Shown here piece by piece: positions 1 to 64,000 of a stretch of DNA of 64,000 bases (within the stretch, counting starts at the first letter, position 1; the number at the start of each line of letters is the position of its first letter). The translations under genes were made by a program, and so were the position numbers. The DNA comes from Zingiber officinale (taxonomy: Eukaryota > Streptophyta > Magnoliopsida > Zingiberales > Zingiberaceae), in the NCBI RefSeq assembly GCF_018446385.1, contig NC_055996.1, forward strand, positions 16,355,317 through 16,419,316, in the 5' to 3' direction. The notes under the pieces were generated by a model. That model ran no database searches. It was not told the DNA's origin and saw only the letters and a program-made list of their open reading frames with translations.

Positions 1-437
1 AGATCGTTGAGTAGATCTTGTTGTTGGACCCCGTGGTAGTTTTGATGTGATCAACCAAGTTGGTTAGATCCTGCTGTGTTTGATCCCTGTGTCTGAGTGT
101 GCAGGAGCTTAGGAACACAGGAAGTCGAGCGGAAGACGCAGCTAGCGAGAAGGACGGCACGGGAAGGGAGCCGACGGGCTCGGTGCGTCCGAAGGACGAG
201 AGAGCTGCGGAAGAATACTCCGGTGGGCGTGAAGAGCGTGCGCGGCGTTCGAGGGACATTAAGCTGGGACGGAAGGCTGCTCGAGGAGAAGGCCGGGAAT
301 TGGGTTCGGGTGAGCCCTATTTCGGTTGGTCGCAATCACCCAAAAGAACGGAGCTTCGGAAGCTAAAGAGAAGAAGAAAAGAAGACAAAAGAGGCTGAAA
401 ATACTGTAGCAGAAATTACTGTAGCAGTAACCTTGAA

Positions 438-574
438 GGCGCCTTAAACACATTGAAGGCGCCTTGAATGATTGTTTAAGGCGCCTTGAGCAGTCCAGTT
501 TGACCGTTTGCGCTGCGGATAAAGTTTTATCCGCAGATCGAGTTGGAGGCGCCTTAAACCTTATTGGAGGCGCC
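438..574 (+). promoter_or_regulatory. GGCGCC palindrome array in LTR U3
   Basis: GGCGCC occurs at 438, 458, 480, 548 and 569, each within a longer palindrome such as AAGGCGCCTT or GGAGGCGCCTT. Spacings are 20, 22, 68 and 21 bp. The last copy ends about 30 bp before the TATA box. A role as promoter-proximal binding sites is inference. Confidence 0.6.
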
Positions 575-604
575 TTGGACCCTCGAGATAGACTTTCCAG
601 GAGC

Positions 605-612
605 TATAAAAT
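605..612 (+). promoter_or_regulatory. LTR TATA box
   Basis: TATAAAAT lies directly downstream of the GGCGCC array, in the position expected at the U3/R boundary of this LTR. Confidence 0.6.
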
Positions 613-993
613 GGCCCCTGGAGCTAGGAATTCAACAACAACTCAAGCAATCATTGTGTAGCCATTCCTAGCAATAGTTCTAAGCTTCCAAAGTGTAAAA
701 GGCTTCTCCGCCTTCAGCAAAGGAGATTTTTCTACTGAGCTTTTTCTTACTGCCCTGGATTAACAACCTCCTTGGTTGTAACCAGGTTAAATCCTGTTTT
801 CTACTTAATTTCTATTTCCTTGCTTGGTTTAATTTTATTTCTGCCTTTACTTTATTTACTATTGCATTAATTGAGTTGAAATCCGAGGAGGGTATTTTTA
901 TTTTGTGTTTTCAGCAATTCACCCCCCTCTTGCCGGCCTCCGCTGCACCAACACTTGTATCCGGGCGTAGAGTTGGGTAGCCGTTTCACCTTC

Positions 994-1389
994 CTACAAT
1001 TTAATATTGTATAATTTATTAAAAATTAAGTCCCTCTTACTTACCTTGGTATCAGAGGTCCCTTCGTGAAGCTCGATCAGCTTCTCCCATAGCTCCTTGG
1101 CGCTCGAGAATGGGCCGACGCGGTTTAGCTCCTCCTTCGTCAATCCGCACTGGAGGGTGCACGTTGCTCTGGCATTTGCCTCCACCTTCTTGATTGTTAC
1201 TGGTTCCCAATTTTCGCAGGGTGTTGGTTTGCCATCTCCGTCAGTTGGTAGTTCAAATCTGGTCTTGACGATCATCCACATCTCGAACTGGATCTTTAGG
1301 AAGTTCTCCATTCTACCCTTCCAGTAACCAAAGTCCTGTCTGGTGAAGAGCGGGGGATGGACAGTGCTGTAGCCTTCTTGTTGGGCCAT
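994..1389 (-). pseudogene. copia gag N-terminal fragment
   Basis: This is a 131-residue frame starting MAQQEGYS. It contains the gag pattern of plant copia elements: the aromatic DFGYWKGRMENFL segment near residues 19-31 and ELWEKLIELHEG near residue 100. It starts about 260 bp downstream of the primer site at 1637-1648 on the same strand, which fits a gag start. It ends after KLYNIKL, far short of a zinc knuckle or protease, so the element is truncated here. Beyond it lie a short AT-rich stretch and then the solo LTR. Confidence 0.75.
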
Positions 1390-1636
1390 TTAGATCTAAC
1401 ACAGAAAAATAACAAAAGAATATCCCAGGACTTGATCCTGGATTAGTAGTGCGGTATGAAAATAAGGGTAAATTACATTCTTGAGTGGTGTTGCACCGAC
1501 TTCGAGAAAAGATTTCGATAACGAAAAGAACTTGATCAGAAAATAGCAATTATGCTAAATCCAATCAACTCTGTAAAATAGAAAACACCACGAAAGAAAT
1601 GCGTGATTGGTGGTTGCACCAGATCAACGCTACCCC

Positions 1637-1648
1637 GCTCTGATACCA
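1637..1648 (-). other. Primer-binding site, initiator-tRNA-Met type
   Basis: On the minus strand the sequence reads TGGTATCAGAGC, complementary to the 3' end of plant initiator tRNA-Met. It lies 2 bp inside the LTR boundary at 1651. It shows that the LTR at 1651-2941 is a 5' LTR of a minus-strand element. Confidence 0.85.
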
Positions 1649-2061
1649 ATTGTTGAATCGAGATGCACTAGAGGGGGGGTGAATAGCGCTCGTGGCTTTC
1701 ACACGATTCAGATTCGAAAATCGTTCGAGTAAATGTAGCGGAAATAGAAAGAAAAACAACACACGAACACAAGCTATTTACTTGGTTTGGAGCCTAGGAC
1801 GACTCCTACTCCAAGGCCTGCGATCGTTGATCGCTTTCTGTGGGCAACAATCATATCGTGCAAATTCAGTTACAAAAGTATTACAGTTTAACAGTATTAA
1901 ACGTTGTACCGACAACTAAAATTGAAGATTTGAAGCTCTGGGTCGTCGGGCACTTGTAGCAGCACTTCTGGATCGTCTTGTTCGCAGCACACAAGAGAAG
2001 ATTGCTTTTGAATTCGTTGTATCAACCTGCTGCTCGAATACCCCTTTTAAACAGTGTTGGA

Positions 2062-2246
2062 GGCGCCTCAAAGCCCTTCCGAGGCGCCTCAAAGCAGCCG
2101 AGTCAGCCGCGTGGATCAGCGCTGAAATCTTCTCCTCTGATCCACTTGAAGGCGCCTCCAAGCTGCGGTCCAAGGCGCCTCCAGCTATACCGCAGAGACT
2201 TTAGCTCCTTTGCACTCAAGGCGCCTCCAAGCTCCATGGAGGCGCC
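2062..2246 (-). promoter_or_regulatory. GGCGCC palindrome array in LTR U3
   Basis: GGCGCC starts at 2062, 2083, 2151, 2174, 2220 and 2241. These form three pairs with internal spacing of 21, 23 and 21 bp. The nearest copy is about 10 bp from the minus-strand TATA-like box at 2044-2051. Confidence 0.6.
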
Positions 2247-2531
2247 TCGGACACTGTTCATCCGAGGCTGGCCTTGCTCATTTGTCATTGCAAAGAATGT
2301 TAGTTCACAAAACACACACATACCCTGCAAGACAAAGTTAGCACTCATAAAATATAGTAAAAGCAGTATTTGATAGTCGTTGGACTGTCCGGGTCTGACT
2401 TCGGATCTCCGACCGGAAACTCTAGGTCGACCCGACGCCTATTGTTCCCTCTACGGGGAGCGCGTACTCACCTACTCCCCTCATAAGAGATTACCTGATG
2501 TCAGTCCAGTCCTCGAGACTGACTGAACTTT

Positions 2532-2820
2532 CTGCCTAAGGTTACCATCCCCTAGGACATAGAGTTACCGCTCCCTAGGGTTTTTCTCCACCTAGGGTTA
2601 CTACCCCCTAGGACCTAAGGTTACCCCCCCTTAGGATTTTTCTCCACCTAGGATTACCACCCCCTAGGACCTAAGGTTGCCGCCTCTTAGGGTTTTCCTC
2701 CACCTAGGGTTACCACCCCCTAGGACCTAAGGTTGCCGCCCCTTAGAGTTTTCCTTCACCTAAGGTTACCTCCCCCTAGGACCTAAGGTTACCACCATTT
2801 AGGATTTTCACCTGCCTAAC
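2532..2820. repeat. 56-bp minisatellite inside the LTR
   Basis: A unit containing CACCTAGGGTTAC and CCCCTAGGACCTAAGG repeats with a 56-bp period, anchored at about 2588, 2644, 2700 and 2756, with degenerate copies at both ends. The units are rich in CCTAGG. Confidence 0.8.
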
Positions 2821-2941
2821 CGCAGTTAGGACTTTCCTGAAACACTTATTCAAGTACGTTAGACAACAATTAATCTTAACTTTGATCCCTTTGTCATTAT
2901 CAAAACTCGGGTTCGATCGTCGGATGCTTTCTGCACCAACA

Positions 2942-3268
2942 CGATCGACATGAGCCGATTCGCGTGGGAAAAATTTATGAGGTAGATTACTTGGGTTGAT
3001 CTATCTTAAACTTTGACTGTCATCTGCTTCAATCTGTTGGCCTTCGGATCCCTAAGGGTTCATCATTCACCGTATCACTTGGTATAAAATAAAACTATAC
3101 GACTACTAAAAATACATTAGAGTAATCTAGAAGAACTTGATGCAGGGTTTTGAGGAGTGCAAATTGAAATATTTTTTATACTCTGAGTCTATATTTACAA
3201 GAGAAAGTAAAGTATTATTATTTACTTTAGATTTATAAGAATATGAAAAATAAGTATTTGGGAGACTT
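2942..3268. other. Gene-free stretch between LTR and MULE
   Basis: AT-rich sequence with no recognisable gene or repeat. It may be the original flank of the MULE. Confidence 0.4.
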
Positions 3269-3579
3269 ATAGAAAAATTTCCAGCCACAATTAATTTTTT
3301 ACGTCCACTCCCCATATGAAGACATCTTATTTTACACTCCCTAAACTTCCTTTTTACTTCCTAACACACCTATTTAAAAATTTATCCCCATTAATTTTTT
3401 TTCCCTCTCCCCCATTTCTTCCCCAAACACAATCTCCATCCATATGAAGGAAAAATCCTAATCAAACAAATCCATCGATCCGCCAATCCCCACCGACGAT
3501 AATGTAAAGCCCTAATCATTGAGATCCACTGGCCAACCAAACCCACCGATAAGGAGATTGAAGCAAGCGACGAAAGAGA
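3269..3579 (+). repeat. MULE left terminal inverted repeat, outer part
   Basis: This is the outer half of the left inverted repeat, pairing with about 25,880-26,173. It is cut at 3579 by the copia insertion, and its inner half resumes at 20,743. It contains a short frame (IEIHWPTKPTDKEIE) that is also recognisable in the other arm. Confidence 0.7.
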
Positions 3580-4472
3580 TGTTGGTTGCTACTCGGAAAA
3601 CCTATAGGTTCCACTGTACAAAAATTTTGTACAAAGGTCTGAACCTTTTCCTAGCTACCATGTGTTCTTTTAAATTAAATTTTGGATCGCCTGCGGAACT
3701 TAACACGTTTGATCCAAAACTTAATCTATTTGTTCTTTTAGGTTTTGACTTGGATCTCCTGCGGAACTTAACACGTTCGATCCAAGTCACCTTAAGTTAT
3801 TAATTCCATTAAATATTAATTTCCATAAAAGGTTCCCAGTACTGACGTGGCGAGGCACATGGCCTTCTTGGATATGGGAGCAACCACCACCGACTAGACA
3901 AAACCTTTAATAGAAAGCCAATATTTAATTTCCTAAAATAACTTTAGGTTAACCAAAAGGAACAATCAAATCACAAGGAAAAGAAAGAAACAAAAGAACA
4001 CAACTTCGAAAAACATATTCGAAATTCTAGAACGTAAGCCTCTTGTATTTGGTATTATTTCCATAAATAACTAGCATGATGCGGAAATAGAAATTACTAG
4101 TTATACCTTGTAGAAAAACCTCTTGATCTTCTACCGTATTCCTCTTCTAACCTCGGACGTTGTGTGGGCAACGATCTTAGACGAGAAACCACCAATCACC
4201 TTCTTCTCCTCCTAGCTAGGTTCGGCCAACAAAGAGGAAGCTTCACCAAGGAAGAAAAACAAAATACTAACCAAGCTCCAAGAGATGCTAGCTTTCTCTC
4301 CTTCTTCTTCTTCTTCTTCGAGTAGTATCCGGCCACCACAAGAGCTCCAATAGAAGGGTAGGGTTCGGCCACCACAAGAGGAAGAGAGGGAGAGGTTGGT
4401 CGGCCACACCAAGGAACAAAAGAGGGAGAGGAATAATAGATGTTGTGTCTTGTGAAGGCACCCTCACCCCTT

Positions 4473-4480
4473 CTTTTATA
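4473..4480 (-). promoter_or_regulatory. LTR TATA box
   Basis: TATAAAAG on the minus strand, conserved at 11906-11913 and 19259-19266 in the other two LTRs. Transcription would start shortly below 4450. Confidence 0.5.
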
Positions 4481-4923
4481 TTCCTTGGCCTAGGTAAATT
4501 AGGAAATTTAATTACAATAAATTTTCCTTAATTTCCTTGACATGATTTAATTGAGAGAAATAAAATAAAATTTCCCCAATTAATTTCAAGTGGCCGGCCA
4601 TCATTGGATTACAAAAGAGGACAAGTTTTAATCAACAATTAAAACTTCCTAATTTGTTTCCGGAAAAAATAAAATTTCTCTTTAAAATCTCTTCATGGTT
4701 GATAAAAGGAAATTTCTATAATTTTAATTTTATCAACATGTGAATAATTTTTAAAGAAAAAATAAAACATCTCTCCAATCTACAAATAAGGAAAGAGATC
4801 TAATCTCTTTCTTTAATCTTTTGTAGATCTTTTACAAGAGAGATATTTTAATTTTAATTCTCTTTAAAATATATCTTCCACATAATAATAAAATTTAAAA
4901 TTAAATTTCTTTTTAATTTTATT

Positions 4924-5010
4924 TGGCCGGCCCTACTAGCTTGGGTTCAAGCTAGGGCCGGCCACCCATGACCGGCCCTAGCTTGATCCCAAGCTAGCTT
5001 GGCCGACCCC
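4924..5010. repeat. GGCCGGCC hairpin cluster in the LTR
   Basis: Positions 4924-4963 can fold as GGCCGGCCCTA against TAGGGCCGGCC, with an inner AGCTTG/CAAGCT stem. A second, looser inverted repeat (CTAGCTTG/CAAGCTAG) follows. The cluster recurs near 12,358-12,450 and 19,710-19,795 in the other LTRs, with small changes. Confidence 0.65.
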
Positions 5011-5974
5011 TATTGGTGGGTATGAAGGTGGGTATAGGTGGGTATAGAACTCTATAAATAAGAGGCTACGATAGGGACCTAGAGGAGGAATTGGTTTTGG
5101 TCTCCGATAAAATTAAGCATCCGTGTTCGCCCAACACACAACTTAATTTTATCAATGATAATTCATTCCACTAGAGAACTATCATTGAACTACCGCACCA
5201 ATCCCAAATTATATTTTGGGCTCCTTCTTATTATGAGTGTGTTAGTCTCCTGTGTTTAAGATATCGAATGTCCACTAATTAAGTGAGTTCGACAACTCAT
5301 TTAATTAATGTCTAAGTCCAAGAGTAGTACCACTCAACCTTATCGTCATGTCGGACTAAGTCCACCGCAGGGTTTAACATGACAATCCTTATGAGCTCCT
5401 CTTGGGGACATTATCAACCTAGTATCTCTAGGACACAGTTTCCTTCTATAATCAACAACACACACTATAAGTGATATCATTTCCTAATTTATCGGGCTTA
5501 TTGATTCATCGAACTAAATCTCACCCATTGATAAATTAAAGAAATAAATATCAAATATATGTGCTTGTTATTATATTAGGATTAAGAGCACACACTTCCA
5601 TAATAACCGAGGTCTTTGTTCCTTTATAAAGTCAGTATAAAGAAACGACCTCAAATGGTCCTACTCAATACACTCTAAGTGTACTAGTGTAATTATATAG
5701 TCAAGATAAACTAATACCTAATTACACTACGACCTTCTAATGGTTTGTTCCTTTCCATTCTGGTCATGAGCTACTGTTTATAATTTATAAGGTACTGATA
5801 ACATCATCTTCTGTATGTGACACCACATACTATGTTATCTACAATATAAATTAAATGAACAACTACAAACAAATGTAGATAATTAGACCAAATGTGATTC
5901 TTTATTCATAATGAATGTTTACAAAGCTTAGGCTTTCAGTATACACTCCAACAATCTCCCACTTATACTAATGA

Positions 5975-6988
5975 CTAAGCTGCCATATCTTCTACCATAC
6001 ATCTGATTCTCATTCCCTCCACATACCGATCGAAAGCTTTTGCCGGAAGGGCCTTAGTGAAAGGATCTGCCAGGTTATCCGCTGATGCAATCTTGGCGAT
6101 GACAACTTCTCCTCGCTTCACGATATCTCTTATCAGGTGGTACTTGCGCTCTATATGTTTACTTGCCTTATGGGCTCGTGGTTCCTTCGAGTTTGCAACT
6201 GCACCGCTGTTATCACAATAAATTGTGATGATTTTGGGTAAACCAGGAATCACATCTAAGTCCATTAGAAAGTTCCTGAGCCATACTGCTTCTTTAGCTG
6301 CCTCAGAGACTGCTACATACTCAGCTTCCATGGTTGAGTCCGAAACGCATTTCTGCTTAACAATCCTCCATGAAATGGCTCCACCTCCTAAAGTAAACAC
6401 ATAGCCTGATGTAGACTTACTGTTATCCCTATCTGATTGGAAATCTGAATCCGTGTAACCCAAAGGGAGCAGATCGTCTGCTTGGTAAACTAGCATATAA
6501 TCTCTAGTCCTTCTCAGGTACTTTAATATATGCTTTACCGCAGTCCAATGTCCTTGTCCAGGGTTACTCTGATATCTACTGACCATGCCCACGACAAAAC
6601 AGATATCAGGTCTTGTACATAGCATTGCATACATTAGGCTTCCTACAGCTGAAGCATAAGGAACTACTTTCATGTCCTCTATCTCTTTCGATGTCTTTGG
6701 AGACATCTCTTTAGATAGAGCTACTCCATGTCTAAAAGGTAAGAAACCTTTCTTGGAATCCTGGATGCTAAAACGAGCAAGGATTGTATCTATATATGAA
6801 GCTTGGGACAGACACAACATTCTTTTCTTACGATCCCTTATAACTTTGATCCCAAGAATGTGTGCACAATCTCCTAAGTCCTTCATATCAAATTGTTTGG
6901 ACAACCATACCCTTACGTCTGATAATACCTTGACATTGTTGCCAATTAACAAAATATCATCTACGTATAGTACAAGAAATACCACCAC
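5975..6988 (-). CDS. copia reverse transcriptase and RNase H (unit 1)
   Basis: An open 337-residue frame, the C-terminal part of the unit 1 polyprotein. The reverse transcriptase signature LYVDD is at residues 7-11. RNase H follows, with YTDSDFQSD near residue 178, the serine- and glycine-rich SKSTSGYVF stretch, and STMEAEYVA. It ends about 20 bp from the polypurine tract. The frame continues upstream of 6988 for some codons before breaking in the damaged segment. It copies element RNA into DNA in the cytoplasmic particle. The frame is open as far as read, but the unit as a whole is interrupted. Confidence 0.85.
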   Translation of the reverse strand: MVVFLVLYVDDILLIGNNVKVLSDVRVWLSKQFDMKDLGDCAHILGIKVIRDRKKRMLCLSQASYIDTILARFSIQDSKKGFLPFRHGVALSKEMSPKTSKEIEDMKVVPYASAVGSLMYAMLCTRPDICFVVGMVSRYQSNPGQGHWTAVKHILKYLRRTRDYMLVYQADDLLPLGYTDSDFQSDRDNSKSTSGYVFTLGGGAISWRIVKQKCVSDSTMEAEYVAVSEAAKEAVWLRNFLMDLDVIPGLPKIITIYCDNSGAVANSKEPRAHKASKHIERKYHLIRDIVKRGEVVIAKIASADNLADPFTKALPAKAFDRYVEGMRIRCMVEDMAA

Positions 6989-8134
6989 GTTTCCGTTACA
7001 CTTCTTATATACACAAGACTCATCCGGACTTTGAATAAATCCATATGACTGGATTACTTCATTAAACCGGATGTTTCAAGACCTTGAAGCTTGCTTCAGT
7101 CCATAAATGGACCGATTAAGCTTGCACACTAGATGCTCTTTGCCTTTTTCAATGAACCCTTCCGTTGCTTCATATGGATGTTCTCTTCAAGACTTCCATT
7201 AAGGAAAGTGTCTTGACATCCATTTGCCAAATCTCATAATCCATATGAAAGCAATGGATAAGAGTATCCGGATAGATTTAAGCATGGCTACCGTGAAAAG
7301 GTTTCCTCATAATCGATTCCCTCTTTCCGAGTGTACCCTTTCGCAACAAGCCTAGCTTTGAAGGTTTCTACCTTCCCGTCATCCCTCTTTTTCTTTGTAG
7401 ATCCACTTGCATCCAACGGCTTTTACACCATCGGTGGTTCTACAAGCTCCGGACCTTATTAGAGTACATGGACTATATTTGAATTCATTGCCTTTTGCCA
7501 AGATCGCATCTATATCTTGGAGTGCTTCATCATATGTCCGGGGATCAGTTCATGTTTACCCGGAATCAAGTCCAAGTCTCTCCCAAAAACATGAATCTTT
7601 CAGTCGCCTCACAACCCTCCCACTACGACGAGGTACCATCTGTGGTTGTGCATCATGTGTGACACGTGTTGCATCTCTTGTGGTACTTCATCTTGTACCG
7701 TTGGTATTGAAGTAGACATGTCCTCTCTAAGTTCTTCTAAAACAACTTTACTCTTGGGCTTGTGATCCATTATATAGTCTTCTTCTAAAAACGGGCATTG
7801 GTGCTAACAATGACCTTCTGTCTTTAGGACTATAAAATAAACCACCTTTCATTCCTTTAGGATATCCTACAAACACGCGAACTTCGACGAGATTCTAACT
7901 TATCAAGATCTGTTTTCAGCACATGTGCTGGACTACCCCAAATCCGAATATGTCTTAGACTGGGTTTTCGCCCATTCCACAATTCTATGGGAGTAGAAGA
8001 AACTGATTTAGAAGGTACTAAGTTCAGAACGTATACTGCTGTTTCCAGAGCATATCCCCAAAACGAATTTGGTAATTCTGAATAACTCATCATCGATCTA
8101 ACCATCTCCATAAGAGTCCTATTCCTTCGTTCTG
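6989..8134 (-). pseudogene. Damaged integrase C-terminus and RT N-terminus (unit 1)
   Basis: This segment should join the integrase core to the reverse transcriptase, but it is broken by many 1-3 base indels. A recognisable piece is 7857-8111 (ELPNSFWGYALETAVYVLN, the integrase C-terminal region). Compared with 14,400-15,530 in unit 2, the two copies are damaged at different points, mostly at CTG or CAG. The damage may be sequence error rather than true decay. Confidence 0.7.
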
Positions 8135-9922
8135 CTACACCATTCTGTTGGGTGTTCCAGGTGCAGACAATTGGGATTGAATCCCAGCCTCTGATAAGTA
8201 ATTCCTAAACTCTCCTAAGAGGTATTTGCCACCACGATCAGATCGTAGTGTCTTGATACTTTTACCTAATCGTTTCTCCACATCAGCCTTGTATTCTTTG
8301 AACTTGTCAAAGCATTCGGACTTGCGGCGCATTAGGTAAATGTATCCATATCTTGAATAATCGTTTATGAAAGAGATAAAATATTCAAAACCTCCTCTTG
8401 CCTGGACAGACATAGGACCACACAAATCAGAGTGAACCAACTCTAACACTTCTTTAGCTCTATACCCCTTGGCCGTGAACGGCCTCTTGGTCATTTTACC
8501 TTCTAAGCAAGATTCACAAGTTGGAAAATTTTCCAACTCTAATGAACTCAAAATTCCATCGGCTATAAGCCTCTGAATCCTACTTAAATTAATATGACCA
8601 AGTCTTAGATGCCAAAGATATGCTTGGTTCATTTCTGAAGGTTCTTTTCTCTTATTAGAATTAGAAGATGAGTTATAAATTTCCATGTTTTGCTTTGTGG
8701 AAGAAATTGGATTTAAAATATACAAATTGCCAACTAATGCACCAGAACAGATAATCACTTTATTTCTTTTAATAACTACATCGTTACTGAAAGAAACTGA
8801 ATATCCATCTAAAAACAGTTTAGAAACTGAAATTAAATTCTTTCTAAAACTGGGTACATAAAGACAATTTCTTAAAACCAAATTTTTATTTCTACTAAAA
8901 GATAAGTAGACGTCTCCCACTGCAACAGCTGCCACCTTAGTAGCATTGCCCATGTAGACGGTAATCTCCCCTTCAGATAGTCGTCGGGTTTCCTGGAACC
9001 CCTGCAAGGAATTGCAGACATGATCAGTGGCTCCCGTATCTACACACCAGGTGCTGGTAGATAACACCGCTAAACATGTTTCAACAACTAGAGCATGAGA
9101 TATACCTTTGTTTTGGTTCCTACGAGGACAATCCGCCTTCCAATGTCCTGCCTGCTTGCAGATGAAGCACTTGCCCTTCGGCTTCTTCACTCCAGCTTTA
9201 AATCCCGTACTCTGAGATTTATTCACTTTCTTTGCTGAACCAGCTTGTTTCTTCTTCTTCTTTCCTCTCGGTTTAGAAGTAGAACCATTTTCAGCATAGT
9301 GAATTTGAGCATTGTGACGAAATAATCCTTCTGCTGCTTGAAGTTCTGTCAGTAGTTCCCCTAATGAATAAATCCTCTTATTCATATTATAGTTCAGGCG
9401 GAACTGCTCAAAACTTCTAGGTAGCGTTTGGAGGATCATATCGATCTGGGTTTCCCCATCAATTTCTCCTCCAAGGATCTGTATCTCGTTTAGATAAGCC
9501 ATCATGTTTAGGATATGATCCCTTACAGGAGTACCCTCTTGCATGGTGGCTGTCATTATCTTTCTCATAGCTTCTTGTCTAGAAGCCCTATCCTGATGAC
9601 CAAAGAGTTCCTTGAGATTGTTCATAATATCATAAGCTGTTGGTAAATCTTTATGCTGATGTTGCAATACATTTGACATTGAAGCCAAAATGTAACACCG
9701 CGCCATCTCATCTGACTTTACCCATCTCTTATAATATTCAATCTCCTCTTGGGTAGATTCACCAGTGGGTGCATCAGGACAAGGTTCAGTCAGTACAAAT
9801 TTATAGCTTTCAGCAGTCAGAACAATATCCAGGTTTCTTTTCCAATCTATGTAATTTGGTCCAGTAAGTCTATTTTGTTGAAGTATGATGGACAGTGGGT
9901 TGAAAGTCATCCTAAGAATCAT
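8135..9922 (-). CDS. copia gag-protease-integrase (unit 1)
   Basis: An open 595-residue frame. Gag covers residues 1-250, with YIDWKRNLD near 24-32. A CCHC zinc knuckle lies at 252-265 and the aspartic protease motif DTGATDHVC at 295-303. The integrase zinc-binding segment (H-H, then CESC near 469-472) precedes the core Asp of HSDLCGP at residue 499 and the second Asp in LRSDRGG at 562. The frame ends at TPNRMV where the conserved glutamate region should follow. The start ATG is about 1.1 kb from the 5' LTR, giving a long leader. Confidence 0.87.
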   Translation of the reverse strand: MILRMTFNPLSIILQQNRLTGPNYIDWKRNLDIVLTAESYKFVLTEPCPDAPTGESTQEEIEYYKRWVKSDEMARCYILASMSNVLQHQHKDLPTAYDIMNNLKELFGHQDRASRQEAMRKIMTATMQEGTPVRDHILNMMAYLNEIQILGGEIDGETQIDMILQTLPRSFEQFRLNYNMNKRIYSLGELLTELQAAEGLFRHNAQIHYAENGSTSKPRGKKKKKQAGSAKKVNKSQSTGFKAGVKKPKGKCFICKQAGHWKADCPRRNQNKGISHALVVETCLAVLSTSTWCVDTGATDHVCNSLQGFQETRRLSEGEITVYMGNATKVAAVAVGDVYLSFSRNKNLVLRNCLYVPSFRKNLISVSKLFLDGYSVSFSNDVVIKRNKVIICSGALVGNLYILNPISSTKQNMEIYNSSSNSNKRKEPSEMNQAYLWHLRLGHINLSRIQRLIADGILSSLELENFPTCESCLEGKMTKRPFTAKGYRAKEVLELVHSDLCGPMSVQARGGFEYFISFINDYSRYGYIYLMRRKSECFDKFKEYKADVEKRLGKSIKTLRSDRGGKYLLGEFRNYLSEAGIQSQLSAPGTPNRMV

Positions 9923-11013
9923 AAATAACTTTTGGTCAGAACTCTAAATTTAGAATAATATTGATTTCTCAAACAATACTATTTTAAATTAACCAACACC
10001 TCATAACACCGTGAATTTTGTATGCCACGTTAGTGTGGACGTATACAATTTCAACATTTGTAAAAGGAGGGTTTTAACCCATTAATTTTATTATCTTGTC
10101 AACCTAACTTTTTGACAAATAAAATTAATAGTTGGTATTATTTGGTCTCACAAATAATAACAGTGACTCAGTTGGGGAGGATACTATTAGATGTGTCTAA
10201 GTGTTCACCATTACTTGACACTAAGTCCATTAATAAGATTATGCCCCTTCCGTTGGGGAAGATCACACGCTCTTGATTAACTTCCTATAATTATCCAGAA
10301 ATGGAAGTCTGTTCTAGTGATCCGCAAACAAGCTCATTCGTTATGGAGGAAGGCACTCAGAGCCAACGCGCAAGCTTGTTTGCATCACTTACAAACCAGT
10401 AATGGAGACCATGGGATTTACTTAAAAATCCCTCTCCCACTTAGTTATTTACAAATGAGGAATTTTAACTATGCTAGCCTACCAAACTTGTAAACTAACA
10501 TGCACACACAGCACAATATAAAAGCAATAAATAGAAAATCTAATTTTCAACTATTATGGCTTTTATCTTTAATTGTCCTCCGTGTGTTGTCATCAAAATT
10601 TGGCCACCGCCACCGGGTCTAACTGTCGCATCCATCTTGCTCCGAGTTCCGCTGCGCCTCTGGTCCTTAGAAGGTTCCACGCTTTGCGAGATTCGATCCG
10701 CGACATAAATAGAATTTTACATTTTTGATCCTATATTCCATAAAAGGAATGTACATGTATCTAGATCAAAAATAAAATCCTAATAAAACTAAATACAACT
10801 CCTGCTGTATTTTAATACAATCATGCACACATATAAATTGCCCTTGACATGTCCAAGGGTCCAATCACACACATAATTAACTAAAAGCCATAATAGTTGG
10901 ATCCTGCGTCCATAGAGTTAGCACATCCTACTATTAACGCCTAAATTATGTATGACATGCATAATTAAACTAAATACCAAATACGCAGAGGCAAACCCTA
11001 GCTCGATACAAAT
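9923..11013 (-). other. Untranslated leader of copia unit 1
   Basis: About 1.09 kb with no long frame, between the 5' LTR (LTR 2) and gag. The primer site next to LTR 2 reads GCTCGATACAAATT on the plus strand, a damaged form of the GCTCTGATACCAATT seen at the end of unit 2. Confidence 0.7.
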
Positions 11014-13403
11014 TGTTGGTTGCTACTCGGAAAACCTATAGGTTCCATGTCAAAATTTTGTACAAAGGTCTGAACCTTTTCCTAGCTACCATGTGTTCTT
11101 TTAAATTAAATTTTGGATCGCCTGCGGAACTTAACACGTTTGATCCAAAACTTAATCTATTTGTTCTTTTAGGTTTTGATTTGGATCTCCTGCGAAACTT
11201 AACACGTTCGACCCAAGTCTCCTTAAGTTATTAATTCCATTAAATATTAATTTCCATAAAAGGTTCCCAGTACTGACGTGGCGAGGCACATGGCCTTCTT
11301 GGATATGGGAGCAACCACCACCGACTAGACAAAACCTTTAATAGAAAGCCAATATTTAATTTCCTAAAATAACTTTAGGTTAACCAAAGGAACAATCAAA
11401 TCACAAGGAAAAGAAAGAAACAAAAGAACACAACTTCGAAAAACATATTCGAAATTCTAGAACGTAAGCCTCTTGTATTTGGTATTATTTCCATAAATAA
11501 CTAGCATGATGCGGAAATAGAAATTACTAGTTATACCTTGTAGAAAAACCTCTTGATCTTCTACCGTATTCCTCTTCTAACCTCGGACGTTGTGTGGGCA
11601 ACGATCTTCCGAGACGAGAAACCACCAATCACCTTCTTCTCCTCCTAGCTAGGTTCGGCCAACAAAGAGGAAGCTTCACCAAGGAAGAAAAACAAAATAC
11701 TAACAAAGCTCCAAGAGATGCTAGCTTTCTCTCCTTCTTCTTCTTCTTCTTCGAGTAGTATCCGGCCACCACAAGAGCTCCAATAGAAGGGTAGGGTTCG
11801 GCCACCACAAGAAAAAGAGAGGGAGAGGTTGGCCGGCCACACCAAGGAACAAAAGTGGGAGAGTAATAATAGATGTTGTGTCTTGTGAAGGCACCCTCAC
11901 CCCTTCTTTTATATTCCTTGGCCTAGGTAAATTAGGAAATTTAATTATAATAAATTTTCCTTAATTTCCTTGACATGATTTAATTGAGAGAAATAAAATA
12001 AAATTTTCACAATTAATTTCAAGTGGCCGGCCATCATTGGATTACAAAAGAGGACAAGTTTTAATCAACAATTAAAACTTCCTAATTTGTTTCCGGAAAA
12101 AATAAAATTTCTCTTTAAAATCTCTTCATGGTTGATAAAAGGAAATTTCTATAATTTTAATTTTATCAACATGTGAATAATTTTTAAAGAAAAAATAAAA
12201 CATCTCTCCAATCTACAAATAAGGAAAGAGATCTAATCTCTTTCTTTAATCTTTTGTAGATCTTTTACAAGAGAGATATTTTAATTTTAATTCTCTTTAA
12301 AATATATCTTCCACATAATAATAAAATTTAAAATTAAATTTCTTTTTTAATTTATTTTGGCCGGCCCTACTAGCTTGGGTTCAAGCTAGGGCCGGCCAAT
12401 CTCATACCTAGGCCGGCCCTAGCTTGATCCCAAGCTAGCTTGGCCGGCCCTATTAGTGGGTATAGAAGGTGGGTATAGGTGGGTATAGAACTCTATAAAT
12501 AAGAGGCTACGATAGGGACCGAGAGGAGGAATTGGTTTTGGTCTCCCGATAAAATTAAGCATCCCGTGTTCGCCCCGAACACACAACTTAATTTTATCAA
12601 TGATAATTTATTCCACTAGAGAACTATCATTGAACTACCGCACCAATCCCAAATTACATTTTTTGGCTCCTTCTTATTATGAGTGTGTTAGTCTCCCTGT
12701 GTTTAAGATATCGAATGTCCACTAATTAAGTGAGTTACTGACAACTCATTTAATTAATGTCTAAGTCCAAGAGTAGTACCACTCAACCTTATCGTCATGT
12801 CGGACTAAGTCCACCTGCAGGGTTTAACATGACAATCCTTATGAGCTCCTCTTGGGGACATTATCAACCTATTATCTCTAGGACACAATTTCCTTCTATA
12901 ATCAACAACACACACTATAAGTGATATCATTTCCCAATTTATCGGGCTTATTGATTCATCGAACTAAATCTCACCCATTGATAAATTAAAGAAATAAATA
13001 TCAAATATATGTGCTTGTTATTATATTAGGATTAAGAGCACACACTTTCTTAATAACTGAGGTCTTTGTTCCTTTATAAAGTCAGTATAAAGAAACGACC
13101 TCAAATGGTCCTACTCAATACACTCTGAGTGTATTAGTGTAATTATATGGTCAAGATAAACTAATACCTAATTACACTACGACCTTCTAATGGTTTGTTC
13201 CTTTCCATTCTGGTCGTGAGCTACTGTTTATAATTTATAAGGTACTGATAACATCATCTTCTGTATGTGACACCACATACTATGTTATCTACAATATAAA
13301 TTAAATGAACAACTACAAACAAATGTAGATAATTAGACCAAATGTGATTCTTTATTCATAATGAATGTTTACAAAGCTTAGGCTTTCAGTATACACTCCA
13401 ACA
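11014..13403 (-). repeat. Copia LTR 2 (shared middle LTR)
   Basis: A 2390-bp LTR serving as 5' LTR for unit 1 and 3' LTR for unit 2. It begins TGTTGGTTGC and ends CACTCCAACA. No target duplication borders it, as expected for a shared LTR. TATA at 11906-11913 on the minus strand. Confidence 0.87.
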
Positions 13404-15515
13404 ATCTCCCACTTATACTAATGACTAAGCTGCCATATCTTCTACCATACATCGATTCTCATTCCCTCCACATACCGATCGAAGCTTTCTGGAAGGGCCT
13501 TAGTGAAAGGATCGCCGGTTATCCGTGATGCAATCTTGGCGATGACAACTTCTCCTCGCTTCGATATCTCTTATCGGTGGTACTTGCGCTCTATATGTTT
13601 ACTTGCCTTATGGGCTCGTGGTTCCTTGAAGTTATTGCTATTATCACAATAAATTGTGATGATTTTGGGTAAACCGGGAATCACATCTAAGTCCATTAGA
13701 AAGTTCCTGAGCCATCTGCTTCTTTAGCCGCCTCAGAGGCTGCTACATACTCGACTTCCATGGTTGTGTCCGAAACGCATTTCCGCTTAACACTCCTCCA
13801 TGAAATGGCTCCACCTCTAAAGTAAACACATAGCTGATGTAGATTATATCCCTCTCGATTGGAAATCGAATCCGTATAACCCAAAGGGAGTAAGTGTGCT
13901 TGGTAAACTAGCATATAATCTCTAGTCCTTCTCGGTACTTTAATATATGCTTTACTGCGATCCAATGTCCTTGTCGAGGTTACTCGATATCTCTGACCAT
14001 GCCCACAAAAGCGGATATCGGTCTTGTACATAGCATTGCATACATTAGGCTTCCTTCAGCATAAGGAACCGCTTTCATGTCCTCTATCTCTTTCGATGTC
14101 TTTGGAGACATCTCTTTAGATAGAGCTACTCCATGTCTAAAGGTAAGAAACCTTTCTTGCAATCCTGGATGCTAAAACGAGCAAGGATTGTATCTATATA
14201 TGAAGCTTGGGACAGACACAACATTCTTTTCTTCGATCCCTTATAACTTTGATCCCAAGAATGTGTGCACAATCTCTAAGTCCTTCATATCAAATTGTTT
14301 GGACAACCATACCCTTACGTCGATAATACCTTGACATTGTTGCCAATTAACAAAATATCATCTCGTATAGTACAAGAAATACCACCACGTTTCGTTACAC
14401 TTCTTATATACACAAGACTCATCGGACTTTGAATAAATCCATATGTGTGGATTACTTCATTAAACCGGATGTTTCAAGACTTTGAAGCTTGCTTGATCCA
14501 TAAATGGACCGATTAAGCTTGCACACTAGATGCTCTTTGCCTTTTCAATGAACCCTTAGGTTGCTTCATATGGATGTTCTCTTCAAGACTTCCATTAAGG
14601 AAAACTGTCTTGACATCCATTTGCCAAATCTCATAATCCATATGCGTGATGGATAAGAGTATCCGGATAGATTTAAGCATGGCTCGGTGAAAAGGTTTCC
14701 TCATAATCGATTCCCTCTTTACGAGTGTCCTTTCGCAACAAGCCTAGCTTTGAAGGTTTCTACCTTCCGTCATCCCTCTTTTCTTTTGTAGATCCACTTG
14801 TATCCAACGGCTTTTACACCATCGGTGGTTCTACAAGCTCGGACCTTATTAGAGTACATGGACTATATTTGAATTCATTGCCTTTTGCCAAGATCTTGCA
14901 TCTATATCTTGGAGTGCTTCGTCATATATGGGGATCAGGTTCATGTTTACAGGGATCAGTCCAAAGTCTCTCCCAAAACATGAATCTTCAGGTGCCTCAC
15001 AACCCTCCCACTACGACGAGGTAATCTGTGGTTGTGCATCATGTGTGACACGTGTTGCAGTCTCTTGTGGTACTTCATCTTGTACTGTTGGTACTGAAGT
15101 AGACATGTCCTCTCTAAGTTCTTCTAAAACAACTTTACTACTAGGCTTGTGATCCATTATATAGTCTTCTTCTAAAAACTGGGCATTGGTGCTAACAATG
15201 ACCTTCTGGTCTTTAGGACTATAAAATAAACCATCTTTCGTTCCTTTAGGATATCCTACAAACACGCGAACTTCTGTACGAGATTATAACTTATCGATCT
15301 GGTTTGAGCACATGTGTTGGACTACCTCAATCCGAATATGTCTTAGGCTGGGTTTTCGCTCATTCCACAATTCTATGGGAGTAGAAGAAACTGATTTAGA
15401 AGGTACTAAGTTCGAGCATATCTTTGTTTCGAGCATATCCCAAAAGCAATTTGGTAATTCGAATAACTCATCATCGATCTAACCATCTCCATAAGAGTCC
15501 TATTCCTTCGTTACG
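13404..15515 (-). pseudogene. Damaged RT, RNase H and integrase end (unit 2)
   Basis: Homologous to 5954-8134 but broken into short frames. Visible pieces are the RNase H region at 13,696-14,031, an RT piece at 14,513-14,704 (QMDVKTVFLNGSL) and an integrase-RT linker at 15,011-15,265. Many changes against unit 1 remove or alter the middle base of CTG or CAG. Confidence 0.8.
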
Positions 15516-16136
15516 CTACACCATTCTATTGGGGTGTTCCAGTGCGAACAATTGGGATTGAATCCCCTTCGATAAGTAATTCCTAAACTCTCCTAAGAGG
15601 TATTCGCCACCACGATCAGATCGTAGTGTCTTGATACTTTTACCTAATCGTTTCTCCACATCAGCCTTGTATTCTTTGAACTTGTCAAAGCATTCGGACT
15701 TGCGGCGCATTAGGTAAATGTATCCATATCTTGAATAATCGTTTATGAAAGAGATAAAATATTCAAAACCTCCTCTTGCCTGGACAGACATAGGACCACA
15801 CAAATCAGAGTGAACCAACTCTAACACTTCTTTAGCTCTATACCCCTTGGCCGTGAACGGCCTCTTGGTCATTTTACCTTCTAAGCAAGATTCACAAGTT
15901 GGAAAATTTTCCAACTCTAATGAACTCAAAATTCCATCGGCTATAAGCCTCTGAATCCTACTTAAATTAATATGACCAAGTCTTAGATGCCAAAGATATG
16001 CTTGGTTCATTTCTGAAGGTTCTTTTCTCTTATTAGAATTAGAAGATGAGTTATAAATTTCCATGTTTTGCTTTGTGGAAGAAATTGGATTTAAAATATA
16101 CAAATTGCCAACTAATGCACCAGAACAGATAATCAC
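15516..16136 (-). pseudogene. Integrase fragment (unit 2), open frame
   Basis: A 206-residue frame nearly identical to residues 391-595 of the unit 1 gag-integrase frame. It includes the CESC zinc ligands and the HSDLCGP and LRSDRGG motifs. It is a clean patch between damaged segments on both sides. Confidence 0.8.
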
Positions 16137-17260
16137 TTTATTTCTTTTAATAACTACATCGTTACTGAAAGAAACTGAATATCCATCTAAAACAGTTTAG
16201 AAATTAAATTCTTTCTAAAACTGGGTACATAAAGACAATTTCTTAAAACCAAATTTTTATTTCTACTAAAAGATAAGTAGGCGTCTCCCACTGCAACAGC
16301 TGCCACCTTAGTAGCATTGTCCATGTAGACGGTAATCTCCCCTCTAGATAGTCGTTTCCTGGAACCCCTGCAAGGAATTGCAGACATGATCAGTGGCTCC
16401 GTATCTACACACCAGGTCTTGGTAGATAACACCGCTAAACATGTTTCAACAACTAGAGCATGAGATATACCTTTGTTGTGGTTCTTACGAGGACAGGCCG
16501 CCTTCCAATGCCCTGACTGTTGGCAGATGAAGCACTTGCCCTTCGGCTTCTTCAGCTTTAAATCACGTACTCTGAGATTTATTCACTTTCTTTCTTGAAC
16601 CGACTTGTTTCTTCTTCTTCTTTCCTCTCGGTTTAGAAGTAGAACCATTTTCATAGTGAATTTGAGAATTTTGACGAAATAATCCTTCTGCTGAAGTTAT
16701 GTCAGTAGTTCCCCTAATGAATAAATCCTCTTATTCATATTATAGTTCGGGGAGCTGCTCAAAACTTCTAGGTAGCATTTGGAGGATCATATCGATCCGG
16801 GTTTCCCATCAATTTCTCCTCCAAGATCCGTATCTCGTTTAGATAAGCCATCATGTTTAGGATATGATCCCTTACGGAGTACCCTCTTGCATGGTGGTTG
16901 TCATTATCTTTCTCATAGCTTCTTGTCTAGAAGCCCTATCCCGATGACGAAGAGTTCCTTGAGATTGTTCATAATATCATAAGTGTTGGTAAATCTTTAT
17001 CTTGATGTTGCAATACATTTGACATTGAAGCCAAAATGTAACACCGCGCCATCTCATACGCCTTTACCCATCTCTTATGATATTCAATCTCCTCTTGGGT
17101 AGATTCACGATGGGTGCATCGGGACAAGGTTCAGTCAGTACAAATTTATAGCTTCAGCAGTTGAAACAATATCCGGTTTCTTTTCCAATCTATGTAATTT
17201 GGTCCGATAAGTCTATTTTGTTGAAGTATGATGGGCGGTGGGTTGAAAGTCATCCTAAGA
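16137..17260 (-). pseudogene. Damaged gag-protease (unit 2)
   Basis: Homologous to 8756-9922 but with many small indels. The protease region (WCVDTE in place of WCVDTGATDH) and the gag frame are both shifted. A piece at 16,187-16,432 still reads through the protease to integrase linker. Confidence 0.78.
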
Positions 17261-18362
17261 ATCACAAATAACTTTTGGTCGAACTCTAAATTTAGAATAA
17301 TATTGATTCCTCAAACAATACTATTTTAAATTAACCAACACCTCATAACACCGTGAATTTTGTATGCCACGTTAGTGTGGACGTATACAATTTCAACATT
17401 TGTAAAAGGAGGGTTTTAACCCATTAATTTTATTATCTTGTCAACCTAACTTTTTGACAAATAAAATTAATAGTTGGTATTATTTGGTTTCACAAATAAT
17501 AACAGTGACTCCGTTGGGGAGGATACTATTAGATGTGTCTAAGTGTTCACCATTACTTGACACTAAGTCCATTAATAAGATTATGCCCCTTCCGTTGGGG
17601 AAGATCACACGCTCTTGATTAACTTCCTATAATCATCCAGAAATGGAAGTCTGTTCTAGTGATCCGCAAACAAGCTCATCCGTTATGGAGGAAGGCACTC
17701 GAGCCAAGCCAGCTTGTTTGCATCACTTACAAACCAATAATGGAGACCATGGGATTTACTTAAAATCCCTCTCCCACTTATTTATAAATGAGAATTTTAA
17801 CTATGCTAGCCTACCAAACTTGTAAACTAACATGCACACTGACAATATAAAAGCAATAAATAGAAAATCTAATTTTCAACTATTATGGCTTTTATCTTTA
17901 ATTGTCCTCCGTGTGTTGTCATCCGAAGCTGTTGCCATATTTGGCCACCGCCACCGGGTCTAACTGTCGCATCCATCTTGCTCCGAGTTCCGCTGCGCCT
18001 CTGGTCCTTAGAAGGTTCCACGCTTTGCGAGATTCAATCCGCGACATAAATAGAATTTTACATTTTTGATCCTATATTCCATAAAAGGAATGTACATGTA
18101 TCTAGATCAAAAATAAAATCCTAATAAAACTAAATACAACTCCTGCTGTATTTTAATACAATCATGCACACACATATAAATTGCCCTTGACATGTCCAAG
18201 GGTCCAATCACACACATAATTAACTAAAAGCCATAATAGTTGGATCCTGCATCCATAGAGTTAGCACATCCTACTATTAACCTGCCTAAATTATGTATGA
18301 CATGTGCATAATTAAACTAAATACCAAATACACAGAGGCAAAATCCTAGCTCTGATACCAAT
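17261..18362 (-). other. Leader and primer site of copia unit 2
   Basis: Noncoding leader of about 1.1 kb. At its LTR end the minus strand reads TTGGTATCAGAGC, an intact initiator-tRNA-Met primer site adjoining LTR 3. Confidence 0.75.
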
Positions 18363-20742
18363 TGTTGGTTGCTACTCGGAAAACCTATAGGTTCCACTGT
18401 AAAAAAATTTTGTACAAAGGTCTGAACCTTTTCCTAGCTACCATGTGTTCTTTTAAATTAAATTTTGGATCGCCTGCGGAACTTAACACGTTTGATCCAA
18501 AACTTAATCTATTTGTTCTTTTAGGTTTTGACTTGGATCTCCTGCGGAACTTAACACGTTCGACCCAAGTCACCTTAAGTTATTAATTCCATTAAATATT
18601 AATTTCCATAAAAGGTTCCCAGTACTGACGTGGCGAGGCACATGACCTTCTTGGATATGGGAGCAACCACCACCGACTAGACAAAACCTTTAATAGAAAG
18701 CCAATATTTAATTTCCTAAAATAACTTTAGGTTAACCAAAAGGAACAATCAAATCACAAGGAAAAGAAAGAAACAAAAGAACACAACTTCGAAAAACATA
18801 TTCGAAATTCTAGAACGTAAGCCTCTTGTATTTGGTATTATTTCCATAAATAACTAGCATGATGCGGAAATAGAAATTACTAGTTATACCTTGTAGAAAA
18901 ACCTCTTGATCTTCTACCGTATTCCTCTTCTAACCTCGGACGTTGTGTGGGCAACGATCTTCCGAGACGAGAAACCACCAATCACCTTCTTCTCCTCCTA
19001 GCTAGGTTCGGCCAACAAAGAGGAAGCTTCACCAAGGAAGAAAAACAAAATACTAACAAAGCTCCAAGAGATGCTAGCTTTCTCTCCTTCTTCTTCTTCT
19101 TCTTCGAGTAGTATCCGGCCACCACAAGAGCTCCAATAGAAGGGTAGGGTTCGGCCACCACAAGAAAAAGAGAGGGAGAGGTTGGCCGGCCACACCAAGG
19201 AACAAAAGTGGGAGAGGAATAATAGATGTTGTGTCTTGTGAAGGCACCCTCACCCCTTCTTTTATATTCCTTGGCCTAGGTAAATTAGGAAATTTAATTA
19301 CAATAAATTTTCCTTAATTTCCTTGACATGATTTAATTGAGAGAAATAAAATAAAATTTTCCCAATTAATTTCAAGTGGCCGGCCATCATTGGATTACAA
19401 AAGAGGACAAGTTTTAATCAACAATTAAAACTTCCTAATTTGTTTCCGGAAAAAATAAAATTTCTCTTTAAAATCTCTTCATGGTTGATAAAAGGAAATT
19501 TCTATAATTTTAATTTTATCAACATGTGAATAATTTTTAAAGAAAAAATAAAACATCTCTCCAATCTACAAATAAGGAAAGAGATCTAATCTCTTTCTTT
19601 AATCTTTTGTAGATCTTTTACAAGAGAGATATTTTAATTTTAATTCTCTTTAAAATATATCTTCCACATAATAATAAAATTTAAAATTAAATTTCTTTTT
19701 AATTTATTTGGCCGGCCCTACTAGCTTGGGTTCAAGCTAGGGCCACCCAACCTAGGCCGGCCCTAGCTTGATCCCAAGCTAGCTTGGCCGGCCCCTATTA
19801 GTGGGTATAGAAGGTGGGTATAGGTGGGTATAGAACTCTATAAATAAGAGGCTACGATAGGGACCGAGAGGAGGAATTGGTTTTGGTCTCCGATAAAATT
19901 AAGCATCCCGTGTTCGAACACACAACTTAATTTTATCAATGATAATTCATTCCACTAGAGAACTATCATTGAACTACCGCACCAATCCCAAATTACATTT
20001 TTGGGCTCCTTCTTATTATGAGTGTGTTAGTCTCCCTGTGTTTAAGATATCGAATGTCCACTAATTAAGTGAGTTACTGACAACTCATTTAATTAATGTC
20101 TTAGTCCAAGAGTAGTACCACTCAACCTTATCGTCATGTCGGACTAAGTCCACCTGCAGGGTTTAACATGACAATCCTTATGAGCTCCTCTTGGGGACAT
20201 TATCAACCTAGTATCTCTAGGACACAGTTTCCTTCTATAATCAACAACACACACTATAAGTGATATCATTTCCCAATTTATCGGGCTTATTGATTCATCG
20301 AACTAAATCTCACCCATTGATAAATTAAAGAAATAAATATCAAATATATGTGCTTGTTATTATATTAGGATTAAGAGCACACACTTCCATAATAACCGAG
20401 GTCTTTGTTCCTTTATAAAGTCAGTATAAAGAAACGACCTCAAATGGTCCTACTCAATACACTCTGAGTGTACTAGTGTAATTATATAGTCAAGATAAAC
20501 TAATACCTAATTACACTACGACCTTCTAATGGTTTGTTCCTTTCCATTCTGGTCGTGAGCTACTGTTTATAATTTATAAGGTACTGATAACATCATCTTC
20601 TGTATGTGACACCACATACTATGTTATCTACAATATAAATTAAATGAACAACTACAAACAAATGTAGATAATTAGACCAAATGTGATTCTTTATTCATAA
20701 TGAATGTTTACAAAGCTTAGGCTTTCAGTATACACTCCAACA
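18363..20742 (-). repeat. Copia LTR 3 (outer 5' LTR)
   Basis: A 2380-bp LTR that starts the tandem element on the minus strand. It is bordered on its outer side by AGAGA (20743-20747), which matches 3575-3579. Confidence 0.88.
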
Positions 20743-21075
20743 AGAGACAGAGTCGAAACCAACCAAACACCTCGAAAAATAGTATGTTTCTTCGCTTTTT
20801 GGAGTTTTTTGATTGATTAGTTGCATTTTGTTCGATTTACACAGTTCATTGTTTGTTTTCTGTTGGTTATTGTTCAAACTTTTTTTGCTTCTCAATTTTC
20901 AACGGGTCATTGTGTGAGTTGTGCAAGGTTTTGTGCTATTTAGTCGTGGTTTGTTACATTTTGGAGCCCACTAAATTGGTGTTGACATGTTTTGGATTAA
21001 GAATATTCACAAACCACTTTGATTTGTTGATTTTTAATCATTGTTGAGCTCTTTCTAGCTAAAAAGAATTTGTAC
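20743..21075 (+). repeat. MULE left terminal inverted repeat, inner part
   Basis: It continues the left MULE arm after the copia insertion and aligns with the reverse complement of about 25,640-25,880. Shared blocks include TTTCTTCGC, TTGGTTATTGTTCAAA and TTTAATCATTGTT. The first five bases are the target duplication. Confidence 0.72.
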
Positions 21076-23048
21076 GAGGATAACCACTTTGGGAGGTCGG
21101 GCAAAGGGATACTTAGCAAGAATGTAATACTACAATCTGTATAGTTTTATTTGAGTTGAGAGATTGAGATGAGAAGATGAATTAGATGATAATACTAAGA
21201 GTGAACTAGAAAATATAAGGTGATTTCATGGTAGCTACATGAAAGTTGGTGCAAATCAAACTAATAGCAATGAAAGAATTAACTGTGATTTAAACAATGC
21301 AAATAATTGAGAATCTCTTCAATTAATTTAGTGAAAGACATGAAAAAAGGTAAAAACAGAAGTATTTTGAGATTTTAAAATTATGAAAGGCTATTTTATT
21401 AAATATATAATAAATAAGACTATTTTTTAAAATAGCTCCTTAACTTAAATTCCCATGTTTAAAATGTATTATTTCTGATTTAAGCAAAAAACTAAATTAT
21501 TTATTCAATGATAGATTTGAATTTTGTGTTTTAAAACCTGTGGTTTGTTTTTCTTCTTTTGTAAGGTTTTAATTTAAGAAGTCCTTGATTATAGCTAAGT
21601 GGTGAGTACAAGGAGTTATTTTAAATTTTACATCGACATTGTGATAATCCATTTATTTCTTTTATCATACTATCATAGTTCATTGTAATAGATCACACTT
21701 AATTATTCAATAAATTATTTTAAAAAATTTTCACTTATATCACTGATCTTTAATTTATTAAATGAATTCTTTATCTAAAATATGGAATACTATGTGTTGG
21801 GTATTTTTATTTTAGAGAGAGCAAGCACATATAACCAACTAATAGAGGGTTATAAAATTTGAGAAATTGCATTATGTGTTTCACTCCAGATAATTTTTTA
21901 ATGTTATATAAGAATAAATGTCAATAATATTTGAATGAGTATATTGTTCCTCATTTACGATGTGTTATGAAATTATATATCATTTCTCAGTTTATTTTGC
22001 AATTGGTATTGTGTTATATTTGATTATGAAATTGTATAATATTTTCCGATGCAATTTCTCAACCACTTAGGTGACCCAGGTTTTTGTTCAATTTCTTGGA
22101 GAAGTGAAATTTGGTTCTGGATATTCAAAATTTTCATTTCTATGTAGTTGCAATATAAAGAAGACCTCTATATGATTTCAATTTTTAATGTCTTCCCTCT
22201 AATGGAGCTATTTCTTAATCTTGGGAGAAAATGTGAGATTGCTCCATAAAATGTGATCTTGCAATATCTAGCCCCACATCATAATATGTATGTGGCATTG
22301 AATGAAGATGATGGTGTTCGTATTATGACACATCTTTACACATCTATGAGATTGACAAAAATTAATATGAGAGCATTGAAAAAAAGACGAAATGGGTTCC
22401 CATAATTTCGAGAGGTAAAAATTTTTTGCCTTGATTTTTTTTTCCGTAGGAATTGGGTTGATATTGATGATGATGAAATTTGTTTTTTTTTTGTTTTGCT
22501 TGATATGTCATTTGTAGAGTGCAATTGTTGACGATATCTTGTTTAGTTATTTATCATTTTTTATCATATGTTTCATGGAGATATGTTGTGGGTGTGCTTC
22601 TTGTAAATTTTAAAGGCATTGGATCATTTGAACTATTAAACAAAACATGACTATATTCGATTTGCATTACATTAATAATTTATTAAAAGATAAAAAATGG
22701 GAGATCAACAAAATATTGCACTACTTAAAATAGTTGTGTATACATATGTAAAGTACTAATAGGTTAAATCATTCAATACTAGAAAATGATGACCTATTGT
22801 TTATATTTCATACACATCCATTTTTTGTATTGTACACATTTCAGTTTTGTTGATAAGTCTTTGATAATTATGCGAGAATTGAATGATGTATGTTTTGGTG
22901 TATAGATACTAGGTTAATTAGAATTGTTTTATGCTTTCAATGATATCATATTTACTATTAAATTGATAAGGTTTGAAACTGAAGAAGAGACACAAATTAG
23001 TAATAATGGTCATCTTGAAGTGGGTTTGGTAAGAAACTTCATAGACGT
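21076..23048. other. MULE interior, no gene seen
   Basis: AT-rich sequence of about 2 kb with no recognisable coding region. It may contain introns or untranslated sequence of the transposase gene. Confidence 0.4.
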
Positions 23049-23548
23049 TTGGAGTTGTTGCATCCGTGGAGAGGGCCAGATATTCAAGAATGCTACAGAA
23101 CAACTATTTTTGGAGTTGCAACGAGAAGATCATTTTTGTATAAAAAGAATGATAATAAGAAGGTTATTCTTGTATGTAGGGCAAACAACTATTCTTGGAG
23201 AATATATACTTCAAGACATAAACTAACATACTTTTTGGTATTAGAAAATGCAATCTAATACATACTTGTGGAGATGATAATCTTTGTAGTAAAGGACATC
23301 CTAAAGTTGATGCTACCTGTGTTTCCAATGTTGTGATGGATAGATTGAGGGGAGAGCCCTCATATCAACCATGCACGATGTTGAAAGATATTCGTAGAGA
23401 TTATGAGGTCGAGCTTAATTACAATAGGGTTTGGAAAGGGAAGGAATTGACAATGCATGACATTCATGGTGTAGAGGAGGGGTCGTATGATAGATTAAGA
23501 TGGTATTGTAATGCTATCAATGTGGGCTTGTTACTAGTTGATGTTTGA
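23049..23548 (+). pseudogene. MuDR-type transposase N-terminal fragment
   Basis: Two frames joined by a shift carry the conserved N-terminal part of plant Mutator transposases. First FLYKKNDNKKVILVC and WRIYTSRHK (zinc-binding and PWR-like region, 23,110-23,230). Then, after a frame change near 23,260, HTCGDDNLCSKGHPK, followed by VMDRLRGEPSYQP, NYNRVWKGKEL and YDRLRWYCNAI up to 23,548. The catalytic DDE region downstream is missing, so it cannot be active. Its place between the two inverted repeats supports the MULE call. Confidence 0.75.
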
Positions 23549-23764
23549 GACTGGTGTGATATCTATATTTCATACTTTTGACTCGTATTTGTTGTTATTG
23601 TGTTGGTGTATTTTCTAGTTCAGTTATGAAATTAAATGTTTAGTGTACCCTTTGTTTCCATGTTATTTGTGAATATAGTAACATGTGTAATAGGATCTTG
23701 TCAAAATTTCATCAAACAATAATGGCAGTGAAATAATAATGGTAGCAACTTGTTTTCTTAATTA

Positions 23765-24095
23765 CTAATTACACGTGAGGTTGCATCAAGATCATTACAC
23801 GGGAAATGATTGGTTAAGCCCGTGGCTAGTGAACTACTAACAATGCTCTCTGAGTTGCTTTCATCATTAGTCCCTTGTACAAAATGCTCTACTGATATAA
23901 TATTCTTTTCCATAGGCAGTTCAAGAAACCCATCGATGTCACCTTCACCATCAACTTTAACTTCAAATCTCTTGTTATCTTTTTTCCCACTGATATCTTC
24001 ACTACATTTGTCTTTCTCCTCGCTTTTACACTCATTTGCATTACTTTCACATTCAATTTCTGACTTTGTTGCTCACCACCAATGTCTTTTGTCAT
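23765..24095 (-). pseudogene. Acidic coding-like fragment inside the MULE
   Basis: A minus-strand frame of about 85-110 codons. It reads an acidic, serine-rich stretch including KCSEDISGKK, GEGDIDGFLELPMEK and HFVQGTNDESNSES. I do not recognise a domain. It has no clear start and ends in noncoding sequence. It could be a captured host exon or a second MULE gene. Confidence 0.35.
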
Positions 24096-24542
24096 TGGTC
24101 CACTATTCCACCAACTTGTACCATCAATGATTCCGTCACACTTTACACATTCTTGGACTTGAAAATTACATTCTTATAGTAAGTAAATGTTTTGTCAACT
24201 TCATTTAACAAAATATTTAATTATTCAAATATTACCAAAAAAACAACCTCACTTTTGATGTAAAAGTTTATCTTCATCCGAAAATTGTACCATGGACAAC
24301 ACCCTTTCATAATTAAAAATAAATGGATACTACAACCACCGATCATATTTGAGTATTCCTACTAAAAAAATATGAACTTACTTTAATATAGTCAATGCAT
24401 TTTAATAACCTCTCAGCTTAATTAACTTTTTTAGGTATCTTACTCTCACACTAATGGAACAATCGGAGAAAAGTAGGTAGAGAACGTACAACTCCAAGAG
24501 AAGGAATTCTTTTATATAACCATGCCTAAATAAATAAATATA

Positions 24543-24746
24543 TTAATATAACAATGCAAAACATACTAAAAGCATACTTGAAAAAATCGCCATCAAACCA
24601 ACAATTAAACCATCTAAATACTTCTTTCTTCGAACATTTCCTTCACCCTTTCCAATATATTTCAAAATTTGGTTATTCAAAAATCTGTATACTACATCTC
24701 CCCGCGAATAATCAAAGAAGGTCGTCAAGTCATCAATATATGACAT
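24543..24746 (-). pseudogene. Unknown coding-like fragment inside the MULE
   Basis: A 67-residue frame on the minus strand reads DDLTTFFDYSRGDVVYRFL, then RRKKYLDGLIVGLMAIF. The end is hydrophobic and could be membrane-spanning. I cannot assign a family. It lies on the same strand as the fragments at 23,765 and 25,190. Confidence 0.3.
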
Positions 24747-25189
24747 AATAAATCAAGGTGTTAAGTAGTGCCCAACAGGAAAAATGATACAATTAAACAC
24801 GAAACAAATAAACATTTTAACAAAATCATCAACATTGGAGTTATTCTAAGGAGGAAAATCTTTCATAGATCACACTTCTGTTAATGTTGCTAATTTTTCT
24901 TTAAAAATGTCGAACTACAAATTTAGACTCCAGATTGACATCTAGATTAACTAGTTACCTTGTATAACGCAAGCCAAGAACAATGGAAAATTATGGCGAT
25001 GTAAAGGGAACAATAATACTTTCACCAAACACAAATGAATGAGATTGCAATTGGATTTTTTTTTTAAAATTAGATCAATTTTGGAAATGTTGATGGGTAA
25101 TTTGGGCATCTTTAGCCATGGACCAAGTGAAGTGTTTTCAATACTCTTTTTTTTTTTTTACTTATCACTCATTTTCCGGCCAGCTTCAT

Positions 25190-25352
25190 CTATTACAGTT
25201 TTGAAAAAAGTTGATGAATAGCGTAATAGAGCTTTTTTGCCGCTCTTAACCTCCTTAGCTTCTTCGCTACTCTTAACCTCCTTTGCTTCTTTGCTAGTCT
25301 TAACCATCTTTGCTTCTTTACAAACCTTAACCTCCTTCCCGGCCTCAAAATA
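25190..25352 (-). pseudogene. Lysine-rich repeat fragment inside the MULE
   Basis: A minus-strand open frame reads three to four copies of a nine-residue KEAKEVKSS-like unit, encoded by the 27-bp repeat at 25,238-25,339. It then reads FFKTVIDEAGRKMSDK before a TAA. Period and frame agree, which suggests a real coding past. Family unknown. Confidence 0.4.
25238..25339. repeat. 27-bp tandem repeat, about four units
   Basis: Units of 27 bp around CTCTTAACCTCCTTTGCTTC start at 25238, 25265, 25292 and 25319, the last one partial. Confidence 0.75.
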
Positions 25353-25639
25353 TCATTTCTTAAATTTCTTAAATTTTTATACTATTTCTCCACCAAAAAT
25401 ATGAAATAAAATATCCAATGCAAATTTAGCATTCAGACCATAAAGTAAATATTTGCGTACTTATAAAAAATAAACATTCAATTTAATAATAATGGCAAAA
25501 ATTGAATATCATCATTAAACATAAATAATTTATTAATGGAAGAACTTTAACTCCCCCACCTTTTGACACTATACGAATGGAACCCATTTCTCATATTAAT
25601 TTAGACTAATCTCTCTTAAAATATTTATTATTCGATTGA

Positions 25640-26173
25640 AGAATCTATAGATTCACAATAATCATTTATCTCTAGCTAGAAAACACTGAACAATGATTAA
25701 ATAATGCAACAAATTGGTTCATGGAGATTCTTAAATGTAACAAAGTACCATCAAATACACAATGACTTGTTGAAAATAGAGAAGTAAAAAAAATTTGAAC
25801 AATAACCAACAACAAACAAATAATGAAATGAGGAAATCAAACAAAATGTAACTGATCGATCAAAAAATTATGCGAAGAAATTTACTAATTTTTAAGATGA
25901 CTGACTGATTTTAACTTTGTCTTTTTCATCACTTGTTTCAATCTCCTTGTCGATAGATTTGGTTGGCTGATGGATCTCAATGGTTAAGATTTTACATTGT
26001 TGTCGGTGGAGATTGATGGATTGATAGATTTGTTTGGTTTGAACTTTTTTCTTTATAGGATGGAGATTATATATGGGAAAGAAATGGGCGAACCGGGAAT
26101 ACATTAATGGGGTAAATTTATAAATTAGTGTATTAGGGAGTAAAAATAATGTTTATGACGGGGATTTTTCTAT
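25640..26173 (-). repeat. MULE right terminal inverted repeat
   Basis: Reverse-complement match to 3269-3579 plus 20,743-21,075. The outer edge near ATTTTTCTAT (26,164-26,173) mirrors ATAGAAAAAT at 3269-3278. It ends about 385 bp before the ATG of the starch gene. Confidence 0.72.
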
Positions 26174-26557
26174 TTTAATTATTTTTTTTGCCCTTTTCAT
26201 AATGAAAATGTGGCTCGACAATTTATTGGTTGGTCCGGGCCAGTTTAATCCGTTTCCCGCTGGATCTGGTGGCGCGCACACCTTGGCGGTGCTTCTTACA
26301 AACATACTCGTGGCATCTCCTCGAACCATTTTGAATCGGCGGGGTCCACCAGCAGCGCAGCCGGTCCATTTTTACCCGTGGCAACCTGTGGACGTCGTCG
26401 TCTCCGCCAGATAACGTGGCCGCGCCTCCTCTTTCCCGTGACCTCCGCTTCCCCCTCAAATCGATTCAGAACCACACTCTCTCTTGCTCTCTCTTTCTCG
26501 TGGTCGCTTCACGCGACCATTTCTTGGTCTCCGCCTCCTCCCACCTCGCCGCGCGAC
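26174..26557 (+). promoter_or_regulatory. Proximal promoter and 5' UTR of AGPase large subunit
   Basis: GC content rises sharply after the MULE end. The region contains GATAACGTGGC near 26,411-26,421, which combines a GATA motif with an ACGTGG core as in G-box or ABA-response elements. It also has a pyrimidine-rich CTCTCTC stretch at about 26,477-26,500, as in plant 5' leaders. I see no clear TATA box. Transcription start unknown. Confidence 0.5.
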
Positions 26558-29500
26558 ATGGTAGTGTCCATGAACACCCGGATGCTTCGACCGGCCACTG
26601 CCTCCCGCTCGAGATCCGCGGCCACAGAAGGCCGCGAGTTCATCGGAACTAGGCTCGACTCGGAGCGCCTGCGAAGCGCTCGCATCCCCGTCGCCCACAA
26701 GCCCCTCGTCGTTCGAATGTCCGTCGTCACCACCGACGTCGCTACGGATGTCAAGGTACTTGTTTCTCTTCGATCTTTCCTGTTGTTCAGGTCCACTGTC
26801 CCATCTCTTCTACAAGATGAGCTATGGTTCATTTGGATTGGTAGGCTAGTAGCTTGTTGGGCTGTATTACCGACGAGAAAATGTAATGGTTTGGTTTTGC
26901 AGTTTAAAGATGTGGATCCGCAGCGGAGGGATCCGGGGACAGTTGTGGCAGTTATTCTAGGTGGAGGAGCTGGAACTCGTCTCTTCCCTCTCACCAAGCG
27001 TAGGGCAAAGCCCGCTGTAAGTAATATCGGCTTGTCTTTCGTTGCTTCCAGTGCTTTCATTACATGATTTTGGATCTTTTTTGTGCGTGATGAAATCGTT
27101 TGGAGGAATGTTTGTAACTAGGTGCCAATTGGAGGCGCATACAGGTTGATCGATGTGCCAATGAGCAATTGTATCAACAGTGGAATCAATAAAGTGTATA
27201 TTCTCACTCAGTTCAACTCCGCTTCATTGAATAGACATCTTGCACGGGCTTACAACTTCAGCAATGGTGTAAGCTTCGGTGATGGCTTTGTTGAGGTACA
27301 GAATGCTTGCCATTTGTATTCTTCTCCTTAGTATATTTGCTCTTGATTTTTTTTTGTCTCTGCTTATTTGTAAGATCATCCTTTTTTATTTTTAAATGCC
27401 CATTCTGCAATAAACTAGCAGTGTTACATAATCTGGTACCCCAATTTGACCTGATTTAATTGAAAATTATGTGAAAGTTGTATGGAAATTTGAGATGGTG
27501 AAATCAGACCATAATTCTTTCATTTAAGGTTGAATTTTTCACCAACTTAAGCGTTGGGTCTCTTTTCAAAATTTTCAGTCAGGCTGGATTTTCATAAAGC
27601 CTGATGGGATACTTGTGAACCTTTTAATTCAGATGCTTCATGATAGTTTTTCTTTATCAATGGTTGGAATTTGACATACTCTCTATGCTACTTGTCAATG
27701 GAGTCATTACTTATTTTCCTACAAAAAATTATTTCAATATTCTTTTATACGGAACATGAATTTTCAGTTTGCAATAATACAAGTTGTAGTTAGGTACATA
27801 ACTAAACTTTTAAGTTGCCCAATTTCTCTTATTCTGAAGAAAATATTAGAAAGTCTCAGGGAAAATTTCTGTGTTCTTCCTATGTATTTTACATCTGGAA
27901 CATCCCTGCACATGTACAAATTGTCAATCAATGGAGGTGGATGCATCCTAAACATAGAATAAAACTACAAGTATGCTAAGATTAGTTGTATCAGGTGTTG
28001 GCAGCCACTCAAACTCCTGGCCAGGAGGGAAAGAGATGGTTTCAGGGCACTGCTGATGCTGTTCGGCAATTTCATTGGCTTTTTGAGGTATGACATGCCA
28101 TGTGATCTAATTCATTATTCTCCTACACTTACCATATCATTAGAGTAATTCTGTTTTGCTGCGTCTGATATTAGGTCAGTAATATCTTTCTTGTTTCAGT
28201 AGGGTAAACCATTTCTATCTGAGTGCAGTAATAATTTGTTTTCGTTTACAAACTAATGATCATAGCTTTAGATGTGGAATTTAAGAAATTAAGGACAGTT
28301 ATACAATTGATGCAGCAGCAAGGATAAGGGATCCTACACAGAGAAATGAATAGTCTCACTTAGAGACCAAAACTCACAAGAAGAAATTTACGAAGTAAAG
28401 TTGATTATCATGGGGCATGGGGTATTGGCTCGCTTTTAAAGACTCCAAGCGAAACAAAATTTGAAATAAATTAAAATACATTAGGAAAGAAATAATCCTA
28501 CCTAAAAAGCATGATTGTGATAGGGTGATGTTGATACGATTTTGTTTGAGAAATCAGATTCCTACTTGAGAGTCTTTCCTGACCAATTGACATTTAATTT
28601 TTTTTAGGAAGAGATCAAAATTGAACCATTGAACTGTTGAAAATTGGACCAACAAACAAGTAAATAAATTACTTGTCTTACACTAACAATAACAACACTA
28701 CAACACCCTTTTTGTGGATCCACTCACAATTCTAAGACAAAGAAGAAAAACAAAAAATTTTGACTCACAAATTGATACTTGATTGATGAATGAAACTAAA
28801 TACAAGGTAGAGTATTTATAGTACTCTTCATACAATCTGGACCGTTCAATTAAATTAAATCCTAGCCATTGAAATTCTAATTCTTATCCATGAAATGAGA
28901 AAAACACTCTTGACCACACATTTAATTTTATCTTTTACTAAGTCGTCATCTTTATCTATTAGAAAAATAAATAATTAAATAGCAAATCTTATCTATAACT
29001 CTTATCTTTTATTGGATAAGTTTTATCCTTTATTTGGGTTGGAGTTGATATTTAACACTCCCCCTCAACACCAACCCTTTGTACTATGCCGAGTTGATCA
29101 CGAAACCTTTTGAATTGACTCATCTGGACGATGCTTTATTTTGTAAACCCATTTGCACGAAATGGGTTTCACATCTCTTGGTTTTGGTATGAGATCCCAA
29201 GTCTGATTTTGTTGCAGTGCATCAATCTCTTGTTTCATGGCTGTCATCCACTCAGAACCTTGTGATGCTTTTTCAAACGTCTCAGGCTCTACTGCTTCTT
29301 CAACTATGGCTGCATTTGCATATTTTGGATTTGGCCTTCGTGTTCTTGTTGACCTTCGGAGTTGAGATTGTGGAGTTAATTCTTCCACTTCATTAGGCCT
29401 TTCTTCTTCATTTGGATGTTGATATATGCCGGTTTGCCAAGGACTCTGAGTCACTCTTTGCTCTTCATCATTATCATTTGGACCTCCTGATTCATCTGAA

Positions 29501-32500
29501 CCTGATTGAAGTTGAACTATATGCTCCCTCATCTTTTGTTGTACTTTATCTTCAAGGTCTTTAGATTCTGGCAAGACCTCCTTCTCTGTGGTCCACCAAG
29601 AAGATGCTTCATCGAACACTACATTTCGTGAAGTGTAACATCTTTCGCTTGTTGGATCGCAACATTTCCACCCCTTTCTCTGGCTATCGTATCCCACAAA
29701 GATGCATCTAATAGCTTTCTTGTCAAACTTGCTTCGTAAGTGATCAGAAACAAATACATAACATACACATCCAAATACTCGAAAGTAACTAACTGTAGGT
29801 TTTTTGTTCCATAACTTCTCAAAGGGTGAAATAAATTCTAACCTTGGTTGAGGAAGTTTATTGATGATAAAAGCTGCAGTCCTCATTGCTTCAGCCCAAA
29901 AACGTCCAGGTACATTCTTCTCATGCAGCATACTTCGACAAATTTCTGCAAGATGTCGGTTCTTTCTTTCTGCTACACCATTCTGCTGTGGTGTGTTGGC
30001 ACAAGTGTATTGATGATATACTCGACTTTCTCTCAAGTATTGAGAGAACTCTCTTGAGCTATATTCTCCTCCATTGTCTGTGCGCAAGCAACATATCTTT
30101 TTTCCCAATTCTCCTTCGACTGACTGCTTGAACTCTTTGAACATTGAGAAGGTATCAGATTTTTCTTTCATAAATAAAATCCACACATACCTTGAGAAAT
30201 CATCAATGAATGTCACCATATACCGCATACCACCAATTGACGACTGCTTAACAGGCCCGAATACATCAGAGTGAACTAACTCCAATGGTTCCTTTGCTTT
30301 GAAGTTTGACTCCTGATATGGTAATTGGTGTGCTTTACCATACTGACATCCTGCACATATTGTGTCTGTTCGTATGTCTAGTTGAGGAAGTCCCTTGAGC
30401 ATCGACTTCTGCATCATCATGTTTAATTTGGAATAGCTAACATGACCTAGCCGCATGTGCCATATAACTGCTGTCTCACTTTTTCTTGTCTTGTCTATAT
30501 ATGCAGACTCTGCTGACATCACGTAGAGCGACTCTAATCGTTGACCCTCCATTGTTGGTGTTTCTGAAATTTTGAGGTTTCGATATACCTTTACATTTTT
30601 AGGACCAAATAGAACATAATGACCTGAAGATGTTAATTGGGCCACAGACAGTATATTCTTCTTCATTCCTGGGACATGATAGACATCTTGAAGAGGCACT
30701 TGGTTAGAATTATATCGAGGCGTAATTACTGTCTTACCAACATGTGCTATTGGTAACCTTGAGTTGTCGGCTGTAACCACCATACGAGCTCCTTTGTATT
30801 GAGATAAGTTTTGCAATTTTTCTTTATCACCCGTCATATGATTTGAGCAGCCTGAATCCACGATCCAATCATTTTTGTAGTCAATCTGTTCTGGCGTTGT
30901 TGTGAGAGCCAAGTCTTTTTCCTCCGTAGCCATCAAAGCTTCAGCATCCCAATCATCTTCGCTATTCTCTTTAGAATTGGAAGTAGCAGTGTTGCTTTGA
31001 ACGAACCTTTTCTTGGACCAACAATCTTTTGCCATGTGGCCCACCTTCCCACAATTATAGCACTCGCCAGAAAATTTTTTACGATCACCATAATTCTTCG
31101 AGGCTCCCCCTGGACGAGAGCCTCCATTCCCATGATAGCTTTTTCCTTTGTCGCCATCCTTTTTAGATCCGCCAGTGTGCCGTTTGAAGTTGCTTTTATT
31201 TTTGTTGGTGTAGAGCGCTTCTTCTTCATCTTTTAGTGAGAGTCCTCCCATTTGCTTAGCCATAGCTTCTTGACCTGCAAGTAAATTTTCAAATTCAAGA
31301 AGCGATGGTTGTGTTGGCCATCCTTGTATAGCAGCAATAAATCCTCGATATTCTGGCCTCAAACCATGAATAATTATTCTTTTTATCCTTGCTTCCCCAA
31401 TAGGAGCTGATGGATCTAGCTCTGAAATTTCGCGACATATCAACTTCACCTTGTGGAAGTATTGGGCAATCGTCTTGTCACATTGCGCTATTGACAATAG
31501 CTCGTTCTCCAGAAGTTGCAATCTTGTATCATTCTTCTTTGAAAAAAGTGTAGCAAAGATATCCCACACTTCCTTTGGTGTTTTGGCATCTCGGATGTGC
31601 TCCAACATTTCTTCTTCAATTGTGATCTTTAAGGCAAACATTGCTTTACCTGCCTTAATCTTCCATTTTCGCAAAATGCCATTGGCGTCTTCTGCCGGCT
31701 GCGTAGCTTCACTACCACCAACAACCTCCCAAAGATCTTGACCTTGTAGGTAAGACTCCATGCATGTTGCCCACGTGTTGTAGTTTTTGTTGTTGAGCTT
31801 CTTGATACCTCCTACTACTTGAAGGTCCCCCATCACGTCGAAAAGCTTTGATTATACCAAACAAGTTTGATTAAAAAACTTGTAAAGCATAAAACTCCTC
31901 ACAATCTAAGATAGCTCCACCAAGAATAATCCCTGATTAACTTGGCTCTGATACCAATTGTTGAAAATTGGACCAACAAACAAGTAAATAAATTACTTGT
32001 CTTACACTAACAATAACAACACTACAACACCCTTTTTGTGGATCACTCACAATTCTAAGACAAAGAAGAAAAACAAAAAATTTTGACTCACAAATTGATA
32101 CTTGATTGATGAATGAAACTAAATACAAGGTAGAGTATTTATAGTACTCTTCATACAATCTGGACCGTTCAATTAAATTAAATCCTAGCCATTGAAATTC
32201 TAATTCTTATCCATGAAATGAGAAAAACACTCTTGACCACACATTTAATTTTATCTTTTACTAAGTCGTCATCTTTATCTATTAGAAAAATAAATAATTA
32301 AATAGCAAATCTTATCTATAACTCTTATCTTTTATTGGATAAGTTTTATCCTTTATTTGGGTTGGAGTTGATATTTAACATGAACCACCCAAGAACTTGA
32401 AACAAAGTTGATGCAGCGAAGAAGATATTTACCTCACTCAAAGGAAAAACTCTCACACAAAGGAAGACAAATTGTAAATTGTATTAATTCAAAGATGATA

Positions 32501-35500
32501 AACTACATGGCTCTGAACCACTTTTTATTGATTTGGCTCTAAAAAAAGAGTAAATAAACAATCTAATTTAGGAAAATACTCTAAACTTATTTGCAATTAT
32601 AATTTTTTATATATTTTCAAAATAAGAAACACTAATTGATTCTAGATTACTAAATGATAAAAATCAAATTTAAACTTGTTGTGATGCATTAATATATTGA
32701 AGGATGCCAAAGGCAAGGATATAGAGGATGTGGTTATTCTCTCTGGGGATCATCTATACCGAATGGATTATATGGACTTTGTTCAGGTATACCTTTAACA
32801 AATCTTCATTTTTCAATATATTTGTTTAAACTCACAATTTTTTATAATTGTTTCACTTTCAGAGTCATAGACAAAGTGGTGCTGATATTACAATTTCTTG
32901 CATACCGATGGATGATAGGTACTTAGTTATGACTTTTTGAAAATCCATCACCCTACTAGGAAGTAATTAGTAAATGATAGTTCTTTATAAAATTAATAAG
33001 ATAAATTAACTAGAATGGACAGCCTTGGGATCATATAATGCGCTTTAAAGTTTGCTAGAGTAAACTTTATAAGCTTTACCCGAAGTTTGTCCATTTCTAC
33101 TAATTAGAGACCTTTTATTGGACTTTGCCAGCCAAGTATTTAAATGTGGAGTTTGCAAGTTTCAAATCGAAATTAAAGCTACCCATACATAGCCTTGCTT
33201 ACTGTCAAATTAGAGATAAAATATATAAAACTGATTCTAAATGTTGGGCTAACATGGCTTGTTGATGCTGATGTATAGTTCATATTAGTTCATATGTTCT
33301 ATATCGAAATGTGTAGTTTTATATGGCAACATCTAGTTGAATCTGTGTTTATCCTAATTTTTAAATGGTGTTCTATGTTTTTTATGTGGATTTCAGCCGT
33401 GCTTCAGATTTTGGTTTGATGAAAATAGATAGTAAAGGACGAATTATTTCATTCAGTGAAAAACCAAAAGGAGAAGACCTGAAGGCAATGGTAAATTCTA
33501 CTTGGCATCTGTATATCCTTTCTTCGTCATTAATGGATATCCAAGATTTTCGATTCAGAACTTGCTACTATTTCCCAGTTGTTTGATCCTTTGTTCTAGA
33601 TAATTACTTTCCTGTTTGTTTTGTTGGTTCATAGTAGGTGATGTCATCCCACAATTCGGATTTGGTATATTGACTAGTGCTTCGTGTCCTATTTTATGAT
33701 CTGCTTAATCCCATGGTTCTTCTATTTGTAAGATTACCTAAATGAATTTAATGACTTGCAAAAAGTGTAAAGAAACAGGATGAAACAAAAGTATGGGAAT
33801 GGGATCTACATTTTCTCTTGGGTTCTTCCTAGTTCTATTCACTTTTTTTCCCTAATAGAGTAATAGAATCAAGGTTCAAACCATATTCTTGCTCAAGTTT
33901 TTATGAAATTGGTAAGACATTTGCTGTTTTATTTGAAGCTTTTCTAGATCATAAAATTTTTCACATAGCTTTGTTGTTTGTTCCACTATGCATAGGAACA
34001 TATATAACTCTTTACCTTCGTTAAGTTTCTGGATTTGGAAATTTCAGTGGACACTCTTCTCGACATTTCCTGCATTTATGTGGAACCGTTTCTTTGGGTC
34101 TGAGTGTTGTTGCCTGAGAAGTCAGACCACAACATGATCAGCATCTGAGTGTTATAAAATGTACTTTCTTTAATGATCATTTATAGGAAGTCGATACCAC
34201 TGTATTGGGGTTATCAAAGGAAGATGCAGCAAAGAAACCATATATAGCATCAATGGGAGTATATGTATTCAAGAAGGACTTACTTTTAAATCTTCTCAGG
34301 TATAACCCTTGAGCCTAATTGCATTGACTGCTATGTACATTATGCTTCCATAATTTCTCAAATCAATTTAACTTTGCATTTTTTTTAATCATAGTTAATG
34401 AAAAATAATGGGTTGGTTATCATTTAATGAATCCAAGAGAAAAAAGATACGCAGAGAAAAATATTTTAAAATTTAAATAATACAATAATTTAATATTTTC
34501 CTTCAATTGAAGCATACAGATTAACCATGCCAGCTAGTTTCATAGCTGAGTCAAATGAGAAATATAGCATTAGCAGCAATGTGAATTTTTATCATGGATT
34601 TTTTTTTTTTTAAAAACTTTGATATTAAGTTCCTCAATCAGGGTTTGACTCACACTATCTCACAAGCACAAAAAAAAAAGATAGCTCAAAACTTAGCCTG
34701 TACTAGAATGCTGTTTGTTTTTTGGTCTTGCATATAACTAGATTTCTACTGACAAATATGCAAAACCGCAAGGATATCTTATTTTGTTTATAAACTTTTT
34801 ATGCACACAAATACTCAAAGATATCAAATAGAAAAACACCAAAACAATATAAGATGTGAAAATTGAAAAAAAAAATGAGGACTTTTGAGAAGATTCACAT
34901 GATAAATCTCCATTAAATCCAATAGTGAAATATGCCTTCAAACAACACCTAATATCCTGATTTAACACCCCTAGCATTAGCCTCTAGATTTATCTAGAGG
35001 CATCAAGGAGATATTAGCTAAGATATATCTAGCAGGAATGCGGCAGTATTTATGATAGCAAAGGTGTTAACTATAAGATAGTGAGTAATGGTAGATATAG
35101 AAAATCATGTAGCAATGAAATGTTGTCAAGATATTGTGTTATAGATCTATTGTTAGCTTTATTGTCAAAAGCAAGGTATAAAATATTGTTCCCAATTGAA
35201 ACTGTTTTGTATCGTTTAGATCGTGCTAATAGCATGATGTTGGTTGCTCCAACAAAAGTGATTTGGAAGTAAATGGAAAATGCAGATAGAACAGAAGAAC
35301 CCTAAATGAATCAATAAGATTTCCCTCCTCTGGTTCAAACTTCCCAAACAAGGGATTTAAATCCTTCCTTTATTTTTCTCTTCCCTTCTAATTCTCTCAA
35401 TCCAGGAAGGACTGATTTTGGCTTGAATGTCTTTAAGGCAGTATCAAACTACACATCTTGACTGCCTCATTATCAAAAATAAAATAGTATGCGGAAAATT

Positions 35501-38500
35501 GATGGAATCTGCTCATCAGCATGTTTCTCATCTCTGTATGACATTTATAAAATGCTTTCAGAAAACTGACACTGAATATTTGAGGAATAACTTCATTTGG
35601 CATCAGGATTACATTGTTAAAGAAAGGTTTTATTCATTATGTTTGCCCAGATGGCGATTTCCTACTGCAAATGACTTTGGGTCTGAAATAATTCCTGCTT
35701 CTGCAAGAGAATTTTGCATTAAGGTCCGTTACTTATTTCTCAATATAATTTAAGATCCTATGGAACCTTTGGCTTTTACTAATCTTTTTGTTTCCTTTTC
35801 AGGTAATCTCTTGCTTAGTAAAACAGTAGTATAGGTATTTTCTTTTCCTCCCCCTTCTATTAGTATTAGAAGTATTATTCTTGAATTACCATATATTAAG
35901 GACAAGTCTATTCACCATTGTGGCAAGACGGGACACTTGAAAAGAAACTGCAAGATTTGTCTTAGTCCCTAAAGAACATTGTTATTTCCTCATACACTTG
36001 GGTATTGGATACTGGATGTGTCTCACATATATGTAATGACATATAAGAGCTAAGGAATAAAAGAAAACTGGTTAAGGGAGAAGCAAATTTGCGAGTTGGT
36101 AGTGGAGAAGTTAATGACCATAGACTAAGTAAAGTTGTTTATGTAATTGAACATCCAAATTACAAAGCTAATGGAATTGACAAAGCATATTTAAGGGAGA
36201 TATAGGATGTTGTAACCAGGTTTGATTTTAATCTCGAGCTAAGCCAGGATTTCAGTCCTTGGATGAAGGAGAAGAAGGGGGCATCAGTTTTAGAAGAGAA
36301 GGAAGGGTAAGAGTTGTTGGAGGTGTGCTGAAGGAGAAGGGGGCACAAGTATGGATGAAGGAGAGGAGGAAGAAGGCCAGTGTTCAAGGAAGAGGAATAC
36401 GAAGAAGAGTAGGAGTATAGGAAGTGAAACTAGAATGGAGCCCGTGCTAGAGTTCAATGGAGCTAGGGTTTCCACTTTGATGTGTAGGAGAGCCATGGAA
36501 GAAGGTAGATTTCAGTTTTGACGTGGAGGAGGAAGCCACAAAGGAAGCTAAATGTGTGTGTCGAGTCTCGTGGAAGATGCTGACAATGAAGGAAGCAATG
36601 ACTCACTCACCGCCCATATCGAGGATCTAGTATGTCGGTCAGGAAGCAGAACGAAAAGTCTTACCTTGTAACATAAAAGAGAGGACGATGGGAATAATAA
36701 CAAATGACCCTCAAATTTTTCTTTAAAGAGTATGATCATCCCTTCTTTAATCCTAAAATTAATTTTTAATATCTGTTTTTCAATAAAGTGTCAAATGTTT
36801 CTTTTTTATATAGAAGTTTCAAATGTTTATTTTCTAGGTAGGAGACTGTATCACAGACATGTCATTTATAATCCCAATATACCTAAAAATTAACAAATTA
36901 CCGAACTATCATGGATCCATTTTTGAACTGCAAAAGGCATAGTGCACAGTTACGGTTAAAGGTTGATACATCAAATAAACATTGGGTATCAGCAAGTATT
37001 CGATAGGATAGTATAGTTTCCTTAATTTCAGTATCAGACTAAGCTTTTTTTTCTATGTGATGTAAATTTCTAGTTGTTTTTTTCTTTGGTCTGGTCAATT
37101 TTTTTTACCTTGTTAAGGTGATATGGCTCTTTTGTGTATTAATATGCTTACTTTTTGTAAAGGAAATTAATTTAGTAGATCATTGTAACAATGATCAGTT
37201 TCTTTGCATATCAGAAACCAAATTCATGCCGTTTCTATTGTTTGTGCTTCATAAATAACACATGCTACAAGTCCTTCAACAGGCATATCTATTTAATGAT
37301 TACTGGGAAGACATTGGGACAATTAGATCCTTCTTTGAGGCAAATCTTGCTCTTACTGCACATGTAAGTGTTTTTCTCACATTATTATGAGAAGTTTTTA
37401 GTTCTTCAGCTACATTTTCCAAAAAAAAAATTCTCATTTTACCTTGAAATTTGCTGCAATCTGACCCTTATTTAGCACTCAATGTACATCATTTTAAATA
37501 GAATTCTTGGTTTCTTATCAAATAAAATATTCTTGCTGCATTCCTTCATGCTTACCTCTCTCCTTCAGTTAATTTCAAATAACAACTTATGAATATCATA
37601 GGTGACCCCTTACGAGAACTAATCTTGCATCTTTAAGTTTTATCTCCTCAAGTCTATCAAGTTCCTCCTCTAGCTCGTAGTCAACAACTTTCAAACAAAT
37701 TGTAATCAAATAATGTAATCTTTTGTATTAATCTACTGTACTCTGCTCGAGTCTCCACCATGCCTGCATCATCAGAATGTCTCCTTTATGCAGTTTAGCA
37801 CTTTCCCCTGTCTTTATTGACATATTGAAATATGTATATTAGAAGTTATAAGTAATTTATCAACTTCTTTGTTTATAAGACTTGGATATTCACATTATTT
37901 TGTATATTGTTATACTATATGATTGATTTCTAAAAAGTTGATGTTCAATGCAGCCACCTCGCTTCAGCTTTTATGATGCAGCAAAGCCAATGTATACTTC
38001 ACGAAGAAACTTACCTCCATCAAAAGTAGACAATAGCAAGGTTGGTTTATTGACCCAATCATATTTATGTCAAGAATGGCATTGTCTTGATGATATTATA
38101 TTTTTATTGGAATTACTTCACGGGGAATTATTATCATTGCTTGATAAGACCATCAAATGCATGTAACATTTTTAGTCTGCCGTTCCTTTTGTGTGGTCTG
38201 TCATATACTTACACTTCTTTGATTAATTCTGACATCAACTCTTTATGCATTATTTCTAGATTGTTGATTCAATTCTTTCCCATGGGACTTTCTTGGACAA
38301 CTGCTTCATAGAGCATAGTGTAATTGGTATACGATCTCGTATAAGCTCTAATGTCCACTTAGAGGTTTGTTTTCTTATCCTAGAAAATTTTCCTCTGAAA
38401 TGCAACTTCTCTGCTTGTGCTTCCTTGTCACAGTAGTTGGTAAGACTGATCCAACTACATACATGCAGGATACAGTTATGCTTGGCGCCGACTACTATGA

Positions 38501-38968
38501 GACTGATATTGAAGTAGCATCATTGCTAGCCGAAGGGAGGGTCCCTATTGGTATTGGAGAGAACACAAAAATAAGGTACACCTGTTTTACACTAAATGAA
38601 TTACTAAAGCCTCATGGTTTATTTTACTTGTGATCTGATATTAACATAATAGATCCTTTTGTCTGCCTCCAGGAACTGTATAATTGATAAAAATGCAAGG
38701 ATTGGGAAGAATGTGACAATCACAAACTCGGATGTATGTTTCTCTAATCTCATTGAAAGATAAATATATACCACATATTAGTAAAATTTCTAATTTTTTG
38801 AAATAATCTCCATACCATTCATTTGGTGTACAAGTGGAAATTCCTTAATTTTGTCCATGGTTCCAGGGAGTACAAGAAGCTGACAGAGCTGCTGAAGGTT
38901 TCTATATACGATCAGGCATCACCATCATTTTGAAGAACTCAACAATTACAGATGGGTTTGCCATATGA
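26558..38968 (+). CDS. AGPL: ADP-glucose pyrophosphorylase large subunit
   Basis: Makes ADP-glucose and PPi from glucose-1-phosphate and ATP in plastids, the committed step of starch synthesis; the large subunit is mainly regulatory. Fifteen exons in consistent phase give 513 aa: 26558-26755, 26903-27016, 27122-27295, 27995-28087, 32703-32786, 32863-32918, 33397-33490, 34187-34299, 35651-35723, 37283-37363, 37954-38040, 38260-38364, 38469-38575, 38673-38733, 38867-38968. Residues 1 to about 60 are a Ser/Arg-rich plastid transit peptide. The nucleotide-binding [19 protein letters not shown] and the [13 protein letters not shown] stretch are of large-subunit type, with Arg where small subunits have Lys. 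[10 protein letters not shown] and SEKPKGEDL follow, then a C-terminal beta-helix ending DGFAI. Start chosen as the first ATG that keeps the transit peptide; the upstream open frame lacks ATG. Intron 4 (4.6 kb) holds a copia insertion in antisense orientation, yet splice sites are intact. Confidence 0.95.
28635..29057 (-). repeat. 3' LTR of the intronic copia
   Basis: Begins TGTTGAAAAT and ends TATTTAACA, a 423-bp copy of the right LTR. Confidence 0.93.
29098..31836 (-). CDS. copia gag-protease-integrase, truncated in RT
   Basis: A 912-residue open frame. Gag lies at residues 1-250, with a CCHC knuckle ([14 protein letters not shown]) at 259-272. Protease DSGCSNHMT starts at 327. The integrase zinc site has H460, H465, C494 and C497. 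The integrase catalytic triad is D524, D587 and E623, with the usual 35-residue gap between the last two. After the GKQ-like linker only the first part of reverse transcriptase remains ([16 protein letters not shown]). The frame stops at SIQKVS, 40 bp from the LTR. The YVDD motif and all of RNase H are absent. The frame is otherwise free of stops, consistent with recent insertion. Confidence 0.92.
31959..32380 (-). repeat. 5' LTR of the intronic copia
   Basis: A 422-bp LTR adjoining the primer-binding site, flanked outside by TGAAC. Confidence 0.93.
35904..36130 (+). pseudogene. copia gag-protease relic in AGPL intron 9
   Basis: On the plus strand one frame reads a zinc knuckle in which the first Cys is lost ([14 protein letters not shown]). 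A second frame reads [14 protein letters not shown], the copia protease motif, then a stop and [17 protein letters not shown]. No LTRs are visible around it. It is an old fragment of a family different from the element in intron 4. Confidence 0.7.
36131..37282. other. Rest of AGPL intron 9
   Basis: A purine-rich stretch (about 36,240-36,560, GGAGAAGG-like) is followed by AT-rich sequence. I see no gene here. Open frames on the minus strand over the purine tract are compositional. Confidence 0.4.
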
Positions 38969-39801
38969 TCAGTTATTATTTTTCCCTTAAATTTATCAGT
39001 TACTTGTAAAATCATAGGAAATTGTTTCTGAGGAAACTGTTGTAAATTTCCTAGCATAAATAATTTTATGGGAAATTGATTCCCATGTATACTGAAATGT
39101 TTTGTTTGGTTTTAGTGGAATAAGGCTCAAACCATCTTCCAGGATTGATTTGCTTGGAATGTAATAAATATCTTAGGAAACAAAGAAGAGAACAACAAAG
39201 GAAATATACCAATAATTGTTTACTTGTGTGATTTTATGAGCTTTTTTTTTTAATGACCGGTCCGGTCAATGAAAATAAATTTTCCACCGGGGTAAATTTA
39301 AAAATAGTGATAATTCACACAATAACCTAATAATAGTCCTAATGGTTTAAATGTAAATGCGGGTGGTGAATTTTTTCTGATTTGGAACTCTGAATGTATG
39401 GGGAGTTTTAAGGTGTGCTTACCATTACATTATAGTTAGGGATATTTTTTCGGGACGATCTAGGGGTTAGCACTATCATCATAAGGTCTGAGATTCAAAT
39501 CTCGATAAAATCAAGATAAATATTTTTCTTATGTGTTAGTCATTATTCTAAAAGTTAGTAGTTGTTAGTGATTTATTTATTTCATATTGATTCTGAGATA
39601 AATTGATGAAGGTGCTGGAGACGGATGTATTTCCCTTTTGCCATCAGGGATATAATTTTAGTAAACTATTGTATGTCATTTGATGATGCTTAGATTTGTA
39701 ACTGAGTTGGTACTCCGATAATAAAATTATTTCATTAGGCGGTCGATTTTTGGTGTTCAGTTTTCTGAGAATTAAATGCTATGTTTGGATTAATGAGAAG
39801 T
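38969..39801. other. Intergenic region between AGPL and PP2A
   Basis: AT-rich 3' flank. About 39,430-39,600 contains GGGGTTAGCAC and AGATTCAAATCTC, which loosely resemble the A and B boxes of a tRNA-derived SINE, and is followed by a T-rich run. This is weak. No gene is seen. Confidence 0.3.
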
Positions 39802-39810
39802 TATATAAAT
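39802..39810 (+). promoter_or_regulatory. TATA box for the PP2A gene
   Basis: TATATAAAT lies 208 bp upstream of the ATG, in sequence that changes from AT-rich to GC-rich just downstream. A start near 39,835 would give a 5' UTR of about 180 nt. Confidence 0.5.
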
Positions 39811-39908
39811 ACCATCACACATTTTAGTCAAGACAGTGACGAACCCACGGAAAGCTCCTCGTTGCGGACCCTAACCCTATCCGTCCTTGGGAATTCCCGA
39901 TCATCTCC

Positions 39909-39926
39909 ATGCTTCCAGCTTCCTAA
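39909..39926 (+). other. Five-codon upstream ORF in the PP2A leader
   Basis: ATG-CTT-CCA-GCT-TCC-TAA encodes MLPAS and lies about 90 nt before the main ATG. It would be in the 5' UTR if transcription starts at the TATA box above. Effect on translation is inference. Confidence 0.45.
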
Positions 39927-40017
39927 TTCTTCCTAGTCCGAGCTATCCTTGCTCGATTCCGTCCGTCTCAACTGTGGCCTCTCGCAGATCGTGGAGGGGG
40001 GTTTCCTGGACACAGCG

Positions 40018-45608
<5,591 letters not shown>

Positions 45609-46135
45609 TGTCGATAAATCTCACATGCATCTTCTACAAGCTTGTTCAGCAGATTCATTGTAGAATGAGTTTTGGTAATTGGGGAGACAATCATTCTTTT
45701 TGAGCGAAGATTACACCAGTTTATAATTATGCACCTGGTTTTTATTTGGGGTATTAAGCTTCAGTAAGCATGATTCTCTTCTCAGTTCATGCGCATTTTC
45801 GGTATCCGAAAAAAAAAACACTCTGGTTCCTCGAGCATGCTTGATTGTATCTTATTTTTCTTTGATCTTTGGTGGAGGTCCGGCATTTTCTATACAATTT
45901 TACCGGTGAATGTAAAAACAATAGCATGTTCCAGACTGATGTGGTTAGTTTAACTTGCAACTGGGCACTGTTTAGTGTGTGTCACCGTTGTTCAAATTGA
46001 TGAATTGTTAGTTTAAGTATTTATAAATATTTGTTAATTTCAATTAATTATTTATGTATCTATTTATTTATTCTTTATCTATACAATTTTTCACGAGGGA
46101 AAACGGTTGGTAATCAGCAATAGAAGGAAATAAAA
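45609..46135. other. PP2A 3' flank and SIG3 5' flank
   Basis: A 527-bp gap between two genes on the same strand. It must hold the PP2A terminator and the SIG3 promoter. AATTAATTATTTATG-like AT-rich sequence near 46,040-46,080 could serve either. No unambiguous TATA or poly(A) signal could be chosen. Confidence 0.4.
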
Positions 46136-49100
46136 ATGGCGATCCGAATCCAATCGCTGTCCTCCGAAGATATTTTTGCTTTTTTGCCCCTTCAAGTGGT
46201 GGGCACTCGTTGCGAGCTTCATCTCTGTGCCTCGACTCGGATGGGGCTCCGCTTCAAGGGACCGCCTTCTTCAAGCTACGCTCCTCCTCTTCTCCTTCTC
46301 AGGCCGGACTTATTCTCCTCTTCTTCCTGTAAGTCTTCGACACGAGTCTCGTTTTTATTTTTCTACGAGCATAGTCGAAATTTGCTTCTTCAACTCGTGT
46401 AATCCATTCCGTACACGCCGCTGCCGGTGGGAAAATTTGAAAATTGGGGTTTCTGGTTGCTCCTTCGATCGGGCTTTCTCCAAAGGAACTCGGGAAGTTT
46501 TAGGTCTCTTGATGATTTCGACTCCTAATGTAATGGCTTGAACACGATTTTGTATGTTTTCATCGGTTCATCTCCTTGACCACGCATCTGTTTCGTGTTC
46601 TGTTCAGTTTTTAATTACATCCTGACCACGCACTTGTATCTTGTTTTGATCATGCCAAAATAGATAGGATATTATATTTATTAATCACTCGCAGCTTCAA
46701 TGGCGCTAATCTTCTGGTATAACATTAGCTACTACTGGGATTGTAGTTTAGTGAGTTCCTTGATTGCTGAATTGGTGGTGTTGGTCATTTTAATGACTGA
46801 TAAAACTGATTAGTTCTGCAATGAGTCTATGACTATGTTGTTGGCATTTTTTTTTTTGGGTATGGTACTGTCTTGACATATATCATTATAATCTTTATTT
46901 TGTTTATTAGTATTTTTTTTAATCCAAAGAATCACATTGGCTTGTTTTGTCTCCTATGTTTAGGTTGTAAACAATGCATGTTGTAGAGCACAATTTAATC
47001 GTTTCCATGCTGTAACATGCAGCTGTATATTTGGTCCACACACTGAGAGACAGAGAAGTCTGTGTTAAATTTGGACTTCTATTGCACAGTACTGATGAAG
47101 GGAAACTATCTCATGGTACCGCGACCTACAAAGCCAAAGCATGTTCCTTTGGACAAGTGCAAAGTGTTGAACGAATAAAGGTATCTCTTAATATTTGATT
47201 TGGGATATGTACTTAAAAATTAAGCTCATGTCTGTTTTTGAGGAGACTTTAGCTGAAGTCCACTGTTCTAACAACCAGGTTAACTTGGATAACTGCACTT
47301 CTAAAATATGCCAAGATGTGGCCAAACAAATTCTGAAAGGGGAGGATTCTTCATTTATTCATACAAATTTGACCCTGAAAACTGCTGCAGAATTAGCCTT
47401 ACTAATGGAAAACATTGATAGGATAGAAGATCTTATTGTTGGAGCAGACATGATAAGGTTGGAAAGAGACATTCTGACTCATTTAAGAAGGCTTGGGGCC
47501 ATGAAATTATTTACTAGCTGTTTCTCCAAGGCCGTCACAGAAACCATAATCTGGAGCTCAAACTTGGTGAATAAGCATCTTGATGCATATCCCTTTGAGC
47601 TTCGCTTTGATGAGAAAAAGGATAACATAGTTGTCCACTCTAACAAAAAGGAGCAAAGAAAAAAGAGAAGAGCACAAAGATTGGAAAAGGTTTCAAGGAG
47701 ATCTGTTTTACAAATACCAACAGAATCTGGACACAAAGATGAATTATTTTCATTACGAAAAAGAGGTCTAGGAAATTTTGCTGGTCTTTCTGGCTCAAAA
47801 AAGAGGGAAGTGATTGCTAAAAACGAATCAGAAATGTCTATGGGAGTTAAGGTACTGATGTTTTGAAATGTCTTAGGCTTTTAGCTCTATAGAATTGTGA
47901 GGATAAAGATAATTGGTTTAATTTACTGACCAGGAAATGGCAAATCTAGAAAAGCTTTGCAAAAATTTGGAGGAAGACATGGGAAAACCACCCAGTTTGA
48001 CGAGGTGGGCAGAAGCAGCAGGGCTCGATCAGAAGACATTACGATCACGTCTTCAATTTGGATGGTATTGCAGAGATAAGCTTATAAGGAGTACCCGCTC
48101 TCTGGTTATCTTTGTTGCAAAGAATTACAGAGGAATGGGGATTGCATTTGATGATTTAATTCAGGTTCAGAAGAAGTCCTTTGTCCATTTATTAGAAAGT
48201 TGGATAAATATTAGTGATTTTTTTTTTATGTCCATTCAATCATACCACAGGCTGGCTATGTTGGAGTCCTTAATGGCACAGAAAGATACGACATCGAGAA
48301 GGGATATCGCTTTTCAACCTATGTACAATACTGGATTAGGAAATCAATATTGGCAATGATAGCCTCACATTCAAGAACCGTAAAAGTGCCTGTAATTCCT
48401 TTTAAAGATCTTAGAAGTTGGAAATTACTCATTTGATTTCACTGTGACTCACAGAAAAGTTTGGTATATGATTTTGTAGGTAAGAATGGAAAGCATGATC
48501 AATCAAATACAAAAAGTCAAGCGAAACTTCCATACCTCAGAAGGAAAATACCCAAACGATGAAGAGATAACAGAGTTAACTGGTCTCTCACTAGCTTATG
48601 TTAGACTCGCTAGCCGGTGCTCCAAGTCTGTTGGTTCAATTGAGCAGGAAGTCAGGGATGGATGGACCACAACATTCATGGTAAGGAAGAGATCAAAATC
48701 AAAGATAGCTTGAAATGAGTAATTCCTTAGTTGCCTTCTGACATCAGAATTGATCACGTAATTGGAACTATTTTCTTACTCAGACTGCTGTCAATTTGCC
48801 ATTAGCAAAAACTATCAGTCTTCTGTTTATAACCATGTGCTAATACATCTGTTTAATATCTTTTTGAGAAGTAATTACTTTTTGTATGGCTTATCAAGTT
48901 GACTGTATATTGATGGTTTGAACTTCATTTAGTTTCTATTGTGTCAGGAAATTACAGCAGACACTTCTGTTAAAAGTCCCTATGAGTTCATTGGGAAGGA
49001 GCATGCAAGAGAACAAATCTTAAATCTTCTCCAAACTTTACATCCTAGAGAAAGGCAAGTACTAGCTCTTCGATATGGTTTAGGAGATGGGAGATGCAGA

Positions 49101-49226
49101 TCGCTTGAAGAGATTGGAAGGCTTTGCCATGTTTCAAGGGAATGGATTAGAAAAATAGAGAAAGAAGCTTTGTCAAAGATTAGAAGCCAAGAAATGCAAA
49201 AACGTTTGTCACATTACCTTCAATAG
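46136..49226 (+). CDS. SIG3: Plastid RNA polymerase sigma factor, SIG3 type
   Basis: Nuclear-encoded sigma-70 factor that directs the bacterial-type plastid RNA polymerase to promoters. Seven exons give 591 aa: 46136-46328, 47023-47180, 47279-47851, 47934-48164, 48251-48391, 48480-48680, 48948-49226. The first about 65 residues are Ser/Leu/Arg-rich, as in transit peptides. Residues 67-308 are poorly conserved, with a basic [12 protein letters not shown] run. Region 2 spans about 345-432 ([33 protein letters not shown]), region 3 about 433-499, and region 4 ends with SLEEIGRL and [13 protein letters not shown], the -35-binding helix-turn-helix. The WIRKS and SREWIRKIE forms resemble Arabidopsis SIG3 as I recall it. 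Met36 (46,241; MGLRFKG) is an alternative start. Exon 3 was placed at the AG after TTCTAACAACC, since an earlier AG would leave a 44-nt intron. Confidence 0.88.
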
Positions 49227-50041
49227 TCATATTCTAACCGAGAATTGTTCTTTCCGGTAGTACTATTTTACTAGGATTTTTTCTCTCTTTATTTAGAACT
49301 TTGTAGATTTTACATAGGATATTTCATATGTACAAGATAAATTTCTTTTCCAAGGATGCTATTCTGTAAAATATATAAGTTTGATTTGACAATACTTGAA
49401 TTTTTCATGTTCTCAAGATGTATATATTACATTTAACATTTTTTTAAGTCATTGATGAGCTCAAATTTAATGAAGTTAATTCTTATTGTAAAACATGTTT
49501 ATTACCATAGAGTTTGGAGAATTTGCTTGGAGTTTACTAGGATGATCTAAAATGACAGTTTATGAATCATCCATTCTTATTATTTGCGATAGAAAAGAAT
49601 ATCAATGTTTTTTTTCGAAAAACAAAAATAACTCAAAATTTAGTTTCTTTTACAGATTAAACACTGTTCCATTCCCTCTTGTTAGTATCAAAACCCAGAT
49701 CTGCCAGAACATGATCCTCCCACCAATTGCCCATCCCTTTGTTGTCGCTTCACCTGCCACTCGACATGGCTAAAGCTTCTTCAAAGCCTCCCAAAATACC
49801 AACCTCTTCTTACTTAACTTGGCTGCATACACATGAAGAGCACACAAGTCAACAAAAAAAATATCAGCTAAAAATGATTTTTGATACAGTTAACTGACTG
49901 ATCAATTATGCTAAAGAACAAGGAATCAAAAAACAGGAAGATTCAATCAAAGGTTCTCATTCTTACGGATTTTGCTATATGATACACAGCCGTTCGTTCG
50001 ATTTTAATGAAGTAACTTCACAAAGTAACTACTCACGAGCA
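49227..50041. other. Convergent intergenic region
   Basis: 815 bp between the stops of two converging genes. AT-rich, no gene seen. Contains the 3' UTRs of both. Confidence 0.5.
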
Positions 50042-53000
50042 CTAGTTGAGGTCCATGATTCCATGGGTTAAGAAGTCTGCCGATGTAGTTGATGCTGTTG
50101 AAGGGGCTTCGGGGTTGTCAAGGATGTTTTCTGAAGAATGCCGTGCAGACTCTGCGTTTGTTTCTTCGATATAAGACATAACGGAATGAAAACTGAAGTC
50201 CTCTTCTAGGCTGTGGTGACTGTTCCTAGTAGAACTCTGCGAAGTTTCTGAAGGTAAGATATTGACTGGAAATGCAACAAAGGGATCAAAACTTTCATCG
50301 GTGATCGTCACAGAAGATTTTTCTTCCGACTCTAAGTTTGTGTCTGGAACCCCAAAGAGGTCCACATTTGAAGGAAAACCAGTGGGAAAGGCAGGTCGAG
50401 AGGCAAAAAGATCGATGTCTCCCTGCATTGAAAAGATGAGCAATGGCAAGAACATTCTCACTGACCAGCAAGTTTGTTTAAAGTTGAAATTATCAAACAA
50501 GAGCAACATATTTACGTAGAACAAGAACTAGAGTTAGTATCGACTGAACTAGTTTTGACACATCATTCAACACTTTCAGTTTATATGACTTCCTAATCAG
50601 AAAGAAAAAAAAAAAAATTGTGCCTTGAAACTTAAATAAGCTTAACTGACTGTTGGAACTAGAAAAACCTGATTGTGATATTTCGATGTTGCTTCAGCGT
50701 GTATGTCTGATGGAAAGATCGCACCGGTAAAAGGATCGAGCTGAGGACTAGCAGTACTCTCATTTGTTGGGGTTGTTTTCAGAAGAGATGGGTCAGCTGG
50801 TTCTGCATTCTTAAGATCACCAGATCCTGCAGAGTCAATCAGTTGGATCACCAATCCTGCTTCTAAGTACCGATTATTCGGGGTTCACTAACCATATTAG
50901 ATTTCCTACAAGGATCATTAAGAAAGACATTTTCATTGGAGAAATTAATCAGAAGTCAGCCTACTATGTCTACAAGTGACTGACTGCCTAAGATCGGTTA
51001 CTGAAACATGCATTACACATGAAGATGACTAGAGCAGTAAATTTTGAAGGGTGCTTGCTATGAATTTGCAAGGAGAATTCTACAAGACTTAATCGAATAA
51101 CAAATGGCAAAACCATCAAATAGCTTTGTCTTTCAACTATTGCACTGGCCGAAATATTGAGCGTGCTTAGATCATGGATACTTACCAGATGCAGAAGATC
51201 CGCGCGGATTGAAGTCATCCAAGCGTGGATCAAAGTCATCCAAGCGTGGGTCGAAGTCATCAAAATCATCCTGCCGGCATTGCGGTTGGACATTGTTTCT
51301 TGATGAATTGCTAGTTGGCTTATTCAATATCCTGGGGGGTTTAGATGGTACAGAATCTCGATTCCTTAGGCAAAAAAAAGTAGAACATTGATCAGAGACA
51401 GAACTAGCAAAAGAGGTAATGAACCCAGTGAATTGAACTTTTTCTTCGACGAATTGATGACAATTCTCTAGATGCTTGCCCTCTTATAACATAGGATTAG
51501 TGGCTATATGAATTACAGCTTAGCTTGATTGTCATGCTAAAGTTTCATTAGCTCTATAAGAGTGTATCTAGCTTGGTCATCAGATGTTACAAACTGATAA
51601 CTTCACTTGTGATGCCTTCTCAAATGTAAATAAAACTTGATAGTCAAGCTAACTGATAAAGGAGTAAATGGATGAATTAGAACATGGACAAAACTACTAG
51701 TTTGCATTTACCTTGTTTCATCCGGCACAAGCTTCTCGGATTTGCTCATTTCATTTTCACAACCAACAACTTTTGGCTTATGGACATCTTCAATAGCATC
51801 TTCGCATTTGCTTTCTGTTTCAAATTCTTTGTCCATGTCGAAACTCATGGAATTGCTTCTCCTTGTGAATCTTTGATTTCCAAAGCGATCATCACTATTG
51901 CTTCCACCATAGGAGGCTGAACGCGATGCATATGCATTAGTTGTTGACGACCGTCTATAGTACCTGATGAAGCGGATCGATAGGAAAAAAATTTGCCATA
52001 TGGAATGATGAGTGCAGCATTAACACTGGAAGAATTTCAATGAGCTGTGCAAGGCCATACTTATCATGAGGAGCAACTCTTTTGTCTCTGATTGCTTGTA
52101 TTTTCTCCCTATCGTTTAGAAGAGCCAAAATAGTCTCTACCTTGATCCTTACATTTATTCCGACATCCTTCCCTTTAGGCTCAACATATTCAAATTCAGA
52201 AATCGCCTTCACGAATACGTTAGTAAAGTAAGAAGTACAAGAATGAAAACAACTGTAAATTGAATGCATAAGATAATCTCATTCAGGGTAAGGCTATACT
52301 GAAATCCAAGAAATATGTGCAAGAATGTCATCAAGGGCACTTTCTGATCCATTAGCCACCAAGAACTCAATAACAGTCAAAGCCTGATGTTCAACATTTC
52401 GAGGGTCTGTCTTAATTCTTCGATATAGCAATTAGGAAACCAGAAATCTGAGGAAGAAACAAGTAGCAGCTGAAACACCTACCTTATACACATGGCGCCA
52501 ATTTGGTCCTGTATCTGTCAATCTTGTCCATAGAACATACATAACTAATGGGCAATCCGAGCTGACGAAAGTATACAGTCGAATGAATATATTTCGCATT
52601 GATCTGACTAAAAGCATGGAAAATATTCAGAATCAAACCAAACAACAATTAAAATGGTTTACAGTTTTTTAGTTGCTTTAGCAATCTCTGATAAGGCAGT
52701 CACATTAGGACCCCAAGGTTCATCATTGGTAGCATCAAGGACCTGTAAACATTTGGGTAGCTGTAAAACAGATACTACAAAGTATCGACGCATCCTAATT
52801 TAGAATGGTAAGACTTTTATTGTGATAAATATTATTGTTTCACATAAACATGCATCTCTAGGTAATCAACAAATAATACAATACAATGATCGGAGAGGAC
52901 TATCATCAAAACTATAGAAAACTAACCTTTTGTTCGATTTCCGGTACCTTGAGCACTTTCAGATTGACCTCCCTCTTTCTGGATTGGATTGTCGTTAACT

Positions 53001-53103
53001 GTTAAAATAGAGAAGCGTGGAAAAGCATTAAACGAAGAGAATTCTGAGGGGGGAAAACTCACATGTCCCGTACAATCTGATCGAGAGCCCTCATGAAATC
53101 CAT
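50042..53103 (-). CDS. ENTH-domain epsin-like clathrin adaptor
   Basis: Adaptor linking membrane lipids and clathrin coats in vesicle traffic. Ten exons on the minus strand give 483 aa: 53103-53063, 52978-52927, 52742-52663, 52561-52483, 52383-52300, 52206-52061, 51963-51712, 51364-51186, 50826-50669, 50422-50042. The ENTH domain covers residues 1 to about 150: [45 protein letters not shown] and [16 protein letters not shown]. The rest is disordered, with a triplicated DDFDPRL motif (277-299), DPF motifs (LDPFTG, FDPFVAF) and DLF motifs (IDLFAS, VDLFGV), typical adaptor- and clathrin-binding signals. It ends HGIMDLN. At 483 aa it is shorter than the long EPSIN1-3 forms as I recall them. The start agrees with the MDFM opening of the family. 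Confidence 0.92.
51205..51267 (-). repeat. 21-bp triplication in the epsin coding sequence
   Basis: Three 21-bp units encode [14 protein letters not shown] and DDFNPRG. Arabidopsis EPSIN1, as I recall it, has one DDFDPRG at this place. Confidence 0.8.
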
Positions 53104-53244
53104 AGCCAAAGCTGCGGAACGAAGGGAAGCTCGACGGATGGCCAAGAATTCAGAGGGAATGAAGAGGCCTTCTATTGATTTGTTTTAGAGATGGCTTAAA
53201 AAGAAGAAGAGAAAATGTCCACCTTTTTAGGGGTTGTTACAGGG

Positions 53245-53273
53245 GAGGAAGGAAGGAAGGAAGGAAGGAAGGA
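53245..53273. repeat. GGAA microsatellite
   Basis: Seven GGAA units, about 140 bp upstream of the epsin ATG (TTCC on its coding strand), probably in its 5' UTR or core promoter. Confidence 0.85.
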
Positions 53274-55205
53274 ATGCCCACCGTTGCTGTGAGTATTAAG
53301 ATTTGAGTGCTGACATTATTCATGCCATAGATCAGATTGTTGAGTAACGTTTAAAAAGAAATTTAATGCAGGCAATGCATCATAGTTTTGATAAATTGAT
53401 AATTCCAGTTAACTTTATTGATTATTTTTAGATGATCAATTTGATTTCATAGAAGTATTTTATTAGTCATCAGAATAAATCAGGAAGCGCAATGATCCGT
53501 ATCTTTTGGTTACGTCCTCCTTTCTATTTGGAGGAAAAATTCTTATAAATACACCATAGTCCTGATATTCGAACCGCGAATAACTGAGTGATAATCTAGA
53601 TGTCCTATCACGATACCATAGCCCCGGGACATCATAACAAATAAGAATAATTTTTTATAGATAATTAATTAAAAAAAATAATAAATCATATTAGTTTCAT
53701 TGACTAATCTTAGGATGATCTATTTAGTTCCATAGAATTTTTTTACCTGTCATTAAGATAAATATGGAAGTACTCGTGATAAATAGCTAAGAAAGCTAAT
53801 ATCCTTTAATTGAACGTCTTGGAGTAAAATAAATTAATCTAATAACTTTAGAGTGATATCACTCAATTTATCCTAATTATTGATTCTAAAATTTCGTAGA
53901 ACTCACTTCATAACCAAACATAAGCCGGATACATGGCTAAACAATTTTAAAAACAATTATTTGATATAAAATTGTATATGATTTTTTATATAAAAATATG
54001 AGTTATAGATGAAATTTGAGAACTATAATTTCTGTAAAAAATTTATTTAAAAATTAATAAAAATTAAAAGGAAATGAAATCAGATTTATATAAATAAAAA
54101 TAGAGATTTAACATGAAATTATTAATTCGTTTTAAAAAATTAAGACTGAATTTAAAATAAATTTGATATAAAATTATATTTAAATTTTTATAAATAAAAA
54201 TAATTATCGATTATAAATTGAATTTGAGACCGTATAATTTCTTTTTTAAAAAATTTAGAATGTAATGAAATTTTATTATTGGTTAAAAATTAGTAAAAAA
54301 TAAGAAAAATTTTGAAATGAAGGAAACTCATCTCTAAATAAAATTAAAGACGACACGAATTTATATTTTATATTAATATTATATATTTTAGAAAGTACTA
54401 TATTATGTCGGCGTTATGTTAGATCTGATTGATTGATTATGTAAATAATTTGGGTAAATTATGAGTTTTGGATGGATGACTAAATTTATTCAGGATACCA
54501 AATAATTTTTACTATTATACGAGTCTATAAAGTTAATTTGGTGATAGGTTATAAGTTGATTCGTAATTTATCTTTTTTTATATAATTTAGAGATAGAGAA
54601 TTGGAGTTCTTTCGAGACGGATAGTTGAGTAGTGTATGGTGTTATCACCGTGGGGGTATGAGGATTAAATCTCGGCTAGTAGCCAATTGTCTGCCCTTTC
54701 TCATGTGCTATTCAACTACCCAAGGTTAGCAGTCATCCGTGATTTACCTCTTTCGTATTAGCCGGGGGTGGGTTGTTGGAGGGGTAAGCGAATCGCCTTT
54801 TGCTACCATAAATGCAGAGAGTTGTGGTGCATTATTGAGAATAGTTCTTCTTAAAGGGTAATGTCCATGATAATACTGGCCGTCAGGATGGGTCATCAAG
54901 TGTACTTCCTCAATTTATCCTAATGACCGGTGGAAAACTTCAATGGAGCCAGGCAGGTCGCTCCAGGTTCAATGTTACCTAACTTAGTTAATCATCATTT
55001 TTTAGAGATGGATATGGACACCCGGGATGAGCATAATCACCTTTTGCTATAATGATACAGTAAATTTATACCCCCGGGGTAATGCTGCAGGGGTTAAGCT
55101 TTTCAAGCGGTTAACCAAGTATTTAAGGGTCAAATCCCAACAATGAGATACTGTAGGGATTTTCCTTCAGTGAGATGCCAACTTTAAGAACATTGACCAC
55201 TTGGA
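53274..55205. other. AT-rich intergenic region with SINE-like traces
   Basis: No coding region. About 53,560-53,660 and 54,600-54,780 contain phrases such as TCGAACCGCGAATAACTG and GGATTAAATCTCGG, which loosely resemble internal promoter boxes of tRNA-derived elements. About 54,900-55,200 is repeat-like. All weak. Confidence 0.3.
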
Positions 55206-55610
55206 TGTTGGATCGGAAATTCACTAGAGAGAGAGAGAGAGAGGGGGGGGGTGAATAGCGATCGTCGAAAAACTCAATCTAAACTTTAAGTTACGTAGCA
55301 GAAAATGGAAGCAAAAGAAAGCAATGCTAACACAAGTTGGTTTTACTTGGTTTGGAGCCTTTGACGACTCCTACTCCAAGGCCCGCACTCGTCGAGTGCT
55401 TTCGTTGGGCAATCCATTAATAGTTCGAAAGGTTACAAATTAAGTATAGGAACTATATATAAAAATTATCGAGAATAAGAAACTAAGTAAAGCTAAAGTC
55501 CGGTTGTCGGTGGAGTGCGGGAGCCTTTTCGGAGCATCGAGTAAGAAAGAAACTTGTAGTAGTTGTTGTTCTGAAGCTCCAAGTCGAAGGCCTTTAAATT
55601 GTCCATTCCG

Positions 55611-55776
55611 GGCGCTTAGAACGCCTCTGGGCGCCTAGACCACGTGGCTCGACCAATCGACGCTCTCTACATAGGCTTGTAGATGATTTTTCAGGTCCGG
55701 GCGCCTGGACTGAGTCCGGACGCTCGGACCACCTGGGCGCCCACGGCTCCATCTGGATGATCCTGGTCCAGGCGCC
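55611..55776 (-). promoter_or_regulatory. GGCGCC palindrome array in LTR U3
   Basis: GGCGCC or one-base variants start at 55,611, 55,630, 55,700, 55,718, 55,736 and 55,771. Several are in GGGCGCC context. The array adjoins the TATA-like box at 55,591-55,598. Confidence 0.5.
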
Positions 55777-56103
55777 CGGACCCCTTTTCTTCAGCTTATC
55801 CTCCTGCAAGAAAAGATTAGTTTAGGCAATCAAAAAATATATTTTACCCTGTAAAACAGAGTTAGCATAACATAATAAAATGGGAGTATTAATTAGATCC
55901 TGTCTTCACGAGACCAGAACCTAGTCAAGATCTCAACTTAGGTTTTCCAAATGAACTTAAGTTGGATCAACACCTACAGTTCCCTCAACGGGGAACGCGC
56001 CCTCACTAGATCTCTCCTCCAGTTGCTTACCTTCACTTACCACTTGCAGTCACTTGACTTGCCTCTGACCCACCAAGTCTTTCTGCCAGTTGTCAAGTCT
56101 GCA

Positions 56104-56255
56104 GACCCAACTGGACTTCTGTCGATTGTTAGGTCCCAGGGACCTAACCGGACTTCCTGCCAGATATCGGGCTCCGCGGACCTATCTAGACTTCCCACTA
56201 GCTATTGGGCCCGACGGACCTAGCTGGATTTCAACATGGTGTCAGGTCTCTCAGA
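56104..56255. repeat. 37-38-bp minisatellite inside the LTR
   Basis: Units anchored by GACCTAACCGGACTTC-like sequence start at 56,104, 56,141, 56,179 and 56,217. Confidence 0.7.
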
Positions 56256-56363
56256 CCAGTAAACTTTTGCACACTTGGTAAAGTAGTTAGACAAACAATA
56301 CATCTAACTTTAACCTATTTGTCATATATCAAAACCAGATTATTAGTGTAACTTGCAATAACA

Positions 56364-58389
56364 ATATCTCTCTTTTTATGTATTGACAACCTGAGTTAAA
56401 ATTTGGAAAAAGATATAATAAAGTAATAAAGTAGATAATGCAGCATTAAGCATGAAATTTTAAAATGGGTTGATTTTTTCTAACCTAATCCACTATCCTC
56501 CCCCTTTGACATACATCAAACAAGATAAATGTATAGGGCATAAATAAAGATTTAACAAAGAGAATTTTTGCAACCTTAGTTTTTCAAACAAGGTTTCAAA
56601 CAATGATGTTAAGAACTTTTAATAGTTATAAAAACTAGTGTTTGAAAACCTAACAACTTCAAATAGAAAATGCTTATCTTTTAAAAGAAAAATTTTGGAA
56701 GTAATGTTTTAAAAAAAAACTTTACACAGGTAAAGACTCAGGTTTATTATAGTGAAGAATAAAAAATTTAAAGTAATTTGAAAGTAATCTTTTTAAAATT
56801 TATAAAAGATTTTCAAATAAGTTCAAAGAATGTAAATATTTTTCAAGAGAGTTTTCAAAAAAGTATTAAAAACATGTTTAAATGCATAATTTAATAAGTG
56901 ATTTTCAAAGGATAAGTTAACGCAGTTTTTAAAAACACTTTCTAAGTTATCCATTTTCAAAGTAATTTTTTAATTTTTAAAAAGTTTAGTCTCTTTAGAT
57001 TTTTAAATTTTGAAACATTGCAATAATTTTGAAAAATATTTTCAAAGAGAAGAAAATTAATTTTGAATTATTTTATATTTTTCAAACAAGATTCAACATC
57101 ATGTTATAAGAATTATTATATATTTTTAGGCAAATTTTAGACGAGTTTTTTCAAATCGATGTTTCAAAGAAATTTAGCAAATTAATTTTGAAAATATTAT
57201 CAAATGTATTTTAGAATAAAGTAAAAATATTTTTTAAAATAATTTTGAAGAAAAATTTTTTATGAAAGATTTTCAATGTAAGTTTAAAAATAAATTTAAG
57301 GTAATTTTATAGAAAATATTTAAGAAAGATTTTCAAAGTGGAAGAAAAAATTTCCAAAAAATGATTTGATTTTTTCAAAAACTTTCTCAAAGTAAAATTT
57401 TTTTCATAAGTTGCAGTTTTTTTTTTAAAAAAAATCCACATCAATGTTTCAACATATTTTCAAAATAATTGAACTCTTTCTCCCCCTTAGGTTAACACTC
57501 CCCCTTAAATTATACTAGGGTTTAAACATATTAAATTGAACACATTTTTAAGGCCCTTGCTACCCCTTAACCTAGCACCTTCTAGTTATCTTTGTTAGCA
57601 ATAAGGATTTTTATTTTAATGTCTAGGGAATTTACTATTTTTAACACAAATGTTCATCAAATATATTATTTACACCTTATTATGATTGTTCACTTAAGTT
57701 TGATTAATCATTAATAAAAAAAGTAACCTTAGATTTAGGTGTATTAAGTTAAAATTAAGTTTTAGGTTAAATGAAATAATTTATTATTAATTCAATAATA
57801 GTTAATCATTATTAATAATTTATTGATTAACTTTTACTTGACTCAATTTAATAATTTAATACTTATTTGATTAAAACAACTTACATTTCATATTAACTGA
57901 TTGAGTTAATTGACTAATGAATGAAAGTATTTGTTTTAATTTTAAGTTTTGATTAAGTTTAACTTAAACAAATTATTGATTAAAGTTAAGTTAGGATTAA
58001 CTAAGTTGTAAATTTGAATTAATTCAAAGTTAAATTTGTTAAAGTTAGTAAACAAGTTAAGATTCAATTTAGGTCAATCTTTAATTAATATAAATTATGA
58101 TTAAATTAAAGTAAAGTTAAGATTTTTTATTAACGTTGAAATCAAAATTGATTAAGTTAAATTAAGGTTAAGCATTAATTAACTTGTAAACTCAAGTTTG
58201 ATTTAAAATGCATTGAGTAAAGTTAGTGTTTTAATTTGATTAAATTATGGTATATATCAAGTTAAGTAAAATCTTAAATAATCTTAGACTAAATAATTAA
58301 ATTTTAATTATTTACTTATTAATTTTTTAATTGGGTTTAAAGTTTAAGAGGATTGAATTTTGATCATTTGTTAATAAAGATTTAAGTTT
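56364..58389. other. AT-rich internal region of the copia element
   Basis: Starts with GACAACCTGAGTTAA and, at about 56,500, TCCCCCTTTGACAT. Similar phrases occur just inside the LTR at 62,442-63,438. It then becomes AT-rich, with AAGTTAA-type monotony from 57,600. No gene. Confidence 0.5.
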
Positions 58390-59870
58390 TAAGTTAAGTG
58401 TTTTTTCTTAAAGTATTTTTTTTTAAAAACAAAATAAAGGATTTTAAATGAATTTTTAAAATAATTTTAAAAGTATTTTTAAAAGAATTTTTTAAAATAA
58501 ATTTAAAAGGATTTTTAAAATATTTTTTAAAGGATATTAAAAATCATTTTAGAAAGTATTTTTGAAAGAATTTTTAAAATAATTATTAAATTATTTTCAA
58601 AAGAATTTTAAAAATCAAATTTAAAAGGATTTTTAAAATAATTTTTAGAATATGTTTTAAAAGGATTTTGAAAATAATTTTTAAAACAATTTTCAAAAGG
58701 ATTTAAAAAATAAATTTTGAAAATAATTTTTTAAAATAATTTTTAAAGTATTTTTTAAATAATTGCTTAAATAATTTTAAAAATAATTTTAAAAGGATTT
58801 TTAAAAGAATTTTTAAAGGTTTTTAAAAAGAATTTTTGAAAATAAATTTTAAAAGGATTTTGAAAATAAATTTTTAATGAATTTTTTGATTAATTTTTAA
58901 AATATATTTTTAAAAGATTTTAAAATGATTTTTAAAGGATTTTAAAATAATTTTTAAAAGATTTAAAAAAAATTAAAGGATTTTTTTTTAAATTTAAAAC
59001 GATTTTTAATATAAATTTTGAAAATAAATTTTGAAAATTTTTTAAAAATAATTTTTAAAATAAAATTAAAAAGGATTTTGAAAATAAATTTCTAAAAGAT
59101 TTTTAAAATAATTTTTAAAGGATTTTCTAAAAAATTTTAAAATAATTTTTAAAAGGATTTTTAGAAGAATTTTTAAAAGGATTTTTAAAATAATTTTTTA
59201 AATAATTTTTTAAAAGATTTTTGAAAGTATTTTTTAAAATAATTTTATAACGGATTTTTAATATAATTTTTATTGGATTTTTAAACGAATTTTTTATAGG
59301 ATTTTTAAAATAATTTTTGAAGGATTTTTAAATAATTTTTAAAATAGATTTTACAAGGTTTTAAAAATAATTTTTAATGGATTTTTAGAATACTTTGTAA
59401 AAGTATTTTGAAAATAATTTAAAATAAAAATTTTAAATATTTTTAAAAATATTTTCTATAGGATTTTTAAAATAATTTTTAAAGGGTTTTTTAAATAGTT
59501 TTTAAAGGATTTTTATAATAATTTTTATATGATTTTAAAATAATTTTTAAGGGATTTTAAAATAATATTTAAAAGAAATTTTAAATCTTTTAAAATAATT
59601 TTGAAAGGAATTTTATAATAATTTTAAAAATAAATTTTAAAATGATTTTGAAAATAAATTTTTAAAATAAAATTTCAATCGATTTTTTTATTAATTTTTA
59701 AAACAATTTTTAAAAGAATTTTGAAATTAATGTAATATAAATTTTTAAAGGATTTTTTAAAATAATTTTTTAAGGATTTTTAAAATAATTTTTAACGTAA
59801 ATTTTAAAAGGATTTTGAAAATAATTTTTGATAATATGTTAAGTAATATATGTTTATTTAATTTAATCGT
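58390..59870. repeat. Degenerate AT satellite-like tract
   Basis: About 1.5 kb built almost only from variants of AATTTTTAAAAGGATTTTTAAAAT with an irregular period near 20-30 bp. C is nearly absent from the plus strand. No frame of note. Confidence 0.7.
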
Positions 59871-60176
59871 TATTTAATTTTAATTTAATCCTTATTTCAT
59901 TTTAATTTAATTCTTATTTAATTTTAATTTAATTCTTATTTATCTCACTCAGTCTAAGTGTTAAGACAAGGGGATCCTATGATTTTGTGAGATGAGTTAA
60001 ATTATATTTCATGATTTGGTTTAACTTGTGTTATATTCAAGTTTAACTTTAGGTTCAACAAACAAGCATTTTTTGGATAAATTTCTAAGCTATGGTGAGT
60101 CAACTGGACATCATTAGAGTAACGACGTTGATAACCATAATTTTGTTACACTATTTTGAGTCATACATGCATGATT
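59871..60176. other. Repeat-derived noncoding stretch
   Basis: The AT tract gives way to more complex sequence (TATCTCACTCAGTC and onward) with no frame. It may be the remaining copia body or the flank of the gypsy LTR. Confidence 0.35.
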
Positions 60177-61751
60177 TGATGTCTTATTCATAGATGAAAC
60201 TCATATTTACATCACATTTTCATGCATTGTATTTATTCTTAGACTTAATTACAAATTATCTTACTATTGTGTTATTTGATGCTAATATTTTATTTTTATT
60301 TTGCAGGCATCAAAGATCTTGGTTTCAGATTAATATGAACCAAATTTGTGCTCGAATTGGAGTTCAAACAAGACGATCAGGCTTTAGAGTAATTTGGACC
60401 ATCCATCCAAGTTCAAGAGAGATATGAGCTATTCATCGAAGATCTACTCCATCCGAGCCATATGGAAGTAGATCACAGCCATTGATGAAGATCTAGAGCT
60501 TTTGATCTAAATCTGAGATGTTTGGACCATTGATCAAAATGGAGGAATTCTAGATCGTCCGATCAGATTGGAAGTTTATTTAAAAGCCGTGAGAAGCTAC
60601 AGTGATCTAGGTGCTCGGGCGTTTTCTCTTCTCGTGATTTTTCTGTAGTTCACCTTCTTCCCCGTTGCTCTCGTTCACCATTCCAGATCCAAGAGCAAGT
60701 CTTCTCCACCGACGGCGATCTCTGAGTTGCCGACGTTCATCATCCGAGGTCAGAGAGTGGCATAGGGACGTACCCCAATCCGCGAGATTGATTTCTATTC
60801 ACTGCCACATTCCAGATCGAGGGAGGTTCCCAATCTGTGATTTTCGCCATCCAACGGAGCTTGAAGGGAGGTACCCAGGAGTTTCCGATGCCATTCTGAT
60901 CTTCATTCCGCAGTGATACTAAACCGATTTGATTAATCAATTTGGTTAAGCGATTCACATAATTCATCCTCTATTCTTCGAGTGATGAGATTGCCAGCTG
61001 ATTGTGTGCTTGAAGGGAGGTACTTAGGAGCCGTGAACGTCGTCTGATAATAGTTGGGAGCTTGGACATTCTTCGTTGGATGCTTGAAGGGAGGTACTCA
61101 GGAACATTTCTGTGTCACAACAGAGTGAATGGAGTTTGATCTCAGGTTTGGGATGTGGAATTGTTTTGTTTTTGTTTACCTTTGATTTCTAATACCCTTG
61201 CTCAGATTTGATGATCTGATAGCATAGTTTGCAATTTACTTTCTATTTTGAACTTTCCATTTCGTTTACTGAAAATTTGTTTAGTTAGTTATTGAGTTTA
61301 GCAAACCCTTGTTCTGTTCAACTAATCTGTTGTAATTGTGATTGAACTTAAATATTGAATGTTTAGTTGTGCTTTTAATTGTTTACCTCTGTTATATGTT
61401 GTTGATTGTGACTTGATGATCTATCAATTGATTTACTTAATTCAATGATGCATTAAAATTTGAACTTTATTGTTGCTAATATGATGAGATGATAGTGATC
61501 ATGAGAGCTATTTCTATGGATAGGGAGATAGAGTTCCATATTCATTCTGCTGAATTGGCAAGATTAATTTAAAGTTGATATGAAAACCTAAAAATAGATT
61601 TGAATCTAGAATTCACACACATACTTATTAGTTATCCTTGGAAAAAAAAATGACTTGGGACTCCTTAGTACAACTCTTATCTTTAGTTTCAATGGGTTCT
61701 AATCTTTATTAATTTTGAAGTGTCTAGTGACATGTAAAATGGACCACATCA
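60177..61751 (+). mobile_element. 5' LTR of a Ty3/gypsy element (Tat/Athila type)
   Basis: Begins TGATGT and ends ACATCA, which are inverted, giving 1575 bp. Seven bases inside its end lies a tRNA-Asp-like primer site. It contains three dispersed copies of GCTTGAAGGGAGGTAC (60,859, 61,009, 61,082). Short open frames within it are not genes. Confidence 0.65.
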
Positions 61752-61757
61752 AAATTT

Positions 61758-61770
61758 TGGCGCTGTTGCC
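61758..61770 (+). other. Primer-binding site, tRNA-Asp type
   Basis: TGGCGCTGTTGCC matches, with one change, the TGGCGCCGTTGCC site that Tat and Athila gypsy elements use. Confidence 0.75.
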
Positions 61771-61994
61771 AAGGAACTATATCTAGTAGTGTGTGTTTAT
61801 TTTAGATTGTGTATTGGTTGGTTTCCTTTATTTAGCATCTTTATTGATTTTATTACTTATCTTTTTGTATTTCCATGTTGACTTATTATTGAATTGTCAA
61901 GTTCTTTAATGTTCATATATTCATGTATTTGAAACTATATGCTCCTGAGTCTTCTAATATTGAAGTAGTGTAAGAACAAGAGATTTCTTTTAGC

Positions 61995-62441
61995 ATGGAT
62001 CCATATTTTTCAGCATTTTAGAGGTGGAATGGAGAGTCAGTATTTTCAGTTTGAGCATGAATTTTATCCAATCATGGATCAACAAAATAGGTATGAGTTA
62101 TTCTCTAATACTTATAATTCTAATTAGGTGGATCGCTCACATTTAAGGTATGAAAATGCACAAGGACCATTTATTGAGCCAGATCCAGCCTAACAGAATT
62201 CATATGGGTTTCAAGAGAACGATCCTCAATTTGAAGAGTCAACATAGAAAATCAATAAGATTATGCAACAAATGAGAGAACATCAAGAACAACAATTTGC
62301 AAGGATATAGAATATACAGATTCAATTAGATCAAATTGCCTTATCCATCAACCAGCTACAAACACAAAACTCCAGTAGGGAGATGGAAAGTAGAGATTAT
62401 GTTAGGCCTGACCCTACTTCCATTACTTCACAAGAATTTTC
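61995..62441 (+). pseudogene. Ty3/gypsy gag relic with multiple stops
   Basis: One frame runs from ATG at 61,995 (MDPYFSAF) through EHEFYPIMDQQNRYEL, then MQQMREHQEQQFARI and QLDQIALSINQLQTQ to EFSIRS, where the copia LTR begins. It is interrupted by six in-frame stops. Five are TAG and one is TAA, each at a place where CAG or CAA (Gln) would make sense. Gln-rich coiled-coil-like gag. It is cut at 62,442 by the next LTR. Confidence 0.65.
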
Positions 62442-63438
62442 TATTAGATCATAGAGCTCGCTAGAGGGGGGGGATAGCGATAAAAAAAATATCGTAGCAA
62501 AATCGAATCGAGTACGCAACGGAAAAATAAAAGACACAATGCTAACAACACCAATTTTACTTGGTTCGGAGCCTTCGTCGACTCCCACTCTAAGGCCAGC
62601 ACTCGTCGATTGCTTTCGTTGGACAATCACTAATAATTCACAATAAGTACAAGAATTTGTAACAAAGAGATTACTGACAACAATAAAATAAAGACTTAAA
62701 TTGCTGGTTGTCGGAGAAGCTTCACAGCGTAGCAAGAGCGTCTTGGAAGCAGCGTGCACGAGAGCAGACGTAACAGAAGTTCTTGTTCTCAGCTCTGATG
62801 GAGGTCTTCTTTTATAGAAGTGCTCCGGGTGCTTGGATCCGTTTTGGGCGCCCGAACCGTGACGTAGGTCCGGCCAATCAGCGCGCTCCTCGTTGTGACA
62901 GGATAGAGTTTTGCCTTCGGGGCGCCCGGATCGATTCCGGGCGTCCGGACCAACTCCCGGCGCCCGGATCCCTTCCGGGTGCCAAGACCACCAACTTCCA
63001 CAAAGTCCTTCTCCTGCAAGAAAATGTTAGTCCGAGGTAAAATAAAAGTTATACTACCCTGCAAGACAGAAGTTAGCATAATTATAATAAAAGAATAGTA
63101 ATTAAATTCCATCTCACCGAGACCAGAATCTAGTCACGATCTCAATTTAGATTCCCGAAATGGTTCTAAGTTGAATCGACACCTACTGTTACCTCGAACG
63201 GGGAACGCACCCTCACCAAGTCACTCTCCTCCAGTGACTTACCTTAACTTACTTGCCAAACGTCTGGTCAGTCCGTCGACCCGTCTAGACTTCGTGCCAG
63301 CTATCAGGTCAGTCCGTCGACCTAGCTGGACTTCTCTTGCACACTTATTCAAAGTATTAGATCACAACGAGACCAACTTAACCTACTTTTCCATTCATCA
63401 AAACTTGAGTTAGACCATTAGTGTTAATCACACCAACA
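62442..63438 (-). mobile_element. 3' LTR of a copia element inserted in gypsy gag
   Basis: A 997-bp LTR, starting TATTAGATC (TG changed to TA) and ending CACCAACA. The minus strand immediately inside reads AAAAAGGGGGAGAT, a polypurine tract, so the body lies to the right and leaves the window. TATAAAAG on the minus strand at 62,809-62,816. Shares the GACTCCCACTCTAAGGCC block with its relatives. It interrupts the gypsy gag and so is the younger of the two. Confidence 0.78.
62828..62983 (-). promoter_or_regulatory. GGCGCC palindrome array in LTR U3
   Basis: GGCGCC or one-base variants start at 62,828, 62,848, 62,921, 62,940, 62,959 and 62,978. Spacings are 20, 73, 19, 19 and 19 bp. Flanks read CCGGGCGCCCGG, another palindromic form. 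TATA lies 12 bp away. Confidence 0.6.
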
Positions 63439-64000
63439 ATCTCCCCCTTTTTGATGCAATGACAACCTGGGTTAAGTTAGTGAAAAAAATATGCACAACA
63501 TAAGCAAGTATAAGACATGGTTTTTAAGTTAGCATTGTTTTATGTTTGTTATTTTGTTGCTAACTAACTTAAACCACCTAACCCTCCCCCATTGACATTA
63601 ATAAAAAATAGCAAGCACAGAAAAAAATGGCAAAGTAAAAATAAATTTGACAACAAAAATTTTGATAAAGTTTTCAGGTTGATCTGGGGGAGTTAGTTTA
63701 GAAAAAAATAAGTTAGTGGAAAAATAGCTAAGTTTAAGGCAAAAATATAAACTTTGAGATCAGAAATAATTTTCAACATCCTTTAACTTTTTTAAAATAG
63801 CTAAGTTTTTGAAAAATAGATAATATTTTTATCAGAAATATTAAGGCAAAAACTTACTAACTTTGTATGTTTAAATAATGTTGTAAAATTGAGGTAATTT
63901 TCAGAGTATCTTTCAAGAACAAGTTTTGTAAAATTAAACCAATTTTCAAACATAAGTCCAATTTTTAGAAATAAGTTTATGAAAGTCCTTTTCAAAAAAA
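63439..64000 (-). mobile_element. Internal 3' region of the last copia element
   Basis: Polypurine tract, then GACAACCTGGGTTAAG and TCCCCCATTGACAT as in the element at 56,364, then AT-rich noncoding sequence. No gene before the window ends. Confidence 0.55.

Follow-up and report, generated by a model that had tools for sequence, protein, structure and literature searches.

Arrays of palindromes in the U3 region of Sirevirus LTRs, upstream of the TATA box, were published in 2010 by Bousios et al. (PMC2829016). In the available text of that paper, these "repeated motif" (RM) arrays consist of multi-copy, CpG-rich palindromes with divergent flanks, the motif varies between elements while its symmetry stays, and a CGG-CCG core is present in 12 of 13 motifs (all but Tnd-1), each 3' LTR holding 3–14 copies of the motif and each element no fewer than 8. 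In maize, the palindrome CACCGGACNNNGTCCGGTG, a dyad of the CCGGA-N3-TCCGG type with a 3-nt centre, is described in the available portion of PMC10760457 (citing Bousios et al. 2016) as hairpin-forming and concentrated in Copia/RLC LTRs. The U3 repeats of Tnt1 and other copia elements are similar by description, being repeated, partly symmetric cis-elements adjoining the promoter (excerpts of PMC3601003 and PMC2829016).

The window analysed here, a 64,000-nucleotide stretch of Zingiber officinale DNA, contains four LTRs (A to D) whose arrays are Sirevirus RM arrays, in a variant built on GGCGCC. Of the systems above, Tnt1 is said to lie outside the Sireviruses under the 2010 scheme. In comparison to the published RM arrays, the invariant core is GGCGCC rather than CGG-CCG, and each LTR of the window carries 3–6 exact cores. 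Unlike the maize palindrome, neighbouring dyads share GGCGCC and chain into a ladder, and an A/T-arm class mostly lacks CCGG. A GGCGCC core, a fixed plan relative to TATA, and a second dyad between cores were not found in the literature searched. Overall, Sirevirus palindrome arrays are known, and this genome has its own version of them, in very many copies and often at fixed TATA distances.

Sirevirus affiliation of the four LTRs

The window LTRs are very probably of Sirevirus type (Ty1/copia) and carry Sirevirus palindrome arrays. Their coordinates in the first-pass annotation fit the sequence, with LTRs A to C running from TGTT to CAACA and LTR D from TGTT to TAATA (Table 1). Junctions were sampled in families A (28 copies) and B (30 copies), and LTRs C and D are represented by their window copies; genome-wide evidence for the C/D type consists of pattern hits and consecutive array places. 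Of the 28 A copies, 14 show the junction GGGGGAGAT/TG at the U3 end and 9 show CA/AGTGGTATCAGAGC at the U5 end; of the 30 B copies, 10 show GGGGGAGAT/TG and 12 adjoin ATTGGTATCA. All three are Sirevirus junctions according to the available text of PMC2829016. The Sirevirus PPT octamer followed by AT/TG at the 3' LTR was found in A and B copies and at LTR D, and the LTR/PBS junction CA/ATTGG (the second position may also be G), with its Met-tRNA PBS, in A and B copies. No PBS was seen beside the window copies of LTRs C and D, nor was an intact PPT octamer with the AT/TG junction matched at LTR C. Additionally, CACCCCCC occurs at 920 (+) in LTR A, 1674 (-) in LTR B, and 55246 (-) in LTR C, the last being the poly-C signal; a search for it in LTR D gave no match. 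The gag-like stretch beyond LTR B matches Retrotran_gag_2 (E 6.9e-06) at 26.1 bits, just below the 27-bit cut-off. As in Sirevirus RM arrays, a multi-copy dyad-symmetric motif lies in U3 upstream of TATA. The sole blastn match between LTRs A and B is 17 bp long, and yet both contain the same kind of array.

Table 1. LTRs of the window and the parts of their GGCGCC arrays.
Feature	Position	Strand	Details
LTR A	22–953	+	solo LTR, very probably Sirevirus type, nested in gag region of element B
LTR A target-site duplication (5 bp, CTTGT)	17–21 and 954–958		read from flanks
LTR A distal cluster	438–485	+	GGCGCC at 438, 458, 480
LTR A 11-bp inverted repeat CTGCGGATAAA / TTTATCCGCAG	513–536	+	within 68-bp inter-cluster gap; read from sequence
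LTR A proximal pair	548–574	+	GGCGCC at 548, 569
LTR A TATA box TATAAA	605–610	+	start of last core 36 bp before
LTR B	1651–2941	-	5' LTR, very probably Sirevirus-type element; CAACA/ATTGGTATCAGAGC junction at 1651
LTR B TATA-like TTTAAAAG	2044–2051	-	16 bp past start of last core; from sequence
LTR B proximal pair	2062–2088	-	GGCGCC at 2062, 2083
LTR B middle and distal cores	2151–2246	-	GGCGCC at 2151, 2174, 2220, 2241
LTR C	55206–56363	-	68% identity to LTR D across 767 bp (blastn)
LTR C TATA-like TTTAAAGG	55591–55598	-	from sequence reading only
LTR C degenerate core GGCGCT	55611–55616	-	
LTR C exact cores	55630–55776	-	55630, 55700, 55736, 55771
LTR D	62442–63438	-	3' LTR; PPT/LTR junction GGGGGAGATTG at U3 end (63437, minus strand)
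LTR D TATA box	62811–62816	-	36 bp past last exact core start
LTR D exact cores	62847–62983	-	62847, 62921, 62959
LTR D degenerate cores	62940, 62978	-	GGCGTC, GGTGCC

Core number, spacing, and TATA register

The four LTRs hold 18 of the window's 21 GGCGCC hexamers. LTRs A, B, C, and D have 5, 6, 4, and 3 exact cores, against shuffle means of 0.25, 0.22, 0.11, and 0.09, and for each LTR none of 1000 dinucleotide shuffles reached the observed count. Five or six cores had been claimed for each LTR, which exact cores bear out in A and B; LTRs C and D need one-mismatch cores to reach that number. Two sites annotated as GGCGCC, 62940 and 62978, are in fact the degenerate cores of Table 1, and the quoted 12-mers GGAGGCGCCTCC and CCGGGCGCCCGG are absent from the window, where perfect symmetry around GGCGCC extends over 6–10 bp. 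By strict palindrome count the LTRs are weak: palindromes of at least 8 bp number 5, 10, 9, and 9 in A to D (as high in 234, 20, 18, and 13 of 1000 shuffles), and those of at least 10 bp number 3, 5, 4, and 0 (as high in 43, 9, 26, and 1000). The GGCGCC arrays are real, though not wholly as first described, and their remaining units are degenerate.

Among aligned family A copies, the distal cores at 438, 458, and 480 are exact in 28/28, 28/28, and 26/28, and the proximal cores at 548 and 569 in 28/28 and 25/28. The number of exact cores varies from 4 to 6 in family A and from 2 to 6 in family B, whose window copy has 6 and whose alignment contains 8 unit positions.

Genome-wide enrichment is supported, as GGCGCC pairs 18–22 bp apart number 123,148 in the 3.09-Gb assembly (one per 25 kb on average) versus 432 in a backward-read control, a 285-fold excess. 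Pairs exactly 19 bp apart number 44,961 versus 176, those 13–17 bp apart 10,937 versus 578, those 28–32 bp apart 3,802 versus 369, and triples 28,485 versus 61. A meaningless clustering of GC-rich sequence by chance, which the unremarkable number of palindromes of at least 8 bp in LTR A and the lack of any of at least 10 bp in LTR D might suggest, is refuted by the shuffles and by these pair and triple counts, and its probability is negligible.

Two arm classes are present, each with its own spacing. For CGGGCGCCCG (G/C) arms, the spacing is 19 bp in 30 of 37 intervals among the triples listed and in 22 of 26 distinct linkers. For AGGCGCCT (A/T) arms, it is 20–23 bp in all 37 intervals among the triples listed, and all 28 distinct linkers are 20–22 bp (23 bp falls outside that pattern). 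Mixed arms make up 11 of 85 intervals among the triples listed and 13 of 67 distinct linkers. A two-turn helical period therefore fits the A/T-arm arrays and does not fit the G/C-arm arrays; since spacing tracks arm type, helical phasing is rejected as a general rule and one common two-turn phase is not supported. Odd spacing was observed in 66 of 85 intervals among the triples listed. Between cores, the CGG-CCG motif is present in 15 of the 26 distinct linkers with G/C arms and in 1 of the 28 with A/T arms, or in 16 of all 67.

The arrays are located in U3 just upstream of TATA, as annotated, and extend roughly 150–195 bp upstream of the TATA or TATA-like box. A core distance of about 10–35 bp was overstated, in that the box follows the start of its closest exact core by 36, 16, 37, and 36 bp in LTRs A to D, the B and C distances being measured to a TTTAAA-type box read from the sequence. 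The LTR D box is also 17 bp past the start of a degenerate core, GGTGCT (62828–62833). A recurring plan was observed at 18 of 29 array places, comprising a distal cluster, a gap, a proximal pair, and a TATA that lies 16–17 bp beyond the point where the last core begins, or farther by one or two units. The TATA[AT]A offsets, counted from the last exact core, are 16, 17, 36, and 57 bp (0.074 expected per offset), and the box is absent at these offsets from 11 of 29. Similarly, 10 of the 16 plus-strand B loci have TTTAAAAG or TTTAAA at one of two offsets, 16 or 37 bp. The gaps that recur are 78–81, 65–68, and 90–92 bp.

Two alternating dyads

The arrays have two alternating dyads, one centred on GGCGCC and the other on the linker centre. 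Core-centred symmetry (210/400 versus 164.3) and linker-centred symmetry (103/170 versus 76.2) were each equalled in 0 of 10,000 randomizations, and the second dyad, between adjacent cores, is about equally symmetric (145.5/240 linker-centred versus 132 core-centred). The match rate at positions 5–8 is 0.575 for linkers (n = 57), 0.506 for edge cores (n = 85), and 0.484 for inner cores (n = 16); the 0.457 for 41 lone cores is a raw rate with no shuffle baseline. Linkers and edge cores do not differ significantly (difference 0.069, 95% bootstrap -0.019 to 0.155). The linker dyad as the sole real unit was not established. The linker dyad between neighbouring cores resembles the maize Sirevirus palindrome, being likewise a hairpin-capable dyad of the CCGGA-N3-TCCGG type with a 3-nt centre, concentrated in LTRs.

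Arms had been thought to stay palindromic while their sequence drifts. Across families this is supported, with 76 of 130 positions (26 units) complementary versus 53.6 when arms are dealt across families (0/10,000), and the core-centred count above (210/400) supports it across classes. Inside families, unit-by-unit compensation is not supported (76 versus 72.2 expected, 1,897/10,000); the arms are interchangeable, and therefore the symmetry belongs to the array rather than to compensation in single units. Core-centred compensation was likewise not detected inside arm classes C (66/128 versus 61.5) and T (42/100 versus 42.9). Unthinned counts were 89/196 versus 88.1 for arm class C and 106/220 versus 94.2 for arm class T (229/5,000). 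With similar arms thinned, arm class C reached 30/64 versus 21.7 (40/5,000), a signal that is not relied on because one shifted-register control, thinned and over all cores, was also high (65/184 versus 48.2, 20/5,000). Compensatory change around GGCGCC within a class or family is thus absent or weak. Within an arm class, it is the linker dyads that show in-register covariation most clearly (class T, 97/172 versus 79.5, 7/5,000).

Possible functions and origins of the array

Most likely, the array provides sites close to the promoter for a host factor that acts as a dimer. The array would act as a promoter-proximal enhancer, with a host protein that binds DNA as a dimer occupying successive inverted half-sites and driving the adjoining TATA box, and new LTR families may emerge through joint shifts in arm sequence and unit length, perhaps tracking that factor. 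We put the whole statement, a Sirevirus array variant serving as such an enhancer, at about 0.55, and give roughly even odds that binding a putative dimeric factor is the array's main role. Lone cores look symmetric too, as expected of protein sites. The two spacings (19 and 20–23 bp) argue against one rigid multi-site complex. Further points against a dimeric factor are that core-centred arms lack unit-by-unit covariation in a family, that TATA[AT]A at a fixed offset is missing from part of the array places, and that core CpGs lack clear protection in copies. Among the papers listed by literature searches on LOB-domain palindromes and on GGCGCC with a plant dimeric factor, nothing usable to name the factor appeared; LBD, E2F, and ERF proteins are candidate leads only.

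Decay of CpG to TG/CA is the usual mark of methylation. Core CpG retention is 63.5% in family B, versus 73% for other CpGs, and 97.1% in the young family A, versus 95.8%; in family B, cores lose their CpG no more slowly than other sites do, and therefore the copies show no clear protection. A methylation platform, with the arrays as CpG-rich islands that control LTR activity through their CpG state, is very unlikely. It would agree with the RM clusters at CpG island borders in the available text of PMC2829016, with a CpG observed/expected ratio of about 0.7–1.3 over the arrays (200-bp windows), and with a G+C content that, in LTRs B, C, and D, peaks on the array or close to it. However, the ratio is equal or higher elsewhere within each LTR, and the decay of family B cores indicates no special state. 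Both G+C and the CpG ratio are high in the C and D array windows (200 bp), and likewise in other parts of A and B.

An RNA hairpin ladder fits the same data as the dimeric factor and is possible, though doubtful. Here, GGCGCC-arm-N3-arm-GGCGCC stems of about 10–11 bp with 3-nt loops would form when U3 is transcribed at the RNA 3' end or by read-through from 5', and would either serve the element or be cut into small RNAs that silence it. The arrays of A, B, and C fold strongly (z of -6.8, -8.7, and -3.8), the 513–536 inverted repeat is paired in the predicted fold of the A array, and spacing-17 pairs such as GGCGCCTTCAAGGTGAAGGCGCC give stems of 10 bp closed by 3-nt loops. Folding is weak for the D array (z -1.6, 10/200 shuffles equally good), and because any palindrome array folds well, folding is not independent evidence for hairpins. 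The covariation of the linker dyads speaks for hairpins, as do maize Sirevirus palindromes, which are small-RNA hot spots in the available text of PMC5311732 and PMC10760457, but a hairpin ladder predicts neither the TATA register nor lone-core symmetry, and the symmetry of the linker dyads does not significantly exceed that of edge cores. Alternatively, the arrays could be a mutational by-product. Slippage and unequal exchange would then multiply units of about 19–21 bp, and the arms would become complementary through template switching, during either replication or reverse transcription, with no selection on symmetry. Units are indeed gained and lost among copies, arms are common to the units of a family rather than unit-specific, and, according to excerpts of PMC8794818, template switching is able to generate hairpins in RNA genes and to maintain them. 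A neutral process would, however, predict neither a constant GGCGCC core in LTR types with little other similarity nor the recurring gaps and TATA register, part of which common descent of the arrays could explain; we consider this origin quite unlikely. Also rather unlikely is a reading in which Sirevirus LTR promoters here are ladders of chained, hairpin-capable palindromes sharing GGCGCC rungs. Hairpin-templated copying during reverse transcription would rewrite the arms, so that the two sides would shift jointly in arm sequence and in unit length (period = 6 + two arms + 3), while selection keeps the GGCGCC core and the TATA-locked register. If this were true, cis-regulatory sites would diversify by self-copying, outpacing point mutation.

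Since 18–22 bp pairs occur once per 25 kb, any factor that binds them would face an enormous pool of sites, and small RNA from the arrays, if made, could act on many families together. Because the TATA register recurs and there are two arm classes, the long-standing question of what the Sirevirus motif binds becomes directly testable; the dimeric-factor reading predicts one defined site, two defined spacings, and a constant TATA distance.

Identity and GGCGCC content of the four LTRs

The window contains 21 GGCGCC cores, 18 of which lie inside LTRs A-D (see table). The exact counts of 5, 6, 4 and 3 in A, B, C and D, respectively, were reached by 0/1000 dinucleotide shuffles for every LTR. The five or six cores per LTR described in the first-pass annotation are thus present as exact copies in A and B, but not in C and D. 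Similarly, its palindrome arrays are upheld as an excess of GGCGCC in all four LTRs, but strict palindromes as such are weakly or not in excess over dinucleotide shuffles, and the longest perfect palindrome centred on any GGCGCC in the window is 10 bp.

Positions of LTRs and other repeats in the window
Feature	Position	Strand	Description
LTR A	22..953	+	solo LTR with 5-bp target-site duplication, inserted in gag region of B
LTR B	1651..2941	-	5' LTR
Tandem repeat	2535-2814		upstream part of U3 of LTR B; 56-bp unit, four to five copies, 80-87% alike
Tandem copia series	3580-20743		head-to-tail, period about 7.35-7.45 kb; 11014-20743 and 3580-13404 align over 9,882 bp at 96%; 18363-20743 and 3580-5954 at 98.4%
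Compact copia-like element	28632-32380		direct repeats aligning over 426 bp at 99.5% identity; 912-aa frame between them on minus strand, gag-pol-like in appearance
LTR C	55206..56363	-	no adjoining PBS or PPT matched
Site in inter-cluster gap, LTR C	55640-55657		ACGT-core site near CCAAT
Minisatellite	about 58327-59800		right of LTR C; AT-rich, 12-bp period, about 1.5 kb
LTR D	62442..63438	-	3' LTR
Site in inter-cluster gap, LTR D	62860-62878		ACGT-core site near CCAAT

In blastn comparisons, the sole match between A and B is 17 bp long, and at E 0.001 A hits neither C nor D. Short stretches of B align with C (118 bp at 78%) and with D (71 bp at 80%), and C aligns with D over 767 bp at 68% identity. 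The same kind of array is thus carried by LTRs that otherwise have little in common. Across the genome, the U3 end reads GGGGGAGAT followed by TG in 14/28 A copies and 10/30 B copies; the U5 end reads CA followed by AGTGGTATCAGAGC in 9/28 A copies and ATTGGTATCA in 12/30 B copies. The remaining A and B copies border other DNA, as is usual on the outward-facing side of an LTR. The junctions found at A and B copies are those given for Sireviruses in PMC2829016. Additionally, 11 loci from a set of 15 bearing GGCGCC triples were examined with 3 kb of context, and 7 of them have a junction with either a PPT (at most 3 mismatches in 15) or a PBS (at most 4 in 18); at one of the seven, L066, the junction consists of a 3-mismatch PPT alone.

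Among the other repeats, the tandem copia series is as expected from LTR-LTR exchange, and the compact copia-like element is probably a recent insertion. Some LTR A copies form same-strand pairs about 3.0 kb apart on contigs C17 (for instance, at 5406748 and 5409768), C11, C10, C6 and C2; such pairs point to a non-autonomous element whose LTRs enclose only about 2.1 kb.

Spacing, symmetry and decay of the arrays

The assembly (3.09 Gb, 211 contigs) was searched with GGCGCC and, as a control of identical composition, the same pattern reversed. Triples with 12-18-bp linkers number 28,485 genome-wide, against 61 for the control. In pair counts covering three ranges, spacings of 13-17, 18-22 and 28-32 bp occur 10,937, 123,148 and 3,802 times (control, 578, 432 and 369), and exactly 19 bp 44,961 times (control, 176), such that the proposed enrichment of spacings near 20 bp is supported. 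However, phasing at two helical turns is not borne out, as spacing tracks arm type. Among 50 triples listed, which like the pairs are the first places along one contig and not a random sample, G/C-arm intervals are 19 bp in 30/37 cases, A/T-arm intervals are 20, 21, 22 or 23 bp in 7, 14, 4 and 12 of 37, and 11 intervals have mixed arms; the 80 listed pairs show the same pattern.

Two dyads alternate along the array, one centred on the core and one on the linker. Symmetric positions match in 210/400 cases at the core (80 distinct arm pairs) against 164.3 with re-dealt partners (0/10,000), and in 103/170 at the linker (34 distinct) against 76.2 (0/10,000); in the listed pairs, the linker value is 218/335 against 153.6 (67 distinct linkers; 0/10,000). 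Clear in-register covariation within one arm class is confined to the A/T-class linker dyad (97/172 against 79.5, 7/5,000, with shifted registers giving 51 and 46 against 46.7 and 46.8; listed pairs, 72/112 against 59.0, 19/10,000). This signal weakens as similar arms are thinned (25/48 against 17.3, 46/5,000; with further thinning, 13/24 against 8.1, 131/5,000). Within-class covariation was not found for the G/C-class linker (65/128 against 60.9, 1,086/5,000), and core dyads gave mixed results. The suggestion that symmetry is kept while arms drift is therefore sustained across classes, but only in part within them.

Copies of LTR A (28 including that of the window, 96-100% identity) and LTR B (30, 82-100%) were aligned. 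The five A cores are exact in 28, 28, 26, 28 and 25 of 28 copies, two of which have an additional unit; in B, each of eight unit positions is exact in 9 to 20 of 30. Core CpGs in B are retained in 63.5% of 211 cells, compared to 78.4% for CpGs in arms and 73.0% for other CpGs, both in the array region and elsewhere in the LTR, and thus the core decays like methylated CpG. In A, a young family, the values are 97.1% in cores and 95.8% elsewhere. Non-CpG positions are kept slightly more often in B units (0.958) than in the spacers of the array (0.932) or elsewhere in the LTR (0.943), with no clear difference in A (0.992, 0.987 and 0.992).

Register with the TATA box

From a list of 49 array places with an 18-22 bp pair, 29 were used to compare promoter organisation; selecting for such a pair builds in the spacing peak but not the gaps. 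Among 88 neighbour intervals, gaps of 78-81 bp (15 times), 65-68 bp (8) and 90-92 bp (5) recur. Measured from the first base of the last exact core, TATA[AT]A begins 16 or 17 bp downstream in 12 loci, 36 bp in 5 and 57 bp in 1, making 18/29 loci (expected, 0.074 per offset); it is absent from these four offsets in the other 11. The 29 loci are not independent, since many may belong to the same few families. Three of the 18 have a further TATA[AT]A at 65 bp on the opposite strand. Offsets of 36 and 57 bp lie one and two units beyond, a pattern that decay of the last unit would produce. The offset is 36 bp in LTR A, and in LTR D it is 36 bp from the last exact core and 17 from a degenerate one. 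LTR B has the TATA-like TTTAAAAG at 16 bp. Among plus-strand loci (13 B and 5 A minus-strand loci being set aside), 10/16 of family B have TTTAAAAG or TTTAAA at an offset of 16 or 37, and 2/2 of family A have TATAAA at 36.

The ACGT-core (CCACGTGG; TGACGTA) and CCAAT sites in the gaps of C and D are of a kind typical of bZIP/NF-Y sites, so that the arrays there may flank a compact core enhancer.

Relation to known arrays and possible function

Sirevirus LTRs are already known to carry palindrome arrays upstream of TATA (PMC2829016). The GGCGCC form was not found in print within a narrow literature search, and within that search it is apparently an unpublished variant of these known arrays. The most frequent outward arm is CGGAA, and the G/C-class linker is therefore often CGGAA-N3-TTCCG, which closely resembles the palindrome CACCGGACNNNGTCCGGTG of maize (PMC10760457). 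The units built on GGCGCC and the CGG-CCG motif already in print may thus represent a single ladder read in two ways.

Symmetric arms could also arise by mutation. Symmetrisation by template switching, a process that can form and preserve hairpins in RNA genes (PMC8794818), competes seriously as an explanation of the arms, though not of the core or of the register with TATA. Folding of the arrays as RNA is strong for A, B and C, with 0/200, 0/200 and 1/200 shuffles folding as well, in agreement with the small-RNA account known from maize. However, folding is weak in LTR D (10/200) and is expected of any palindrome array. The best reading is that the array would be a promoter-proximal set of putative sites for a dimeric host factor, as suggested by the recurring TATA register, the multiple copies, the symmetry, the conserved core and the family-specific arms.
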